Below, piece by piece: positions 1 through 64,000 of a stretch of DNA of 64,000 nucleotides (positions are counted from its first letter, which is position 1; each line of letters starts with the position of its first letter). The stretch covers positions 62,001 through 126,000 of the forward strand of contig JALCCG010000019.1 of assembly GCA_023212695.1 (NCBI GenBank). The letters run 5' to 3'. Under the pieces are notes generated by a model. That model was not told where the DNA came from. It made no database searches and saw only the letters and a program-made list of their open reading frames with translations. The DNA is from Sporisorium sorghi (lineage: Eukaryota; Basidiomycota; Ustilaginomycetes; Ustilaginales; Ustilaginaceae). Position numbers and translations under genes: made by a program.

Positions 1-7
1 ATATTAC

Positions 8-685
8 ATGGATATCAATGAGAAACATGAACGATACCGCTCTATTTACATGGTCTCCCCGTTACAGAAATATCCGGATATCACTCTCAACGCATTTGAT
101 GAAATCGAGGGAACCCCTGTGAAACTGGAGGGAAGTGAGGAAGAGTACTTAAACCTTACTTATGAAGACTACTCGGAGTTATGGCAGGTGGCTTCTCAAA
201 ACGGTTTTATGAGTGAGCTTTACATTACAAAAGCATCCCGAATCATTCATAAACAAAAGCCTGTTTACCAGGACATAGGAAGAGAGCAGCTACAAAACCT
301 CCTCTTGCTATATCCACTTTGGGATCGATTTATAGTTAACACTGATAAGGGAATGGCTTTGGAGGCATTTATAGATTATCTTAATAATTGTGGTTGTGAC
401 CAAAATATTGATACCGTAATGTTCAGGTTATCAGCGAACCAGTCTGAATTGGACTTTGCACTCAAGTATGTGAAAGATCATGTCTTAATACAGTTACCTC
501 ATACGAAAGAGAAAAATTATCTTATGACTAAAGAGCAGACTACATGCATGGGATACTTAAAGAGTGTTATATCTGATCTCCATGAGCAATGTGTCAATGA
601 CTTAGAATTTAATGATTGGCTAAGTGAAAAAAGAATATTTGCCGGCAGTCTCAATGAACTTCTCAATGAACTTACAGAAATTTAA
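8..685 (+). CDS. Hypothetical protein, 225 aa
   Basis: An acidic, soluble-looking protein with no signal peptide, membrane segment or motif I recognise. The ATG lies seven bases from the window edge, so its ribosome site cannot be seen and an earlier start is possible. It ends about 55 bp before the left end of the IS3 element and is not interrupted by it. I cannot assign a function. Confidence 0.6.
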   Translation: MDINEKHERYRSIYMVSPLQKYPDITLNAFDEIEGTPVKLEGSEEEYLNLTYEDYSELWQVASQNGFMSELYITKASRIIHKQKPVYQDIGREQLQNLLLLYPLWDRFIVNTDKGMALEAFIDYLNNCGCDQNIDTVMFRLSANQSELDFALKYVKDHVLIQLPHTKEKNYLMTKEQTTCMGYLKSVISDLHEQCVNDLEFNDWLSEKRIFAGSLNELLNELTEI

Positions 686-809
686 ATTCAATTAAGAAAA
701 TCGTGAGATAAACTTATGTTAAAGTGGTAACTTAGAAATCGTGGATCGTTTACGGGAGTTGGATTATCGCGTTAAGCAGCATATGCTCGTTTGGATTGTC
801 AACAGAAAA

Positions 810-1604
810 TCAAACAACATTTTTAAGGGCTTCATAGCGATACTGGACAGGCGTCATATAGCCTAAAGTTCCATGAATACGATGTTTATTAAACCAGTTG
901 ACGTAATCATATAATTCCACTTCTAACTGTCGAAGGCTTTGGAAGTTCATTTGGTTTACGAACTCGGTTTTCATGATTTTGTAGGTAGCTTCAGCGACCG
1001 CGTTGTCATAAGGACAGCCTTTCATGCTGAGTGAACGGCCAATATTAAACGTCTGTAGAAGCTCATCCATCTTTTGATTCTTAAACTCGCTGCCACGGTC
1101 GGTATGGAACCATTGAATCTGACGCAGATCGCCCTTGACCGTCGCAAAGGCGCGGGAAATCAATGCAGCGTCCTTATTTGGACCTGCACTATGGCCAATG
1201 ATTTCTCGATTAAACAGATCCATTAGCACACAAATGTAATGCCAACGGTTCTGAACTTTTACATACGTCAGATCGCTGACGACGAAGCGTTTGATTACCG
1301 ATTGCTCAAACTCACGATCTAGCACATTTACCGTAGTTGCTTCGTTACACGCCGTCTTATGAGGCTTGTATTGAGCTGTTGTGTACGTAGAGACTAGGCC
1401 TTGCTCTTTCATCATCCGGCCTATTCGACGTCTGGACACAACGAATCCGCGCTCATTCAGCTTCACTTTAATCTTGCGCGTACCATAGGCCTTACGATTC
1501 TTGTGGAATATCTCCACCACAGCTGCGGTGACCTCATTTTCATTTACTTGCTCTTTGGCTTCATAATAGAACGTACTTCTTGCGATTTGCAGGACGTCAC
1601 ACAT
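810..1604 (-). CDS. IS3-family transposase OrfB (DDE integrase domain)
   Basis: The catalytic half of an IS3 transposase, 264 aa from the first ATG. N-terminal HTH_21-like region (YGTRKIKVKLNERG), then an rve-type DDE domain: first Asp in VSDLTYVK, second in WFHTDRGSEF, and Glu in NAVAEATYKIMKTE. The reading frame is open upstream of the ATG as far as the end of orfA, shifted by -1 relative to it. In this family OrfAB is normally made by -1 frameshifting, so the functional product is probably the fusion. Confidence 0.93.
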   Translation of the reverse strand: MCDVLQIARSTFYYEAKEQVNENEVTAAVVEIFHKNRKAYGTRKIKVKLNERGFVVSRRRIGRMMKEQGLVSTYTTAQYKPHKTACNEATTVNVLDREFEQSVIKRFVVSDLTYVKVQNRWHYICVLMDLFNREIIGHSAGPNKDAALISRAFATVKGDLRQIQWFHTDRGSEFKNQKMDELLQTFNIGRSLSMKGCPYDNAVAEATYKIMKTEFVNQMNFQSLRQLEVELYDYVNWFNKHRIHGTLGYMTPVQYRYEALKNVV

Positions 1605-1645
1605 TGCTGATACCGAGTATTTATCACGGTTGTTCTGGATGATAG

Positions 1646-1927
1646 CTACTTTCGTCCCATGATCAGCGCGGCTTGCTTTAAAATGTCGTTCTCCATTTTA
1701 AGGCGCTGGTTCTCTTTTCGTAAGGCAATGAGTTCATTTTCTTCTGCAGAGCGATTGTCCTTCTCTGAGAACGAACCTGAGGCTTGAGATTGCTTAATCC
1801 AACGGTCCAAGGAAGAAGCTGTGAGGCCATATTCCTCTACAATTTCGGCTCTGGGTTTCCCGTTTTCATATAGCTCCACCATTTTTTTCTTGAATTCTGA
1901 TGTAAATGTCCGTCGTTCTCTTGGCAC
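1646..1927 (-). CDS. IS3-family transposase OrfA (HTH and leucine zipper)
   Basis: A 93 aa DNA-binding subunit. The N-terminal half is an HTH_Tnp_1 domain (FTSEFKKKMVELYENGKPRA, then EYGLTASSLDRWIKQ). The C-terminal part is a heptad coiled coil (ENELIALRKENQRLKMENDI) that in IS3 elements mediates multimerisation. It stops 41 nt before the first orfB ATG, with orfB open in the -1 frame across the junction. It recognises the terminal inverted repeats in known relatives. Confidence 0.93.
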   Translation of the reverse strand: MPRERRTFTSEFKKKMVELYENGKPRAEIVEEYGLTASSLDRWIKQSQASGSFSEKDNRSAEENELIALRKENQRLKMENDILKQAALIMGRK

Positions 1928-2040
1928 TGTAGATCCGCTCCTTTAATCTTATCTGCTTATTCTACAAGCCCTTATCTTTATTGTCCAACTAAGTGTAGCC
2001 GATCCACGTTTCCCCATACAGGAAAATGGTGATTTCTGAC

Positions 2041-2085
2041 TTGATTAACCCCGGCACTCCGTTCCAGAGTGCCAGGGTTAATCAA
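2041..2085. repeat. 45-nt palindrome, 18-bp arms with one mismatch
   Basis: Arms 2041-2059 and 2067-2085 pair as 11 bp, one mismatch, then 7 bp, around a 7-nt loop (CGTTCCA). No T-tract follows on either strand, so it is not a typical intrinsic terminator. It lies 35 bp outside the IS right end. It could be a recombination, transfer or structural site. Confidence 0.6.
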
Positions 2086-2239
2086 ACCTTAAGGGAAAGA
2101 AGCTATCCTAAATATTTCAATGCTTTATTTATCATGCTATAGTTTGTTAATACAATTGAGTTAACTTAACTTACTTAGGTTAGCAATCTTATACATCCTT
2201 TAAAAGATGAAATTAAATACGGACTAGTGAGGTCTTCTT

Positions 2240-2617
2240 ATGGAAAATCCAAATCAATTGTTCTCAATAAAAAAACCATGTAACAATTGTCCTTTTCTGA
2301 TTGAAAATGACCTGAATTTAAAACCAGGGAGATTGGAAGAAATTATACGGAAATTACATGATAATATTCCATTTCATTGTCACAAAACCATTGACTACAG
2401 CAAAGAGAGTATTGAAGATCAAGTTGAAAATGCAAGCTATTGTGGTGGATCTATGGTATACCTGAAGAAATGTAACAATACTAATGTGCCTATGCGCTTA
2501 GGCCAATTGCTTGGTTATTTAAATCCAGATGAATTAAGAGGAGAAGAAATTGTAATAGAACCTTTAGGATTAGATGTATATGTCCGACCCAAACAAAATG
2601 ATCAAGGAAATGACTAA
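2240..2617 (+). CDS. Small Cys/His-rich protein (DUF6283-like)
   Basis: A 125 aa protein with probable metal-binding residues: PCNNCPF at about 14-20, FHCHKT at about 55-60 and SYCGG near 77. That order, CxxCPF ... CHKT ... CxG, matches my recollection of the DUF6283 family found in phages and plasmids, whose function is unknown to me. The upstream AGTGAGG is a weak ribosome site. A terminator follows 120 bp later. Confidence 0.7.
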   Translation: MENPNQLFSIKKPCNNCPFLIENDLNLKPGRLEEIIRKLHDNIPFHCHKTIDYSKESIEDQVENASYCGGSMVYLKKCNNTNVPMRLGQLLGYLNPDELRGEEIVIEPLGLDVYVRPKQNDQGND

Positions 2618-2741
2618 TCGCTAATGGAGCGGGAAACACTTTATTTCTACAAATCAAATAAGAAATTTAAAATGCCTAAACCATGTTTAATAATTGTGGT
2701 CACCAAGGGTATTACTAAAATTTCCACACATGTAACTAAGT

Positions 2742-2780
2742 AAAGAAAGCTCATCTGTGAAAGGAGGAGCTTTCTTTTTT
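2742..2780 (+). terminator. Intrinsic terminator
   Basis: An 11-bp stem (2742-2752 with 2767-2777) ends in a T-run. It separates the Cys-rich gene from the SOS promoter at 2808. Confidence 0.75.
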
Positions 2781-2807
2781 ATTAAAAATAAAAGCATGAT
2801 AAACAAC

Positions 2808-2837
2808 TTGTTATAAGAACATTTGTTCTGTTATAAT
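2808..2837 (+). promoter_or_regulatory. SOS promoter: LexA box between -35 and -10
   Basis: TTGTTA (2808-2813), an 18-bp spacer and TATAAT (2832-2837). The spacer contains GAACATTTGTTC (2817-2828), a perfect match to the Firmicutes LexA core GAAC-N4-GTTC. LexA bound here would block the polymerase, so the next gene should be induced by DNA damage. Confidence 0.85.
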
Positions 2838-2876
2838 ATAAGAACAGGAGTTCCTATATGTAAAGGAGGTATGAAG

Positions 2877-3065
2877 ATGAATAAGTATATTGGACAAAAG
2901 TTAGAAATTGTTTATGTGGATAATACTGGGAAAATAACACAGCGTAGGATTGGGGTTAAAAATATCATTGGTCAATTTATTTATGCAACTTGTCTAAATA
3001 CCGGTAGACCACGTACATTTCGCTTAGATCGAGTTCTTGCGTGGCAGCCAGCGAATGTAGCATAA
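2877..3065 (+). CDS. SOS-regulated small protein, 62 aa
   Basis: Begins at the ATG at 2877 because AAGGAGGT ends at 2870, giving 6-nt spacing; the ATG at 2871 is too close. The protein is basic and beta-rich (KLEIVYVDNTGKITQRRI ... RTFRLDRVLAW), like the WYL-like small proteins found near LexA-controlled Y-family polymerase genes in Bacillales. The family link is from memory and the function is unknown. No polymerase gene is next to it here. Confidence 0.75.
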   Translation: MNKYIGQKLEIVYVDNTGKITQRRIGVKNIIGQFIYATCLNTGRPRTFRLDRVLAWQPANVA

Positions 3066-3113
3066 TTACATACACGAAAGAAAATAATTCCCCACAACTT
3101 TCTCTTTTTTTCA

Positions 3114-3280
3114 TGCTAAAATAGAAATGTAAATTACTTTTCTTTTTTTGTTCCTAGCATGCGCTTAAGGAACGTTCTTAATTAGAATCACACTTTAACA
3201 ATAGTGGACTCAAATACCGCAGGGTACATTCCGTCAAAAACGGTTTGTTTGGGTCTTTATTGTTAAGGTGTGATTTTTTT
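3114..3280 (+). promoter_or_regulatory. Class B leader (copy B10), no intact gene behind it
   Basis: Extended -10 (TG at 3114, TAAAAT 3117-3122). Two-tier hairpin 3150-3173: outer GTTCC/GGAAC, inner AGC/GCT, loop ATGC. A long terminator follows (3186-3280), then TCACAACCCA at 3290-3299 and a good ribosome site (GAGGAGG near 3323). No start codon follows; the frame there stops after about nine codons. The gene it served appears to be lost. Confidence 0.75.
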
Positions 3281-3484
3281 GTGCCTTATTCACAACCCAT
3301 CATAAGGTTCCCCTAGTCCAATGAGGAGGTTATCTTAAGAAAATAAATCACCAAGAATTTTAGCTTGTAGATAAAATGGAAGAACAGATCATAAACCATT
3401 ATTAAGAAGGATTATAACTTAATCTATATTAAACCGAAGCGGGATGAGTTCTCCATGAGCAGCAGTTTCTCTATAGATTATGTT

Positions 3485-3532
3485 AAAGGAGCTGTCTTTT
3501 CTGTTTATACAGAAAGGCAGCTCCTTTCTTGT
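3485..3532 (+). terminator. Strong hairpin before the membrane protein gene
   Basis: Arms 3485-3494 and 3518-3527 (AAAGGAGCTG with CAGCTCCTTT), extended by an inner CTTTTCTGT/ACAGAAAGG stem, then TTTCTTGTTTC. Either a terminator for the lost B10 gene or an attenuator for the gene at 3594. It lacks the class A loop. Confidence 0.6.
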
Positions 3533-3593
3533 TTCTCGAAGGTGAACTCGTATTGCTACAATTGAAAGAAAAGACAAGGTGGAATACTGAAGG

Positions 3594-4487
3594 ATGATAA
3601 TATTCAATCGTTTAGGTCTTATAAAACGGAATAATTTAATGATAATCGCTTTTTTGCCTATTGTTCTAATCTTATACCTAATTGCATTAATACTTTATGA
3701 TTACTCTAAATCTTACATTAATTTCGAATGGTATTGGGGATTGTTATTGCTATTTGGTCTCTGGGGCGGGTTAATTACCATCCTGGGACTCAAAGGATGG
3801 AAGCTCATATACTGGTGCAGCATTCCTGTTTTTCTTGCAAGTATGTTTGTAACCATTATTGATCATGGTACACCGTCAAGTGGAGTTACATCAGTGTTAT
3901 TCATTACTCTATGTGCGCCTGTAAGCACGATAATTGGCGTGGCTCTTCAAATCGCAAGCCGTATACTGAATGGTTCCAATTCTGCATCTGAAAAAAAGGA
4001 ACCGAGGAAATTTTGGATTGGGAATAATGAAAGTTTAACTATAAAACACTTGTTTTTATCGATACCATCTAAGCATAGTAAACTCATCTATGTTCAAGTT
4101 TTATGGGTGAGTTCTTTAATGGCTATCATCATTAATTTAATCTCGGTTGCGAAAATTCATGACGAAACAACTTTTATAAAAGACTTATTACTAAGTGTCA
4201 TTCAAGCTTTAATTATAGGCACCATCGGTTACAAAGGATGGAAGTCATTGTATATAGGCGCCTTAATTGGACTAATTATAAATGGTTTATTAACGATTGT
4301 AAGTTTAATCTTTCCCGCCACGAAGATTAGTCAATTATTTCTTTCGATCGAATACTGGCTTTATCAAATCCTTGGTGTGGATTTAATGACATATCTATTC
4401 TGGAATTCAGGAATGAGCTGGCCGATTTTATTAGGAATTTTATTAGGCGGAGTTTTTTTAATAATACAAATAAGAAGAAGGAACTAA
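3594..4487 (+). CDS. Polytopic membrane protein, 297 aa
   Basis: About seven to eight hydrophobic segments arranged as two similar halves: both contain a GxKGWK(L/S)xY motif (LKGWKLIYW near 63, YKGWKSLYI near 210), suggesting internal duplication. A hydrophilic stretch (about 125-150) separates the halves. I do not recognise the family. The ATG follows AAGGTGGAA and GAAGG. It may be attenuated by the hairpin at 3485. Confidence 0.7.
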   Translation: MIIFNRLGLIKRNNLMIIAFLPIVLILYLIALILYDYSKSYINFEWYWGLLLLFGLWGGLITILGLKGWKLIYWCSIPVFLASMFVTIIDHGTPSSGVTSVLFITLCAPVSTIIGVALQIASRILNGSNSASEKKEPRKFWIGNNESLTIKHLFLSIPSKHSKLIYVQVLWVSSLMAIIINLISVAKIHDETTFIKDLLLSVIQALIIGTIGYKGWKSLYIGALIGLIINGLLTIVSLIFPATKISQLFLSIEYWLYQILGVDLMTYLFWNSGMSWPILLGILLGGVFLIIQIRRRN

Positions 4488-4583
4488 TGAAGGTTTTTGG
4501 AATTTGTGGTTGAATAGGTGAATTGCAAATCCAGATTACGAGAATTTGGATAAACAAGAAAGGAAAGGAATGAATTTTGAGTA

Positions 4584-4856
4584 ATGGATTTTCCTGTGAT
4601 AACCATTTCGGCGCATGCAACGCGAAATACACTGACTGAACTAATAAATGAGTTCATACGTATTGAAAAATCAACAACTGGCTTGGAATATCAACAAAGA
4701 TCAAATTTCGTTCGTGGTCAAATAGCAGTCATCACGTCTTTGATTAATGATATATGGGATAGAAAACACCAACAGAGCTATTATGCTTATCTAAATTATT
4801 TGGTTCAAAAATACTCACTTCAAGGCGTTTGGAGAATCGTTGAACTTGGAAATTGA
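4584..4856 (+). CDS. Hypothetical small protein, 90 aa
   Basis: A soluble helical protein without recognisable motifs. The nearest purine-rich stretch (AAAGGAATGAA) lies rather far from the ATG, so the start is uncertain. It is followed by a weak inverted repeat near 4898-4928 shared with the convergent gene at 4929. Confidence 0.5.
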   Translation: MDFPVITISAHATRNTLTELINEFIRIEKSTTGLEYQQRSNFVRGQIAVITSLINDIWDRKHQQSYYAYLNYLVQKYSLQGVWRIVELGN

Positions 4857-4928
4857 GCAGATAATTTCAACCATATAATCCGAATACCCATAATGAAAAA
4901 GAGCCCTCTTATAAGCAGGCCCTCTTTC

Positions 4929-5240
4929 TTAAGTATCTCTGGCTACACGTAATTGTTCCGACAGGGCGATGATTTCATTGTGAATTTCAGATCTTCGCAT
5001 GTCAGAAACCTCAGAATTATATTGATCATACAGTGCTATTAACAAATCTAAACATGTGAGTTCTATTTTCTGCTCTTCAGATAACTCGGTGGTTTTATAA
5101 TCTATTTCCTTAAGTCTCAATGAATTATATTTTAGTTGATACTCTTTTTGTTCAACGGGATCATGATGCCGGTGAGCTAAAAACAATAACTGACCTAGCG
5201 TTCGTTTAAATTCAAGGTAGTTCTCAGCACTCTTCACCAT
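4929..5240 (-). CDS. Hypothetical helical protein, 103 aa
   Basis: A charged, helix-rich protein with no signal or membrane segment. The minus-strand ribosome site AGGGAGG lies just upstream of the ATG. It heads a minus-strand block of small genes extending to 6525. No function can be assigned. Confidence 0.65.
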   Translation of the reverse strand: MVKSAENYLEFKRTLGQLLFLAHRHHDPVEQKEYQLKYNSLRLKEIDYKTTELSEEQKIELTCLDLLIALYDQYNSEVSDMRRSEIHNEIIALSEQLRVARDT

Positions 5241-5325
5241 AGAACAGCCTCCCTAGTGCTTTACTTATTTATGTATAAATGCATATTAGGTTAGTTTCAT
5301 TATATTATATGTTTTTGTTCAATAC

Positions 5326-5371
5326 AAAAAAGAGCCTGCTACATCCTTAAAGGGATGAGCAGGCTCTTTTT
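5326..5371. terminator. Bidirectional terminator
   Basis: A near-perfect stem (AAAAAGAGCCTGCT with AGCAGGCTCTTTTT) flanked by A-run and T-run, usable on both strands. On the minus strand it ends the 49-aa gene, whose stop codon overlaps it. Confidence 0.85.
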
Positions 5372-5519
5372 ATGATTGATCATTTGTTTCTTTACGTTTA
5401 CGTATTAGATTTTTTATTTTTAATCCGAATTCGTCCTTTTCCATTGCACTATTTGACAAATGATATAATCGAAAGAACCTATGAATTAGATTATCCAGAT
5501 CTTCATTTGATTTATCCAT
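5370..5519 (-). CDS. Small acidic/basic protein, 49 aa
   Basis: Starts MDKSNEDLDNLIHRFFRLYH and ends with a basic tail (NLIRKRKETNDQS). The minus-strand ribosome site TTAGGAGG lies 9 nt from the ATG, which is strong support for this short gene. Function unknown. Confidence 0.6.
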   Translation of the reverse strand: MDKSNEDLDNLIHRFFRLYHLSNSAMEKDEFGLKIKNLIRKRKETNDQS

Positions 5520-5606
5520 GCATATTTCCTCCTAAAAACTAGAGTCCCAACTAATTGATATGTATGTGGGGATTAATTTACATAATCCCCATTGGGCCGA
5601 CTTTCA

Positions 5607-5978
5607 TTATTGTTCCTTATTATTCTTATTATCGACGGGAGTATCTTGCATAAACTTCTTATAAAGCTTATCTACTTCTGCGGTCTCCTCCGGATCCCCA
5701 GATCTAGCTAGGGCGTTTTTGGCCAAGAAAGAGAAACCATTGAACCCGGCAAGAACAGCTGTACCTACTCCTTTAACCAGCGTGGTAGGTTCGAGAAGAG
5801 CGGTAGCAGCTAAAGCAGCAAAACCTCCGATGAAGAAATCACCTAGAATACCCAAATTAAGATAGCGTTTCTTACCCACCTTTTTAATATACGGGAAGAG
5901 CACACCGTCAATTCGTGCAGAAACAACAGCATTGACAATTCCACCAATTGCAAAAGCAATAAGCAAAGTCACAGTCAT
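5607..5978 (-). CDS. Small membrane protein (DUF4257-like)
   Basis: A 123 aa protein with three hydrophobic stretches (about 3-22, 45-65 and 68-88) and a charged C-terminus ending DNKNNKEQ. The layout of N-terminal GG-rich helix, KKRYLNLGILGDFFIGG loop and second helix pair resembles the DUF4257 family of Bacillales; function unknown, and a holin-like role is only a guess. The hairpin at 6022-6064 lies between it and the upstream lipoprotein gene. Confidence 0.65.
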   Translation of the reverse strand: MTVTLLIAFAIGGIVNAVVSARIDGVLFPYIKKVGKKRYLNLGILGDFFIGGFAALAATALLEPTTLVKGVGTAVLAGFNGFSFLAKNALARSGDPEETAEVDKLYKKFMQDTPVDNKNNKEQ

Positions 5979-6021
5979 TCAAAACCACCTAACCTCTCAT
6001 TTATTTGTTAGAAAATAAATA

Positions 6022-6064
6022 AAACCACTACCGAGTTAAAAATTCTGAACTCAACAGTGGTTTA
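6022..6064 (-). terminator. Intergenic terminator/attenuator hairpin
   Basis: Outer AAACCACT/AGTGGTTT and inner GAGTT/AACTC stems, with a T-rich flank on the minus strand. It ends the lipoprotein transcript or attenuates the gene at 5978. Confidence 0.65.
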
Positions 6065-6123
6065 TTCTTAGTGTGAATACAATCCAACACAACCATGATT
6101 ACATTTTACTGACTCTGCACCAT

Positions 6124-6525
6124 CTATTGTTCTACTAACTGAACACTGTCATCACTCAAGATGGATTTTCCCTCATCAGAAGAAGTTCTATAAACTTCAA
6201 TACTCCACCCAAATTCTTCTTCAGATGAATTCTTCTCTTTCGCCCACTTTGTTTTGACAACCACATCGTCCAAAACTCCAAGTTCATGGAAGTCTTGTGG
6301 GGTTATCAACAATTTGTGTCGATCTCCATTAGCCAATTCTAATCCCATGACATAATCATATTCATCCTTGTACAGTCGGATAACTTTACCCACTTCTTTT
6401 GTATATCGGTACTCAAATTCTCTCTTCTGAGGATTGTCCATAGCTGTATATTTGTTGTTACAGGCCGTTATAGAAAAAATTATTGTAAAGATTAAAAGGA
6501 TACCGAAAAGCTTGTTCCTAAGCAT
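6124..6525 (-). CDS. Putative lipoprotein, 133 aa
   Basis: Signal peptide with lipobox ITAC (Cys near residue 22), then a soluble mixed alpha/beta domain (KVIRLYKDEYDYVMGLELAN). The start is the ATG at 6525, because AAGGAG lies 9 nt upstream; a TTG 9 nt earlier is less likely. It is expected to be anchored outside the membrane. Its transcript begins with a class B leader on the minus strand. A second lipoprotein, at 46465, has a similar size and plan. Confidence 0.8.
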   Translation of the reverse strand: MLRNKLFGILLIFTIIFSITACNNKYTAMDNPQKREFEYRYTKEVGKVIRLYKDEYDYVMGLELANGDRHKLLITPQDFHELGVLDDVVVKTKWAKEKNSSEEEFGWSIEVYRTSSDEGKSILSDDSVQLVEQ

Positions 6526-6622
6526 TAATAGCAACTCCTTATTTAACTACTTTCCTTCCAAAAACAATTAGGGTTTTCACACGCCTTATCCGAATCACCC
6601 TCATAGTCGTTTTAAATCAAAA

Positions 6623-6729
6623 TAAAAAAGGCCATACGACCGAATTCTAAAAGAAGGAGCTAAATGGCCCTTGCCAAGTAGCATCGAATCCATAAGGATT
6701 TTAGAATCGGTTAGTCGCATGACCTACCG
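6623..6729 (-). promoter_or_regulatory. Class B leader on the minus strand (copy B11)
   Basis: Read on the minus strand: hairpin 6729-6708 with outer CGGT/ACCG, inner GTC/GAC and loop ATGC, then a terminator (6670-6623) ending in TTTTTT, then the lipoprotein ribosome site. A TATAAT lies upstream near 6752. The only copy found on the minus strand; it shows that the leader moves with the gene and not with strand-wide context. Confidence 0.75.
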
Positions 6730-6803
6730 TAGAAGAGAATTATTTATTTGCTTATATTATAGCTATATTTAATTCATGAATCCAGTAAATTCTTTTGATT
6801 TAT

Positions 6804-6903
6804 TTGACAATTTCATTTATGAAAAGCATAATCAAAATTATAAGATCAACACCAGGGGAGCACCCTGAATATACAACCAAGAAGGTTGTTATTCAGGGTG
6901 CTC
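6804..6903 (+). promoter_or_regulatory. Class A leader (A1): promoter and attenuator
   Basis: TTGACA (6804-6809), 17 bp, CATAAT (6827-6832). Small hairpin AGGG-GAGCA-CCCT at 6854-6866. The terminator (6858-6903) re-uses the GAGCACCCT as its 5' arm against AGGGTGCTC. Upstream of the gene at 6944. Confidence 0.8.
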
Positions 6904-6943
6904 TTCTAATGTTAAAAACTAAGTAGAAGGGAGCTAGTAGGAT

Positions 6944-7219
6944 TTGAATAACGTCAATGATACCAAGGGACACCTTATAAAAAGAAAATTATTTATAATA
7001 ATCTCTTTGATTTTTGCAATTAGCATGGGAATGGGTTCTGCTTTACTTCATTACCGATTTCCTACTCTTTCATCTCTGATAATTGCCCCTTTCGTAGGTA
7101 TCGGTATCACTGTTTATTTTGTCTTTCTGTCGAAATTCAATCAGAAAGTGACCGATCATTATGCTTTGATATTAATAATGATCATATTCTCATTTATCTC
7201 GACCTTAATAATCTATTAG
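6944..7219 (+). CDS. Small membrane protein, 91 aa
   Basis: Three predicted membrane helices (about 15-34, 44-62 and 70-90). Starts at a TTG about 10 nt after AGAAGGGAG. Expressed from the class A leader at 6804. No family recognised. Confidence 0.65.
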   Translation: MNNVNDTKGHLIKRKLFIIISLIFAISMGMGSALLHYRFPTLSSLIIAPFVGIGITVYFVFLSKFNQKVTDHYALILIMIIFSFISTLIIY

Positions 7220-7230
7220 AGAGGTGGCAT

Positions 7231-7535
7231 ATAAAAGCTATAAACATATTAACTTGTAAGAAATAACCCCAAGATCGATTTATTTTTGTAATAGTCGCTG
7301 TTGTTACAATCGTCTTACTCCTGCTTTTCCACTCATTATCTCTCGCTCTTGTATCTGCTAACAAATATTTAATTGCAGGAAGGTTTCTAATGGAAAATGA
7401 AGCGGGAATGTCACAAAAATCGTGTTAAAAGGCATCGACTTTGATGTATTCCTTAGCGTTTCATACCATATGCCTTTAGAGAGGAAACAAGTCTGCTTCG
7501 AAATGAGACTTATATCATCTTATTTTCAAATTTAG
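7231..7535 (+). pseudogene. Decayed membrane or secreted protein gene
   Basis: AGAGGTGG at 7220-7227 is followed by ATA where a start codon would be expected, then an in-frame TAA at 7264. The same frame continues with a hydrophobic helix (VVTIVLLLLF) to a TAA at 7426, while the coding signal moves to another frame from about 7401 and ends at 7533-7535. Lost start, in-frame stop and frameshift together indicate a remnant. Its end overlaps the convergent gene at 7515. Confidence 0.5.
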
Positions 7536-7787
7536 CTTTCCCTTTCTATTGGTTAGTTCGTTATCGATTGTCATCTTAACATGCATTAAGGAAAGAAGTT
7601 GTACCTCATCAATTAAGGAGTCTTTCCGTTCAAGTGAAGTTTTGATTATTTGTTCAATTTCTATACTTAGTGCCTGAAGTTTCTCCTCTGATAATGCTTC
7701 CAGTCGCTCTCTTGAAAGTTCCTGGTCGTTAAATACCCATTGAGCTGAAATCAGTTGACCGATTAAGTCTTGGTCTTCTTCTATCAT
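7515..7787 (-). CDS. Hypothetical acidic helical protein, 90 aa
   Basis: A Glu-rich helical protein (MIEEDQDLIGQLISAQ...). GAGGGGG lies upstream of the ATG on the minus strand. It converges with the decayed gene at 7231. Nothing in the sequence suggests a function. Confidence 0.6.
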   Translation of the reverse strand: MIEEDQDLIGQLISAQWVFNDQELSRERLEALSEEKLQALSIEIEQIIKTSLERKDSLIDEVQLLSLMHVKMTIDNELTNRKGKLNLKIR

Positions 7788-7916
7788 AAAAAAACCCCCT
7801 CAATACATCTTTCATCAATGTGATCGTAACACAATCACACTCAATTCGATAAACATAACGGATCAGTAAACATCGATAGCACATCAGTGTTTATATCCTC
7901 GTTTAACCTCTATTTA

Positions 7917-8024
7917 TTGACTATCCAAAGAGAAGCTAGGATAATATAATTAATCTAATAATTACACATAAGGGAAGCACCCTTCTTAGCCACTTAAGGC
8001 TTAGAGGGTGCTTTTCTTTTTTTT
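7917..8024 (+). promoter_or_regulatory. Class A leader (A2)
   Basis: TTGACT (7917-7922), 17 bp, GATAAT (7940-7945). Small hairpin AGGG-AAGCA-CCCT (7971-7983). Terminator 7975-8024 pairs AAGCACCCT with AGGGTGCTT and ends in a long T-run. Precedes the gene at 8157. Confidence 0.8.
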
Positions 8025-8156
8025 TGCCATTAATGTTAAGAAAGCCGCATTATTCTGTATACTATCCTCTTTGAATACATAGACCTACAGAAATAAACTG
8101 CTTAGGTTCCTATTTATCGTTGATAATTCAGGCTCAAAATTAAGGAGAAATGTAGC

Positions 8157-8498
8157 ATGTTGACCGAAAAAATAAAAGAACTTTATAGAGCAGAAATTGA
8201 GTATCTTGAGGTACATCATTCAGGTATAATTTTATCTAATTACCTAGAAGAGTTAGTATGGATAGATGAGGAACTAAATAAATGGAATCCGGAAAGAAAC
8301 CCGTTTAATATAGAATTCTATCTCTCACTGGAAAAATTAAGGAGCTTGGTGATAAAAAGAATAAACTCAATTATTTTCTCTGAAACCAATACGGAAATCG
8401 CGTACTTAACAAGCTGTATAGAAGAACTCAATCAATTACCTCCAGATCGATTTGAAAGAGTGGCATCTAAGCCACCTGTTAAGGCGAGATTTGCTTGA
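8157..8498 (+). CDS. Hypothetical protein, 113 aa
   Basis: A soluble helical protein (MLTEKIKELYRAEIEYLEVH) with AAGGAG upstream of the ATG. It has its own class A leader and lies directly before the replication initiator unit, so it may act in replication or copy control; that is inference from position only. Confidence 0.65.
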   Translation: MLTEKIKELYRAEIEYLEVHHSGIILSNYLEELVWIDEELNKWNPERNPFNIEFYLSLEKLRSLVIKRINSIIFSETNTEIAYLTSCIEELNQLPPDRFERVASKPPVKARFA

Positions 8499-8501
8499 AT
8501 T

Positions 8502-8612
8502 TTGTTGTGATGATTATTCTATGTTATATTAATCATGGAATTTTATAAGGAACAACATCAGAAGCACTGATGACAAACCCCCAATAGGGGGCATTTGTCA
8601 TTCAGTGCTTTT
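8502..8612 (+). promoter_or_regulatory. Class A leader (A3) of the rep gene
   Basis: TTGTTG (8502-8507), 17 bp, TATATT (8525-8530). Small hairpin CATCAG-AAGCA-CTGATG (8556-8572) is the longest of the set. Terminator 8562-8612 pairs AAGCACTG with CAGTGCTT around TGACAAA and CCCCC/GGGGG inner stems. Control here would set initiator level and so copy number. Confidence 0.85.
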
Positions 8613-8656
8613 ATTATTTTCTTTTTAAATATACAATAGAAGGAGAAATGCACGTA

Positions 8657-9919
8657 ATGGAGGACAAGATTATGAAAGTTATAAGAGGGACGCTACGTCA
8701 TGAAGCTCTTAATATAATTCAGGTCTTCACACAACTTAAAAAGATGAATCTTTCACAAGAAGAGATTGACATGCACTTAGCACCTAATATTCACCAGTCT
8801 GCTAAACGATTGGTACGCCATAAAACACTCCAGCTCTCATTAGAGTTTACTCAACTTGGGAACGAATATAATCAAATAACTCGTCAAGTTAATGAAGATG
8901 AAAGAAACAAAGTCCCAATCGATGAACAAAAGTACATGCAGCAAATGATTCTTGAATTAGAATACAAAATGTTAGAAAAAGCGCTGGAAATAAAAAAGAT
9001 TGAGAATCGCAAAGTCCCTGACACACCGATTGAAACGAATCTCATCGAACACGGACTATTTGGTGCGGGCTCTCATTCAAAAGCAGTGATGAAAAAGAAA
9101 TACTCCGGTGGATTCGTTCAGCAAACCAGAAACGGATTTAGACGACTCTACTATGAAAATGCTAATGGTGTTTTCTTAGGAATATTTGACGCTCGTGTAC
9201 TCGCTGGACTTACCAAGCTATATTTCGAAAACGGCGGTGAACAAAAATTTTCATTTAACTTTAACGAGTTGGTTCGAGCAATGGAAACAGAACCTTCCGG
9301 AAAGGAATACATGGAGCTGCATGAAAGCCTAATAAATCTTTCACGGACCCAAATCATCATGGAAGAGTATTATCTACCAGGTAGTAAATATCGACAGCGT
9401 ACAATTCTGTATCATCCGATCGATACTCTTGAGTTTATTTTACGTGATGGGGAAGAGCCAGGCAGGGAAAGGGCAGCAAGTGTTACTTTTCATCGGCACA
9501 TCCATGATTCCTTACAAGCAGGTAATTTCCTTCATATGAACGTTGTATTATTTAACGACCTTCATAAGCCGATTACAAAACTATTGTATGTTAACATGAT
9601 AAACTCTTGTGCTCAGAATGTAACATCGTATCATGTCGATACTCTTACTCAACACCTGAATCTACAAACAGAGAATCGTTCACTCGTTGTAAGCGGGATT
9701 TTAGATGCTTTTCAAGAGCTTCAAACGATGGATGTAATCAGTTCTTATGAGGTTGTATATGGTCCCAGACGAAGTATTCAATATATTAATTTCGTGCCAG
9801 GAGACCTTCTACAGATGAGTAACAAATACCCAATAGAAATAGACAAACATGACAATGAGGTAATCCAAGAGACACTTCAACTCATGTTAACTAAAAATGA
9901 GCCGATGCATTCTACTTGA
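8657..9919 (+). CDS. Putative plasmid replication initiator (Rep)
   Basis: About 420 aa. Its position, directly upstream of nine iterons and DnaA boxes, makes it the likely initiator that binds them. The N-terminal third is helical (about 1-130); the centre and C-terminus (about 160-400) have the mixed basic and aromatic character of winged-helix initiators (FRRLYYENANGVFLGIFDAR, YGPRRSIQYINFVPGD). No HUH or RepB_primase motif seen. Starts are possible at 8648, 8657 and 8672; AGGAG is too close to the first, and GGAGG at 8659 would serve 8672. The stop overlaps a short TCGGCT inverted repeat. Confidence 0.65.
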   Translation: MEDKIMKVIRGTLRHEALNIIQVFTQLKKMNLSQEEIDMHLAPNIHQSAKRLVRHKTLQLSLEFTQLGNEYNQITRQVNEDERNKVPIDEQKYMQQMILELEYKMLEKALEIKKIENRKVPDTPIETNLIEHGLFGAGSHSKAVMKKKYSGGFVQQTRNGFRRLYYENANGVFLGIFDARVLAGLTKLYFENGGEQKFSFNFNELVRAMETEPSGKEYMELHESLINLSRTQIIMEEYYLPGSKYRQRTILYHPIDTLEFILRDGEEPGRERAASVTFHRHIHDSLQAGNFLHMNVVLFNDLHKPITKLLYVNMINSCAQNVTSYHVDTLTQHLNLQTENRSLVVSGILDAFQELQTMDVISSYEVVYGPRRSIQYINFVPGDLLQMSNKYPIEIDKHDNEVIQETLQLMLTKNEPMHST

Positions 9920-9994
9920 TGCGTCGGCTTATTTTTATATATTATCATAATCTATTTATCAATAAAAATATTTTATCATAAACAAGAGAATTAA

Positions 9995-10183
9995 ACTATA
10001 TACTGAACCCCTAAACAAACTATATACTGAGCCCCGAACTATATACTGAACCCCTAAACAAACTATATACTGAGCCCCGAACTATATACTGAGCCCCTAA
10101 ACAAACTATATACTGAACCCCGAACTATATACTGAGCCCCGAACTATATACTGAACCCCTGCCCAAAGTATATACTGAACCCC
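9995..10183 (+). repeat. Origin: nine 17-bp iterons
   Basis: Consensus ACTATATACTGARCCCC, starting at 9995, 10019, 10038, 10062, 10081, 10105, 10124, 10143 and 10167 (the last has AGT for ACT). Start-to-start spacing is 24, 19, 24, 19, 24, 19, 19, 24 nt; the 24-nt steps hold CTAAACAAACT-type linkers and the 19-nt steps hold GA. A typical initiator-binding array of a theta plasmid. An AT-rich stretch (9930-9990) lies on the rep side. Confidence 0.92.
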
Positions 10184-10231
10184 GATTGACCAAACGATTT
10201 TAAGAATGCTATTGTCAAGTTAGATTCAACC

Positions 10232-10276
10232 TGTGGAAAATTCGACCTTTTTCGATTAGTTATCCACAGTGGATAA
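10232..10276. promoter_or_regulatory. DnaA boxes next to the iterons
   Basis: TTATCCACA at 10260-10268 is a perfect DnaA box and forms a small palindrome with GTGGATAA to 10276. TGTGGAAAA at 10232-10240 is a near-match in the opposite orientation. Together with the iterons this marks the replication origin and suggests that host DnaA takes part. Confidence 0.75.
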
Positions 10277-10315
10277 AATAAAAAGAGCCCTTCAAATGTC
10301 AAAGGACTCTTCTCT

Positions 10316-10345
10316 GGATATCTGTGCTACCAACACTAGATATCC
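10316..10345. repeat. Inverted repeat between origin and second rep-region gene
   Basis: GGATATCT (10316-10323) and AGATATCC (10338-10345), perfect 8-bp arms with a further GTG/CAC inside. No T-run follows. It may be an operator or part of the origin. The surrounding 10270-10500 contains no convincing gene. Confidence 0.45.
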
Positions 10346-10520
10346 TGGAACATATACGGAGATCACCGGCAGCCACCAGATCTCACTTTCAAAGCTTTCT
10401 CTTCCATTTTTAAAAATGGTTGATAGAAGGCCTGCTTTAATATTGTCTTCTTTAACTTTATATTATCAAAATCTAGCTTCTAAGTCCACAAAAAAGCGAT
10501 AGGAAGGAGGTGCCAGAGGA

Positions 10521-12068
10521 ATGAAAGCACTCATTTTAGGTAATAGATTGGGGATCGTTGAGAGTAAAGCAACTTATCCTGTAAAGATCACTTCCTTATT
10601 CTTGAATCAGTTATTCGATATGAATCTAAACTTTAGTAGCAGAATGAAGTTTTCATTTAGAGATGGTGGTACTTTGCGATTAAAAGATCATCTTACTCAT
10701 GCAGATCTTCAACTAGCGTTTATTCTTTTTCGCTGTTGTAATGCTTACGGGTATATTGATCTTACCAATAGGAAAGCTTTATATCGGCGTCTAGAAAATG
10801 AATTTGAGTCTCCTATTAGCGAAGGCCAATTTTATGCTGCTCTCGAAAAATTTTCTCATCATCAATTGATTCTCTCCGAAGAATCAGCAGATGGGGATAT
10901 TCGACATAGGTTAAATTATTTCATGAACGAGAAAACCAATAAAATTGGCCACTATGTCCTGTTTCATCCGTTTGTATTTACTAAAGTGTTTCATGAATTA
11001 ACATTGGCAGAGAAGAAATTGATTATTTCAGCTTATGCACAGGCGAGCGGCAGCTCAAAAAAGATCATTACTAGGAATTTGAAACAAGTGGATAAGACTT
11101 TTAGACACGCTCAATTTTCCGGTCTTTTGTCTTTTTTACATAAAAGCCAGAAGAGCCATATCTCTGATATTCTCAATAATTTGGCTCAACTTTTACTTCC
11201 AGTTGAAACTAAAACTAATGCAAAGCTTTTAGATAGTGTGCAATTGGTTAAAGGGAAAAATGGATATAAAGCAGAATTGAAATTTAATTCAGAATTTTTA
11301 ATTCCTGTAGTGAACAAAGATCAACAAAAATATTACAATCCTCTGGATGCCTGCTCTCTTTATCCAAAGTTTTTTTCGTTTCTAAAAAGGGAAGCTGATT
11401 TCTACGGAATTGGAGAACTCTTTTCAGACCAACATTTGTCTAATCGTCTAGTAAAAAGACTACGGCCGGTAAGTGTCCGTTTAATTAGACATGCTTTTCA
11501 TGATTTGATGGAATATGTAAAAGAGAAGGGGATCCTGCCTCGTAATCCAGAATACATGATTAAGCACAGTATCGAGGATAAGTTCAATACAATCCTCGAT
11601 AAAGTGATCACTAAGGTAGGAGCAGATGAATTTGTTCGATATCCTGAAACTAGGGAGGAGCTAGTCAAAGAAAGGAAATGGAGTTTCTCGCAGGCAGCTT
11701 TAAAATCAAAACTGGGAATTAAAAAAATTCGGATTCGCATGGAACAAACTATAAAATCACTGAACAGAAGTTACCCTGTTCTGCCTTGGGACGTTTCAGA
11801 TTATGGAGCGGGTCCCACTACATATCAGTATCAAGAACTACGAAAATTCTTGGATATAGATAGCATAAAGAGAGAGGCATTAATAGAAAAGGTTGATCCA
11901 TTTTATTACGGTGATCTTGAGTATAATGCACTCTTAGCTATTCGAAACACTAATCCAAAAGTTGTAGAAGATTGGATACGTGGGGAATTACCAAAATTAC
12001 CTAGATTACCTGGTAAGCGCCTTCTACCATATAACTTCCGGTTAGAGAACCTAGTGTTTTCTAATTAA
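10521..12068 (+). CDS. Large origin-linked protein, probably replication or partition
   Basis: A 515 aa basic protein with no signal or membrane segment and no motif I can name. It begins directly after the iteron origin with AGGAAGGAGG and a closer AGAGG before the ATG. Sections such as AFSGQ-free, Arg/Lys-rich helices around 280-420 could bind nucleic acid. Location suggests a role in initiation or plasmid maintenance, but there is no Walker motif, so it is not a ParA. Followed by a terminator. Confidence 0.6.
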   Translation: MKALILGNRLGIVESKATYPVKITSLFLNQLFDMNLNFSSRMKFSFRDGGTLRLKDHLTHADLQLAFILFRCCNAYGYIDLTNRKALYRRLENEFESPISEGQFYAALEKFSHHQLILSEESADGDIRHRLNYFMNEKTNKIGHYVLFHPFVFTKVFHELTLAEKKLIISAYAQASGSSKKIITRNLKQVDKTFRHAQFSGLLSFLHKSQKSHISDILNNLAQLLLPVETKTNAKLLDSVQLVKGKNGYKAELKFNSEFLIPVVNKDQQKYYNPLDACSLYPKFFSFLKREADFYGIGELFSDQHLSNRLVKRLRPVSVRLIRHAFHDLMEYVKEKGILPRNPEYMIKHSIEDKFNTILDKVITKVGADEFVRYPETREELVKERKWSFSQAALKSKLGIKKIRIRMEQTIKSLNRSYPVLPWDVSDYGAGPTTYQYQELRKFLDIDSIKREALIEKVDPFYYGDLEYNALLAIRNTNPKVVEDWIRGELPKLPRLPGKRLLPYNFRLENLVFSN

Positions 12069-12080
12069 CCCCTCAACCTG

Positions 12081-12114
12081 CTCTCAAAAATTCTTACTTT
12101 TTGAGGGCTCTTTG
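12081..12114 (+). terminator. Terminator after the 515-aa gene
   Basis: Stem CTCTCAAAAA/TTTTTGAGGG (12081-12090 with 12098-12107), then CTCTTTG. Confidence 0.65.
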
Positions 12115-12662
12115 CATTGCAGCTTATAACTTCCCTAAGGATATTTTTTTTAGAAAAGCCCACTCTTTTGTCTGCAAGAAATAGTTCTAACAAATTGAGG
12201 TTGTTGATAACTAAGTTGGCAGCCGGTCTTCTGGCCATAAAATCATATTATTCCAAGTTAATACCTGTGATATTTCTGTGTATAAGTTTAGTCCATCAAA
12301 TAACATATCTGTTTACTTTATCGTTATCCATGTGAAATGTACTAAATCATATAAAACCAAGTTTATAAAAGTTAATTTATGTTGATAACTTGGTCTTTTC
12401 CATTTGATTAATTTCACTTGGTTTTATATTAATAGAATAAGGTACAGCTCAATTTAGTATTCCACATTAGCACTTTTTACTTTGATTTATATTCTATAAA
12501 GGCTCCTAAATCCTTTTATTGCTTGACTTTTTAGCTCAAAAATTACCGTAGTGTCGTTTTATTTATTAGTATCTAAAACCTATGTATTATCCTATTATAA
12601 GCAGGTGGAGAAATACTTATTCCTTAAATTCCTTATCTAAGACTTTTTTAAATATACTTTTC
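12115..12662. other. AT-rich intergenic region with a 14-bp inverted repeat
   Basis: About 550 bp without a convincing gene. It holds a perfect 14-bp inverted repeat, ATATAAAACCAAGT (12349-12362) and ACTTGGTTTTATAT (12416-12429), with a third ACTTGGT at 12388. A 72-aa frame inside lacks a ribosome site. Could be a centromere-like, operator or origin-associated site. Confidence 0.4.
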
Positions 12663-12793
12663 TTTACAAAACGCTATAGGTTATGGAATAATAAATTCAA
12701 GATTAAAATTATTCAAAATATTTACTTTAGGGAAGCACCCTGAACCATAAAACTCACCATTGTGAGCTTATATGTCGTTCAGGGTGCTTTTTA
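12663..12793 (+). promoter_or_regulatory. Class A leader (A4)
   Basis: TTTACA (12663-12668), 18 bp, AATAAT (12687-12692). Small hairpin AGGG-AAGCA-CCCT (12729-12741). Terminator 12733-12793 pairs AAGCACCCTGAAC with GTTCAGGGTGCTT around a CAC/GTG inner stem. Confidence 0.85.
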
Positions 12794-12813
12794 TTTTGAA
12801 AGGAGCAAAAATT

Positions 12814-13515
12814 ATGGAAAAGGCACAAGAAAGACAGTTTCTTCATAACATGTACTTTTACAATCGAATGTTTAATTTTGAAGTGTACACTTTACTTCAA
12901 GCAATGGTGAACTGCGGAGTGAATATTCTTGTTCACGGCAGAAAAGGAGCTGGTGGAGACGAATTACTGAATACCCTCTTTGATTCAAAAACAACAACAG
13001 AAGATATCACTATGTATCTTGGTCCAGTTTCTATCAAGGATTTGTACCCTAGAAGAAAAATTTATGATATCGGAGTAGAGCAGCCCGATGGGGAGACTTT
13101 TCTACAATCTAATGTTGCAGTAATAAATGGCCTTACTAGAGAAAATATTCAATTTTTTTTAGAGATGTGTAAAAGAGGTCAAGGATTAGCTTCTTTGGAG
13201 AGTAATACACTTAATTTCGCCTTGGAGGAAGCGGATGAACTATTAAGGGACAGCACTATTTCGGAGGAAAACTTGAATGCGATCGATTTCGTTCTAACTG
13301 TTGAGGCCCATAAGCTCGTATCAATATCCGAAGTAGTAGTAAACCAACTTGGTAAATGTGAACTGCAGCCAATTTCACAGTATGTTGGTGGTAATGAATA
13401 CTCTTTTAACTCCTTCATGTCAGAAGATAAATTAATTAAAATGCGTAATAACAATTACGAAGAAGCAGAACGATTTCTACTTTCTATTAGAACGTACGAG
13501 CCATCTGAAGAATAA
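12814..13515 (+). CDS. Degenerate VirB11/CpaF-like ATPase-fold protein
   Basis: 233 aa; ATG at 12814 follows AAAGGAG. Residues 37-49 (NILVHGRKGAGGD) align with the VirB11/CpaF Walker A region (nilisG..GsGKT), but the Lys-Thr pair is Gly48-Asp49. NGLTRENIQFFLEMCKRGQG at about 108 corresponds to the family block E.R..E..d.l.A..tGH, and the following ASLESNTLNFAL to sTiHAns...al. The resemblance is by eye. If right, this is a non-hydrolysing relative, perhaps a structural or regulatory partner of the transfer ATPases. It lies beside the coupling-protein gene. Confidence 0.55.
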   Translation: MEKAQERQFLHNMYFYNRMFNFEVYTLLQAMVNCGVNILVHGRKGAGGDELLNTLFDSKTTTEDITMYLGPVSIKDLYPRRKIYDIGVEQPDGETFLQSNVAVINGLTRENIQFFLEMCKRGQGLASLESNTLNFALEEADELLRDSTISEENLNAIDFVLTVEAHKLVSISEVVVNQLGKCELQPISQYVGGNEYSFNSFMSEDKLIKMRNNNYEEAERFLLSIRTYEPSEE

Positions 13516-13518
13516 AAG

Positions 13519-13560
13519 AAAAGCCGCGGGATCTTAGGATCCGTGGCTTTTCCATTTTTT
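13519..13560. terminator. Bidirectional terminator
   Basis: AAAAGCC-CGG-ATC paired with GAT-CG-GGCTTTT, then a T-run. It lies between convergent genes at 13515 and 13560. Confidence 0.85.
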
Positions 13561-14021
13561 TAGTTATTTGAATAGTCATTCACATGAACCAATTCAAATC
13601 GTTCTGAATTGTTAAAAAGATCCTGTGGTGAAATACCACTAGAATTGATATTTGCAACTGATTTTTTCGCATCATTTTCAGATAAGACATTTATTTCTTC
13701 AGGAAGTTTGAAGAGAAGAACGATAAACTTCTTCATATCTGGCTTATAGAGAGTGGTTAAATCGATACACGTTTCAATACTCTCTTTAAAACCAGTACCT
13801 ATGTCCGCATACAAAAGGTTTGTTTGATAATCAAGGCTTAACGCTAAGAACTTCTGATCTTGAGAGAATGATGATGGATCAGCGATAACCGAATGAAAAA
13901 CACGCTTCAACAATGCCAAAGCATCCTCATATTGGAGTGATTCAATGATTTTATTTTTTGGTCTTGGGGGTCCCGGTTTCATCAGGACCTCATACAGATG
14001 TAGGATGTTTGTCTGTGACAT
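13560..14021 (-). CDS. Hypothetical protein, 153 aa
   Basis: Begins MSQTNILHLYEVLMKPGPPR at 14021, chosen because a GGGGGA site lies about 9 nt upstream. A soluble, helical protein with a Pro/Lys-rich segment near residue 20. No recognised domain. The only minus-strand genes in the transfer region are this one and its neighbour at 14145. Confidence 0.6.
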   Translation of the reverse strand: MSQTNILHLYEVLMKPGPPRPKNKIIESLQYEDALALLKRVFHSVIADPSSFSQDQKFLALSLDYQTNLLYADIGTGFKESIETCIDLTTLYKPDMKKFIVLLFKLPEEINVLSENDAKKSVANINSSGISPQDLFNNSERFELVHVNDYSNN

Positions 14022-14144
14022 ACTCTTTTTTCCCCCATATTCTAGAATATCCAATTAACTATTGTCATTATAAACAACAGATTTTAATTCGAGAAACAGT
14101 AGGGAAAACAGAAGTCAAATAGGGGCACTTGATTAAATTAATTA

Positions 14145-14429
14145 CTATTTACTTGGTTCGAAATGTTTTTTGAGAAGTTGATTGTAAACGTCTTGATGAA
14201 TTAAAGTGTTCTCTTCCAGATATGATGTGAGATCCTTTGTCGAGATAGATAGGATTGTTGACATTGTCTCCTCCTGAAAAGAAGGTGTATTCTCTTTAAT
14301 CTTTAGCAATAATTCTTCACGAAAGGCTTTTTCTTTTTTTGCACGTTCATTTTTTGAATGAATATATCCTTTTATGAACATGAAGAGTAATAGGAAGATG
14401 ATTAAACTAACAATAATTACTGGAAACAA
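14145..14429 (-). CDS. Single-span membrane protein, 94 aa
   Basis: N-terminal membrane helix (about 2-22: VIIVSLIIFLLLFMFIKGYI), then a charged cytoplasmic helical tail. Starts at TTG after AGGAGAGG. Divergent from the coupling-protein gene. Function unknown. Confidence 0.6.
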   Translation of the reverse strand: MFPVIIVSLIIFLLLFMFIKGYIHSKNERAKKEKAFREELLLKIKENTPSFQEETMSTILSISTKDLTSYLEENTLIHQDVYNQLLKKHFEPSK

Positions 14430-14579
14430 AATAAATCCTCTCCTTACTGTGCTTTTTAGCTGATTTTAAATCTGATAAACCATGGCTTACTTAATCCTAA
14501 TATCAGTGTACCATTAGAAACCATTAAGTTAGAAATAACAGATTTATATCTACGATTTCTCGAAAGTGTTTAGTTCCAT

Positions 14580-14668
14580 TATAATAAAAGCAGATTGCAA
14601 ATAATTAATCACTTTGACCTGGAAGCACCGGGCTAACTCCGTTAGGAGTTAGTTCCGTGTGCTTTTTT
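14580..14668 (+). promoter_or_regulatory. Class A leader (A5) of the coupling-protein gene
   Basis: TATAAT at 14580-14585 with only a weak -35. Small hairpin CCTGG-AAGCA-CCGGG (14618-14632, one G-U pair). Terminator 14623-14668 pairs AGCAC with GTGCT and holds CTAACTCC/GGAGTTAG, then TTTTTTT. Confidence 0.8.
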
Positions 14669-14803
14669 TGCGTTCGAACGAGGGGGGAGAACAAGTGCAG
14701 TAGATTTATCAGCTAAAGCAAACTGATTGTAGAAGGTTCTTTTTCATAGCAATAACTGAAAATCTTCGACTCTAAGAAAGGAGAGATAGAACTGGAGAAT
14801 AAT

Positions 14804-17788
14804 ATGCAGCAAGAGGAAGAAGAAAGATCGATGTCATTGCTAACTGCTCTATATCGAAAATATTGGGTGGATAATCGCGAGCGGGTAATGGAATTTTACC
14901 GTAAATATTTCCATACCATTTTTGTTACCTTGTTGATGATATTGAACCTGATGACGGGCTATTCAGCTATCATTATCTATCTTTCGCAATGGAAGCATAA
15001 TTCAGGCAGTGTCGAGACGTTTCTCACGCTTTTTTTTGAAAGCCCACCTGATTTCCTAATCCAGCTGATGAGTATACCATTCATTGATTTGGAAAGTCAT
15101 ATGATTTGGTGGTGTCTCTTTTTCTTGAATCTACCGATATTTACTTGGTTTTATTCGACTGTAACTCAACCAATTAAAAAGGGATACACTACCTTGATAG
15201 ACTGGAAAGGTCAAAAAGGACGAATTATCTCAGTAGCGATAAATGGATTTGCTTTACTCGCACATTATTGTGCTGTATTTGCTTGGTACGTGGAGCATTA
15301 CATGTTTGATTTTTTTGCAGGAATCCAATCTGATAAAGAGTACCTAGCAGTAAAATCAATGGCGAGTTTTGGGTATATCTTGATGGCCGTGCCTGTGTTT
15401 ATTTGCATAACAGGTTTTTATTTGTTATTAAAACAATTTCTAATGAATGAAGACTTGCGGAAGATGTTCTTTACATGGGAATTCGGTCCTTTGGCAAGAC
15501 AATCATTCTCATTACGTAATAATAAAGCAGACGTTATTATTGGATGGGATAAGGCGACAAAAAAACCTATTGTTTTAGTTGAGGAATCACGATATCTCCA
15601 TGAACTTGTTGTGGGGGCAACAGGTACAGGCAAAACCTCTACCACCATTCTAACTAGGATAGTACAAGATCTAATTCGTATCGCAAGAGGAAGAAAGATG
15701 GGTGTGTGTGTACTAGAACCAAAGGGGGATCTTATTCGCGATGTTCTTAGTCTCTGCGAGAAATTAGGTATTCCAAAAAGCAAAATCAAGGTAGTAGATC
15801 CCACGGATCTAATTCATTCAACAAAGTTTAATCCGTTTGTCGGTCCTTTAGAAAAAGCAGCAGAAACGTTCAGAGGAGTACTCGATGCTCTTACTGGCGA
15901 CCAAGACAAATTTTTTAAAGATCAACAAGGTGAGACTGCTGCTTTATATACTATGCTCGGTAAAATAAGATACGGTAATATGTTTTCTATTATTCATATG
16001 CAAAAAATGTATACAGATCCGCGTTACTTGGCTGACGTGACAGAAGAAGTAAGAGCTTGGATTATAAAAAATTTAGAAAATCCAACGTTAACAGAGGAAA
16101 CTCGCATTTTATTAGATCGATATGACAGAGTTTGTTCTTATTTTGAGGATGAAGTAATCCAATTAAAAACTTGGAAAGATAAAGATAAAATTATGCCGGT
16201 TCTATATCCAGACGGTCATAAATATGAAGGAAGACAAGTAGTTGAGAATTTGAAAGATAAATTTATTTCTGGTGCAAAAAAATATGTGAATGATATCTGT
16301 ATGAATGCCATGCTAGCTGAACTTATGGTTGCGAACGATGATGATGAAGTACTCGATATCGATAAATTTTTGGATGAGGGTGGGGTTCTTTTAGTCAATA
16401 CTGCACTGGGAGAACTTGAAGAATTAAGTATGATGTTCGGTCAATTCTTTATTCGTCAGTTTCAATCCGCTGTCTTTAGGAGACCTCCAGAGTTAGATGG
16501 ATACAAACGGTGCCCTATACTTTTTGATATTGATGAATTTCCTCTTTTCATCAACGAAGCGTTTGAACGTTTACTTACACTTGGTCGCTCATATTATGTA
16601 GGTACCCTAATTGCAATTCAATCATTGGGGCAGCTAGAGTCCGTAGTCCGAGGCTATGAAAGAACAATCATGTCTAATGCCTCCAACAAAACGGTATTTG
16701 GTCGCGGTCAGATTTCGGATAATGAGTTGTTTAGTAAACAGTTTGGAGAAGAAGCACAGGTAGAGGAAAGTATGAATGAATCCGTCACACCAGTCAGCCA
16801 ACCGAATCCAAGTTTAGGGTACCGTTATAATACAGCACGCCAATTAGCTCCCCGATTTACGCCAACTGACATTATGGAGCAAGAATTTAAAGGATTCATC
16901 GTACAAATGGTTAAACCAGACGGTGCAATAGAAGTACCAATACAAGCATACGGGAAATTTATTTCTGAGACTAAGTTTCTAAAACGATTTGTTAAAATTG
17001 GACAGGCTGAATTAGAAACAAGTAAATACAAGGGTCTGGGTGACCCGATGAACTGGATTCAAAAACTTGCGATTGATACAGTGGAAAAGTTAAGTCCATT
17101 TGAGTTGTTGGATAAGCTCACCAAAAAAGAACAAACTGAGGAACCTTTATCTGATGGAGATAATAGGGTGGAATCGTCAGAAGAAACTGAATCAATTGCA
17201 CACGAAATGAATCAGAATCAAAAACAAAATGCACTTCCTGTTAGAACTGATGATGTTGAAGAAACCGAAGTTTTTGATGAAGGTGTCAGTTCATCAGTCG
17301 AAAGATATAATTCAAAATCTGCAAATTCAGAACTAATCGATTGGAAAATAGAAATGCCGGCCGCTCCAGATCCTACGGATGACGTTAATGAATATGAAGG
17401 AGGGATTCATTTCAATGGAAATAATCCAGGGTCAACAGATTCTCCAGGTGAACAACATATAACTTGGATGGATTTACCTGTTCTCTCTGAACCAAACGCC
17501 CAAACTGGAACTGCAATTGAGAATTTGATTCGGGAAGTCACAGTAGGACAAGAACAAACCGCAATGGATCATGGATCACTTGAAGATAAAATAGCAAAAG
17601 AGTGGAGTCTGGATGACCTTATGGCATCTGACGCAATAGATGTAAATTCAAGTAATAATCCACATACTCCGCAGGAAACTCATGTTCAACATGAAAAGGT
17701 TAAAGAAATCGAATCGGTGGTAAATAACCAAGATGATTTAGTCCCAGAAACATTAACCGGCATCATAATAGAGGAAGACGACGTTTAG
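14804..17788 (+). CDS. VirD4/TraG-type conjugative coupling protein
   Basis: A 994 aa hexameric ATPase expected at the inner face of the membrane, where it links the relaxosome to the transfer channel. Four hydrophobic helices at about 37-60, 100-122, 142-165 and 188-212. Walker A VGATGTGKT near 269-277, Walker B ILFDIDEFPLF near 570. Standard TraG/TraD C-terminal ATPase motifs (GRSYYVGTLIAIQSL) follow. The last ~230 residues are an acidic, low-complexity tail that may bind partners. The ATG follows GGAG. Longer than typical VirD4 (about 650 aa) because of the tail and four-helix N-terminus. Confidence 0.92.
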   Translation: MQQEEEERSMSLLTALYRKYWVDNRERVMEFYRKYFHTIFVTLLMILNLMTGYSAIIIYLSQWKHNSGSVETFLTLFFESPPDFLIQLMSIPFIDLESHMIWWCLFFLNLPIFTWFYSTVTQPIKKGYTTLIDWKGQKGRIISVAINGFALLAHYCAVFAWYVEHYMFDFFAGIQSDKEYLAVKSMASFGYILMAVPVFICITGFYLLLKQFLMNEDLRKMFFTWEFGPLARQSFSLRNNKADVIIGWDKATKKPIVLVEESRYLHELVVGATGTGKTSTTILTRIVQDLIRIARGRKMGVCVLEPKGDLIRDVLSLCEKLGIPKSKIKVVDPTDLIHSTKFNPFVGPLEKAAETFRGVLDALTGDQDKFFKDQQGETAALYTMLGKIRYGNMFSIIHMQKMYTDPRYLADVTEEVRAWIIKNLENPTLTEETRILLDRYDRVCSYFEDEVIQLKTWKDKDKIMPVLYPDGHKYEGRQVVENLKDKFISGAKKYVNDICMNAMLAELMVANDDDEVLDIDKFLDEGGVLLVNTALGELEELSMMFGQFFIRQFQSAVFRRPPELDGYKRCPILFDIDEFPLFINEAFERLLTLGRSYYVGTLIAIQSLGQLESVVRGYERTIMSNASNKTVFGRGQISDNELFSKQFGEEAQVEESMNESVTPVSQPNPSLGYRYNTARQLAPRFTPTDIMEQEFKGFIVQMVKPDGAIEVPIQAYGKFISETKFLKRFVKIGQAELETSKYKGLGDPMNWIQKLAIDTVEKLSPFELLDKLTKKEQTEEPLSDGDNRVESSEETESIAHEMNQNQKQNALPVRTDDVEETEVFDEGVSSSVERYNSKSANSELIDWKIEMPAAPDPTDDVNEYEGGIHFNGNNPGSTDSPGEQHITWMDLPVLSEPNAQTGTAIENLIREVTVGQEQTAMDHGSLEDKIAKEWSLDDLMASDAIDVNSSNNPHTPQETHVQHEKVKEIESVVNNQDDLVPETLTGIIIEEDDV

Positions 17789-17902
17789 TTGACAACTCAT
17801 TTAGAACCAAATACTATTGAGTTAGTAAATTTATAATGAACGAAAAAGAGGGAGCACCTCTAAGTGTCGGGCCAAAAGCCCGTTCTTAGAGGTGCTCTTT
17901 TT
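17789..17902 (+). promoter_or_regulatory. Class A leader (A6)
   Basis: TTGACA (17789-17794), 17 bp, TACTAT (17812-17817). Small hairpin GAGG-GAGCA-CCTC (17848-17860). Terminator 17852-17902 pairs GAGCACCTCTAAG with CTTAGAGGTGCTC around CGGGC/GCCCG. Confidence 0.85.
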
Positions 17903-17952
17903 CTTCGTCGTCCATCAAATCTAAAAACTTATAACAAGGGAAGGTGCTTTTG

Positions 17953-18864
17953 ATGACAAAACGAACTGTTTCACGACATATCGATGAGGAACTGAATGAG
18001 CAAATGGTAACATGGTTATCACTTCGAGAAGCGAAAAACCGTAAACGGGTACTTTATGCTAAGGCGGTTGGCTTGGAGGAGATTTCCCTTGGTGATCTCA
18101 GAATGGAGTGCTTAAAGCTAAATTATGAAGGGGTTTACGGCTATCTTCCCCGAAACAAAATCGATGATTATGAATTCAAAGGTCTCCATAATTTTATGGG
18201 TAAAACTTTTGAGTTTGTAGTAGAGACCCTTATAACAGAACCAGACGAGCAAGTGGGTACATTTGTAGCTAACCGGATTGAAGCTCTGAAATTATCAGCA
18301 AATCGATTCTGGAACAATGCTCAGGTAGGAGAGATCTACGAGGCTTTTATTCGTGGTATTGACCCTTACCATCTTTACATCCTAGTGGAAGGTGTACAGG
18401 TTAAGTTGCATCGTTCTGAGGTAGGTTACAGTTTGTATGACGATCTTCGTGAAGTATATAGTATCGGGGATAGCATTGAAGTGAAGATTCTCGAACTCGG
18501 AAAACCCAATGAGGAGAATTCTGAAGGCACGCTTCAAGTAAGTGCTAAGATTCTTAATCAGGATCCATGGGACAATATCGGCAATTACAAGGAACGAATG
18601 TTTTATCTGGCCGAGCTCAAGCGCATTCATCCAGTTCATGGGATGTTCTTAGAACTTGAGCCGGGGCTGAGTGTGTTGACTTATTTTCCTGCCGGTACAC
18701 GAGGGAGAAAGTTTAAACCAGGTGATGAATTGGAAGTCAAAATTAAAACAATCGATGTAGAAAAGCGGGAGATCTTTGGCACCATTGTACTCCCACGAAA
18801 TAAAATCGGGGCAAATAATCCTTCATTTAGGAATAGTGGTATCCGTCGAGGCAACAGAGGTTAA
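17953..18864 (+). CDS. S1-like RNA-binding-fold protein, 303 aa
   Basis: Soluble protein with three OB/S1-like segments: about 40-105 (GVYGYLPRNKIDD), about 118-200 (QVGEIYEAFIRGIDPYHLYI ... GDSIEVKILEL) and about 215-285 (GMFLELEPGLSVLTY ... PGDELEVKIKTIDVEKREIF). The G.v.eg..v.....G..v.v.v..id pattern is that of S1 domains, which bind RNA or ssDNA. Start at ATG 17953 after GGGAAGGTG; a GTG inside that site is not used. Basic C-terminal tail (RRGNRG). Three bases separate it from the next gene, with which it is co-transcribed behind leader A6. A candidate for the leader-binding factor, by inference only. Confidence 0.65.
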   Translation: MTKRTVSRHIDEELNEQMVTWLSLREAKNRKRVLYAKAVGLEEISLGDLRMECLKLNYEGVYGYLPRNKIDDYEFKGLHNFMGKTFEFVVETLITEPDEQVGTFVANRIEALKLSANRFWNNAQVGEIYEAFIRGIDPYHLYILVEGVQVKLHRSEVGYSLYDDLREVYSIGDSIEVKILELGKPNEENSEGTLQVSAKILNQDPWDNIGNYKERMFYLAELKRIHPVHGMFLELEPGLSVLTYFPAGTRGRKFKPGDELEVKIKTIDVEKREIFGTIVLPRNKIGANNPSFRNSGIRRGNRG

Positions 18865-18867
18865 TCT

Positions 18868-20013
18868 ATGTCTCAAGAACAGCTTCTATCTTTTGATCAG
18901 CACCAACATGCTGGTACAGGGGGAGTGGAGAAGACCTCTTCACTCCTCCTAACGCCACCAGTGGCTCAAGAAAATCCTTATAAAGACTCGTTGTGCCCCA
19001 ACGATCTAATGGACTTTCTGTTGCCGAACGGAGAGCTTTTCGGATGTTTTGCTGACCCTTATGCGACCATGTATTACCATAATCCAAATGAAGGCCAACG
19101 TGCGGGCCGATATTGGCTACAGGAAAGAATCGAAGATGGAACATTTACTGAGCGTGAAATTCGATTGTTGGATTTCCTTTCAAATGTCCGAATTGCAACC
19201 CGTAGTCAAATTCGTAGGGTGGTGTTTAAAGAAACCGATGATGATAAAGTTGTCATTGAGTTCTTAAAAAAATGCCGACGGACGGGTATCCTATGTGCTT
19301 TTAGCTGGGTAACTCCACTTAAGAATAATAGGAAGAAACCCCTAGTCTACGCACTAACAAAAGCAGGCTATGATGCAGCCGAGATCATTTTAAAACGGAA
19401 GTTGGCCGAGGATTTCTGGTTTCAACCGATTGAGCTTCAGGCAGGTAGAGGCCCAGAAATGGCTCCCCTATTCCTTGATCTTGTATCAGCTGAAATCTAC
19501 AGTGAACTTAGCAAAATTGATCGTCTCATTTCATGGCAGAGAAACCCTCTAATTCGATTGAAAAATGGTCAAGTACATCACCCGACAGCAACTTTCCAGG
19601 TTATAAAAGATGCAGGTGAAATGCGGATATTTTGGGTTGAGACTGTTCGAGCAGGTAAGGACTGGGTTGGAAAGGTAAAGAATCGATTTCAAAAAACCCA
19701 AAACGCGATAGATCATGTAAATGGATTTCAAAAACCGACTCGTGTGATCGTCGTAGCTGATGGTGATTCAAGGATTCCTTTTTTAGCACAACTTGCAAAG
19801 CAGTATATGCCTAATGTTGAAGTTCGATTTACTACGGATGAACGCCTGATCCAAGGCCTTGGTTCTGACACGTTTTTGGCTTGGGATTTTGATTCAAATA
19901 GTCTTATTGTCAAGAGAATCGGTTTCCTCCAATCAGGAGCAACAGGTATGACAGCATCCGAATATCTTAACTCTCAAATGAGTGAACCGGATGAAGATGA
20001 ATTTGAGGAATAA
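18868..20013 (+). CDS. Replication-relaxation-like protein (winged helix)
   Basis: 381 aa. Residues about 95-170 (FTEREIRLLDFLSNVRIATR, then RRVVF, KKCRRTGILCAF, PLVYALTKAGYDAA) have the order of the PF13814 replication-relaxation family: winged helix, short linker, YxLTxxG. The later domain (about 190-330) resembles a nuclease-like alpha/beta fold (RLISWQRNPLIR, KPTRVIVVADG). Such proteins accompany conjugation and replication modules and are thought to act with the relaxase. No HUH relaxase is visible nearby, so this could be part of the DNA-processing complex. Translationally coupled to the S1-like gene. Confidence 0.65.
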   Translation: MSQEQLLSFDQHQHAGTGGVEKTSSLLLTPPVAQENPYKDSLCPNDLMDFLLPNGELFGCFADPYATMYYHNPNEGQRAGRYWLQERIEDGTFTEREIRLLDFLSNVRIATRSQIRRVVFKETDDDKVVIEFLKKCRRTGILCAFSWVTPLKNNRKKPLVYALTKAGYDAAEIILKRKLAEDFWFQPIELQAGRGPEMAPLFLDLVSAEIYSELSKIDRLISWQRNPLIRLKNGQVHHPTATFQVIKDAGEMRIFWVETVRAGKDWVGKVKNRFQKTQNAIDHVNGFQKPTRVIVVADGDSRIPFLAQLAKQYMPNVEVRFTTDERLIQGLGSDTFLAWDFDSNSLIVKRIGFLQSGATGMTASEYLNSQMSEPDEDEFEE

Positions 20014-20038
20014 TCCCTTTAATCGAACTCAATGACAA

Positions 20039-20070
20039 GACAACCGGGGAATTACTTCGGTTGTTTTTTG
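20039..20070 (+). terminator. Intrinsic terminator
   Basis: ACAACCG (20040-20046) pairs with CGGTTGT (20058-20064), followed by TTTTTT; the flanking GACA/TGTC extends it. Confidence 0.85.
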
Positions 20071-20248
20071 TCATGCTTATGCTTCATTTTATATGGTACA
20101 CTTGTTCAACGATAAGGAAAAAATCAGTTGGATACTACTGAACGGGAATGAGAAACGCGGCGTCAATGTAGTTTTGACTTAATCGATAGCTCTTCTTTTT
20201 CCCATAGAATTATGATATTATATCAATAAATCAAATGATTTTTTATGG

Positions 20249-20367
20249 GTCTCGCCAAGCGGCATAAGGACTATATGATGTAGCTATTTCTTGTAAGCGA
20301 AGAATGGCCATTTAAGGTATTAACACCTCTTAAAAGGGAATTGTTAATGCTTTAAATGGCCTTTTTT
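20249..20367 (+). promoter_or_regulatory. Class B leader (B1) of the primase gene
   Basis: Hairpin 20249-20271: outer GTCT/GGAC, C, inner GCC/GGC, loop AAGC, ATAA on the 3' side. Terminator 20305-20367 (GGCCATTTAA with TTTAAATGGCC, TTTTTT). TCACAACCCA follows at 20376-20385. Confidence 0.85.
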
Positions 20368-20417
20368 GGCTTCTATCACAACCCATTTGAGTATTCTCCA
20401 ATGAAAGGAAGGATTAC

Positions 20418-21731
20418 ATGAAGTATTTGTCTCAAGAAACGATTGATATGGTCAAGAAGGTATCTGTGTACGAACTCGCAGATGTATTGGGGTATGATCT
20501 TAGGAGGTCCGGAAACCATTGGAATCTCAGGTGCCCGAACCCAAATCATCAGGAAAAAACACCGGATACTTATATCAAAATTTCTACTGGGTATTATAAG
20601 TGTTATGGTGGAGGTGGCTGCGGACCCGAAGGTGATGCAATCAATTTTTACAGTTGGCATCACTTTGAAGGTTATGATTCAAAGAAAGATTTTTATCGTT
20701 CAGTTGAGGGAATAGCGAAACTGATGGGGATCCCGGTTCAATATCGAGATGGTACCATCTTGATGGATGAATCGCGACCTACCTACGTCCCAAGGGACAG
20801 ACCCAAGGTCCCCGTAATTCCGGCTGCTTCTGCTGATGTCTGTGATCGAACCTATCGAAGATTCTTAGATTTGTGTCCCGTTTTTGATGAACATTTAGAC
20901 GAATGGCTTGGATCTAAACGTCAGTATACACGAGAACAAATTGGTGCTATAGGTCTAAGATCCATTCCTAAAACACTGGACCATGCAAAAAAAATTGTTG
21001 ATACACTGATATCCGAAGGTTATCAAATTGAGAGAGTACCTGGCTTTACTCAGTTTCTTAGGAATGGCGGAAATCCTAATCGCGAAGAGGACTGGTTTTG
21101 GTTAATAGCAGGTAAGGGGAAATATTATATTCCGGTACGCGATGACTTGGGACGAATTATTCGTCTTCGCATCAGAACAAATTACGATAATAAGAAGAAA
21201 TATGTCTGGTTCTCTTCAGCTCCTGTAAACGAAGGAGATTTTATCAGAAGAGGAGGAGCTGAATCGGGTGCGCCTATTAATGTTGTACTCCCTTCAAAGG
21301 TTATGGCCATCTGGGAACCAGGAACTGATATATCTGCAATTTATAAAATTCAGAAAGCACTTATTATTGAAGGAGAGCATAAGAGTTATATTTCAGCGGA
21401 TCGATTAAATATGCTTGTTTTTGGTATTCCTGGGGTGGGTAACTTTCGTGAGGTGCTCCCACTACTTAAAAAATATGGGATAAAGGAAGTTGCAATCGCG
21501 TATGATATTGACGCGTTTCATGATGAGAAAAAACCTACCGGGAAAAATGAACAAGTATTTAAACAACTTGTTAACTTGGGAAAACAGTTAATCAGTGAAG
21601 AGGGCATACATACCGAATTATGGGCCTGGAATCCGAAGGACGGTAAAGGATTGGATGATCTTCTTATAAATTTAAAATTTCCTGTTGTTACGGATCTAAG
21701 AACAAACGAACGACTACCATTTGCAATTTAA
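20418..21731 (+). CDS. Plasmid DNA primase (CHC2 zinc finger, Toprim-like)
   Basis: 437 aa, starting at ATG after AAAGGAAGG. Zinc ribbon of the CHC2 type: Cys39, His44, Cys62, Cys68 (LRCPNPNHQEKTPD ... YYKCYGGGGCG). The C-terminal half has a Toprim-like core as in DUF3854 proteins: ALIIEGEHKSYISADRL with Glu near 318 and VAIAYDIDAF near 360. It would synthesise primers for plasmid replication or for the transferred strand. Shorter than DnaG, with no DnaB-binding domain. Transcribed behind a class B leader. Confidence 0.85.
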   Translation: MKYLSQETIDMVKKVSVYELADVLGYDLRRSGNHWNLRCPNPNHQEKTPDTYIKISTGYYKCYGGGGCGPEGDAINFYSWHHFEGYDSKKDFYRSVEGIAKLMGIPVQYRDGTILMDESRPTYVPRDRPKVPVIPAASADVCDRTYRRFLDLCPVFDEHLDEWLGSKRQYTREQIGAIGLRSIPKTLDHAKKIVDTLISEGYQIERVPGFTQFLRNGGNPNREEDWFWLIAGKGKYYIPVRDDLGRIIRLRIRTNYDNKKKYVWFSSAPVNEGDFIRRGGAESGAPINVVLPSKVMAIWEPGTDISAIYKIQKALIIEGEHKSYISADRLNMLVFGIPGVGNFREVLPLLKKYGIKEVAIAYDIDAFHDEKKPTGKNEQVFKQLVNLGKQLISEEGIHTELWAWNPKDGKGLDDLLINLKFPVVTDLRTNERLPFAI

Positions 21732-21771
21732 GTTTTGATTTTCTTAAACAATGAATGAGTAATTATAAAAA

Positions 21772-21802
21772 AAGGGCGAAGCGCAGTGCTCCGCTCTTTT
21801 TT
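21772..21802 (+). terminator. Terminator/attenuator between primase and next gene
   Basis: AGGGCGAAGC pairs with GCTCCGCTCT before TTTTTTT. A small GCG-AAG-CGC hairpin lies in its 5' arm, so it may be a divergent class A leader for the gene at 21831. Confidence 0.7.
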
Positions 21803-21830
21803 TATATCTTTTTAAAGGAGAAGAATAGAT

Positions 21831-23084
21831 ATGAATTATTACACTATAAAAGCAAGAGAACATGAAAGATTGTTTTCAAAAAAAGCAAAAGAAGGCATGA
21901 TGCTTACCACAGGAAATGGAAAAGTGAATTTCATTGAGAGTATCACCAACAAGTATGTTTTCTTTAAAACTGAACAAAGCAAAAATCTAATTAAAGTTCC
22001 ACGGGAAAAAATAAGAAGTGCTATAGAGTATTTACTCTACAGAAGAGCGGTTACACGAGAGAAGTTGGGTGATTTCTACAAATTTAATAGTTTTCTCATG
22101 GGGTTGCTCCGTCAAATGTTCGTACATTTGAGTGACCTAGCCAAGATGAAAAAAAGTTTAGGTAAGAGAAGCATCATGCGTTTAGTACTTAAAGGTACAC
22201 GTTTTTATTTCGCCGGAGCTGATAGAAGTCCTGGTGATCTTGCCATGATACAGCAGCATGGAGGACGGTTTGTATTGTTCTCTTATTGGAATCTTCGAAC
22301 GGACAAACACGAAACATGGAAATATCACATCAAAAAATTGGGTTTAAAGGTTCTTTTAGATTCTGGTGAATATAGCATGCATCGATTACGAAAAAGGATC
22401 GATGTCGTCCAAGATCGATTGCAAACTATGCAGGAAGGGACGAGCAATTGGTCAAAACAAATCTCTGAACTACGCAAATTAGAGGCTAAAAGCCAACATC
22501 CTGTGAGAATAACGGATTACGCAGAGTTTATCTTAAGACATCAGTCTGTTTTGTTTGATGTATTTAACCTAGATAAAACAGGAGATCCGGAGGAATCAAT
22601 GTTTAATCTGAATTATCTGTATAGAAGAGGGATCAAGGCAATTCCAATTTGGCATCCACAATCCCCCATGGATGCTCTTGATACTCTTGTAAGGGATGGG
22701 AGGGGGTTTGATGTCATCGCGATTGGTGGCCTATTAAGCCTAAAAGAAGAAGAGAGGCACAGAATAGTGAACACAGTCATGGAGCGTTACGGGGAGCATC
22801 AAAATTTTCATCTCTTAGGCTGCAGCAGCCCCCTTATTTTTAAAGGGGAAACTTTTCAGTGTGACTCTACTGGGGCGCTTATGGGAAGAAGATACATGAC
22901 GGTTATAACTGAGCATGGTCATATAAAAACAGATGAAGTTTACCCTGAACAAAAATGGACAGAAGAAAAATGTCTTGCTTTCAATATACAAAAGTTGTCT
23001 AGTCTTGAAGATTATCATACTACTCAGCAGCTAGAGATACTAATGCCACCGGCGCTAACATCGGAAGCAATTACGTTATTCTAA
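21831..23084 (+). CDS. TGT/DpdA-like base transglycosylase candidate
   Basis: 417 aa, ATG after AAAGGAG. Features recalling the tRNA-guanine transglycosylase superfamily: VLLDSGEYSM near 175-184 (family DSGGF, nucleophile-type Asp177), DYAEFI and FDVFNLDKTGDPEES near 225-255, DVIAIGGLLS near 300, and CDSTGALMGRRYM near 344 (family DSTxWl.g.R.G, Asp345). The zinc Cys cluster of bacterial TGT is not evident. Phage DpdA enzymes of this superfamily insert 7-deazaguanine into DNA. N-terminal 110 residues are basic and unrelated. The assignment is by eye and could be wrong; no queuosine-precursor genes are present in the window. Confidence 0.45.
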   Translation: MNYYTIKAREHERLFSKKAKEGMMLTTGNGKVNFIESITNKYVFFKTEQSKNLIKVPREKIRSAIEYLLYRRAVTREKLGDFYKFNSFLMGLLRQMFVHLSDLAKMKKSLGKRSIMRLVLKGTRFYFAGADRSPGDLAMIQQHGGRFVLFSYWNLRTDKHETWKYHIKKLGLKVLLDSGEYSMHRLRKRIDVVQDRLQTMQEGTSNWSKQISELRKLEAKSQHPVRITDYAEFILRHQSVLFDVFNLDKTGDPEESMFNLNYLYRRGIKAIPIWHPQSPMDALDTLVRDGRGFDVIAIGGLLSLKEEERHRIVNTVMERYGEHQNFHLLGCSSPLIFKGETFQCDSTGALMGRRYMTVITEHGHIKTDEVYPEQKWTEEKCLAFNIQKLSSLEDYHTTQQLEILMPPALTSEAITLF

Positions 23085-23101
23085 TTCTAGGAGTGATTAA
23101 T

Positions 23102-23290
23102 TTGCAACAGATATTAGATACGATACTGAATACACCCTCATATATCTTAATTGCTATTACTTTGGTAATCGTCATTATTTTTGCACGAAAAACCATGAGA
23201 ATCCTTCGGAAATTCGCAAGTATAGCTTTCTCGATACTTACCATCTTCAAGCTATTACATATGCTGAATTTAATGGACATACTGAAGTAA
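23102..23290 (+). CDS. Small membrane protein, 62 aa
   Basis: TTG at 23102, 8 nt after AGGAG; an in-frame GTG inside that site is unlikely to be used. One strong helix (SYILIAITLVIVIIF) and a second weaker one. It directly follows the TGT-like gene, probably in the same transcript, and ends at a terminator. Confidence 0.6.
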   Translation: MQQILDTILNTPSYILIAITLVIVIIFARKTMRILRKFASIAFSILTIFKLLHMLNLMDILK

Positions 23291-23300
23291 GACCAAAACG

Positions 23301-23334
23301 AAAAAACTCCCCAGTCTATATGAGGAGTTTTTTC
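23301..23334 (+). terminator. Intrinsic terminator
   Basis: AAAAAACTCC pairs with GGAGTTTTTT, symmetrical and usable on both strands. Confidence 0.85.
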
Positions 23335-23506
23335 GTATTTGTTCCTTTGGGCTACTTGATCATAACTCACTTGTTATCAATGAAAGAGATGTATTCCGCC
23401 GTTTTATGTTTCAATTTATAAGAAGGATACTCCATCCCGTCTTCAAAAACAAACAGAGATCCCTTCATTAGAAGAGACCTCCGTTATCCGTGCTTTGCGC
23501 TCTTGG

Positions 23507-23516
23507 TCACAACCCA
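23507..23516 (+). repeat. Conserved 10-mer TCACAACCCA (fifth copy)
   Basis: The same 10-mer lies just after the terminators of class B leaders B1, B4, B5 and B10 (20376, 28859, 47170, 3290). Here no complete leader precedes it, so this may be the end of a truncated one. The next start codon is at 23544. Confidence 0.6.
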
Positions 23517-23543
23517 TTGCTTCCAAGGAAGTGCGAGCAACCG

Positions 23544-23666
23544 ATGCAAGGTTGCTATGTGGTTATTGTAAATGATTCACAAGGTAAACGTCAAATTTTT
23601 CTGCGTTTATGTTGTTCAAATGAAATTATCTTGGCTTTTGATGGTGTTTTGATGGTTTGGGGATAA
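23544..23666 (+). CDS. Possible small protein, 40 aa
   Basis: MQGCYVVIVNDSQGKRQIFL then a short beta-rich end. It follows a TCACAACCCA element, as other class B genes do, and its YVVIVNDSQGKRQ resembles the IVYVDNTGKITQR of the SOS gene at 2877. The ribosome site (CCAAGGAAG) is distant. It overlaps the 3' end of the opposite-strand gene, so it may be a remnant. Confidence 0.35.
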   Translation: MQGCYVVIVNDSQGKRQIFLRLCCSNEIILAFDGVLMVWG

Positions 23667-24658
23667 ATGTGTTCATCTGCATATGCTTGTTGGTCCTTCA
23701 GATTTATATAATGTTCTTCTGCAGTGTTAGCCCATTCCGGAATATGATCCTCTGTAAATGGACGTTCAGGAATTGTAGGACAATCGAATACTGGCATTCC
23801 TTGCGTTCCGCGTTTCAAAATACGATCATACAACTCTTGTCGTTTTTCACTCTCCTTTTTCCATACATCTAAGATGACCTGACCCATACGCTGATTTGGA
23901 AATAGTTGAAACCATTTGATTCTCGGCTCTACCTCACCGTAATTGGCGAGGAAAGCCCTATCAATTTTTTTATATGTTGCCCCAGAAGAGAGCACGGCTT
24001 TCATTAAATAATAGATACGTCGTAAGATAAATACTTGTGCAGGAATGAGGAAGGTAGACCATCCAGAATACCAATGCTTTAAATCGTTCAAATAAGCCAT
24101 AATAACAAATGATAGAGTAAGACCAAAAATATATCCTGTTATTTCTGCTGAGAGTTTCGGACCAATTACTTTTAGCAGATTCGGCCGTTTTTCAGGTGTA
24201 AATGTTGTGTAATTAACGTTATTAAAGATCCGATTGCGAAAATGATCTACATTATAACGATATGTATAATCAAAGACCTGTGCTCTTCTCGATTGATGAA
24301 AAGCCTGAGGTGGGAAGATCATGTAGTACAAATGTAATGGCGATATGTAGGGTGTAGCGTTCCATCTTTCAACTTCCATATCAATGTGTCTCTGACGGAT
24401 ACTTGAAGCAACTTCTACATATAGCCGCTTAGATCCGGTAAAAAAGATCGTGACAATTAAAGCACTGAACACTAATATATTTGTACTAAAAAGAGAATAC
24501 AATTGATGAAGATTAGAATTGTAATTTGTAAAAAGCTGAAGATTTGGGAAGCTTTTTTCGATTATAAATGCAATTGGATAGGTAGCGATTGTAAGACCAC
24601 TTACCCAAAAAAGCAAGCTTGAGAAATTAAATTTATTTTTCGTTTTCACTGTTATCAC
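23591..24658 (-). CDS. Membrane protein with cytoplasmic tail, 355 aa
   Basis: Helices at about 13-33, 52-70, 170-190 and 200-215 surround a basic loop rich in Arg/Tyr, followed by a ~130-residue soluble C-terminal part (KIISFEQHKRRKI end). The size and plan recall accessory membrane proteins of conjugative elements, but I recognise no family. It is transcribed away from the FEN gene; the shared upstream region holds the dyad at 24726. Confidence 0.65.
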   Translation of the reverse strand: MITVKTKNKFNFSSLLFWVSGLTIATYPIAFIIEKSFPNLQLFTNYNSNLHQLYSLFSTNILVFSALIVTIFFTGSKRLYVEVASSIRQRHIDMEVERWNATPYISPLHLYYMIFPPQAFHQSRRAQVFDYTYRYNVDHFRNRIFNNVNYTTFTPEKRPNLLKVIGPKLSAEITGYIFGLTLSFVIMAYLNDLKHWYSGWSTFLIPAQVFILRRIYYLMKAVLSSGATYKKIDRAFLANYGEVEPRIKWFQLFPNQRMGQVILDVWKKESEKRQELYDRILKRGTQGMPVFDCPTIPERPFTEDHIPEWANTAEEHYINLKDQQAYADEHIYPQTIKTPSKAKIISFEQHKRRKI

Positions 24659-24725
24659 CTCTACAGTGATTATAGATCGGTGTGGAAGGTTTATACAATT
24701 TTAGAATGAAGAAAGTGGAAATGTG

Positions 24726-24750
24726 ATCACGAATATGATACATTCGTGAT
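24726..24750. promoter_or_regulatory. Operator-like dyad between divergent genes
   Basis: ATCACGAAT and ATTCGTGAT, perfect 9-bp arms with a 7-bp spacer. It overlaps the likely -10 (TATAAC at 24750) of the class B transcript and sits upstream of the minus-strand membrane gene. A dimeric repressor site is the simplest reading. Confidence 0.55.
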
Positions 24751-24768
24751 ATAACATTTTAAAAACTT

Positions 24769-24871
24769 CTCGGCGTCAGGCGACATACCGAGTTTTATCT
24801 TAGAACCACGATTTAAATGTGTCTAGTAAATGACATTGTCATTTCTTTGCCCATTTATCGTGGTTCTTTTT
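24769..24871 (+). promoter_or_regulatory. Class B leader (B9) of the FEN nuclease gene
   Basis: Hairpin 24769-24792: outer CTCGG/CCGAG, C, inner GTC/GAC, loop AGGC, ATA on the 3' side. Terminator 24802-24871 (AGAACCACGAT with ATCGTGGTTCT, TTTTTG). Confidence 0.8.
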
Positions 24872-24915
24872 GTTATGTCGCTTATCAATTAACCACAAAT
24901 AGGGAGGGAACGAGA

Positions 24916-26316
24916 ATGAAACTACGTGCAAAAATGCCTGTTAAGGCCACGGAGAAAAGCTTGAGAGTATGTTTAGAAAGTGTTTATCGACAATGGAAGA
25001 GCAGAGCTGGAGAAGTAAGAAAAGCTGAGTTGACAGATGATGGATGGTTTGAGATTCTCATAGGACCTAACCTTCATCCACAAGAATTTGGATACATCGA
25101 GCCAGCTAAGAATCCCATCTCACAAGAGGGAAATATATTTCAAGTATCCATAATAGGTAGTACCTCAGAGAAATTAAAAGCTATCTTTCAGGAATTATCA
25201 ATGAAGATTATAGAGCACGAAGTAGAAAGTGGTTATATTTCTGAAGTTTTATTATGCAGCGGTGAAGGAATTCAGTTTCAATTGGTTGAAGCAGATTGGC
25301 AGCCAATGCAGTCTGGAATGAATCATTTAACTCAAGTTGGTTCTCAAGCGGCGGTACCTTTATCTGAAAATGAAATAAAACTAACTTCAACAGATAGAAG
25401 TACAGTAACCCCTCCAACAATGTCCTCATCTCTTTTAATCATTGATGCAATGAACTTATTAGCAAGATGTTACTGGGCAACTGCTTATTCTAAAGAAGAG
25501 CATGAGTTAATGAAGTCTTCAAAAGGGAAATTTACGAATGCGATTAAACCACTGACCGAGAAGTTGGTTAAAATGATTCGTAGATTTGCACCTACACATA
25601 TCGCTGTAGTATGGGATCCACCGGGAGGCCGATCTACATTGTGGAGACGAAGATTAGCAGATTTTTATAAGGCAAACAGAGATAATAAAGAAGATCCAGT
25701 ACCATTTAAGGAGCAGATAGAGACTGCAAAGTCAGTGTTTCGTGCCATGAACATTCAGCAATTCCATGTAGATACCATGGAGGCAGATGACCTAGCAGGC
25801 AGCTTATCTAAAAGGTGGTCTACAGAGATTAATGGTAATTGTCTACTCTGGAGTAACGATAAAGACTACTTTTAATTGTTGGACCCAAATATCGTTCAAT
25901 TAGTAGAAGATGAGCCATTTGATCTAAAAATGTTCATGCAGAAATATGATGGGATAACACCAACTCAATTTATAGACTACAAAGGTTATTGCGGTGATAC
26001 GAGTGATAATATTCCAGGTGTTACCGGCATTGGGCCAAAAGGTGCAATTGAATTATTAAAAACATATGGAAGTATGGAAGCAGCAGTATCCGAGATAAAT
26101 AGGAAAAAAGACGATCCAAAACTTAAGGGGGTCGAGAAAAAACTTCTCATGGGATCGGAGAGCGGGTTGTTGAGCCGGGAACTTGCAACCATTTTACTCG
26201 ATGTACCGGAAATGAAGGCAGTCGCTTGGGAGGATCTTGCCATTAAGATTAATCGTTCAGGGTATCTTGAGATGATGGCTGAATTAGAAATCGAAGTAAA
26301 AAGTAATGCTGCTTGA
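24916..26316 (+). pseudogene. 5'-3' exonuclease (FEN/PolA-N type) with an in-frame stop
   Basis: Reads through as 467 codons but for a TAA at 25873-25875. After a ~160-residue N-terminal extension of unknown type comes the FEN domain: LLIIDAMNLLAR, a helical arch with basic residues (WRRRLADFYKANRDN), MEADDLAG and SNDKDYF, then the stop, then LLDPNIVQLV and the H3TH region GDTSDNIPGVTGIGPKGA. The stop replaces the Gln expected after DKD(Y/L)(F/L), as from CAA to TAA. Metal-binding Asp residues lie on both sides. No ribosome site precedes the second half, whose first codon is TTG. Either a fresh pseudogene, a read-through product, or two cooperating pieces. ATG at 24916 follows GGGAGGGAA. Confidence 0.85.
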
Positions 26317-26341
26317 AGCCCAGAAATTGGGCTTCTTCTCA
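26315..26341 (+). terminator. Intrinsic terminator
   Basis: GAAGCCC/GGGCTTC stem with a 7-nt loop, then TTCTC. It overlaps the stop codon of the nuclease gene. Confidence 0.7.
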
Positions 26342-26352
26342 TTTCGTAATGA

Positions 26353-26673
<321 letters not shown>

Positions 26674-26737
26674 GTTTTTCGGGCAGAGAAGGGAAGTGTC
26701 TTTTTTACTATCCCATTATTCCAAGGAGTGAATGAAA

Positions 26738-27130
26738 ATGTCCAAATCTATTAAACCAGAGGTTATGACGAGAAAATTAGCTGCATTAAGAAAAACCAAA
26801 GCACGTTACATCAATGCTAACAAAATGCAGTATGCACCTGATGATAATGTAGAATTTGATTTTATGATGCACCTTTATCTTATGCTCGGAGCATATGAAT
26901 CAGACATTATTCAAATTAAACAAAATGCAGCTGGTGTTCTTAACACACCACAGTCTGACGCAGAAAAAAGAATATCTCTTCTATTAAATGAAGCGGGGTT
27001 CACAGCTATGGAACTAGCTCGATTAGAATCATTCGATTTATTAAATCAAAGGTCTCTTCTGATACGAGATATACACCGTCTAATGAAAGTATGTATGGTT
27101 GTTACCGCAAGAACTGAGGTTGTTATATGA
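26738..27130 (+). CDS. Hypothetical helical protein, 130 aa
   Basis: ATG at 26738 lies 9 nt after AAGGAG; the ATG at 26732 is too close. Basic N-terminus (KPEVMTRKLAALRKTKARYI) and helical body. Its stop overlaps the next start (ATGA), so the two are coupled. Unknown function. Confidence 0.65.
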   Translation: MSKSIKPEVMTRKLAALRKTKARYINANKMQYAPDDNVEFDFMMHLYLMLGAYESDIIQIKQNAAGVLNTPQSDAEKRISLLLNEAGFTAMELARLESFDLLNQRSLLIRDIHRLMKVCMVVTARTEVVI

Positions 27131-27681
27131 GTAAAAAATGGTTTACTCCTCTCCATTGGTTGGTTTCGCGCATAGGCGAGATGGATCCGATTGAGGTTGA
27201 ACAATTTTTGATCAGACTTGCAGAATCTGCAGATCCCCAAATATTAAAGTCTGTTTTTGAAGATGAACTTATTAATGATGGATATTATGATGATGTTCGC
27301 TCAAGCGAGTGGGAGAAGACATCAGAGATGCAGTGGGTCTATCGTGTGACGGATACTAGGTTCGATGTGCTGGATGTTGTGAACCATAAGCTAACAGAGG
27401 ATGGACGAGGGGTTTATCGAATCCGTCTTGTGGAGGTTGAACTAAGCTCTTATACCGAAGAGCAAATTGCAAAGGAAATCGAAGTACATGGTTATACAAA
27501 CGAAAAACATGTAAGGACTATTTATGGATCAGATACTAATTATATTATCGCTCAATGCATAGCAGAGAATATTGAACCATCTTCAGATGGTCCTGAGTAT
27601 ACAAATCTCATAATGGTTGCTGATGTGCTTTTTCACGAGAAAGGAATTAAGACAGATTGGATTGAATCGATTGCTGTTTAA
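27127..27681 (+). CDS. Hypothetical protein, 184 aa
   Basis: Overlaps the upstream gene by four bases. An acidic protein; the central part (MQWVYRVTDTRFDVLDVVNH, RIRLVEVELSSYTEEQI) suggests a beta-rich domain. No motif recognised. Ends at a strong terminator. Confidence 0.65.
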   Translation: MSKKWFTPLHWLVSRIGEMDPIEVEQFLIRLAESADPQILKSVFEDELINDGYYDDVRSSEWEKTSEMQWVYRVTDTRFDVLDVVNHKLTEDGRGVYRIRLVEVELSSYTEEQIAKEIEVHGYTNEKHVRTIYGSDTNYIIAQCIAENIEPSSDGPEYTNLIMVADVLFHEKGIKTDWIESIAV

Positions 27682-27696
27682 TTCTGAAAGAATCAC

Positions 27697-27730
27697 AAAA
27701 AAGAGTCGGGTAAAAAACCGGCTCTTTTTT
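27697..27730 (+). terminator. Intrinsic terminator
   Basis: AAAAAAGAGTCGG pairs with CCGGCTCTTTTTT; bidirectional in form. Confidence 0.85.
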
Positions 27731-27855
27731 CATTTAAGGAACTGAATTTTCATCAATGGAATTATTAATACTTGTAATAAAAATAAAGATAACCAAGTTA
27801 TTAATTATAGAAAGTCTATAAATATCAACTTTCAATTTAGAAATTGCCATGGTAC

Positions 27856-27997
27856 TATAATCACATATATAAGGGGATTTTGGGTTCTGCCATACGGCAA
27901 GGGCCATTAGAAAGGCACTTACACCGGTATGTTTGTTCTCACCTTTAAGGAGGGACTTTCTCAAAAGAGAACATATATGTGAGGGGTGTCTTTTTTT
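27856..27997 (+). promoter_or_regulatory. Class B leader (B3)
   Basis: TATAAT at 27856-27861. Hairpin 27883-27905: outer GGTTCT/AGGGCC (with G-U pairs), inner GCC/GGC, loop ATAC. Long terminator 27912-27997 (AAGGCAC... with ...GGGTGTCTTTTTTT; inner TTGTTCTC/GAGAACA). Confidence 0.75.
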
Positions 27998-28128
27998 ATA
28001 TTCATTCCTTGTTTAGAATATAAAGAAAGGGGTTATATGGGTAGATAAAAGGCATTATTTTGAAACGCAATGCTTAATAGTCTATGGTATAATACACATG
28101 CGGTGTTAGCTTGGGGAGGATAAAAAGA

Positions 28129-28476
28129 GTGATAAAGAAGCATTCAAAGATACAATGGTCTTCATTGATGGGGGAAGAGGAAAACGAGTTTCACGTTCGC
28201 TTTCAATTTTCTCTACATAGAAAAATGGATTATAGTTTACTACTAGATGAATTTCTAAAGCGTCTTCAGTCAATTAAAGAGGATGGTAAAAGAATAGTAT
28301 CGATCGAGATGGAAGTTGAAAATATAGCAAGACAAGACAATGAAGTTATATTCGATTTCTCCATTAATGCATTTTTTGAAGGTGAGTGTACAGAAGAGTG
28401 GGCCCATCGAAATATTGAAGCAGCCCTGAAAACTTCACTTGTACCTTTCAATTGGATGAGAATCGGCCGGCGGTAA
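28129..28476 (+). CDS. Hypothetical protein, 115 aa
   Basis: GTG at 28129, about 9 nt after GGGGAGGA. Contains an amphipathic helix followed by repeated beta strands (KRIVSIEMEVENIARQDNEV). A TATAAT at 28088 could give a second promoter after leader B3. No function can be assigned. Confidence 0.6.
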   Translation: MIKKHSKIQWSSLMGEEENEFHVRFQFSLHRKMDYSLLLDEFLKRLQSIKEDGKRIVSIEMEVENIARQDNEVIFDFSINAFFEGECTEEWAHRNIEAALKTSLVPFNWMRIGRR

Positions 28477-28653
28477 TTTTAGGAAGAAGCTCTCTTCCAT
28501 ATCAAGAAAGCCCTAAACATCCCGCATGGTTAATTAGTCTTCATAAACCCCCAGCGCAGCTTGATGCAAGCTGTGCTTTTTACATTTATTATGGAATTGA
28601 CATATAGATTTCACTAGTCAATTTTTTTAATTCATGACAGAACAACTTTGTTA

Positions 28654-28846
28654 TTCTCATAATCAATATGATGTGATATAATAAGACGCATAAATTACTT
28701 TTACTTTATTTTTTGTCTCAGGCCTGGGTCATAGAGACACTTTCAGAGATTAATTCCCAACACCTATTTTTTAAGGTGACCAAATTCTACTTTTGTAGGC
28801 ATTCTATTTGAATGGATTGGTCATGTTAAAAAGTGGGTGTTTTTTG
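28654..28846 (+). promoter_or_regulatory. Class B leader (B4), divergent loop
   Basis: Extended -10 (TGATATAAT, 28674-28682). Hairpin 28714-28739: outer TGTCTC/GAGACA, inner GGC/GTC (with G-U), loop CTGG rather than ANGC. Terminator 28759-28846 (AACACC ... GGGTGTTTTTTG). TCACAACCCA at 28859-28868. Confidence 0.75.
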
Positions 28847-28893
28847 CTTTGCTCACTTTCACAACCCAAACCACATTCAAGGAGGAATTTAAC

Positions 28894-28992
28894 ATGTCTC
28901 AACGTGAACTTGCTATTGCCATCTCCCGCATGCAGCGCAGAAATGCTGCTAAAAACAGGCTGGTAATCATTACTGGATCTGTTTCTAAGTAA
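28894..28992 (+). CDS. Small basic protein, 32 aa
   Basis: MSQRELAIAISRMQRRNAAK plus 12 residues, preceded by CAAGGAGGAA and by a full class B leader. The strong translation signal and its own leader argue that this short frame is real. The charge suggests binding to nucleic acid. Confidence 0.6.
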   Translation: MSQRELAIAISRMQRRNAAKNRLVIITGSVSK

Positions 28993-29041
28993 TTATCATT
29001 TCACCTAAAAGAGATGCACTTTTGGGTGGGCATTCAAGAAG

Positions 29042-29075
29042 GAGCGAGCGACTAATGGTTGCTAGCTCTTTTTTT
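29042..29075 (+). terminator. Intrinsic terminator, possibly an attenuator
   Basis: GAGCGAGCGAC pairs with GTTGCTAGCTC, then TTTTTTT. A small GATGCAC/GTGGGCAT hairpin lies upstream at 29013-29033, so this may be a further leader type for the gene at 29206. Confidence 0.75.
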
Positions 29076-29205
29076 CTTATCATTAGTTATTTTGGCTCTT
29101 CGGATTTAATGGTGGAATGATCAATTGACGTAATCCATTATTTCGTGAAATTGGTTATTAGCGAAGAATAGTAGACTCATTTTGCGCAGGAAGGTGGGAG
29201 AAACG

Positions 29206-29394
29206 TTGGATACTCTATATGAAGAATATTATTTAACCGATGGGTTCGGTAAGTCACTTGGCTATTATAACACCTATGACGAAGCGGTGAACATTTTAAA
29301 TGTCAATGGTTCCGGAAGAATATACGGGGCGCATTGGATGCCCTCAAAAATCATGGGATTGTTGTGTAGAGTGTGGTCGGAGATAAAAATGTAA
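29206..29394 (+). CDS. Small hypothetical protein, 62 aa
   Basis: TTG at 29206 follows GGTGGGAG. The sequence (YYLTDGFGKSLGYYNTYDEA, ending VWSEIKM) is compact and aromatic-rich. No family recognised. Confidence 0.55.
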   Translation: MDTLYEEYYLTDGFGKSLGYYNTYDEAVNILNVNGSGRIYGAHWMPSKIMGLLCRVWSEIKM

Positions 29395-29486
29395 TCAACC
29401 GGATGTGACTGGAAACTGAATCATCTGTTTCCACCATTAAATCCGAATACCCGTTATTTTTAATAATAAAGGAGAGTGGATTTTTT

Positions 29487-29939
29487 ATGCCATTGACTTG
29501 GGTGGATCCAGCTATTTTAGTGCAATATCGCGGGCTTACCGTGTATTACACTTATAAGAATGACGATATTAACAATCAATCAGAAGTTTGGTTTTCCTTG
29601 AATGATGATGGGACGGACGCCTTCGATGTTAGAGATCTTCCGGTGCCTGATTACATTAGTGAAATGGATTATAAAAAGATCGTCATGAACGCAATAGACC
29701 AAGGGAATTTGGCAGAATATATTGCCCTTCTTGAAAAAGGATCACTTCAAACCTTGATTATTCCGAGTGTATGGACAGATCTCGAATTTCATCTTCTACT
29801 TGCATTTGCTGATAAATATAATAATTATATTAAACAGGCTAATCGTGAGAATGAAAATTTAACTGGATGGAGACCGGTTATGATGGATGAATTTTACGAT
29901 ACTTACTTCCGTACTTATCTTATTGACTTGTTGGTTTGA
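29487..29939 (+). CDS. Hypothetical protein, 150 aa
   Basis: ATG after AAAGGAGAG. The first half looks beta-rich (RGLTVYYTYKNDDINNQSEV), the second helical (WTDLEFHLLLAFADKYNNYI). No recognised domain. Ends at a terminator. Confidence 0.65.
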   Translation: MPLTWVDPAILVQYRGLTVYYTYKNDDINNQSEVWFSLNDDGTDAFDVRDLPVPDYISEMDYKKIVMNAIDQGNLAEYIALLEKGSLQTLIIPSVWTDLEFHLLLAFADKYNNYIKQANRENENLTGWRPVMMDEFYDTYFRTYLIDLLV

Positions 29940-29957
29940 ATAATTGAATCATACAGT

Positions 29958-30002
29958 AAAAAGAGCAATTAGGTCGAGTTGATTCGCCTTTGCTCTTTTT
30001 AT
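29958..30002 (+). terminator. Intrinsic terminator
   Basis: AAAAAGAGCA with TGCTCTTTTT, plus an inner AGG-CGA/TCG-CCT stem. Confidence 0.8.
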
Positions 30003-30126
30003 TTTGAGGTGAATCATTCTGATACTAATAACATTTAAAAATCCAGAGAATGTTTAGCTCTATAATTTTGATTACAGATTTCGGCCATGTTGATAGTAAA
30101 CTTTTTCTAAGAGGTGAAGCACCGAA

Positions 30127-30366
30127 ATGAGTGATTCAGTTTTATTACAACCTTTCGCTAAAAGTGAAGTCCTTGTTGTTCAATTTATGAGAAAAACTTG
30201 GAAAATTGAATTTAGTGGCTGGGAACCTATGACGAATAACGGTAATGTTAATTGTTTATGTGGAACAAGAATTGATGGAGATGAGAGATGCCATGTGAGG
30301 ATAAACGCTGATGTTATCAAAACAATTAATGGTGTTGTTTTTCATCAGGATAACATTTCAATCTAA
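30127..30366 (+). CDS. Small hypothetical protein, 79 aa
   Basis: Upstream AGAGGTGAAG serves as ribosome site. Contains two Cys residues close together (NCLCGTRIDGDERCHV), a possible metal or disulfide site. It is followed closely by the gene at 30384, likely the same transcript as the methyltransferase block. Confidence 0.6.
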   Translation: MSDSVLLQPFAKSEVLVVQFMRKTWKIEFSGWEPMTNNGNVNCLCGTRIDGDERCHVRINADVIKTINGVVFHQDNISI

Positions 30367-30383
30367 GTTAAGGAGTGATTAAG

Positions 30384-30902
30384 ATGCCAGACTATTATCA
30401 TGCTTCTCTTGAAATTGTTAAAGCACAATACCCTACCCATATTTGGGATAAAATAAGTTCTTATATACCAGGTCATTTAGAGGAATGTGAGAACGTATAT
30501 TGCTATTCAAATGGATATCTGATTAATGGAGAATTTGAAGAACTTGAAGAATATCTAGTACAAGAGGGAATACCTTTTAATCGGTCATCAGAGGGTTTCA
30601 TGGAGATTTCACCTGAACGCCGTGTTTATAGACCAAACCTTATAGATCAGGTAATCTATCTTAACGAAGAAAGCGAAGCATATGTTACTACAAATTCTTT
30701 GCGAGTATTATTAAAAAGGGAACTTTCTCCTCATGAGATTCTAAAAAAAATAAAAGAGCTCTTAGATGAAAAGGATCCACAATATCCTGAGCTTAATAGC
30801 TATAAAATTTTGTGGAAAAAGGGAAACGAAATTCCATATGAACCTGACGAAACTATTTCTGATGAGGATGAAACCATTAGTGTAGTTGCTGTTCTTAAGT
30901 AG
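30384..30902 (+). CDS. Hypothetical protein, 172 aa
   Basis: ATG at 30384 lies 9 nt after AAGGAG. Acidic, with a Glu/Asp-rich C-terminus (PDETISDEDETISVV). Unknown family. Directly precedes the tandem methyltransferases, separated from them by a hairpin region. Confidence 0.65.
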   Translation: MPDYYHASLEIVKAQYPTHIWDKISSYIPGHLEECENVYCYSNGYLINGEFEELEEYLVQEGIPFNRSSEGFMEISPERRVYRPNLIDQVIYLNEESEAYVTTNSLRVLLKRELSPHEILKKIKELLDEKDPQYPELNSYKILWKKGNEIPYEPDETISDEDETISVVAVLK

Positions 30903-30937
30903 AATTAAAAATAAGTGTGGTTGTGCAGTTTCTTTAT

Positions 30938-31025
30938 AGTAGAGACCTAACGGATCTACTACGTTAGAGATGTGCCTATCAACCCAGTTAAAAGTCGGAC
31001 GCTGAGTTAATTCGTCCGACTTTTT
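30938..31025 (+). promoter_or_regulatory. Possible class B-like leader (B12) of the methyltransferase pair
   Basis: AGTAGA/TCTACT outer stem (30938-30960) with inner CC/GG and loop TAAC, overlapping an alternative CTAACG/CGTTAG stem; then AGTCGGACG/CGTCCGACT with TTTTT (30992-31025). The geometry resembles class B but the loop does not. Confidence 0.5.
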
Positions 31026-31056
31026 CATGAATATCTTTAAATGAGGTGTCTATTAC

Positions 31057-32481
31057 ATGGAGAACGATGAAATTAAGATGGTTCGAAATTTAAGAACATC
31101 GGAGAAAGATGGACACACGAGGCTAATTTTTGAGCCGAGTGTTCTGGAAGAGGCGGGTTTCTCAATCTCCGATCGAGTGAATATCCGAATTGAAAAAACT
31201 TCAATAGTTGTTGTCAGAACGGAAGATGAGGATGCAGACGGGGTAATATCACGTCGTATGAGAGCAGGATGGACTCAACCTCGTCCTTTCTTTGATCGTG
31301 CGAATCGTAACATCTCTAAGGTTTTAAGAGCGCGGAAACGTATCGATATTGTCATTAAAGATGGTGAAATCGTAGTGACACAAGAACAAGAGACATTTGA
31401 CGTGTGTTTTGTTTCTGAAGATACGTATCTCAGAGGGCATAGTCTTTCAAAAATCCGTCTTTTCAGTCTACCGTCTGGAGCTGGTATGGCTACATCTGCA
31501 CTTGTACATGGTACAGGGTTATATGAGTCGGTTGGTGGTGTGGACGTTAGTCAACAAGCAATTGATACATTCAGGTACAATTTCACTTCCGGAGTAACCA
31601 TTTGGGGTGACATTAAATTTATTAGCCCAGTTTGGATTAATGCAGCTGATGTGTGTTGGATATCACCCGATTGTACGGAGTACTCACTGATTGGGTCTAG
31701 AAATATTGGAACTACTTCAGGCCTTACTCCACATTATGCACGACTTGTTTGGGCAACAGGATGCCAAGCTTTAATTATTGAGCAGGTCCCGTCTTATTAC
31801 CAAACCCGTAGTTATCATCAACTTCGATCATTACTTAAGGCAGCAGGTTTTGTACATTGGTACGAAACTTCATTGAACTCTTTCGATTTCGGATCAGTAA
31901 GTTCTCGTCCGCGTGGATTCGCTGTAGCAACAAAAGAAGAGACAGATTTCATGTGGCCAGAAATACCACAAATCCCAGATCGTTTTCGTACTACTGTTGG
32001 CCAAGTCTTAGGTAATGAATGGGAATCAGGGGGACAGTGGCATAAGATCCAGGGCAGTCCTATCGAAAAGATTCTCCAAAAAAACAACATTACAAATAAC
32101 TTTAAATCAACACATACTCTTGTTGATCTTGAGTCAACAAGAATCAATGCGATTCTTTCTTCCTACCGTCGTACGAACGTAACCAGTAGCTACTTACGCC
32201 ATCCTGATGGTGAGCACTTTCGATATTTCTCCAGTGAAGAACTTCTTCGATTCATGAACATTCCTTCCGAATTTATTTTTCCAGAATGTATCACGGAAAC
32301 TCAACGGACGCAGCTTGTAGGTCAAGGAGTTTGTGGATTATTAGCACAGGCTATCTCTACTAATTTAGCTGTAGCCATTATGAGTAAACAGGTCAGCGCA
32401 ACAACAACTGCACCGAGACAGCGAAATGATGATACTGCTCTCCTGATGAACAAGAAAGGGCAGTTAGAATTCCTATTTTAA
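31057..32481 (+). CDS. Divergent C5-cytosine DNA methyltransferase 1
   Basis: 474 aa. N-terminal ~100 residues form an AbrB-like module (HTRLIFEPSVLEEAGFSISD ... IDIVIKDGEIVV) shared with the two other methyltransferases here. Then the SAM region RLFSLPSGAGMAT near 138, catalytic loop WISPDCTEYS near 202 with Asp in place of the second Pro of PPC, EQVP near 241 for ENV, and SSRPRGF for the QRR motif. The Cys nucleophile is kept. The DC(T/K)xFS variant is known to me from phage enzymes. It would methylate cytosine for protection of the element, or in regulation; no partner endonuclease is seen. Confidence 0.75.
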   Translation: MENDEIKMVRNLRTSEKDGHTRLIFEPSVLEEAGFSISDRVNIRIEKTSIVVVRTEDEDADGVISRRMRAGWTQPRPFFDRANRNISKVLRARKRIDIVIKDGEIVVTQEQETFDVCFVSEDTYLRGHSLSKIRLFSLPSGAGMATSALVHGTGLYESVGGVDVSQQAIDTFRYNFTSGVTIWGDIKFISPVWINAADVCWISPDCTEYSLIGSRNIGTTSGLTPHYARLVWATGCQALIIEQVPSYYQTRSYHQLRSLLKAAGFVHWYETSLNSFDFGSVSSRPRGFAVATKEETDFMWPEIPQIPDRFRTTVGQVLGNEWESGGQWHKIQGSPIEKILQKNNITNNFKSTHTLVDLESTRINAILSSYRRTNVTSSYLRHPDGEHFRYFSSEELLRFMNIPSEFIFPECITETQRTQLVGQGVCGLLAQAISTNLAVAIMSKQVSATTTAPRQRNDDTALLMNKKGQLEFLF

Positions 32482-32508
32482 AACATTGAATTTTTTGGAG
32501 GTATGGTA

Positions 32509-33942
32509 ATGAAAACACCTATTATTCATCAATTTATTGGGAAATCAACATATAACGGAGAACGCATTTATATCGATAAAGCCCTACTCACCCAGGCAGG
32601 ATTTATTCCTGGCACAAGATTTCGTACTGTTACAAGTACTGAAAACAATAAAATAGAATTTACAGTTGATCATGAAGGTGCAAATAAAGTTTCTAAGAAA
32701 GTAAGGAACCAGAACTCGATTCCTGTTATCGATAAAACCGGAATCGATATTAAAGGTGCTTTAAAAGATTGTGCACATATCAAGGTTACATTTGTGGAAG
32801 GCAGAGTGATCATAGAAGGATTGAAGAATACCGCTACGATCCTAAAAGAAAACAAACACTGCACTTCTGATGGTGAATTAAAAACCATATCTTTTTGTGC
32901 TGGTACCGGTATTAGTTCACAGTGTTTGATCGAAGCTGGTTTTAAAGAGATTGCTTCAGTTGAATGGAATCCTAAGGAGGGGAGCGAGCATAAATTCTCT
33001 GATATTTATGTTAGGAATCATCCGGAGTCCATAATGTTTAATTTACCAATGCAGCTACTTGATCCAAATGATCTACCATACGCAGATGTGTGGGTAGCAA
33101 CTCTCGATTGCACTGATTTTTCAAAAGCTTCTAATGGTACTAAGAAGGAATTCCAAACAATGCATTTATTCATGCATTTAATGCGTTTGTTTTGGGGAAA
33201 AGAACAGTCAGAGAGGCCTGTATCCATATTATTTGAAAATGTAGGAGAATTTGAAAAAGTCGCTGGAGTGAGTCTAGAACTCTGTCTGAAAGAAGAAGGC
33301 TTTAGTGTTACTCGAACGAAGATCGACAGTCTCGATTATGGCAGTCGCACAAAAAGAGAAAGGTTCTTTATGGTTGCGTCTATCTTCGAAGGATTTTGTT
33401 TCCCAGAGCCTACTGGAAGGAATAAAAACTCAATAGAAGAAGACGGAGTTCTCTCAATAGATGAATTGGAGTGGATCACTCCTGATGAGAGTGATACACT
33501 TAAGTACTTTCTCACAAGGGAAGATAAGGGAATAACCCACAATCACTACATGACTATGTTTGACATTTCGAAAGACGCTTATGTTGGAACTATAACTAAA
33601 AGCCATCATAAAATACAACCAGAGAATTGGATCAAGCATCCGACAATTCCTAATAATTTTGCTTATTTAAAAGGAAATCACATTCGAGCTCTTCACGGCA
33701 TTTCCGAGGATTACTATTTGGGTGATAGTAATAAGTTAGTTGTTGAGAGTATCGGACAATCTGTATGTCTTCAAACCTTTAAAGCAATAGCACAGAGACT
33801 TTATAAGTTTCTTTTGAAAAATCTGAATTCTTTAATGAAAAGAGATCAAGAGAACATTCATACTAATAATCATTTTCATAAGAATTTGATTACTGATGAT
33901 ATATTTACTATTGAAGACTCTGGACAACTAGCGATGCTTTAA
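32509..33942 (+). CDS. Divergent C5-cytosine DNA methyltransferase 2
   Basis: 477 aa; ATG 32509 is chosen because GGAGGT abuts the ATG at 32503. Same plan as its upstream neighbour, 27 bp away: AbrB-like N-terminus (GERIYIDKALLTQAGFIPGT ... HIKVTFVEGRVIIEG), SAM motif FCAGTGISSQC near 129, LDCTDFSKA near 199, FENVGEF near 242, and SRTKRERFF near 278. Two tandem, strongly diverged copies suggest different targets, or a heteromeric enzyme. The DCT motif is shared by both. Confidence 0.8.
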   Translation: MKTPIIHQFIGKSTYNGERIYIDKALLTQAGFIPGTRFRTVTSTENNKIEFTVDHEGANKVSKKVRNQNSIPVIDKTGIDIKGALKDCAHIKVTFVEGRVIIEGLKNTATILKENKHCTSDGELKTISFCAGTGISSQCLIEAGFKEIASVEWNPKEGSEHKFSDIYVRNHPESIMFNLPMQLLDPNDLPYADVWVATLDCTDFSKASNGTKKEFQTMHLFMHLMRLFWGKEQSERPVSILFENVGEFEKVAGVSLELCLKEEGFSVTRTKIDSLDYGSRTKRERFFMVASIFEGFCFPEPTGRNKNSIEEDGVLSIDELEWITPDESDTLKYFLTREDKGITHNHYMTMFDISKDAYVGTITKSHHKIQPENWIKHPTIPNNFAYLKGNHIRALHGISEDYYLGDSNKLVVESIGQSVCLQTFKAIAQRLYKFLLKNLNSLMKRDQENIHTNNHFHKNLITDDIFTIEDSGQLAML

Positions 33943-34162
33943 AATATTACTAAAAAATTGGAGGTTTTAAAAAGCCTTCTTAATTTAATATCCAAGAACA
34001 ATGTAAGATTTTTTGGTAATCTAAACATTTTCCATAAGAAAGAGCAGCCACCAAATGGGGTTTGACCAAGTTAAAATAAAGATAAAGTAAGACCAATTAA
34101 AATACCTTCAAGAGAATGTGTCCATTGTTGTAAGACATGGAGACAACCTTGGAGGTTTTTTT

Positions 34163-34276
34163 GTGTTGATAACAAGAGTTAGCTTATCCAGTGGTGAAAA
34201 TGAATGCAAATGTGATGAACTTGGAACTGTAGAAGACATTTCTCGATTGGGCAGACCCAATTGGAAACTTGGATAA
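34163..34276 (+). CDS. Possible small protein, 37 aa
   Basis: GTG about 8 nt after TTGGAGG; encodes LITRVSLSSGENECKCDELG and 16 further residues with a CxC pair. The rest of 33943-34305 holds only a CCA-GTTGT/ACAAC-TGG hairpin with a T-run just before it. Confidence 0.35.
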   Translation: MLITRVSLSSGENECKCDELGTVEDISRLGRPNWKLG

Positions 34277-34305
34277 GGCAGTGGTATGGAAATGGTTGAT
34301 GGAAG

Positions 34306-34414
34306 TTTACACCTGATGTAGATCAATATATAATTGTGTTAATCACATACAGATAAATTGAGGAAGCACCTCAAACTTATGGCTCTGTTGCCATGGTTTG
34401 TGGTGCTTTTTTTT
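34306..34414 (+). promoter_or_regulatory. Class A leader (A7) of the first surface protein
   Basis: TTTACA (34306-34311), 17 bp, TATAAT (34329-34334). Small hairpin GAGG-AAGCA-CCTC (34360-34372). Terminator 34364-34414 pairs AAGCACC and CAAAC with GTTTG and GGTGCTT, then T8. Nearly identical to A8 except GGC/GCC against GAC/GTC in the apical stem. Confidence 0.9.
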
Positions 34415-34581
34415 GTGAAAAAGTTCTGATTATGTCAGCTCATTGAAAAATTAATTGATATCGATCTAGTAGCAGTTTACTTTTTGCCTATGAAATAGAA
34501 GGGGGATGTTTGTTCTCTTAAATTCATACCTTATTTTTTTGTATTAACTAATAGATTTAGCAGGTGAAAGGAGTTCCTTAA

Positions 34582-37500
34582 ATGAGAAGAATGTTAGCAA
34601 TCGTTTTATTGCTCTGTTTAGTAAGTTCATCGTTTTTTAGTTTAGTTGGCCATAGTAAGGTCCACGCAGATGGATCGAACAATTCCCCTATACTTACAAT
34701 TACTTCATCAGGAAATAGAACAATAAACCTTAAGGCAGGTTCGAATACATTTACTATTTCAGGCAAGGTGTCAGATCCTGATAATAATAAAGTGACGGTT
34801 ACTGCAATCGTGGGCGGCATAACCAAAAGTATATTTATATCCAATACAAACTTAACTAAGGATTGGTCGTTAACCTGGGAAACGGCTGAGTTGAACTCTG
34901 GTGCATATGCAACGATTAAGGTATCAGCTAATGACGGCATAGAAACCACTACCACAAATTATAACGGTACGTTAACCGTGGACAAGACACCGCTCTATTA
35001 TTGGGATAAATACACCGTAAAAGAGAAAACACAATTTGAACTGAAATCAGGAAAACAAGAGACCGTTTATCAAGGAGACGTGTGGGCATACCAAAATTAT
35101 AGTTTTGACAAAGATACTGGACGTTGGGGGGTCCATAATCCAAGACTGGTACAAGCGGGGGAATACGGATCATTTGTCCTTGACCGCTGGGGAACATTGA
35201 CCTTTATCTCCTATTTGGGTGTTGTGTGGAATCCCAATACTAGGGAGAATGAATATGGTTGGTCGTATACATCCATGATTATACAGGAAGTATCAACCGG
35301 TGAAAAAATAAAAGATACGCTTCTAAATGAAAATATAATAGATGTTGATGGTACATATCCCGACAACGGACTGCATCAAGATGGTTATTGGTACGTTAAA
35401 AAAGCAATAAATAATCGTATTCCTGTCGTTACGCTAAATCAAGAGAGTAAGGTTATTAATGCGAGTACCACTGAGGATCTACAAATAAACGGCACAGTTA
35501 AGGATGTAGAAAACGATAATGTTCAAATCTCGGTAACGGTGGCTGGAATCACAAAGACCACTTCTGTTAATGCATCATCTACAGCAAGAGAATGGGTGCT
35601 CAGATGGACTAAAGGTGAGTTGCCTGAAGGAACTTTTATAGATGTCTTTGTAATTGCGGATGATGGAAAGGGTGGCGCAGTAGCTGCTGTATACGACAAA
35701 AACATTCTTATCGATAAAACAGGGCCATCTGCTCCAACTATATCGGTCAGTCCAGAAGGTTGGACCAATCAAAACGTTCAAGTTAACGTCACTCCCGGAA
35801 TTGATTCAATCTCTGGAATAAGTAAAACGGAGTATAGTATCAGTAACGGATCCTGGCAGACCTATACTGCACCGCTTACGATATCAACTGAAGGGATCAC
35901 ATCAATCAAGGCACGTTCGATAGATGGTGCTGGCAATGCAGGAGCGTTACAAGCAGTCAAAACCATGATTGTTAAGAATCCTCCAACAACTCCTTCAATT
36001 AAATTGGATTCTGGCTCGATCTATAGCAAAGGATGGTATAAAGGACCTGTTAACTTTGACATATCGGGTAGTACTGGATATGGGAACATTCAATATGAAT
36101 ATAAAATTGGTGATGGTCCCTTTCAGAGTGGTACTTCAGAAGTGATTGACTTGGAAGGAAGAACATCAGTAACTGCAAGGGCAATTAATGAGGCCGGGAT
36201 CGGAAATGAGACACAAGCTATTGTTCAGATTGACAAAACGGGTCCTACTGCGACATTAACGCCTAACAGTAGTGAATGGACTTCAAACTCAGTAAGGTTG
36301 AAGGTCGATGTAGTAGATGAATACTCAGGTGTTTCTCAGGTCAAATATAAGGTGCTACCAACACCAATGTTTCCATCAAAAGGATTTGAAGTTCTTGATG
36401 ATGATGAAATTGTAATCGCGAATGAAGGTGAATGGTATGTTCACTTGTTTCTAGAAGATGAAGTAGGAAATCAATCTTTTTACTCATCCCAAGCATTCAA
36501 AATTCAGAGCCAACCGGCATCACCTGAAAACGTCAGAGCTACAAATGTGCAAGAGAATCAAGTTACTATCCAGTGGGATCTACCACAAGGAAATGTCTAT
36601 ACGGATGGTTATGTATACGAAATAAGGAATACCGTTACAGGTGCAACTTATAGCGTATCATATCCAGAAAATCAAATAACTGATTATAGTGTCGTTGGTG
36701 GAAGAACATATGAGTACATTGCGACTGTCAAAAATCATGTTGGCCAATCTTCAGCGGAAAGCATTTCGGTTCTCACAAAACCGGACGGACCGGAGCAGAT
36801 GCAAGTGCAAAAAGTGGGCCGCGATTACAGTAAAGCACTTCTTACGTTTATACCATCAGTAGGTGCGGACTCCTATCGAGTTATCGTTAAGGACAGTGCT
36901 GGAAACAATTTGATCGATGAGATCATTAACACTAACAGTTATACAATCAATGGTTTGCTTGCAGGTTCAAATCACAATATTACTGTTCATGGTATTAATA
37001 GTACTGGACAGGGACCTGGTAACAGTATCAGTTTTTTATCTCTACCGGATACACCGGGAGGGTTCTCTGGTGCGAGCATTGAGGAGAATGCGATTACGCT
37101 AAAATGGCTCACAGTTACAAGTGCTACTTATTATGATCTGGAACGTTTCACGGATCTGATATATGAAGGACCGGATCTTGAGTTTAAAGATATTGGATTG
37201 GACTCTGGAAGCATCTACGATTACCAAGTTACAGCTGCTAATGATACGGGGGCTGGGGAATACGCTGAGCTAACTAACTTGATTACACTTCCAGCTAAAC
37301 CAAGCAATGTACAAATTACTGGAGCAACTGAAAACAGTATGACCATGCAATGGGACTTAGTAACGGGAGCAGACAACTATCTTCTAGAATCAAACAGAGG
37401 AGATCGTGAGATTGTTTATTCAACCCAGCATACTTTCCAAGGGTTAGATCCGGGACAAGAGTACGAGTATACATTAACGGCACAAAACCGGAGTGGACAA

Positions 37501-39480
37501 GGGAAGTCCGTTAATATAACCGGTGTAACAATTCCAGAGCAGCCACATGGTTTAAATGTTGAACAAATTGAAGAAACGACTGCTGAAATAACGTGGAACT
37601 CATCGGCAGGAGCTGATAAGTATATGGTCCGGATAGAAGACAAGGAATATGAAGTTTCCGGGAACAGACTGCAGCTGAACGGACTTACGGGCAGTAAGTC
37701 ATATCGTTTTACAGTATCAGCCGGTAACAAATCTGGTTATGGGGTATCTGCGGCCAGTGAATTCTTGACAAAGCCGTATGCACCTTCTGATTTATCTATT
37801 CAATCAGTAACCAAGGATGCAATAACGTTGATTTGGGAACAGGATGAAACCGCGATTGGTTACAAGGCCGTGATATCTGGATCAGTGGATGTAATGGATG
37901 TTTCGAAAAATGAAGTTACTTTCAAGCATCTTGAGCCAGGGAAGACCTATGGATTCGAAGTACGGACAATCAATGGATCCGGAGAAAGTATTCCAGCCAA
38001 GCTCTCGATAACCACCAAAACTCTTCCAGTAAACCCAGAAAGTATTATTGTTACGGTTGAAGAGGATCAAGTTATCATTGAATTTACTCCTGTGGAAAAT
38101 GGGCTGGATCACGTTTTGATTGATGAAGTTGGATCAGAGATATGGAGAGGTACTGAGGGGCCAATAAAATTGTCTCCTGTAACACCAGGTAAAGAATATC
38201 ATTACAGCATAGTAGTTGAAAATGAACAAGGTGTACCTTCTGACCCGTCCAAAGTAGAGTTTATCACCATCCCTTCAAGCCCGACCGGAGTAGTAGTCCA
38301 AGGGATAGGAGAAAACAGTATCGTGTTTGATCTTCGTGCCGCGAACAAGAAGGGTGTCGACTCGATAATAGTCTATCGAGACGGTGAAGAGATTCGCGTA
38401 ATAAATTCAAGCGAAAATGCCTTTACTGATAACAATCTTGAGCCCGGAAAAGAATATTCATATGAATTTAAATCTCGAAATAAATCGGGAACTAGTAGTG
38501 CCGGGATATCTTTCGATGTACAGACTACACCAGGTGCACCCAACGGAATAAAAGTAAAAGGTGTATTTGAGACATCTGTCACGTTTGATTTGTCAAAGGC
38601 AAAGACACAAGGTGCTGATAGTATCAAAATACGTCGCAACGGCGAAGAGTTGAGAGTAATAGAGATTAGTGAAAAAGAGTTTATCGATGGAAGTCTTGAA
38701 GCTGGTAAGAAATATTCTTATGAGTTCTTGGCACAAAACAAATCAGGAACCAGTAAATCAGTCGCCTTTGAAGTAGAGACAAAGAAGATGCCTCCAGTTG
38801 CTGGCGGGGGCGGTAATGAATCGAGCAACGGTAATCCAGAAACCGGAAAAACCCCGAATCATGAGAAGCCGATTCCTGAAGAGATTAATGGAGACACATC
38901 TGATGGTGATGAAAAGGACAAACCAAGTCCAGGTAACCAGTCCTCATTTAAAGACATTCAGAATAGCTTTGCAAGAGAATACATTAATGAGCTTGCCAGT
39001 CGGGGGATCGTAAAAGGAACATCGGAAACCTACTATGAACCGGTAAGACCGATTACAAGGGTAGAATTTGTATCTATGATAGTTCGAGCCCTCAATCTCG
39101 ATAGCACTTCACAAAAAGAAATGGAGTTTAAAGATATTAATCTCAAATTGTGGTATGGCAAGGAGCTGCAAGCTGCTTGGGATAACGATGTAGCCCATGG
39201 ATTTAGCGACACGATATTTAGACCACATGATCTTATTAACCGGGAACAAGCATCTAAGATGCTTGGTAACGTGCTGAAAGCAAAGAGTGAGAACGGTAGC
39301 CCAATGTTTACAGATGACGATAAAATCGCAAGTTGGGCCAAAGGAGAAGTAATTGGCTTAAGTCTGAAACAGTTGATTACCGGTTACCCGGATGGATCTT
39401 TTAGACCAAAAGCTAATCTTACGCGTGCGGAGAGTGCAGCACTGATTTATCGGATGATTACTTTGGATGAAAATATTTAG
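34582..39480 (+). CDS. SLH-anchored surface protein with Ig/FN3-like repeats
   Basis: 1632 aa. Signal peptide about 1-29, cleaved near VHA. Two related Ig-like repeats (about 35-130 and 275-370, each with GGITK or AGITK), a DKTGP-type Ig repeat block (about 380-560), then roughly nine FN3-like repeats (about 645-1390). A Gly/Pro linker leads to three SLH domains (about 1450-1632: FARGIVKGTSETYYEPVRP-like, GFSDTIFRPHDLINREQA, ITGYPDGSFRPKANLTRAES). SLH domains bind pyruvylated wall polymers, so it should sit on the cell surface; mate adhesion during transfer is a reasonable but unproved role. ATG after AAAGGAG. Confidence 0.88.
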   Translation: MRRMLAIVLLLCLVSSSFFSLVGHSKVHADGSNNSPILTITSSGNRTINLKAGSNTFTISGKVSDPDNNKVTVTAIVGGITKSIFISNTNLTKDWSLTWETAELNSGAYATIKVSANDGIETTTTNYNGTLTVDKTPLYYWDKYTVKEKTQFELKSGKQETVYQGDVWAYQNYSFDKDTGRWGVHNPRLVQAGEYGSFVLDRWGTLTFISYLGVVWNPNTRENEYGWSYTSMIIQEVSTGEKIKDTLLNENIIDVDGTYPDNGLHQDGYWYVKKAINNRIPVVTLNQESKVINASTTEDLQINGTVKDVENDNVQISVTVAGITKTTSVNASSTAREWVLRWTKGELPEGTFIDVFVIADDGKGGAVAAVYDKNILIDKTGPSAPTISVSPEGWTNQNVQVNVTPGIDSISGISKTEYSISNGSWQTYTAPLTISTEGITSIKARSIDGAGNAGALQAVKTMIVKNPPTTPSIKLDSGSIYSKGWYKGPVNFDISGSTGYGNIQYEYKIGDGPFQSGTSEVIDLEGRTSVTARAINEAGIGNETQAIVQIDKTGPTATLTPNSSEWTSNSVRLKVDVVDEYSGVSQVKYKVLPTPMFPSKGFEVLDDDEIVIANEGEWYVHLFLEDEVGNQSFYSSQAFKIQSQPASPENVRATNVQENQVTIQWDLPQGNVYTDGYVYEIRNTVTGATYSVSYPENQITDYSVVGGRTYEYIATVKNHVGQSSAESISVLTKPDGPEQMQVQKVGRDYSKALLTFIPSVGADSYRVIVKDSAGNNLIDEIINTNSYTINGLLAGSNHNITVHGINSTGQGPGNSISFLSLPDTPGGFSGASIEENAITLKWLTVTSATYYDLERFTDLIYEGPDLEFKDIGLDSGSIYDYQVTAANDTGAGEYAELTNLITLPAKPSNVQITGATENSMTMQWDLVTGADNYLLESNRGDREIVYSTQHTFQGLDPGQEYEYTLTAQNRSGQGKSVNITGVTIPEQPHGLNVEQIEETTAEITWNSSAGADKYMVRIEDKEYEVSGNRLQLNGLTGSKSYRFTVSAGNKSGYGVSAASEFLTKPYAPSDLSIQSVTKDAITLIWEQDETAIGYKAVISGSVDVMDVSKNEVTFKHLEPGKTYGFEVRTINGSGESIPAKLSITTKTLPVNPESIIVTVEEDQVIIEFTPVENGLDHVLIDEVGSEIWRGTEGPIKLSPVTPGKEYHYSIVVENEQGVPSDPSKVEFITIPSSPTGVVVQGIGENSIVFDLRAANKKGVDSIIVYRDGEEIRVINSSENAFTDNNLEPGKEYSYEFKSRNKSGTSSAGISFDVQTTPGAPNGIKVKGVFETSVTFDLSKAKTQGADSIKIRRNGEELRVIEISEKEFIDGSLEAGKKYSYEFLAQNKSGTSKSVAFEVETKKMPPVAGGGGNESSNGNPETGKTPNHEKPIPEEINGDTSDGDEKDKPSPGNQSSFKDIQNSFAREYINELASRGIVKGTSETYYEPVRPITRVEFVSMIVRALNLDSTSQKEMEFKDINLKLWYGKELQAAWDNDVAHGFSDTIFRPHDLINREQASKMLGNVLKAKSENGSPMFTDDDKIASWAKGEVIGLSLKQLITGYPDGSFRPKANLTRAESAALIYRMITLDENI

Positions 39481-39502
39481 TATTGTCTCATTGAGGATGA
39501 AG

Positions 39503-39537
39503 TTCTGCTGGTCATATAATGATCAGCAGAATTTTTG
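39503..39537 (+). terminator. Intrinsic terminator
   Basis: TTCTGCTG-TCA with TGA-CAGCAGAA, then TTTTTG. Confidence 0.8.
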
Positions 39538-39633
39538 TGATGATTGATCCTGATATTGGTATAGACTTTTACGAACTCTGCAGCTAGTCAGCCAATTGGA
39601 AACACTTTTAAAATACAGAAGTATACTACCAAA

Positions 39634-39677
39634 ACAGCGGCTCAATGAATATTGGAGCTGCTGTTAGTTTTGATTTT
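39634..39677 (+). terminator. Second hairpin before the 276-aa gene
   Basis: AACAGC-GCTC with GAGC-GCTGTT, followed by AGTTTTGATTTT. May be a terminator or an attenuator; a TACAAT promoter element lies further on, near 39767. Confidence 0.55.
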
Positions 39678-39802
39678 AGATAGTGCTTAGAATAGACAAC
39701 CAAAAAGGATAGGGATAATTCCTCCAATTCCCTAAGTAGATTTTCTCTATAACTCGGCTGATGATACAATAAGGTTTATTAAGGAAAATTTGGGGGAAGC
39801 AA

Positions 39803-40633
39803 ATGAATAGATTAGTCATAGATATGACCACGTTTGAGGAAACACATCGCTCATTTATTGAGGGTTTTGGAATTATGGGGAAGGAACATCTTATGCATGA
39901 CTATATAATTGGCCGAGATAAGGAAGAACTATCAATTGCAGATTTCTTGTCTTATATCGGCAGAGAATCAGTACCTATTATAGATCAACCAATTCTTTTA
40001 AATTCTTTACATATTACAACCAATGACGATCGATGTTCCTCCATCCTGAGGACAGGTATTAAGGATCTTCAAGGAGCTGTCACAGAAGAAACTCCATTAC
40101 GGAAATTTCTAAAAGAGAGAGGCATTACTATCGATGTTTCACAGGGAGAGCTCCATGCTGATGGCATCCATTACCCTTTGAATCGAAATGCGAGTGGTGC
40201 ATCAGCTACCAATAACAATGCTCAGCTAGAATATGTCTCCTGGAAGCTGTTCAAAGACTTCCCGGTTTGCGGATTCATTTGCTCGCCAAATGTCCTCGCA
40301 TACGGAGGGTATGTGGATCGAAGGCCGGAGTTCTTAAACAACCTAGCGAATCTCCTGAATCGACCCGATTTGGTTGAAGAATGGGAGACGGTAACCCAAA
40401 CCCATATCCTAAAATTCGGACTCCCTCTAAGTAAATATGAAGCGCCCAATGAAAAGGTTGTAGTTGGCAATCTTCTTCTCAAAACAACTTACGATTACAT
40501 ATTCAATGGAGGTCCAGTTAGCGACGTTTATTCATTTCTCCCACCTCATGTTGAGGTTGATCCGGAAGAGATCTGTGCCATTTATAGTGTTGAGGAGTAC
40601 CATCAAGCATCACTCAGTCTTAAACAAAATTGA
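39803..40633 (+). CDS. Hypothetical protein, 276 aa
   Basis: Soluble protein with LHITTNDDRCSSILRTGI near 70-88, a pattern (LH.T.....I...GI.....) that recalls proteins with ADP-ribosyltransferase-like or related folds, but I see no convincing catalytic triad. ATG after a GGGGGAAG site. It stands alone between the two surface-protein genes with its own promoter region and no class A or B leader. Function unknown. Confidence 0.6.
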   Translation: MNRLVIDMTTFEETHRSFIEGFGIMGKEHLMHDYIIGRDKEELSIADFLSYIGRESVPIIDQPILLNSLHITTNDDRCSSILRTGIKDLQGAVTEETPLRKFLKERGITIDVSQGELHADGIHYPLNRNASGASATNNNAQLEYVSWKLFKDFPVCGFICSPNVLAYGGYVDRRPEFLNNLANLLNRPDLVEEWETVTQTHILKFGLPLSKYEAPNEKVVVGNLLLKTTYDYIFNGGPVSDVYSFLPPHVEVDPEEICAIYSVEEYHQASLSLKQN

Positions 40634-40646
40634 AATTAGATGATCC

Positions 40647-40753
40647 TTGGAATCAGAGATTTCGTGTTGTATAATCATACTAAATGAATACCACAAATGA
40701 GGAAGCACCTCAAACTTATGACCTAGCGGTCATGGTTTGTGGTGCTTTTTTTG
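40647..40753 (+). promoter_or_regulatory. Class A leader (A8) of the second surface protein
   Basis: TTGGAA (40647-40652), 17 bp, TATAAT (40670-40675). Small hairpin GAGG-AAGCA-CCTC (40699-40711). Terminator 40703-40753 with apical GAC/GTC, where A7 has GGC/GCC, a compensatory change. Confidence 0.9.
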
Positions 40754-40939
40754 TCTTTAAGTTATTTAGTACCTCGAAGTGCATTACACCTTTTCCAGGC
40801 TTGCAAGTCAAAAATAATGCTGAATTCTTTGCTGAGATCTTGATTTTCCTTTAGTGTCAGAACATTGTCTGATATTAACGGAAGGACAAGGGCCTTCAAA
40901 ACTCACATAATGTTATACCACATTAAGAGGAGGATAGAA

Positions 40940-40987
40940 TTGAGATTATTGTTAGAGATATTCCCTGTTAGATTGAATCAGAGTTGA
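40940..40987 (+). CDS. Possible leader peptide, 15 aa
   Basis: TTG about 6 nt after AGAGGAGG, encoding RLLLEIFPVRLNQS after the start. It precedes the surface-protein start by 43 nt. The rest of 40754-41030 shows nothing else. May modulate translation, or be chance. Confidence 0.3.
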   Translation: MRLLLEIFPVRLNQS

Positions 40988-41030
40988 TATTAACTAACAG
41001 ATATCTATTTAAAAAGGAGAATATATACCA

Positions 41031-44000
41031 TTGAAGAAGTTTAAGAAATTTCTTTCGACAATTTTAGTTGCAAGCATGAGTTTAAGTATGTTCGTAGGTT
41101 TTGGAAGTAAAGAAGTTGAGGCTGCAGTAGTAAGAAATAATCATGGTGATTCTGGACTGGTTATGAAGGCTGGAGCACAGATTACACCTTCGTATGACGG
41201 TTCCAAACTAGTATATTGGTCTAGCAATGGAGACGGACCATTACAGTATTATGAAGTTTCAAGTAAAACGGTAAAGTCGTTTTCAACGGCTGCTGGTCAG
41301 AGAAATAAAGGAGTATCTTTCTCAAAAGATGGAAGTAAAGTCGTTTGGGTGAGAGGCTCGAAGATCGATACGGCTAGCACTGACCAAGCTGTTTATATCT
41401 ATGACACGGCTACTGGTGTCGAGGAGAAGATTAGTGGTACAGATAAAGTATTAGGATGGCCTACTATAACTCCGGATGCTAGTAAAGTAGCGTATCTTGC
41501 AAAAGACGGTAGTACTAGTGGTTTGATCAAAGTGTATGATGTTTCGACCAAAACACTAGAAGTTCTTAATTTGCCAACAGGTTCACATAATCCTGTGAAC
41601 TCTATGCATCCACAACAACACACTACGTTATTGTATACAGGTGATGGGAATAGTCTATTAATCTCGTACACAACTAACACCGCTAACAGAATGCAGTCTA
41701 TAGGTACATATAAGTATGATGTTAATAGCGGTACTTTTGATACTGTATTAACACCTTCCTCGAAATATTATTCTTCGCTTTCTAACAAAGGTGGCCAGGG
41801 TATTATTTCAACGAACTCTGATGGAAGCAAATTTATTGAGTATGTAAATAGTACTGTGTCTGAAGGTGCAGGATTTTATTTGGTTGATTCCGCCAGTGGT
41901 AATAGAATTCGGCTAACTCAAGAGGAAGTGTTTCCTCAATATGGAGCAGGAACGTTGCTTGAGGATGCGAAGTATGTGACTTTGCCGAATGTAAAGGGAA
42001 TAATGGCTACTAGCACTCTAGAGGTTGTAGATCCTGAATTATCGATGGGCTATTACAAATTCTATGGTCTATCGGGAGATGGACAGAAATTATTATCTTT
42101 AACAGGAACCTCCGCCCTAGATCTAGTAGAATACTCATTTTCAGATTTGACTGATGGAACGGGTTTTGTGGCACCTGAAAGTGCAACAACTATAACAGCT
42201 AGTGTTCCTGGTGATTTCGAGACTGGTAAGATAGAGTGGACTCCGAATCAAACCACATCTGAATTCGAATTGTATATCGACGGTATTTTAAGTGCAACTT
42301 TTACTACAAAGAATGTAAGCCCCACTCAGAATGGAACTATAACTTATAATCTATTAAGCTATCCATATTCTGGGGCAATAAAGTTAAAGATTGTAGAGAA
42401 AAATAGCAAAGGTTCTGTAGAAAGTAATACTTTCACACTGAATGTGGTAAACTTGCCAGCAAAGCTTGGTAATATAGATAGTTATGTTACCAGTTATGTA
42501 GATTTTATGGGTCAGAAGTGGTCGTTAGTTGGTGATAACTATTTACTTAAAGTTAACCCTACTAGCTCCTCTACACCATTTGATAAAAATGGTAGCGGAA
42601 TATATGATCCTACAAGTGCAGATAATATCGGCGGATATTTGAAGAACTGGTTTGAAGGAAATGCAACTCCAGAGGAACAGGGCATGGTTTCTTTGCATAC
42701 TTGGAATGTACCTCAAGATGCCAGTCCTTCCAATTCATACACAGTTAGATCAAAAATTGGATTGCTTACCTCGCACGAAGCCAATACTTTAAAAGCAGGT
42801 AAAATCCTGAATATGACAGGAAGCACTTCGGTATGGTTAATGAATACGTATGGTGGTACTGGTTATAGTACAATGACCATGAGAAAAGAAGGAAACTTCA
42901 TCAAAACTAGCAATTCAAATGCGACTGCCACATATATTGCTACATTGCCTGCGTTACATCTACTACCGACTGTTAGCGTTTCTGGAGGGGATGGGTCATT
43001 CTCAAATCCATTTACATTAAGTACAGTTCCTGTACAACCACAAGTTCCGGCAGTTACGAATTTGGTAGCGGTTGCTGATTCTCACGAAAAAGCAAGCTTA
43101 ACGTGGGATTCAGTTCCAAATGCAACAGGCTATGTAGTAAAGCGTGATGGTACAGTTGTAGGTAATCCAACGAGTAATTCCTTCTCTGAAACTGGATTAA
43201 CCGCAGATACTAACTACACGTATACCGTTAGTGCTAAGATTGGAACAACTGAAGGTCCTGTTACATCTGTAATGGTGAAGACTAAAACTCAAGTACAAAT
43301 TCCTCAGGTAACAAACTTGAAAGTAGAAGAATTGAGATTTGGGTATGTTAAGATTAGTTTTGACCCAGTTGCGGGAGCAACTAACTATGCTATGAAGCGT
43401 AATGGTTCTAACATAGGAAGTGGTTATGAAACTTTCTTTGTTCATAACGGACCAATGGTGACAGGCACTGATTATACTTATGAAGTTCGTGCTAATGTTA
43501 ATGGAGTGCAAGGACCTGCGGGAAGTATTACAGTTACTGCTCCTGAAAAGGTACCTACTCCTACAAATGCTGTAGGAGTTTCTAATAGTCCTACGACTGT
43601 TAATTTGAGCTGGGATTCAGTTCCAAATGCAACTGACTATATTGTGACATTGAATCCGAGCACTATTAGAGATGTAATAACAGAAACAACTGCGACTAGC
43701 TATGAGCACACAGGACTTCGTCCTGACACAACTTATTACTACCATGTACAAGCGCGTATAGGGGATGTTTATAGTGATCCTGTAATCGTTCCTGTAAGAA
43801 CTATGGCATCTATTCCTTTGACTGCTCCACAGGATTTTAAAGTAACAGGCAAGACGGATAAAACTGTAAGCTTCTCTTGGACTTCTGTTCCGGGTGCAAC
43901 AGGCTATGAAATTAAAGATGTGGCATCAGGAGCTGTTCTCTATGATGGAGGTACTGTAACAGTTGCAACCATTTCTGGTCTGAGTCCAAGTACTGACTAT

Positions 44001-45800
44001 ACATTTGAAATTGTAGCTAAGGATGGTTCTGCACAAACCAGCCCTAGCAGTTCTGTAAGTGTAACTACAAATGTGGAAACTATTCCTTACCCTGCTGGGT
44101 TTACTGTGACTAAGGTAACTTATGATCAAGTAGACCTTATCTGGGAACTTGTTCCGAATGTAGATAGTTACACTGTGTATAGAGATGGAGTTGCATTAGA
44201 CACTATTGATTACACGTTCTTTACGGATAATACTGTAACTGAAAGTACTAAGTACATTTACAGTGTGGTAGCAAATAAAGGTGGACAATCTTCTCAAGCT
44301 GCCTTGAAAGAGGTTAATACCCCTGCCAGACCTATTGATGGTCAAGCACCGGGAATGCCTACAGGTTTGAAGGTTGTAAGAGCTTATGCAGATAAGGTTA
44401 AGTTGCAATGGGATATAGTTTTGGATGCTTCCGAGTATGAGGTTTATCGTAACGGAACTAACCTTGTGTATAAGGGGCCTTTGTCTGTCCTTACAGACGA
44501 CACCACTGGTCCAGAAGAAACTTATGCATATCTCGTGGTAGCAGTTAACCAATTCGGTAAAACAGCTGGAGCACCTGTTAGTGTTACAACGCCAGCAGAA
44601 GCTCCACAGATCATTATCACTCCAGTACCTAGTCCGGCTGAAGGAACTATTACTTTTAACTTTAAAGTAATTCCTGAGGTAGATAAGTACTATGTAGAGC
44701 GTAACCCTCAATGGACCTATACGTCTAATGGAGATGGGACGTTCCGTAGAACTTTCGTAAACTCGGTAACGGGTGAAGTTAGGGATTATGGTAATGTAGC
44801 TGTTGAAGATGGAAGTCTGCCATTCTATGAAGAAGGCGTCTCAGCAGGTCAGAACTATCACTATGAAATCACAGCCGTAAAGACAGCTGCTGATGGTACT
44901 CCGGAAGTTGTTGGAGAAACTGAAGTTTCTATTGATACTCCTACCGATGGTAGTGGTGTAACTGTACCTGATCCAAATGGAAATGGTGGTGGAGGAACTA
45001 ATCCTCCAACTACTCCAGGAGATGGAAACAACGGTGGTGGAACAACTCCACCGACAAATCCGGGAGATGGAAATAATGGTGGATCTAACCCTGGAACTGG
45101 CGGTAATGTAAGTCCTACTCCTCCAAGTGGTGGAGCTGGCGGCTCAACAACACCTCCTACATCTGAAGGAACCGGAGAGAACGGTAAAGATACCTCCGAG
45201 GATGGGAAAGGGGCTGAAGGTACGGATGCCCCTGACAAAACTCCATCTGAATCCGTTGAGTTCACTGATGTAGAAGGAAGCCATTTCGCAAGCGATGCCA
45301 TAAAAGAGCTTTCATCGAAAGGGATTATTACTGGCTACAGTAACGGAACGTTCGGACCAAACAAAACTGTAACAAGAGCAGAATTCGCAATCATGTTGAA
45401 GAGAGCATTAGGACTGTCTGGATCATCAGATTTCAGTTCTAAGTTTACAGACTTTAATCAAAATGCTTGGTATGCAGAAGAATTATCAGTTGCTCTCCAT
45501 CATAGAATCACGAAGGGATTCACCGATAAGACGTTTAGACCTAATGATCTTATTCCTCGGGAGCAAGCATCTGTGATGATCTCCAATATTTTGAGAAACG
45601 CTGGCATCAACAATGATGGTACTGCACAGGAATTCAAAGATAGCAAGGACATTGTTGCATGGGCCTCTGAAGACGTTAAATTAGCTGTTGAGCAGGGAAT
45701 TATTAAGGGCTATGCCAATAATACCTTCCTACCAAAAACTAATATCACTCGTGGTGAGACAGCTGTGCTTATTCAACGATTACTGAAGGTTATCGAATAG
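41031..45800 (+). CDS. SLH-anchored surface protein with propeller and FN3 repeats
   Basis: 1589 aa, TTG start after AAAAGGAG. Signal peptide 1-32 (cleavage near VEA). Residues about 40-380 hold TolB/WD-like propeller blades (PSYDGSKLVYWSSNGDG, FSKDGSKVVWV, ITPDASKVAYLA). A central domain (about 480-660) follows, then about seven FN3-like repeats (about 675-1310, each with SWDSVPNAT-type cores). A Gly/Asn/Pro/Thr linker (about 1320-1390) precedes three SLH domains to the C-terminus. Predicted wall-bound. Shares leader type and anchor with the 34582 gene but not its N-terminus. Base use is a little different in the FN3 region, with recurring GTAACTG-type codons. Confidence 0.88.
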   Translation: MKKFKKFLSTILVASMSLSMFVGFGSKEVEAAVVRNNHGDSGLVMKAGAQITPSYDGSKLVYWSSNGDGPLQYYEVSSKTVKSFSTAAGQRNKGVSFSKDGSKVVWVRGSKIDTASTDQAVYIYDTATGVEEKISGTDKVLGWPTITPDASKVAYLAKDGSTSGLIKVYDVSTKTLEVLNLPTGSHNPVNSMHPQQHTTLLYTGDGNSLLISYTTNTANRMQSIGTYKYDVNSGTFDTVLTPSSKYYSSLSNKGGQGIISTNSDGSKFIEYVNSTVSEGAGFYLVDSASGNRIRLTQEEVFPQYGAGTLLEDAKYVTLPNVKGIMATSTLEVVDPELSMGYYKFYGLSGDGQKLLSLTGTSALDLVEYSFSDLTDGTGFVAPESATTITASVPGDFETGKIEWTPNQTTSEFELYIDGILSATFTTKNVSPTQNGTITYNLLSYPYSGAIKLKIVEKNSKGSVESNTFTLNVVNLPAKLGNIDSYVTSYVDFMGQKWSLVGDNYLLKVNPTSSSTPFDKNGSGIYDPTSADNIGGYLKNWFEGNATPEEQGMVSLHTWNVPQDASPSNSYTVRSKIGLLTSHEANTLKAGKILNMTGSTSVWLMNTYGGTGYSTMTMRKEGNFIKTSNSNATATYIATLPALHLLPTVSVSGGDGSFSNPFTLSTVPVQPQVPAVTNLVAVADSHEKASLTWDSVPNATGYVVKRDGTVVGNPTSNSFSETGLTADTNYTYTVSAKIGTTEGPVTSVMVKTKTQVQIPQVTNLKVEELRFGYVKISFDPVAGATNYAMKRNGSNIGSGYETFFVHNGPMVTGTDYTYEVRANVNGVQGPAGSITVTAPEKVPTPTNAVGVSNSPTTVNLSWDSVPNATDYIVTLNPSTIRDVITETTATSYEHTGLRPDTTYYYHVQARIGDVYSDPVIVPVRTMASIPLTAPQDFKVTGKTDKTVSFSWTSVPGATGYEIKDVASGAVLYDGGTVTVATISGLSPSTDYTFEIVAKDGSAQTSPSSSVSVTTNVETIPYPAGFTVTKVTYDQVDLIWELVPNVDSYTVYRDGVALDTIDYTFFTDNTVTESTKYIYSVVANKGGQSSQAALKEVNTPARPIDGQAPGMPTGLKVVRAYADKVKLQWDIVLDASEYEVYRNGTNLVYKGPLSVLTDDTTGPEETYAYLVVAVNQFGKTAGAPVSVTTPAEAPQIIITPVPSPAEGTITFNFKVIPEVDKYYVERNPQWTYTSNGDGTFRRTFVNSVTGEVRDYGNVAVEDGSLPFYEEGVSAGQNYHYEITAVKTAADGTPEVVGETEVSIDTPTDGSGVTVPDPNGNGGGGTNPPTTPGDGNNGGGTTPPTNPGDGNNGGSNPGTGGNVSPTPPSGGAGGSTTPPTSEGTGENGKDTSEDGKGAEGTDAPDKTPSESVEFTDVEGSHFASDAIKELSSKGIITGYSNGTFGPNKTVTRAEFAIMLKRALGLSGSSDFSSKFTDFNQNAWYAEELSVALHHRITKGFTDKTFRPNDLIPREQASVMISNILRNAGINNDGTAQEFKDSKDIVAWASEDVKLAVEQGIIKGYANNTFLPKTNITRGETAVLIQRLLKVIE

Positions 45801-45861
45801 GCCTGTTAAAGAAAATGTATTCACTTTTTATTTGAAATAACTGAATTGATACAAGTAAGAA

Positions 45862-45897
45862 AACAAGCCCTTGTCTATGACAAGGGCTTGTTTAGTT
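45862..45897 (+). terminator. Intrinsic terminator
   Basis: Perfect 14-bp stem AACAAGCCCTTGTC/GACAAGGGCTTGTT with loop TAT. Bidirectional in form. Confidence 0.85.
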
Positions 45898-45980
45898 CTA
45901 TCCTCAGTTGTTAGTCGAATATATAATGCTCATTTATAATTAGAATTGTACAAGTCTATTAGAAAAGGAGAGATGATGAT

Positions 45981-46418
45981 TTGATAAAAAAATATTTGGA
46001 AGCTCGTATCCATATACCTATTAATGAAACTAGAGGAAACTATGTTAATGAGAAGGTGGATTGGATCGTAAATGATTTACAACAGTTCCTCAGTATAAAT
46101 AATGGCATTATTATCGATCAAGAAGTCTTTGAAAAGGAAATTGTTTATACCTCGTCGAGAAACGAGGATTTCACGAAAGAAGAAATTCTAAGTTTCATTG
46201 AAAATTGGATGACAACAAAAGAACCGTTTGCGTCTTTTTCAGGGCAATTATATGAATTTGCTAAGGATGATATATACGAACTCTTAATCAATAATTTTGA
46301 TGGCAAGCATCCTAATCAAGCACTGCAATTTTTTGATGAAGACGAAAAAATGACTATCATGCAGCGGCTTAATGTCCGTATTGAGAAATTGATGGGACTA
46401 ACACTGACAGAGTACTAG
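45981..46418 (+). CDS. Hypothetical protein, 145 aa
   Basis: TTG start after AAAAGGAGAG. An acidic helical protein (KVDWIVNDLQQFLSINNGII, MTIMQRLNVRIEKLMGLTLT). No recognised family. Forms a small unit with the lipoprotein gene that follows. Confidence 0.6.
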   Translation: MIKKYLEARIHIPINETRGNYVNEKVDWIVNDLQQFLSINNGIIIDQEVFEKEIVYTSSRNEDFTKEEILSFIENWMTTKEPFASFSGQLYEFAKDDIYELLINNFDGKHPNQALQFFDEDEKMTIMQRLNVRIEKLMGLTLTEY

Positions 46419-46464
46419 ATGTAATCATTTATAAGAATTTTATAATACTGTGGAGGGAACGCAT

Positions 46465-46932
46465 ATGAAAAAGAATATTTCTGTAATTATCAAATTAATA
46501 GTTATTATGGCTCTGCTCTCTGCCTGTGCATCAAAAGAAACAACAGGAGGTCCAGCAAGGGAAAACAACATGGATGGAACGTTAACTGAAGTTCAATCTA
46601 ATGTGTCTGAAAGTATCGATAGTTTTATACCGGTAGGTGAACTAGCTAGAATTTATTATCTCCAACATAACAGTGGTAACAATTATCAGGTTGGTCTAAG
46701 AACACATCAAAATGAGCTTGTGTGGATTCATATATCCACTTCTCAAGTGTACTTAAAAGAAGACATTGATTATTCATATATCGAACGAGTCGAAGACAAA
46801 AGTGGTGCTTTTGGGATAGGTGCTTCTTATATTATAAACGTAAAGGTGGGTACGCCAGTAGGTGGTGGAAGGATAGCACACGGGAAAATACGTTACCAAA
46901 CAACAATGATCGTAGGTGGAGAGATGGATTAA
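46465..46932 (+). CDS. Putative lipoprotein, 155 aa
   Basis: ATG 46465 after GGAGGG. Signal peptide with lipobox LSAC (Cys near 21), a linker, and a small soluble domain ending in IRYQTTMIVGGEMD. Likely anchored to the outside of the membrane. Role unknown; it follows the surface-protein region. Confidence 0.75.
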   Translation: MKKNISVIIKLIVIMALLSACASKETTGGPARENNMDGTLTEVQSNVSESIDSFIPVGELARIYYLQHNSGNNYQVGLRTHQNELVWIHISTSQVYLKEDIDYSYIERVEDKSGAFGIGASYIINVKVGTPVGGGRIAHGKIRYQTTMIVGGEMD

Positions 46933-46978
46933 TTGTAAGACAGCTGGCTATCATCCGAACAGAAAATAAAACGTACGT

Positions 46979-47020
46979 AAGGGGAGGAAGCATTTATTAA
47001 TGCTTACCTTCCTTGTTTGA
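46979..47020 (+). terminator. Hairpin after the lipoprotein gene
   Basis: AAGG-GAGG-AGCAT with ATGCT-CCTTCCTT, then GTTTG. It contains GGAAGCA, but not in a class A hairpin. Confidence 0.6.
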
Positions 47021-47061
47021 TTTAAATATGATAATCTTATATTAAATGAACTTTGATCAAG

Positions 47062-47161
47062 GCTCCCGCCATGCGGCTAAAGGAGCATTTTAAGAGCGCT
47101 ATTTCAAACGCCTAATCCATTTTTCATGTCATGGAGTGGACGTTTGGAAGAGCGCTTTTTT
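47062..47161 (+). promoter_or_regulatory. Class B leader (B5) of methyltransferase 3
   Basis: Hairpin 47062-47086: outer GCTCC/GGAGC, C, inner GCC/GGC, loop ATGC, TAAA on the 3' side. Terminator 47092-47161 (AAGAGCGCT with AGAGCGCTTTTTT; inner CAAACG/CGTTTG). TCACAACCCA at 47170-47179. Confidence 0.9.
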
Positions 47162-47207
47162 GCGTTCTATCACAACCCAATCATTCCAAGTTGTAGGAGG
47201 AGAATCA

Positions 47208-48752
47208 ATGTTATTAAAATCAAGAAGAGCCAAAGTATCTCAACGCGGTGTTTATTTACAGGACAAAATACTTCAGGAAACTGTCTTTCAACCTGGATCA
47301 CATTATCGTTATGTCATCGACCAGAATTCAAAAAAAGTCATTATTCTTTCATCTGAAAATAATACGGATAATACAGTATCTAAGCGTCAACTAAAGGAAA
47401 GTGTTAAGCCTGTAATTGATATACGGGATAAAGAGGCGCTTGAAGCTTTTAATGGATGCGATTATCTTCAGGTAGAGATTTTCGGAGAGCATGTAGTTGT
47501 ACAAGGCTACGTTGCCTCCAAAGCATCTGCGTTAGATAAGTCAGCCCAAACGCCAAAAAAAGGTTCCAAGCATAAAATCGCTTATATAAGTGATTTTATT
47601 GCAGTAAAGAAGACCTCCGAAATTGTTATGTCTCGGAAAACTTTGCAGAAAGCTGCAGGTTTACTTGGATATGAACAAATGGAGTTCGACCTATTCTTTG
47701 GAGAAAACGTAGCATCTGAATCCAATTCATTTCTTCAACCTGCACTTCATAATCTGGAAATCCCGCTTCATGTTGCAAGCTTATTCAGTGGCGCGGGTGT
47801 CATGGATTTGGGGTTCTTGGAAGCGGGTTTTGATGTAGTTTTTGCATTAGAGCTTAATCGGGATGCTGTCGAGACTTATCGTTATAATATCGGAAATCAT
47901 ATTATGCATGGAGATATCACGAAAATTGATAAAAGCAAAATTATAAAAGCTCCTGTAATGATTGGTGGGAGTCCTTGTCAGGGTTTTACTAACGCGAATA
48001 GAAATACAAATTTTTTAGACAATCCAAACAATCTCCTTGTGAAGCATTACATTGAGGCAATAAAGGCTAATGAGAATTGTAAAATTTTCTTTCTAGAGAA
48101 TGTACCTCGAATTCTTACGGCTGGAAATGGTCAGTTCAAAGATGAAATTTATTCTGCACTCTCAGATTTTGAGATTACATCTGGTGTTATATCTGCAGCT
48201 GATATGGGCAGTCCACAACTGAGGGACAGAGCCTTATTTATTGGAAGTAAGATAGGCAAAATCGAATTACCAACTCCGATATTTGAGAGTAGTACGTATC
48301 GAACTGTACGAGATGCATTCACAGGATTGAGAGATGACATACCTAACCAATTAGATGTATCCAAAGCTAAGTCAGAATCACTTGAAAGAATGAACTATGT
48401 TCCTCCAGGAGGAAATGTTTTTGACATTCCTGAAGAGATTCGTCCACGGGGTCAGCAATCCAATATGTATAAAAGGTTGGAATGGGATAAACCATCCATT
48501 ACGATCGTAAATCCAAGAAAGTCTTGTATCCTTCATCCAGATAAAAATCGTATTCTTTCGGTTAGAGAATGTGCTCGTTTATTTGATGTTCGTGATAACT
48601 TTGAATTTAAAGGTGGTCTTTCATCAATGCAGCAGCAGATTGCAAATGCTGTACCTGTTCGCTTAGTTCGATCAGTCGCTGAAGTCATAAAATCAGTGAT
48701 ACACCGTTTTAACGAAAGTTTACGTTCATATCAAGGTCTGCAACTGGTATGA
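47208..48752 (+). CDS. C5-cytosine DNA methyltransferase 3 (canonical)
   Basis: 514 aa; ATG 47208 after AGGAGGAG. AbrB-like N-terminal module (RRAKVSQRGVYLQDKILQET ... YLQVEIFGEHVVVQGY), a linker, then complete C5-methyltransferase motifs: SLFSGAGVMDLGF near 191, GGSPCQGFT near 254 (Cys nucleophile), FLENVPRI near 295, QLRDRALFIG near 342, and the C-terminal motif X region. Unlike the two at 31-34 kb it has the usual PCQ. It carries the same unusual N-terminal module, which may direct all three to the same DNA or to one another. Confidence 0.9.
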   Translation: MLLKSRRAKVSQRGVYLQDKILQETVFQPGSHYRYVIDQNSKKVIILSSENNTDNTVSKRQLKESVKPVIDIRDKEALEAFNGCDYLQVEIFGEHVVVQGYVASKASALDKSAQTPKKGSKHKIAYISDFIAVKKTSEIVMSRKTLQKAAGLLGYEQMEFDLFFGENVASESNSFLQPALHNLEIPLHVASLFSGAGVMDLGFLEAGFDVVFALELNRDAVETYRYNIGNHIMHGDITKIDKSKIIKAPVMIGGSPCQGFTNANRNTNFLDNPNNLLVKHYIEAIKANENCKIFFLENVPRILTAGNGQFKDEIYSALSDFEITSGVISAADMGSPQLRDRALFIGSKIGKIELPTPIFESSTYRTVRDAFTGLRDDIPNQLDVSKAKSESLERMNYVPPGGNVFDIPEEIRPRGQQSNMYKRLEWDKPSITIVNPRKSCILHPDKNRILSVRECARLFDVRDNFEFKGGLSSMQQQIANAVPVRLVRSVAEVIKSVIHRFNESLRSYQGLQLV

Positions 48753-48854
48753 GAAATGAATGCTAAATAGTGTTATCTTTATTAAGAAGGAGTAATGACT
48801 TCTCAATAGATGAAAATAATGCTACTATAAATGCATAAATAATTACTAGCAAAT

Positions 48855-48961
48855 GCTTCCGCCACGCGGCAACGAAGCTTTCATTTTTATTTCGCCAACA
48901 AATGGCGCCTATTTCTGTGAATTACACCTTTTATGGGTGGAATCAGATAGGCGCTTTTTTT
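48855..48961 (+). promoter_or_regulatory. Class B leader (B6)
   Basis: Hairpin 48855-48878: outer GCTTC/GAAGC, C, inner GCC/GGC, loop ACGC, AAC on the 3' side. Terminator 48904-48961 (GGCGCCTAT with ATAGGCGC, T7; CACC/GGGTG inside). A TATAAA lies upstream near 48825. Confidence 0.9.
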
Positions 48962-49015
48962 GTTGGCTTTTTAGCTATTAAAAGCGTGATGGCATTTTTC
49001 GAGGAGGCGATATGC

Positions 49016-49642
49016 ATGGAGGGACAACTTTCATTTATTGTTGAAGACAATTCATTATTGATCACCGATAAGGAAGTTGTGACATGCCATGATAAGTTTA
49101 AGGATATGGAGTTATTTATAGAACAACCTGATCCTTTTATTGAGGCTAGCAAAAAGTTCTTTTTTATTGAAGAAGGAGAACAAATTGAGTTAGATGAACT
49201 GATTTTACCCATAATAGAGGAGGAAAAAGAGTCTATGAGTTTTCAAGAAATTGTTAAGATATTGAAAGACAGTAGTAAGTATACAATACTGATGTTTGAT
49301 GACCTTACCGGGTTTCCAATATCGATACAAATTACTTTGAGTAAGGCAGCGATTGCTTCGTTTGCTCAATATCCAGAGGCATTATATCTAGATTATAGAG
49401 TAAAACGTCGTCGAACAAATAGCCAGTTTGTTTTTCTGCCCAATAAATCATTTATTATTTGGGACGGGCACATAGATGTAGATACCAATATGTGGGGGAA
49501 GTGGACTCGACCTTCTGTTGCATCTATTAATGTTCGCAGAAGTAAATATAATAAACTGGATAAACAGTATTTAGTAGATGGAGTTAACTCAACAGAGCAG
49601 CAACCAATTATTGAGTATCTTCCAATGAATGCAATAGCGTAG
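49016..49642 (+). CDS. Hypothetical protein, 208 aa
   Basis: ATG 49016 lies after GAGGAGG; upstream in-frame codons run through the leader terminator and are not used. Acidic, with a central domain (KYTILMFDDLTGFPISIQIT) and a basic stretch (VKRRRTNSQFVFLPN). It precedes the DUF3343-like and DndC-like genes, so it may belong with them. Family unknown. Confidence 0.65.
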   Translation: MEGQLSFIVEDNSLLITDKEVVTCHDKFKDMELFIEQPDPFIEASKKFFFIEEGEQIELDELILPIIEEEKESMSFQEIVKILKDSSKYTILMFDDLTGFPISIQITLSKAAIASFAQYPEALYLDYRVKRRRTNSQFVFLPNKSFIIWDGHIDVDTNMWGKWTRPSVASINVRRSKYNKLDKQYLVDGVNSTEQQPIIEYLPMNAIA

Positions 49643-49667
49643 TTTTTCTTAATAAATATTACTAATT

Positions 49668-49703
49668 AGGACCCTCTGACTTTTCTTGTCAGGGGGTCTT
49701 GTA
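49668..49703 (+). terminator. Hairpin before the DUF3343-like gene
   Basis: GGACCC-CTGAC with GTCAG-GGGTC and TTG. A weak terminator or attenuator. Confidence 0.6.
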
Positions 49704-49720
49704 ATTGAGGAGTGGGAAAT

Positions 49721-49972
49721 ATGGACCTTTTACTTACATTTATTGAACCGCAGCATGCGATGGAAATTGAAGATGCACTAGATGATGCGGGTTATATATG
49801 TAGGATTATTCATACGCCTGAATGCTTACTTGATGTGAATGTCTTCTTTTGCAAGACTGCATTACTAGTTATCGAGCCAGCTGATGAAGTGTATGACCAT
49901 TTAATTAGTCTACCGGTTGCCTGTGTATTTCAAGCATCTATGGGCCGATACGTGCAAATCGTCCTGGATTAG
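49721..49972 (+). CDS. DUF3343-like small protein (possible S/Se carrier)
   Basis: 83 aa; ATG 49721 lies 9 nt after TTGAGGAG. LLLTFIEPQHAMEIEDALDD at the start, then ICRIIHTPECL and FFCKTALLV. DUF3343 proteins have F.s.h.A...E..L...gi..r.iPtPr.is..CG, and the match by eye is fair, with two Cys near 31 and 46. They are thought to carry sulfur or selenium. The next gene, 14 bp away, is a PP-loop sulfur-chemistry enzyme, which supports the reading. Confidence 0.5.
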   Translation: MDLLLTFIEPQHAMEIEDALDDAGYICRIIHTPECLLDVNVFFCKTALLVIEPADEVYDHLISLPVACVFQASMGRYVQIVLD

Positions 49973-49986
49973 AAGGGAGCTTAATT

Positions 49987-52221
49987 GTGGAGCAGTTATC
50001 ATTATTTACAGAAGAAATCATTAAGGCTAATCCTACAGCTACTTTTACAGGTACTATACCATCCATAAAACCTGCTGGTGAATCAATACGAAAGGTGATT
50101 GAGAATATTAAAGAAGCCTACTTGGATCCCAGTAATAGTAGACCTTGGGTTGTGACAACATCTTTTGGTAAAGACTCGACTTTGTTATGTGTCTGTACCT
50201 GGGTAGCGTTGTTAGAAACACCTCCTGAACATCGTACTAGAAGGATCTACTTCATAAGTTCTGACACGGGTTTAGAACATCCAAACTTAACACAATATGT
50301 CCGAAAGAGTATACGGTTGATGAATGAAAGTGCTAAGGAACAAGGTCTGGATTGCTTCGAGGCTGTATTAGTAGAGCCGGAAGCTAAGGAGAAATTTGCG
50401 AGGAAAGTAATAGGACACGGTCTAGTGCTACCAACTTCAAAAAGCCCTTTTCGCTGGTGTACAGATAGATGGAAGATTGCCCCTGCAGAGCGTTTTATTA
50501 AGCTTCTAGTAAAGCGATTTGGTGAAGTATGCGTTATGACCGGTGTTCGTCATGCAGAATCCATTAAGCGCTCAAACTCGATCTCTAAGCATGGCATGAA
50601 AAATCAGTTTATATTTCCAAAAACGAAACCAGGGAAAGATAAATCGAGTGATCAAGAGAATCGCATTATTATTAAAAATCGATTTGAAAGTCATCCAATT
50701 GCCGACATCCGTGACAGTGATCTGTGGGATTACCTAATGCAATGGTCCAAATTTCCGTGGGGTGGAAGGTTTTATGAGATGTACTCTTTCTACTCAGACC
50801 AAGGAGAATGCCCGATGCAAGTGCAAGAGATGAAATCGACCTGCGGGCAAAGTAGGAACGGGTGTACTCTTTGTATGATGATTCGCGATGATGGAATGCT
50901 TGAACATTTCAAATCAAACAATGAAGCATGGGCATTTCCTGTATCTGAGCTTAGAGCTTTGATACAAAGATCTATGTATGACGCTAGATTACGAGAGCCG
51001 ATACGGAAGTCGAGAATAAAACGTCTTGATACAATAAGCCCATTTACAGGGGAGAGATACGAAGCTCAAGAACAACTTGATATTTTCACTGTTCATGAAG
51101 AGAAAGAAGAATTTTCTTACGAACCAGTTTGTCTTGACGGGTTACCCGCATATCCGGATCTTGCCCTTGGGAGCTATTCCTTAGAAGCCCGAATTTTTTT
51201 GTTGAAAAATGTTCTTCATTATCAAGCTGAGGCAGAAATGGAATTTGTTACTCCGGATGATATAGAATACATAAAAAAAGTTTGGTCTGAAGAACTTGGA
51301 TGGGACGGAGATGAGACAGACATCCGACCTGAAAAGATCCAATACGAAGGAGCACTGGTATTAGATGCAGAGTATAGATTGAATCATACCGAGACAACCA
51401 TTCCTAATCTTGTTGTTGATCCTAGGTACTACTTGGCAGAGGAAAGCGGAGTTTCCTTAGATGTAATTAAAAATCTTAATGTACTAAATCCTGATCCTAA
51501 AGCTGAACATCGTTTTATCTATTATGTAACAATTGATTTTGGCGGCGGTGAGAAAGATATATGGAGTACATTTGAAAAGTCTAAACGTAAAACTGGTTAT
51601 GCTGTTCCATACTATTGGCAACCAGTAACTGCATCATCCGGATCCTCGAACATTACGGATTACTGGAATAACGTCACTGTAATAGTGTGTAGACCTGAGA
51701 TCTGTAACTTAGCCGATGCACAACAATTTGTAGAATCTTATATTGCTGCCGGTGAAGATATTATTGAACCAGAAGTAACAAACTGGGAGCGTATATATTG
51801 GAGCATTATCAAAGATAAAACAATTGAAGAGTCACGGAGATTTATTCTTAGATCAGGCAACCAACCAGGAGAGATTCCAGATTCTATAAAAAAATATGTT
51901 GGACTTATTGATGAAGAGATCACCATCGCTTCTTTAATTATGAAATCCTCAGTAAACACTGTTCTTTTTCGAATCGATCCGGAAGATGCTAGACGAGCTT
52001 GTGAAGCATCAACCTTATGGAACAAGGTGGTCGGAATTAAGTTATCTGGATATGATAACGGCCAGACAGTCCGAGAGTTTATCATGACGAAAGGATTACA
52101 TCCAAGAGTGCTGCCGGCACCTATTATGTATCTTTATAACCTTTCAGAGAAAGAACTGTTCTGGAATTATCAGATGAAGCTATATGGGGAAAACGATGTC
52201 ATTGATATCTGGCATTGTTAA
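49987..52221 (+). CDS. DndC-like PP-loop enzyme (PAPS reductase superfamily)
   Basis: 744 aa, GTG start after AGAAGGGAG. PP-loop VTTSFGKDSTLL near 56-67 binds ATP; SSDTGLEHP near 92, FRWCTDRWKIAP near 155 and GVRHAESIKRS near 185 are further superfamily blocks. Cys275, Cys286, Cys293 and Cys296 fit the Fe-S ligands of DndC-type sulfurtransferases. DndC activates DNA for phosphorothioation with DndA, D and E, none of which is in the window. The C-terminal ~350 residues are extra to ordinary DndC and unknown. It may modify DNA alone, act with the DUF3343-like neighbour, or be a regulator or defence protein. Confidence 0.75.
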   Translation: MEQLSLFTEEIIKANPTATFTGTIPSIKPAGESIRKVIENIKEAYLDPSNSRPWVVTTSFGKDSTLLCVCTWVALLETPPEHRTRRIYFISSDTGLEHPNLTQYVRKSIRLMNESAKEQGLDCFEAVLVEPEAKEKFARKVIGHGLVLPTSKSPFRWCTDRWKIAPAERFIKLLVKRFGEVCVMTGVRHAESIKRSNSISKHGMKNQFIFPKTKPGKDKSSDQENRIIIKNRFESHPIADIRDSDLWDYLMQWSKFPWGGRFYEMYSFYSDQGECPMQVQEMKSTCGQSRNGCTLCMMIRDDGMLEHFKSNNEAWAFPVSELRALIQRSMYDARLREPIRKSRIKRLDTISPFTGERYEAQEQLDIFTVHEEKEEFSYEPVCLDGLPAYPDLALGSYSLEARIFLLKNVLHYQAEAEMEFVTPDDIEYIKKVWSEELGWDGDETDIRPEKIQYEGALVLDAEYRLNHTETTIPNLVVDPRYYLAEESGVSLDVIKNLNVLNPDPKAEHRFIYYVTIDFGGGEKDIWSTFEKSKRKTGYAVPYYWQPVTASSGSSNITDYWNNVTVIVCRPEICNLADAQQFVESYIAAGEDIIEPEVTNWERIYWSIIKDKTIEESRRFILRSGNQPGEIPDSIKKYVGLIDEEITIASLIMKSSVNTVLFRIDPEDARRACEASTLWNKVVGIKLSGYDNGQTVREFIMTKGLHPRVLPAPIMYLYNLSEKELFWNYQMKLYGENDVIDIWHC

Positions 52222-52225
52222 ACAA

Positions 52226-52835
52226 GTGCGCCTATAAGGGCGATTAGGAATTCAGCCTTTGGCAAGGCTGCGGGAAAAGCTCATATTCATCATCCCGTCA
52301 CCAATCACTTACTTGCTCGGGGAAACCAGAGCGGGGACTGTAGCATGTGATTAAAGGTATAAGCCGTCAAAACTACTCAGATGAAGCAGAATACCAAGGT
52401 GAAAAGTGTAAACGAGGATAAAGGCTGTATTGCTTGAATGATAGTTCGAGGGGATTTAACATCGTCCGTATCGAAACGTAGTTGAAACGGTATGTGGCAT
52501 CTGAGAGTGGCATCTGAGACAGTGTCTGATTGTTTGGCACAGTCCTCACGAGCCGAGGCCTCCCAAGCCCAATAAGGGTTAAAGAACGAAAGTCATATCC
52601 GACATTACACAAGCTATGTTCCTAATCGTACTAAATGGGGATTACCTAAGTGGGACGGCCATCTTTGGCTATGAGGGATAAACGCAACAGGGTTATGGCC
52701 TCTGAATATCCCATATGGTAACGGAGTTCTAGTAGTAGTCGGAGCGTGGGAAAACCACAGTACACTTATACCGAGGGGTATAAGACACTAATAAAACAAA
52801 AAAGGATCGAGCGATATGCCCAAACCTTTTCGGGG
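52226..52835 (+). mobile_element. Group II intron remnant (5' part only)
   Basis: Begins GTGCGCC, the group II 5' consensus (GUGYG), five bases after the DndC-like stop codon. The following ~600 bp is dense in short stems and GAAA/AAAC motifs, as in a group II domain I, and has no gene. No reverse-transcriptase frame and no clear domain V or VI is present before the sequence changes to the fragment at 52840. Truncated and presumably inactive. Confidence 0.55.
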
Positions 52836-52839
52836 AAGA

Positions 52840-53004
52840 TTACTTACGGATTTCATTTCGGCTACCTGTTAGCTCGATGGCTTTGTAAGAACTAATACCT
52901 AGAATTGGATTCAGGATGTTTTTGAGTAGATCAGTGTTAATTCGAAAACTCTTACCTGAGTGGGTGTAGCCTGAAAACAATACTTTTTGAGGCTCCATTT
53001 TCAT
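52840..53004 (-). pseudogene. Fragment of a fourth AbrB-like methyltransferase N-terminus
   Basis: 54 codons, ATG 53004 with AAAGGA upstream. The THSGKSFRINTDLL part aligns position by position with TYNGERIYIDKALL of methyltransferase 2, and the lengths before and after match. It stops where the intron remnant begins, so the rest of the gene was probably lost in that rearrangement. GYTHSGKS looks like a Walker A motif but, given this alignment, is probably chance. An inverted repeat CCTTAATT/AATTAAGG (53025-53052) lies in its promoter region. Confidence 0.5.
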
Positions 53005-53062
53005 ATTCTCACATCCTTTAGTGGCCTTAATTCATTCTAACATAAATTAAGGAATATCAGTG

Positions 53063-53155
53063 ATGGCGAAGGAGAACAGTTCATCTGGATTAATACAAAA
53101 TTGGGAAGGAGCGAGAGGCTCTATGAGAAATCCAAGTGTAGTCAATGATCTTTAG
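53063..53155 (+). CDS. Possible small protein, 30 aa
   Basis: ATG after AAGGA, encoding MAKENSSSGLIQNWEGARGS and 10 more residues. It could equally be a gene fragment left by the rearrangement next to it. Confidence 0.25.
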   Translation: MAKENSSSGLIQNWEGARGSMRNPSVVNDL

Positions 53156-53300
53156 ATATTCACTAAATAGAGATCAGATGGTAATCTTGTCTTTTTAAAG
53201 ATAATGGGCAATTTCCAAACCTATTCTGCAATTCGTTATAAATTGGCTTGAAATCAGGATTGGATTCTTCTATTATAGAGTTAGTTATATTTTTTGAAAG

Positions 53301-53397
53301 CCTCTTGCCATGCGGCATAAAGAGGAATTTACTTGTTGAAATACGCCCTGTGGGTGACTCAAGCATACATTGCTTATGTCATTCGCAGGGCTTTTTT
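53301..53397 (+). promoter_or_regulatory. Class B leader (B7) of the clamp gene
   Basis: Hairpin 53301-53325: outer CCTCT/AGAGG, T, inner GCC/GGC, loop ATGC, ATAA on the 3' side. Terminator 53345-53397 (GCCCTG with CAGGGC, TTTTTT; AAGCA/TGCTT apical stem). Confidence 0.9.
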
Positions 53398-53467
53398 GCG
53401 TCCAAATTGGTGAAGTTAGCTGCACTAAATTTTATTTTGATGATTCTACTAATTAGGAGGAATGGAT

Positions 53468-54631
53468 ATGTTTAAGATTAAATCGAGTGTGATTCAAGCT
53501 GTTGTATCAGCCATGGCAAAGAGTGTAAAGGACTCAGGTATAGGTGATAGGAATGTATACATTAAGAATATCGGTAACGATATAGTATCCTTCTACTTCA
53601 CTTCACTTGATCTTTCAGCTGAGAAACGAATTAGTGCTGAGGTTAAGGGGGATTTCTTTGCAGCGACGAGTATGAAGGAGCTTGCTATCAAGGTTGCAGC
53701 TTTGCCGAGTCAAGAAGAAATCGAAGTGAACTTTATCCGAAAAGGGAACGGACAGTTTCTGCAGTTGGTTTGGGGGAGTAACGGAAGACGAAGTGAGATG
53801 ACGGTTACTGTCCTTAATGAGGAAACAGAATTTCTAGAAGTCCCTCTGCCAGAAGAAAAGGTGCTCTGGGGTCCAAAGGTGTTATCTCATCTTGTAAACA
53901 AGTTTAAGGGTTTTACTGTAAAATCATCAAGCAATGACGCTAGAAATTCACCTGTTCTCTCTGGAATCATGATATCTCAGAATACCTCAGGTCACTGCAT
54001 TCTACGTGCGACTGACCGTCATAACTCAGTCACTTTTATTTCAAGAGATTATAAGTGGCTAGAGAAGGATGTAATAATTGACACGTCTTATTTACATGGT
54101 ATTTCTAATCTCATTCCTTCTGACTGTGAAGTGGAAGTTGGAATTAACGAGCAAGCGAGCTTGGTAATTTTTCAGACACCGGATACAACTTGTGTATGCC
54201 GAGTTCTGAACGGAAAATATCCTGAGATCGATAAGATTTACGATCACAATGTAGAGTGTAAGTATATATTTGATCGTCCTGAGCTTATGGAGCTGTGTTC
54301 CAGGGTTTTGAAAATTGTTGATACAGGAGCAAAATTAGTGAAATTTGAGACGAGGAAAAATCTGGTATTTGCAGTTGTTCCAAATGTCTTGGAGCAGCAA
54401 TTGGGAGCAACTGTTGAAGGGCTTAAATGGTCCTTTGCTGTGAATGCAGAAAAATTGCTTGAATGCGTAAAGTTTTTTGAGGCAGAGGATGAAATTACAC
54501 TTTATATCAAAGATCCGGGCAATAAACCAATCACAATTGGTTCAGATGAGGAGCCTGACATCCAAATGGCAACTACTCCTTATAAGGTCAATGGAATTAA
54601 TGCAGGTAATAAGTCCAAAGTGATGGTTTAA
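53468..54631 (+). CDS. dnaN: DnaN-like sliding clamp
   Basis: 387 aa, close to the usual ~375. ATG 53468 lies 7 nt after AGGAGG; the ATG at 53462 is too close. Beta-clamp hallmarks: LSGIMI ... LRATDRHNSVTFI near 175-200 and CRVLNGKYPEIDKI near 250, with three similar domains. It would encircle DNA and tether a polymerase, here perhaps one adapted to the element. Plasmid copies of dnaN are uncommon. It is divergent from chromosomal clamps, with a longer C-terminus (GNKSKVMV). It forms a DNA-metabolism set with primase and FEN nuclease, all behind class B leaders. Confidence 0.85.
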   Translation: MFKIKSSVIQAVVSAMAKSVKDSGIGDRNVYIKNIGNDIVSFYFTSLDLSAEKRISAEVKGDFFAATSMKELAIKVAALPSQEEIEVNFIRKGNGQFLQLVWGSNGRRSEMTVTVLNEETEFLEVPLPEEKVLWGPKVLSHLVNKFKGFTVKSSSNDARNSPVLSGIMISQNTSGHCILRATDRHNSVTFISRDYKWLEKDVIIDTSYLHGISNLIPSDCEVEVGINEQASLVIFQTPDTTCVCRVLNGKYPEIDKIYDHNVECKYIFDRPELMELCSRVLKIVDTGAKLVKFETRKNLVFAVVPNVLEQQLGATVEGLKWSFAVNAEKLLECVKFFEAEDEITLYIKDPGNKPITIGSDEEPDIQMATTPYKVNGINAGNKSKVMV

Positions 54632-54641
54632 TTGTCATCGC

Positions 54642-54796
54642 TTGTCATCAGATTGTAGCGGTGGTAAAATGTATATATAAACAATGCTTAATTTGCCCTC
54701 CGTCAAGCGACTTATGAGGGTTCATTTTAACTAGTCATTCACCCCCAAAGGTGTATTTGTGTTTTTTTGACACATTTCCACTTTTGGGGGTTTTTT
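54642..54796 (+). promoter_or_regulatory. Class B leader (B8)
   Basis: TTGTCA (54642-54647), 17 bp, TAAAAT (54665-54670). Hairpin 54696-54720: outer CCCTC/GAGGG, C, inner GTC/GAC, loop AAGC, TTAT on the 3' side. Terminator 54741-54796 (CCCCCAAA with TTTGGGGG, TTTTTT). Confidence 0.9.
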
Positions 54797-54869
54797 ATTT
54801 ACGAATCTTTGAGATGCTCTTCTGTTCTAGCAGAGCATCTCTTTGTATTTAAAGCGGCCATTTCTTTTG

Positions 54870-54898
54870 TTGACTATAAGAACGTATGTTCTTATAAT
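54870..54898 (+). promoter_or_regulatory. SOS promoter: LexA box inside a strong promoter
   Basis: TTGACT (54870-54875), 17 bp, TATAAT (54893-54898), with GAACGTATGTTC at 54880-54891, a perfect LexA core. It lies after the B8 terminator, so the cluster that follows can be induced by DNA damage without antitermination. Confidence 0.9.
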
Positions 54899-54935
54899 GA
54901 AAAAGAAGTGGACCTCAAATTGGGAGGTTTTACTA

Positions 54936-55118
54936 ATGAGTAGAGCGACATGGGTTAATGCAAAGTACGAATCGATGGATCATGGTTTAAGTGACCTTCA
55001 AAGACATTATTTATTACAGGAATTGCGTATTAACCATTCCCGACCAACGAATTTGCTCCGCTCCATAGCAAAAGCTAGAGCGTTCAAGCAAAGAGTGTTA
55101 TGGATATTCAAGAAATGA
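54936..55118 (+). CDS. SOS-regulated small basic protein, 60 aa
   Basis: ATG after GGGAGG. Sequence MSRATWVNAKYESMDHGLSD then a basic end (SIAKARAFKQRVLWIFKK). Behind both leader B8 and the LexA promoter. Its end overlaps the next small frame by 19 bp. No family recognised. Confidence 0.65.
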   Translation: MSRATWVNAKYESMDHGLSDLQRHYLLQELRINHSRPTNLLRSIAKARAFKQRVLWIFKK

Positions 55119-55186
55119 TGGTCGTGGTAGGTCTATTCATGTCCATATTATTTGTGGCAGTATTGTTGATTATCTGGCAAATGTAG
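55100..55186 (+). CDS. Single-span micropeptide, 28 aa
   Basis: MDIQEMMVVVGLFMSILFVA plus 8 residues: almost entirely one membrane helix. It overlaps the preceding gene in another frame and ends 11 bp before the next start. In SOS clusters such micropeptides can act on division or on partner membrane proteins; that is analogy only. Confidence 0.5.
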   Translation: MDIQEMMVVVGLFMSILFVAVLLIIWQM

Positions 55187-55197
55187 GAGGACGACCA

Positions 55198-56001
55198 ATG
55201 GCTGTTCTGATTATACTCGCGATCGTTGGAATTCCTGCAATTGTTGGATTTTGTAGTGGACTCACTACAAATAACATCACCGTTGACAGGAGTCCCAGCA
55301 TGAATAGTAAAAATGACAATCATCTAAATTTTGAAAGTGAGCATGAAATCAGCAGTTGGCCATCATTTACTCTTTCCCAACCAACATCAATAGATGAGGA
55401 TGTTGTTATTGATCAACAAGCTGAGTCGATTAAGCCAGAAGTTTCTTCACTCACACCTGAAGTTGAAACGGGTCTTATGAAATTGTTGGGAGAGATTGGT
55501 GCTGAGATGGATAAGGATGCTACTAGCACACCTCTTGAAGCATATGATGGTTCAGATGCGGCCGGATTCAAAATGAATACAGTTTCTATAGAGGATCATG
55601 ATATTGATCGAATGTTAGAAACCTTACGTGACGCAGATGTTCCGCCTCCAATAGCAGACAATTTGATTGAATTTCCTGGTCAAAATTCCCCTTTACCTAA
55701 AAAAGAATACAGTGCGATTCGGAAGAGATATGGAGAAGTTTTCGCAGACCAAATCACAACAACTCCATCAATTGGAGCAACAAACAATGAAATAGATGTA
55801 ATGATGGGAAGAGTTAGCTTCTCTGAGGATGGAACCATGTTCCTGACTTATAACAACGCCTCGATTCAAATTAGAGGTCTAGGTCTAACAGAAGAGTTAG
55901 AGGGAGAAGTGATCTTAGTTAATGGTTTTTTTATTGATGACAATGCATTTATGGTTGAAGAGATCGTTCAACTCAAAGAAACAAAGAAAGAAGTACTGTA
56001 G
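55198..56001 (+). CDS. Membrane-anchored acidic protein, 267 aa
   Basis: ATG after AGGAGG. N-terminal helix (about 2-23), long acidic disordered stretch (about 40-170), and a C-terminal beta-rich domain (DVMMGRVSFSEDGTMFLTYN ... ELEGEVILVNGFFIDD) that may be OB-like. Part of the SOS cluster by position. Unknown function. Confidence 0.65.
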   Translation: MAVLIILAIVGIPAIVGFCSGLTTNNITVDRSPSMNSKNDNHLNFESEHEISSWPSFTLSQPTSIDEDVVIDQQAESIKPEVSSLTPEVETGLMKLLGEIGAEMDKDATSTPLEAYDGSDAAGFKMNTVSIEDHDIDRMLETLRDADVPPPIADNLIEFPGQNSPLPKKEYSAIRKRYGEVFADQITTTPSIGATNNEIDVMMGRVSFSEDGTMFLTYNNASIQIRGLGLTEELEGEVILVNGFFIDDNAFMVEEIVQLKETKKEVL

Positions 56002-56031
56002 TAAGTTGCAAGGGAATTGTCGAAGTTCCCT

Positions 56032-56074
56032 CGCTTCTTTTAGCCTAATTGCGAAAATTAGGCTAAAAGAAGCG
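56032..56074. repeat. Perfect 19-bp inverted repeat, 5-nt loop
   Basis: Arms 56032-56050 and 56056-56074, loop GCGAA, no mismatch. No T-tract follows on either strand (GATAAAC on the plus side), so an ordinary terminator is unlikely. Lies 30 bp after a stop codon, between the SOS cluster and the T4SS region; a transfer origin or recombination site is possible. Confidence 0.75.
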
Positions 56075-56176
56075 GATAAACAAGTCTTTCGCCTCATGTC
56101 CACCTAGTTATATTTTCCCATTTTATCTATCGACAAGTTGATGATTCTTGTAGTAAAATGACATCAAAGGGAAGAA

Positions 56177-56198
56177 TGAACATTCAAATGAACATTCA
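56177..56198. promoter_or_regulatory. Tandem TGAACATTCA repeats
   Basis: TGAACATTCA at 56177-56186 and 56189-56198, 12 bp apart, each an imperfect palindrome. They lie between a TAAAAT (near 56155) and the gene at 56264: an operator candidate. Confidence 0.45.
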
Positions 56199-56263
56199 TC
56201 AATCATCATGAGTTACATAATATTATCAGAAATACGCAGTTTATCTTAAGAGGAGTTGAGCGA

Positions 56264-56659
56264 ATGTCTGCATACAAACATAGAAGAAGCGGAGACGAAA
56301 TTTTGAACAATGATAAATTAATCGAGCAAATCCGGCTCTGTATGATTGGTGATTATAATCAAAAATTGTTCAATGATTTCCCTAATGGGAATGGCGAAAT
56401 AGAGTACGACGTGCGTGGGGGTCAACTTCAAAAAAACATCCAGATCCGTAAGGTCAGTCTATTAGATGAAAATGTAACTAACGTTGTATTCTCTCGTAAA
56501 GGACTAGAATTGTTACTCCGTAAAACTGAGGAGCGATTAAAAAAGTGGAAGCCACTTGATTACGCCACCATTAACTTGCAATTGTTTCTAGATGAAAATG
56601 GCGACATCGTGGACATCACGATAACGGTACGAATCGAACAGCATTTCAAAAGATTCTAG
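56264..56659 (+). CDS. Hypothetical protein, 131 aa
   Basis: ATG after AGAGGAG. Basic N-terminus (SAYKHRRSGDEIL) and an alternating beta pattern at the end (ATINLQLFLDENGDIVDITI). Immediately upstream of the T4SS operon and its leader. No recognised family. Confidence 0.6.
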   Translation: MSAYKHRRSGDEILNNDKLIEQIRLCMIGDYNQKLFNDFPNGNGEIEYDVRGGQLQKNIQIRKVSLLDENVTNVVFSRKGLELLLRKTEERLKKWKPLDYATINLQLFLDENGDIVDITITVRIEQHFKRF

Positions 56660-56660
56660 C

Positions 56661-56797
56661 TTGACAAAAGATTGTGAAGCAAAGATAATTGTAGACAGGA
56701 TACACTCCTGCTTTTTCCAAATATCATATTTTCGTAGAGCGGAAGCACCGCCTATTTTAGGTCAGCACTGACCTGAATTGGGCTGTGCTTTTTTTGC
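56661..56797 (+). promoter_or_regulatory. Class A leader (A9) of the T4SS operon
   Basis: TTGACA (56661-56666), 17 bp, GATAAT (56684-56689). Small hairpin GCGG-AAGCA-CCGC (56739-56751). Terminator 56743-56797 pairs AAGCAC with GTGCTT and holds AGGTCAG/CTGACCT, then T7. It gates the whole secretion operon. Confidence 0.9.
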
Positions 56798-56870
56798 GTT
56801 TTCGGAAAGGAGTGATCGTGGGCTTTTTTGCAATAAGTATCAAAATAATCCCGAGGGGAGCATGGTAAGG

Positions 56871-57257
56871 GTGAAAAAAAAGGTTTTAGTTGTTTTGTTT
56901 TTCCTGACGCTTTGCATGGCTGTGATAGCACCAATGAGTGCGTTTGCAGCTACAGGAGGCGCAGGTGATGTAAGCTGCTCGGATACATTCGGAAAAGGTA
57001 CTGGAACGGCGGATCAAACGATCACAGATACATTGAAGTCTGTTATCAAAATCATCGGCGGTGCTGGCGGATTGTTATTCACACTGGCTGTCATGATTAT
57101 TGCAATTATGATCATTTTTGGTTCCATAAGTGCACAGAAACGAAGCACTTACTGGACAGCCCTGATAGGGTGTTTCTGTGGAGCCTTTGTTTTCTTTGGA
57201 GGCTATAAGTTCGCAGGAGCGATCGCGCAGCTTGCTCAGGGTGGAGCAGCCTGCTAA
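56871..57257 (+). CDS. VirB2/TrbC-like pilin or channel subunit
   Basis: 128 aa from a GTG about 10 nt after GAGGGGAG; the ATG at 56862 is too close to that site but is an alternative. Signal peptide (cleavage near AFAA), a short extracellular part, then two membrane helices (about 65-90 and 100-120) with a basic loop (SAQKRST). This is the plan of small T4SS subunits encoded first in such operons. A terminator follows it and would favour excess of this subunit. Confidence 0.75.
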   Translation: MKKKVLVVLFFLTLCMAVIAPMSAFAATGGAGDVSCSDTFGKGTGTADQTITDTLKSVIKIIGGAGGLLFTLAVMIIAIMIIFGSISAQKRSTYWTALIGCFCGAFVFFGGYKFAGAIAQLAQGGAAC

Positions 57258-57265
57258 TTATTTGG

Positions 57266-57304
57266 CATTTCGGGTGGGGTTATAAGCCGCCCGAAATGTT
57301 TTTC
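57266..57304 (+). terminator. Partial terminator after the pilin gene
   Basis: CATTTCGGG-GG with CC-CCCGAAATG, then TTTTTC. Inside the operon, so probably leaky: more pilin than channel proteins. Confidence 0.75.
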
Positions 57305-57320
57305 TATGGGGGTGTAGTAA

Positions 57321-57632
57321 ATGGGTGAAATACTTGTGCCAATCGATATTACTCAAGAGGAGAAAAGCGTACTAGCGTTATTCTCACTGAGGCAATTTTT
57401 TCTTGTCGTTCCTGTAGGATTTCTAATGATTGCTTTCATTATGTGGGGGACCGTCCCATTTATAAGTGGACTAGCAGATTTCATTACTCGGATCATACTG
57501 TTTCTAATCGTGACAGGAATTGCAGTTTTGTTGGCTTATTTTAAGCTTGACAGATACGAGATGTATTTAAGCGATTATGTGAAAGTTAGATGGAAATTCG
57601 CCAAGTCACAAAAAACGTATCAATCCTTGTAA
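57321..57632 (+). CDS. PrgI-family T4SS protein (VirB3-like)
   Basis: 103 aa. MGEILVPIDITQEEKSVLAL followed by FSLRQFFLVVPVGFLM is the typical PrgI N-terminus; two adjacent membrane helices (about 28-48 and 52-75), then KLDRYEMYLSDYVKVR. A membrane subunit of Gram-positive T4SS, always next to VirB4 genes. ATG after GGGGGTG. Confidence 0.85.
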   Translation: MGEILVPIDITQEEKSVLALFSLRQFFLVVPVGFLMIAFIMWGTVPFISGLADFITRIILFLIVTGIAVLLAYFKLDRYEMYLSDYVKVRWKFAKSQKTYQSL

Positions 57633-57659
57633 ATAATGAAAGCGGTAGGGGGTTCATTG

Positions 57660-58544
57660 ATGGATGGTTTTGATATTTTAATTACATGCACGATGGTACT
57701 ACTGGGATTGACACTTGTCTTTCTAATCTTTGCCAAGAAAAGAATGGATCGAAATGAACCGGTTTTCGGTTGGGCGAGAAAACAGCATATGCAAGAAACG
57801 GGTCAAAATCAAACTTCTCCTTCGGGGAATGTCAAGCTAAAAAAAGGTTCTGAGCGAATTATAGATATGCTTTCTTTAGAAGATGTAAAGGCCGGTATTT
57901 TCGAGAAAAAACATAACGAGTATTGTCTCATCGTATCTTCAGACTCAGTAAATTATGATCTACTTTCGGAAGGTGCCAGACAAGCCATCATTCTCGGTTA
58001 CAGTTCTCTGTATCGAGTTATCAGATTTCCAGTGCAAATTCTTGGACAAGCCGTAACCCAAGACCTCCGTCGAGAAGAAGAACGGTTTGAGATCAATTTA
58101 AAGAAATGTAATACACACACTCGCGGTTACAACAACTCCGTTATTCAACACATTAAAGAGCGATCTCAGGAAGAGTTTCGTATTACCCGGAAGACATACT
58201 ATGTGGTTTCTTATGTACCACAAACCGGTAGAATGGGCGCTTTATCTCCTGAAGACAGAGCAAAAGATATCCAAGATGAGCTCTATCAAAGGGCATGGAC
58301 TATTGTTCAGATGCTTAAACAATGCGATATTCAATCCGAGATTTTGGATAGCTTAAGAGCCATGGAAGTGTTAAAACGCGCACTCAATCGAGATCGTATG
58401 GTCGTTAACCCCATTGATGATGTTGCGGATCGTGAAAAACTTAGTTCTTTATATGTAACGATCGATCCTACAACCCTGCCAGGATATGAGGACCTTGTAA
58501 ATGATGTAGAGGAGGTGCGTGGTTATGTTCAAGAGGCTATTTAA
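57660..58544 (+). CDS. TraC/TrsD-like T4SS accessory protein
   Basis: 294 aa; ATG 57660 after GGTAGGGGG. One N-terminal membrane helix (about 4-24), then a cytoplasmic domain (SERIIDMLSLEDVKAGIFEK ... RFPVQILGQAVTQDLRR). In Gram-positive T4SS this position between PrgI and VirB4 is held by a protein resembling the VirB4 N-terminal domain, and this fits. Overlaps the VirB4 gene by 20 bp. Confidence 0.7.
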   Translation: MDGFDILITCTMVLLGLTLVFLIFAKKRMDRNEPVFGWARKQHMQETGQNQTSPSGNVKLKKGSERIIDMLSLEDVKAGIFEKKHNEYCLIVSSDSVNYDLLSEGARQAIILGYSSLYRVIRFPVQILGQAVTQDLRREEERFEINLKKCNTHTRGYNNSVIQHIKERSQEEFRITRKTYYVVSYVPQTGRMGALSPEDRAKDIQDELYQRAWTIVQMLKQCDIQSEILDSLRAMEVLKRALNRDRMVVNPIDDVADREKLSSLYVTIDPTTLPGYEDLVNDVEEVRGYVQEAI

Positions 58545-60636
58545 TCGAAAGAATTCACCAAAGAAGAATGAATCTTCAACAGAAGAGCAGATTTCTCTAG
58601 AGAAGGATAAGAATAAAGGAGACTCAAGAGATTTATATTTCCCCAGTATGATGGATAATCTCACGAACGATGGTATCACTTTTGAAAAGGACCATTTCGT
58701 TATCCAGACTGGCCTTGGTGATGTAAAGTACGGAAGGTCCTTCTTTGTAAAACCTTCTGGCTATCCACGAACGGTTCGCATAGGTTGGCTAGAGGGATTG
58801 TTTGCAGGAGATGACATGGATGTTTCGGTTCATATTGAACCATTAGATCGGAATGCTGCCATTAAGAAGTTGCAGAAGAAAATAGATGAATTTGAAACCG
58901 TCGTTTATTCTGCAGCCAACCGTAATGAAGGCGCGAAAATCGAAGATGCAATGCAAAAACGTGATGATGCAAAGTTTTTACAAAGGCAGATTAAGAATAA
59001 TCAAAATGGCCTCTATTACGTATCAGTTCAGGGAACAGTCTTTGCCAATACTCTGAATGATTTGAACGCTAAATCACGAGAGATTGAACGGGATCTTGGT
59101 GGTGAATCAATCGAGATCATTAACTCATATGGCCGTCAGAAAGAAGGGTTTCTGTCATGTTTGCCGCTAGGGAAGAACTATTTGGAGAAGACAGACCGAA
59201 ATTTGGATCAACTTTCTTTAACTGCAATTTTCCCTCATGCAAGCTCTAAACTTAATCATCAAGGCGGATTTCCAATAGGTCGTTACGGAAGAGAGTATGT
59301 GTATTATAACAACTTTGATACTAGTCTTAGCAATTATAGTATGGGGATCTTTGGTGTGTCAGGGTCTGGTAAGTCGGTACTCGTAAAACAGATCATTGGA
59401 CGCGGGTTTATGGATGGGATTGAGAAAAATGTCATTATTGACTGTGAACCTGAGTATATCGCACTTACAAAAGCACTAGGTGGTATAGTCATTCCAATAT
59501 ATCCATCTAAATCTAATCAAGCAAGTCGTATTAACCCTTATGATATTTTCCCAGAGAAAGAAATTATCAATCAAGGTTATGAAAATGAATATACGATTGA
59601 ACGAATTAATGTCCCGGAAAAAATAACAGAACTTCTAGAATTCTATAAGGTCATGAAGGAGTCATTGACACCTGATGCGAGAGGTTTGACCCCGATTGAA
59701 ATTGGTGTATTAAGTGATGTTCTAGAGGAGCAATTCACATCAAGAGGCATCACTGAAGATCCGGAATCCATTTATCAGAACGAGGAAGATATCGATGAAA
59801 ATGGAAGAATAACGTATCGTCGCAAGTATATTGAAATGCCAACTATTTCTGAAACGCACAAGATGCTCGAAGAAATTCGTGATAATGGCTACGAAGACCT
59901 AAAAGAACTGTGTACAATTGTACATTTGTTTACCAAAAATAAGGCGTTTGGAATGTTTGACGGTCAAACTCAGATTATTGCAGATTCGGGTGTTTCCCTC
60001 GATGATGCTCCTGTTATCAACTTTGATATCTCGAAACTAAGTGCAAACGGAATCGAAAGACCGCTAGCTCAACACGTTTTGATGACATGGGTATGGAATA
60101 GATTCATTGTCTCAAATCCAAAAGCTAAAAAGCGGGTCATTATTGACGAAGCCTGGATGATGATCAAGTACAGTACGATGATGGAATGGCTTAAGCAATT
60201 GAGTGCGCGTGGCCGTAAATGGAATGTATCTCTTACTCTTGTTAGTCAGCGTTATGAGATGTTTGATCGTACAGAGGCTGCAAGGGATGTTGTCGCCCAG
60301 TTTGAAACCGTGTGCTTCTTAAAACAATCTGATCAAGATATTAAGCCTATTTTGGATACGTATCGATTGTCTGATGATGTTGGCAATATGATACGCACGG
60401 CAAGTACTGGAGATGTAATCATGAAAGCCGGAAAGCAGATCGTGAGCTTCAGATCAGAGCCTACACCAGAAGAATGGCCATATCTTAATACGAACCAAAA
60501 CATCCAAATGGGTCCTGGACCAGGAGGCGATGGGCCAGGTACTGGTACAAAACGGGTACGATCAAGAGAAGAGATGATCGATTTTTTAGAACACTCGCTT
60601 AAATTGAAAGAGGTTGAAGGAGAGGAAGTGGCCTAA
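58525..60636 (+). CDS. virB4: VirB4-type conjugative transfer ATPase
   Basis: 703 aa; ATG 58525 lies 8 nt after GGAGGTG. N-terminal VirB4 domain (about 30-250), Walker A GVSGSGKSVLV near 276, Walker B KRVIIDEAWMMI near 537, then SLTLVSQRYEMFD and FLKQSDQD, the usual HerA/VirB4 C-terminal blocks. It powers assembly and substrate movement in the channel. Coupled by overlap to the gene before and abutting the VirB6 gene after it. Confidence 0.93.
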   Translation: MFKRLFNRKNSPKKNESSTEEQISLEKDKNKGDSRDLYFPSMMDNLTNDGITFEKDHFVIQTGLGDVKYGRSFFVKPSGYPRTVRIGWLEGLFAGDDMDVSVHIEPLDRNAAIKKLQKKIDEFETVVYSAANRNEGAKIEDAMQKRDDAKFLQRQIKNNQNGLYYVSVQGTVFANTLNDLNAKSREIERDLGGESIEIINSYGRQKEGFLSCLPLGKNYLEKTDRNLDQLSLTAIFPHASSKLNHQGGFPIGRYGREYVYYNNFDTSLSNYSMGIFGVSGSGKSVLVKQIIGRGFMDGIEKNVIIDCEPEYIALTKALGGIVIPIYPSKSNQASRINPYDIFPEKEIINQGYENEYTIERINVPEKITELLEFYKVMKESLTPDARGLTPIEIGVLSDVLEEQFTSRGITEDPESIYQNEEDIDENGRITYRRKYIEMPTISETHKMLEEIRDNGYEDLKELCTIVHLFTKNKAFGMFDGQTQIIADSGVSLDDAPVINFDISKLSANGIERPLAQHVLMTWVWNRFIVSNPKAKKRVIIDEAWMMIKYSTMMEWLKQLSARGRKWNVSLTLVSQRYEMFDRTEAARDVVAQFETVCFLKQSDQDIKPILDTYRLSDDVGNMIRTASTGDVIMKAGKQIVSFRSEPTPEEWPYLNTNQNIQMGPGPGGDGPGTGTKRVRSREEMIDFLEHSLKLKEVEGEEVA

Positions 60637-62934
60637 GTGAAACGCACTGTTTCAATAGTTTTGCTCGCCGTGATCCTCTCAGTCTTCCTACTGCAAAGTA
60701 TGGCCTTTGCAGCTACTGATACTGGATTGTTGATGCCACCAGGTACAACTTCGGTTGATGGTGAAGGCAAACTTTTCAGTGATGAAAAGTTAGAGCAAAT
60801 GAAAAAGGATAAAGAGGACGCAAGCCTTACAGATGGAATCATGCTGGGGTTTATTCTAAGTCTTTTCAATGCTGTTCATATTAGTAGCTTACCAACATTA
60901 ATATTTGGCAATCCATATGGAGATTCTGGGACCCTCAATTACGGGATTTTTAGTGTAGGTGAAATGGAAAAAATCATTAATCCGATCTTAGGGTTATTAA
61001 CCGGATTATATACTCTCATTCTAACGGCTGCTATTATGGTTTCTGCTGCTAAATTTGGATTAAAAGCATACTCACCCCAGGCGAAGGCTGATTTCTGGAC
61101 AGACATAAATATGTGGGTGCTCTCAGCGTTCTTTATGGGTAGCTTTTGGTTGATTTTCAAAGTAATGATGAGTATAAATCTTGCACTCGTTTCCTCTATG
61201 TTCGATACCTTAAAGGCTACAGGTGCCGATGCAAACGGAGTATCGTTGATTGCTAGCGCTGGGAATTTTAATTTGGGTAATGCGATTGTTTATTTGGCGG
61301 AATTTGGACTCACTCTGTATTTGAACATCATCTATATCGCACGAAAAGTAATCATTATTTTTCTTGTGGTACTTTCACCATTTGCCGCGTACAGTTTGAT
61401 TTTTGCAAAAACTAGAGCGTTCTTTGGAACATGGATGAAAGAATTAGCGGGAAATATTTTTCTTCAGTCAATACACGCAATCACGATTTTTGTCTTTGCC
61501 CAGTTATCTAGTCTTGCTGGAGAGGGCGGAGCTGAAATCTATGCAACTATCTATAGGTTGGGTCTATTGATTATGTTTATACCTATAACCGGCATGATTT
61601 CGAGATGGCTTAATTTGGGAGATTCAAGTTCCAAACTTGGGCAAACAGCTACTATGATGGGAGCTGGCTCAGTAGCCGGTGCAATGATGCTAGCAAAAGG
61701 TGCCGGCAACATGTTGGGTGGTAAACGAGCTGGTGGTGCTATGTCAGGAGCAATGACCGGAGGGATGACTGGAGGAATGGCTCCTGGATCGGGCAGTATG
61801 TCCGGATCTGCTCCGGATATGGGTAGTGATGCAGGAATGACAGCCCTCACTATGGCAGCTAAAGGTGGATCCGGTTGGCAAAAGTTCAAGAATATTGCTG
61901 GTGGAGTAGGAGCCGTTGCCGGGGGTGCTGTTGGTCTAACTATGGGTCCGGCGGGTGTTGCGGTTGGTGCAAAGCTGGGTGGAACGGCCGTGAAGGGCGC
62001 TATGCAAGGTGCACGTAATGTAAGTGCTGGGGTTAAAAACAGTTCAATGATGGCCACTTCTGCATTTTTCCCTGAGGGTGTTAAGTCGGCTTACCAATCA
62101 GCATCAGGTTCAGGCTTCTTTACTAAGATGAGGAGCATGGGATCTACAGGCAAAGAGAATTTCTCAGACATGTGGAACCATCTCGGAGAACGTCGTCGGT
62201 TCATGGGAAACATGGGAGAAGCATTGGGTAGCACAGTTGGAGCGGGTGCAGTCGGTCAAAAGCTGGGCCATATGTTCTCAGGTGCAAGCAGAGGCCGTGT
62301 TCAAGGGGCAAGTGAGATGTTTGGTGGAATGAATGATATGACCTTGCCTAAATTAGCTCAGAAATATGCCGGACAAAATGTTACATGGGAACAGAACAAC
62401 AGTGGTTCAGCCTTTTATGCTCAAACGGCTAATGGTAAACAGCGTATTAGTAACTACGGAGCTGCTGACCCTACTTTGAAAAAAGGCGAGACTCGTGTCG
62501 CTGATTATAAATTCCCTGGTCATAACGAGAAATTTGAGCGTCAACCAAACGGCTCTTATAAATTATCTATGCCGCAGAGTTCGCAAGGGCATACATATGG
62601 GCCTAATGCAGTCGAAGGGCCTATCGGAATGTCTGGAGGTTCTAATGAACATATTGCTCGAACATCTGGAGCGTATATTCGAGGAGCTGATGGTTCTCGT
62701 TTTGAAGATAACCGGGTTGATGCAGCAAAGATTACGCCTGACAACTACTTCTCACACAACATAAAAGGTACGGATCGAAGGGATTGGAGTGATAAGGGGG
62801 CTGACTTATTATCTCGAAAAACTAAAGCTAGCACTGAATATACACCTCCAACAAACCAAACCAAGAAATTAAGCACTATAGCAAATCAAGCAGTTCGAGA
62901 ACGAGCACGAACAAAAAATAAGGTTGTACTTTAA
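60637..62934 (+). CDS. VirB6/TrbL-like polytopic channel protein
   Basis: 765 aa, GTG start directly after the VirB4 stop. Signal-like N-terminus (1-25), six or more helices between about 65 and 325, including IIFLVVLSPFAAYSLIFAKT and ELAGNIFLQSIHAITIFVFA, the conserved TrbL/VirB6 region. Then a Gly/Met/Ala-rich segment (about 345-460) and a soluble C-terminal part (about 500-765) with no known domain. Expected to form the inner-membrane part of the transfer channel. The C-terminal addition is unusual in length. Confidence 0.85.
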   Translation: MKRTVSIVLLAVILSVFLLQSMAFAATDTGLLMPPGTTSVDGEGKLFSDEKLEQMKKDKEDASLTDGIMLGFILSLFNAVHISSLPTLIFGNPYGDSGTLNYGIFSVGEMEKIINPILGLLTGLYTLILTAAIMVSAAKFGLKAYSPQAKADFWTDINMWVLSAFFMGSFWLIFKVMMSINLALVSSMFDTLKATGADANGVSLIASAGNFNLGNAIVYLAEFGLTLYLNIIYIARKVIIIFLVVLSPFAAYSLIFAKTRAFFGTWMKELAGNIFLQSIHAITIFVFAQLSSLAGEGGAEIYATIYRLGLLIMFIPITGMISRWLNLGDSSSKLGQTATMMGAGSVAGAMMLAKGAGNMLGGKRAGGAMSGAMTGGMTGGMAPGSGSMSGSAPDMGSDAGMTALTMAAKGGSGWQKFKNIAGGVGAVAGGAVGLTMGPAGVAVGAKLGGTAVKGAMQGARNVSAGVKNSSMMATSAFFPEGVKSAYQSASGSGFFTKMRSMGSTGKENFSDMWNHLGERRRFMGNMGEALGSTVGAGAVGQKLGHMFSGASRGRVQGASEMFGGMNDMTLPKLAQKYAGQNVTWEQNNSGSAFYAQTANGKQRISNYGAADPTLKKGETRVADYKFPGHNEKFERQPNGSYKLSMPQSSQGHTYGPNAVEGPIGMSGGSNEHIARTSGAYIRGADGSRFEDNRVDAAKITPDNYFSHNIKGTDRRDWSDKGADLLSRKTKASTEYTPPTNQTKKLSTIANQAVRERARTKNKVVL

Positions 62935-63000
62935 ACAAGATTGAGGATGGTTGGGATTTTTCTCAGTCATCCTCATGCTCTATGATTGGACGGTGGAGGT

Positions 63001-64000
63001 ATGAACCCTCAAGATCTAGCAAATGATGCAGCTGGTCAAGCAGGTGGTGCCGGCAAAAAAATCGCTGGGAAAATGGCCAGAAAAGCAGCGGGAAAAGCAT
63101 TGAAATTCCTGAAAAAAATTGCTAAGGAATTTATAAAAAAATTGATTTTGGTTGTTGGCAAAAGTCTGCTTGCCATATTAGGTCCTTGGGTGCTGGGTGC
63201 TTTGGCTGTTGTCTTAGTTGTGGCGATAATTCTTTCGGCGATTCCATTTGCCGATTGGTTTCTAGGTGGAAACTCCAGAAGTGAATCACAGAAAAAAGCG
63301 GATATTCAGTATGAGGAAAAGTTTAAAAAAGCGGCTGATAAGACAGTAGCAGAAATTAATAATATAGAAGCAAATGCAGCGTGGAAAGCCAACTTGATGA
63401 ACACTTTAAAACCAAGTTGGGGTATACCCGCTGCTTTGGTTCGATATCATATTGTAGTGAAAGATAAGAAAGTAAAGCTTTCCGATTATGATCCGGATGA
63501 CCTCATTCAATTATTTAAACCTACCTTTTCATATTCCACTATAACCGATGACATGGAAACAATTAAGACAGTAACATATTGCACTACTACGGATGAAGAG
63601 GGAAACACCCACACCACAGGCCCTACGACAAATATAACCTCTACGGCTAGACCAGCTCACAAGGTATTATCAGCTGCTACATTTAACTACGGAAATATGA
63701 ATATTAAACCATTAAAACGGTATTATCCAGGGGGAACTGAAACTAAAACAGATCAATGGGATGAAACTGGTACCAGCTCAAGTGGTGATTGCACTACTAC
63801 GTCCTATAGACAGTACGAGCATACTACAGTTGATGATAGATTCCAGCCTGTTCTTAATATTGATGGTCCAAAATTTCAAAGCGTGCTTATTGGGCAGGGA
63901 ATAAAGCAGGAAGATATGAAACTTGTGTATGAGTTTATTAAAACGGCTGATCCTACTTGGAATCCTTATTTGTATGGTGGAAACGGTAGCGGTAATGGCC
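63001..64000 (+). CDS. T4SS membrane-anchored protein, 3' end outside window
   Basis: At least 333 aa, open to the window end; ATG after GGTGGAGGT. N-terminal basic amphipathic region (KKIAGKMARKAAGKALKFLK), a membrane helix at about 58-82, then an extracellular region. In Gram-positive T4SS operons the gene after VirB6 usually encodes the wall hydrolase (VirB1-like), and WGIPAALVRYH and the TADPTWNPYLYGGNG end would fit its stalk, but no catalytic domain is visible yet. Confidence 0.7.
   Translation, partial: MNPQDLANDAAGQAGGAGKKIAGKMARKAAGKALKFLKKIAKEFIKKLILVVGKSLLAILGPWVLGALAVVLVVAIILSAIPFADWFLGGNSRSESQKKADIQYEEKFKKAADKTVAEINNIEANAAWKANLMNTLKPSWGIPAALVRYHIVVKDKKVKLSDYDPDDLIQLFKPTFSYSTITDDMETIKTVTYCTTTDEEGNTHTTGPTTNITSTARPAHKVLSAATFNYGNMNIKPLKRYYPGGTETKTDQWDETGTSSSGDCTTTSYRQYEHTTVDDRFQPVLNIDGPKFQSVLIGQGIKQEDMKLVYEFIKTADPTWNPYLYGGNGSGNG

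What the first reader, a model, noticed from the sequence alone, without database searches (positions are those of the whole stretch)
3114..54796. Eleven class B leaders: two-tier ANGC hairpin plus long terminator
Copies at 3150, 6708 (minus), 20249, 24769, 26572, 27883, 28714, 47062, 48855, 53301 and 54696. Each has an outer stem of 4-6 bp, one unpaired 5' base, an inner 3-bp stem (GCC/GGC, GTC/GAC or AGC/GCT), loop ANGC in nine copies (ATAC and CTGG in two), and 1-4 unpaired bases on the 3' side. The outer stem sequence is different in every copy yet always pairs. A long terminator follows 10-40 nt later, before the ribosome site. The hairpin does not overlap the terminator, so its action would be at a distance, as for a protein-loading or processive antitermination element.
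Basis: partly seen in the sequence, partly recalled or inferred. Interest (0 to 1): 0.93.

Follow-up and report, generated by a model that had tools for sequence, protein, structure and literature searches.

The report
Shared RNA switch on Bacillales megaplasmids
Large plasmids of soil bacteria carry many copies of the same small RNA hairpin just ahead of built-in transcription stop signals, apparently so that one unknown factor can switch many plasmid genes, DNA replication and DNA modification genes among them, at once.

Summary
The hairpins are real. All 11 copies are present. The full contig (137 kb, P. glucanolyticus) holds 21. One contig and five plasmids (one read in part) from three host families gave 75 leaders: two-tier hairpin (loop ANGC in 72), long terminator, usually a promoter-like site and a gene start. 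In a scan open to any 4-nt loop, the commonest loop in all six sequences is of type CANGCG. The leader is kept at orthologous genes (12 of 14 primase, 5 of 6 clamp genes). In P. periandrae, not used for the model, 17 of 17 genome hits lie on one contig. No Rfam family matches at its cut-off.

The hairpin does not base-pair with the terminator, so it probably binds a trans-acting factor. ANTAR proteins and the NusG paralog LoaP are excluded as general factor. A plasmid-encoded S1-like protein is the best candidate, untested. Whether the factor modifies polymerase, holds the mini-hairpin or promotes termination is open. I rate it a new RNA family, a new variant of a known kind of control.

The parts
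3150..3173 (+). hairpin I, GTTCC-T-AGC-ATGC-GCT-TAA-GGAAC
   Evidence: 27.6 bits; in the model
3185..3276 (+). leader terminator, dG -41.5
3291..3299 (+). CACAACCCA motif between terminator and gene
6708..6729 (-). hairpin I, minus-strand copy (4-bp outer stem, 2 nt unpaired on each side, loop ATGC); held out of model R1 and not found by it
6624..6706 (-). leader terminator of the minus-strand copy, placed by eye (the script chose a wrong hairpin here)
   Evidence: sequence
20248..20272 (+). hairpin I before the DUF3854 primase gene, loop AAGC
   Evidence: 31.9 bits; in the model
20306..20364 (+). leader terminator, dG -30.6
20377..20385 (+). CACAACCCA motif
20418..21731 (+). DUF3854 primase-like gene; its leader is kept in 12 of 14 plasmids or contigs looked at
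24769..24792 (+). hairpin I before the 5'-3' exonuclease gene, loop AGGC
   Evidence: 23.3 bits; in the model
24802..24869 (+). leader terminator, dG -27.0
26572..26595 (+). hairpin I, loop AAGC
   Evidence: 21.6 bits; in the model
26607..26670 (+). leader terminator, dG -29.3
26611..26623 (+). example of the mini-hairpin CACTT..AAGTG that shares the terminator 5' arm
27883..27905 (+). hairpin I, deviant loop ATAC, held out of the model (11.7 bits, E 6.4)
27911..27993 (+). leader terminator, dG -24.0
28715..28738 (+). hairpin I, deviant loop CTGG, held out of the model and not found by it
28759..28842 (+). leader terminator, dG -38.1
28860..28868 (+). CACAACCCA motif
47062..47086 (+). hairpin I before a C5 cytosine methylase gene, loop ATGC
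   Evidence: 38.3 bits; in the model
47093..47158 (+). leader terminator, dG -28.7
47171..47179 (+). CACAACCCA motif
48855..48878 (+). hairpin I, loop ACGC
   Evidence: 24.9 bits; in the model
48904..48957 (+). leader terminator, dG -23.0
53301..53325 (+). hairpin I before the DNA polymerase III beta-like (clamp) gene, loop ATGC
   Evidence: 35.5 bits; in the model
53345..53394 (+). leader terminator, dG -32.2
54696..54720 (+). hairpin I, loop AAGC
   Evidence: 31.3 bits; in the model
54741..54793 (+). leader terminator, dG -29.2
17944..18864 (+). candidate trans factor (inference only): three-domain ribosomal-protein-S1-like gene; a homologue is on 15 of 15 plasmids whose DUF3854 match has at least 34% identity

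Best explanation
Each leader is an attenuator of a plasmid-wide regulon. Transcription starts at a sigma-A-type promoter, the hairpin (loop A-N-G-C in a C-G closed 3-bp inner stem, stacked through a small internal loop on a variable outer stem) forms first, and by default polymerase stops at the long terminator just ahead of the gene. A trans-acting factor, most likely encoded by the plasmid, binds the hairpin, reading the loop and the two-tier shape but not the outer-stem letters, and lets polymerase pass the terminator. All leaders, and so the primase, clamp, exonuclease, DNA methylases and many unknown genes, are switched together. Shown: the element, its architecture, conservation, concentration on plasmids, and no pairing with the terminator. 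Inferred: the bound protein, default termination, and the sign of the effect. Open: whether the factor rides on polymerase (LoaP or N-like) or stabilises the mini-hairpin that shares the terminator 5' arm (ANTAR-like).
For: 75 leaders in one contig and five plasmids; in the 67 well-resolved ones the terminator is 46-92 nt long with dG -21 to -48. A -10-like hexamer lies in a fixed 12-nt window in 54 of 75 against 57 of 1000 random places; the 54 leaders outside C112 were taken from scans that already asked for a -10-like site and U-tract, 39 of them also for a ribosome site, so the 13 of 21 on C112, not filtered so by script, is the fairer figure. 60 of 75 have a ribosome-site-like sequence and an ORF of 40 aa or more within 160 nt after the terminator. 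The commonest loop hexamer is of type CANGCG in all six sequences in a scan open to any 4-nt loop. The leader is kept at orthologous primase (12 of 14) and clamp genes (5 of 6). In P. periandrae, not used for model R1, 17 of 17 hits at E 1 lie on one contig. The hairpin shows no cognate complementarity to the terminator, while the positive control (arm against arm) does. The parallel LoaP system works from a small leader hairpin before a terminator (passages of PMC12691694).
Against: No factor identified. No expression, pausing or termination data. The mini-hairpin allows a purely local switch. The hairpin could instead stabilise the mRNA 5' end, as proposed for short inverted repeats upstream of ardC on plasmid p576 (figure legend, PMC8708921). 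Loop variants (ATAC, CTGG, AAGA, AAAC, TTGC) show that the loop is not absolute. Two primase leaders of 14 and one clamp gene of 6 lack a clear hairpin, and R2 found nothing in 10 of 16 further plasmids.
Confidence: 0.55

Rival explanations
1. ANTAR-like dual-hairpin switch: a factor bridges hairpin I and the mini-hairpin that shares the terminator 5' arm, and holds the arm away from the terminator. Action is local, not processive.
For: The terminator 5' arm pairs better with its own downstream mimic than with those of other leaders (0 of 100 swaps). Mean z 1.11 over 67 leader terminators against 0.11 over 217 other terminators of the same sequences (at least one leader terminator with other boundaries is among the 217). 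EutV uses two small hairpins, the second alternating with a terminator (passages of PMC3369931).
Against: No ANTAR domain on seven plasmids or in P. glucanolyticus. The mini-hairpin has no A1/G4 hexaloop and its loop is not conserved (by eye). Its stem is short, and only 19% of leaders reach 5 of 100 shuffles singly (3% of controls).
Confidence: 0.25
2. Pro-termination: a plasmid repressor binds the hairpin and strengthens termination in the resident state; on entry into a new cell the repressor is absent and the establishment genes are expressed in a burst.
For: The leaders control primase, ssb (next gene in two plasmids), clamp, exonuclease and DNA methylases, the kind of genes expected to be needed on entry (inference). 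Transient expression of pLS20 establishment genes is presumed (passages of PMC8708921).
Against: No data on sign. The known hairpin-plus-terminator leader of this layout (LoaP) is activating.
Confidence: 0.15
3. RNA-only or host-factor effect: the hairpin touches polymerase, NusA or NusG directly (as put or EAR do), or simply protects the mRNA 5' end.
For: No plasmid factor is proven. Conserved position close after the promoter-like site.
Against: A constitutive RNA-only device makes a terminator just behind it pointless. Whole-genome searches hit chromosomes only rarely (the last two with strict filters).
Confidence: 0.15
4. LoaP (NusG paralog) is the factor.
For: Same layout (PMC12691694). 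The P. glucanolyticus genome has one NusG paralog.
Against: The P. periandrae draft genome, with 17 hits on one contig, shows only one NusG gene, of core type. No NusG-family protein over the cut-off on 9 of 9 plasmids (one sub-threshold match broken by stops). The LoaP hairpin is of UNCG type.
Confidence: 0.04
5. Chance hairpins or repeated copies of a mobile element.
For: The bare loop pattern is not rare; model R2 also hits the strand opposite to 16S rRNA.
Against: Loop specificity, position, orthologous conservation, and outer stems that differ from copy to copy.
Confidence: 0.01

Closest known systems
LoaP / dfn-mln leader hairpin of Bacillus velezensis
   Same: Small hairpin in a 5' leader followed by an intrinsic terminator, regulon of more than one operon.
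   Different: Loop UNCG there, ANGC here; two operons there, 15 and 21 leaders counted on pPPM1a and on the contig here; LoaP not found on nine plasmids or in one carrier genome.
ANTAR dual-hairpin antiterminators (EutV, NasR, AmiR)
   Same: A first small hairpin plus a second one that alternates with the terminator.
   Different: Loops without A1/G4, second loop not conserved, no ANTAR protein on seven plasmids or in P. glucanolyticus.
conAn of plasmid pLS20
   Same: Termination control of plasmid genes in Gram-positives.
   Different: conAn sits at the head of one long conjugation operon (passages of PMC8955417); here many dispersed operons, several of them DNA-metabolism genes.
pLS20-family establishment-gene regulatory sequences EGeRS1/2
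   Same: Repeated upstream sequences with inverted repeats before establishment operons of a plasmid.
   Different: EGeRS1 is 400-600 bp and, for ardC, lacks a strong sigma-A promoter (passages of PMC8708921); here a short leader with promoter-like site and terminator.
lambda nut/boxB with N (recalled, no call)
   Same: Short hairpin near the promoter read by its loop; different lineages use different hairpins.
   Different: No boxA or N counterpart was looked for here; a GNRA-like fold of the ANGC loop is only a guess.

Membership tests
LoaP-dependent leader | UNCG-type tetraloop hairpin | tested here: not met
   Loop ANGC in 72 of 75 leaders; UNCG stated in PMC12691694
LoaP-dependent leader | LoaP gene in the carrier | tested here: not met
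   One NusG gene only, of core type, in the P. periandrae draft; none over cut-off on 9 plasmids; a paralog is present in P. glucanolyticus
LoaP-dependent leader | Hairpin-dependent readthrough of the terminator | not testable with these tools
   Needs a reporter or in vitro transcription
ANTAR target | ANTAR protein in the carrier | tested here: not met
   0 of 7 plasmids and none in P. glucanolyticus; one in the P. periandrae genome
ANTAR target | Two hairpins with hexaloops A1 and G4 | tested here: not met
   Hairpin I loop CANGCG; mini-hairpin loops vary, read by eye
ANTAR target | Second hairpin alternates with the terminator | tested here: met
   Covarying mini-hairpin on the terminator 5' arm; computed only
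Any Rfam 15 family (EAR/epsC and Bacillus-plasmid included) | Match at gathering score | tested here: not met
   0 in the window; only group II introns in 140 kb of relatives. In evalue mode on 9 kb the best match (E 4e-4, 32 bits against a cut-off of 90) is to a microRNA precursor over the terminator at 20298-20369, not the hairpin
conAn | ConAn1 protein and conAn2 RNA at the head of a conjugation operon | not tested
   The NAR 2021 paper is not held; layout differs
BglG/SacY RAT | RAT hairpin that partly overlaps the terminator | tested here: not met
   Hairpin I does not overlap or pair with the terminator; BglG-type proteins were not searched for

The most novel reading that the evidence does not exclude
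A plasmid-borne, regulon-wide antitermination code: plasmid lineages across Bacillales put the same hairpin on many leaders and pair it with a cognate plasmid-encoded RNA-binding protein, possibly the S1-like protein of the mobilisation operon, so that one event such as conjugative entry turns on the replication, modification and other genes together. Other lineages (Halobacillus, Priestia) use the same layout with a different hairpin, as lambdoid phages do with boxB and N.
Probability: 0.3. Interest if true: 0.88.

Novelty: new variant of a known kind. Interest (0 to 1): 0.76.

Why it matters
I found little on the regulation of large Gram-positive plasmids of this type in the searches made. 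A conserved RNA element on many leaders of one plasmid predicts a single master regulator and gives a direct assay for it. It would extend leader-hairpin antitermination beyond NusG paralogs and ANTAR proteins and offer a compact, transplantable control part.

Tried and rejected
LoaP as the factor: rejected as general factor. ANTAR: rejected. Base-pairing of hairpin I with the terminator: rejected by swap test. Upstream leader against the 5' arm and linker against the arms: no clear signal (76, 14 and 50 of 100 swaps). Rfam: none at cut-off (107 in evalue mode). Genus-wide R1 search, strict filters: 4 of 100 Paenibacillus genomes had a hit at E 0.05; the P. glucanolyticus genome had 12, the other three one each, about what chance gives. 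Class-wide R2 search, strict filters: 31 of 398 genomes hit; the multi-copy loci that I looked at (five genomes) are, by eye, 16S rRNA read on the wrong strand, and of the 20 loci fetched I judged one (L167) a true leader. R2 in 16 plasmids beyond its own: 6 with a hit at E 3 (best 26.5 bits, Rossellomorea), 10 with none, P. sp. 37 and P. amylolyticus among these; the eight loci were not read. R1 in 9 plasmids with strict filters: 3 with hits, and the two Peribacillus hits were false by eye; the true Peribacillus, Sporosarcina and Alkalihalophilus copies appeared only with the open-loop scan. Held-out test of R1: of three deviant copies left out of the model, one was found at E 6.4 and two not at all. 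Terminator placement failed for copy 6708 and is doubtful for a few others; 8 of 75 leaders were dropped for weak or distant terminators. The ORF finder gave no ORF for 6 of 75 and a start beyond 160 nt for 9. The 355-aa protein at 23591-24658, also conserved, was set aside because its sequence looks like a membrane protein (by eye). Structure prediction was not used.
Full report
Where the window lies. It is bases 62001-126000 of a 137,428-base contig, here C112, in a 23-Mb assembly. Its DUF3854 gene is 100% identical to that on contig NZ_BIMC01000015.1 of Paenibacillus glucanolyticus NBRC 15330. The contig has type IV secretion genes, a Replic_Relax protein, an S1-domain protein, a primase-like protein, a beta-clamp-like protein and several DNA methylases, so I take it for a plasmid. 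The nearest complete relatives listed are two P. polymyxa plasmids, pPPM1a of strain M1 among them.

The observation. All 11 hairpins are there. A scan of the whole contig and reading of the hits gave ten more leaders of the same build, one of them seen next to a CACAACCCA motif, so 21 in all. On 18 of the 21 (three deviant copies held out) 143 of 144 pair cells are standard pairs and 7 of 8 pairs change on both sides; sliding the partner gives 31-47%. Because the rows were partly picked for pairing, this count is partly circular. Two tests are less so. First, a scan that allowed any 4-nt loop but asked for two tiers, a -10-like site, a U-tract and a ribosome site gave 176 places in six sequences; 69 have loop CANGCG, and the commonest loop hexamer in each sequence is of that type. 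Second, leaders of the orthologous primase gene, chosen by gene only, show a two-tier hairpin and terminator in 12 of 14 cases, judged by eye; the P. sp. 37 and P. amylolyticus leaders are nearly the same sequence, the L. fusiformis inner stem is imperfect, and the two without a clear hairpin are a Metabacillus plasmid (26% protein identity) and one whose gene start I could not place.

Reach and specificity. Model R1 finds 15 places in pPPM1a, one of them (16.4 bits, minus strand) doubtful. In Sporosarcina, Peribacillus, Alkalihalophilus and Lysinibacillus plasmids the motif has one unpaired base on each side instead of one and three to four; 39 such copies, found by the scan, gave model R2. 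In the whole genome of P. periandrae, not used for the model, 17 of 17 R1 hits at E 1 lie on one 341-kb contig; in P. glucanolyticus 18 of 19 lie on the home contig, but these are the model's own sequences. Of 100 Paenibacillus genomes only the P. glucanolyticus one has more than one hit. Loop variants: ATAC and CTGG in the window, AAGA in Peribacillus and Rossellomorea, AAAC in two Lysinibacillus plasmids, TTGC in P. sp. 37 and P. amylolyticus, and ATGA in candidate places of P. sp. 37 and Rossellomorea.

Anatomy. Over 75 leaders (21 of C112, 15 of pPPM1a, and 13, 9, 12 and 5 of the Lysinibacillus, Sporosarcina, Peribacillus and, from 80 kb only, Alkalihalophilus plasmids) a -10-like hexamer lies in a fixed window in 54 of 75 against 57 of 1000 random places. 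For the 54 leaders outside C112 a -10-like site was part of the scan they were taken from; on C112 the figure is 13 of 21. The stretch before the hairpin is 51% T; the terminators of the 67 well-resolved leaders are 46-92 nt. In 60 of 75 a ribosome-site-like sequence and an ORF of 40 aa or more follow within 160 nt. On C112 and pPPM1a 17 of 36 leaders have CACAACCC within 60 nt after the terminator, against 30 occurrences in all on both strands there; in the other four 20 of 39 have AAACTTTTT. I have no explanation for these.

Fold tests. In the whole-leader MFE hairpin I and the terminator form together in 66 of 67. Swapping leaders within a plasmid shows no cognate complementarity of hairpin I with either terminator arm (97 and 91 of 100 swaps reach the observed value), while arm against arm does (0 of 100). 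The terminator 5' arm also matches a mimic of the 3' arm in the 14 bases that follow its first nine (0 of 100 swaps), so a local mini-hairpin overlapping the terminator seems to be under selection; the trait is weak or absent in other terminators of the same sequences (mean z 1.11 over 67 against 0.11 over 217).

What it controls. Primase (DUF3854), with ssb next to it in pPPM1a and ssb and dnaN next to it in Lysinibacillus irui; the clamp-like gene (leader in 5 of 6; not seen in the 300 bases before the Peribacillus gene); 5'-3' exonuclease; C5 and N4/N6 methylases; a PAPS-reductase-domain protein; and many unknown genes.

Which factor. No NusG-family protein over the cut-off on nine plasmids; the P. 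periandrae draft has one NusG gene only. No ANTAR protein on seven plasmids or in P. glucanolyticus. Among the proteins shared by C112, pPPM1a and the Sporosarcina, Peribacillus, Lysinibacillus and Alkalihalophilus sequences, the S1-like protein is the only one with a general RNA-binding domain among those I scanned; one shared protein (C112 14894-16264) was not scanned. Homologues are on all 15 plasmids whose DUF3854 match has at least 34% identity. It aligns with the middle S1 domains of ribosomal protein S1. It is also on plasmids in which I found no ANGC hairpin, so this is a lead, not a proof.

A second lineage. In Halobacillus and Priestia plasmids with diverged homologues the same layout carries another hairpin, GC-stem-U-rich loop-stem-AGCGG, in five and four leaders, picked by eye from 11 and 8 listed places. 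This fits a coevolving recognition pair.

Known systems. Nearest in layout are LoaP (passages and part of the introduction of PMC12691694) and ANTAR (passages of PMC3369931); membership in both fails on tested features. Searches of the held library listed no paper that I recognised as describing this element; only passages of six papers were read. The table in PMC2864571 (passages) lists a Bacillus-plasmid motif, RF01691, which Rfam did not match in the window or in 140 kb of relatives. Most subscription papers and bioRxiv preprints are not covered.

Verdict. A real RNA family, not in Rfam and concentrated on plasmids, that most likely serves a trans-acting regulator of leader termination; mechanism and factor unproven.

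Noticed in passing
   Followed up: no
L202, L203, L205, L207 (Halobacillus plasmid), L208, L213 (Priestia plasmid): Same leader layout with a different hairpin (TTGC-stem-U-rich loop-stem-AGCGG) in five and four leaders (by eye).
   Followed up: partly
window 3291, 20377, 28860, 47171: CACAACCCA just after leader terminators: 17 of 36 leaders of C112 and pPPM1a; AAACTTTTT after the terminator in 20 of 39 leaders of the other plasmids. Unexplained.
   Followed up: partly
window 24817-26316: The 5'-3' exonuclease is split into two same-frame ORFs by a stop codon at 25873-25875 (N-terminal and C-terminal Pfam domains in separate ORFs). Described only.
   Followed up: no
window 810-1927, minus strand: Transposase ORF with rve domains and a second small ORF beside it, looks like an IS3-type insertion (type recalled).
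   Followed up: no
window 21831-23084: Protein with weak similarity to DpdA and to queuine tRNA-ribosyltransferases, a possible DNA-modification enzyme.
   Followed up: no
P. sp. 37 plasmid NZ_CP043762.1, around record 165000-177000: Direct repeats that look like a CRISPR array on the plasmid.
   Followed up: no
L162, L163, L169, L171, L173: The strand opposite to 16S rRNA (recognised by eye) mimics hairpin model R2, a trap for covariance searches.
   Followed up: yes
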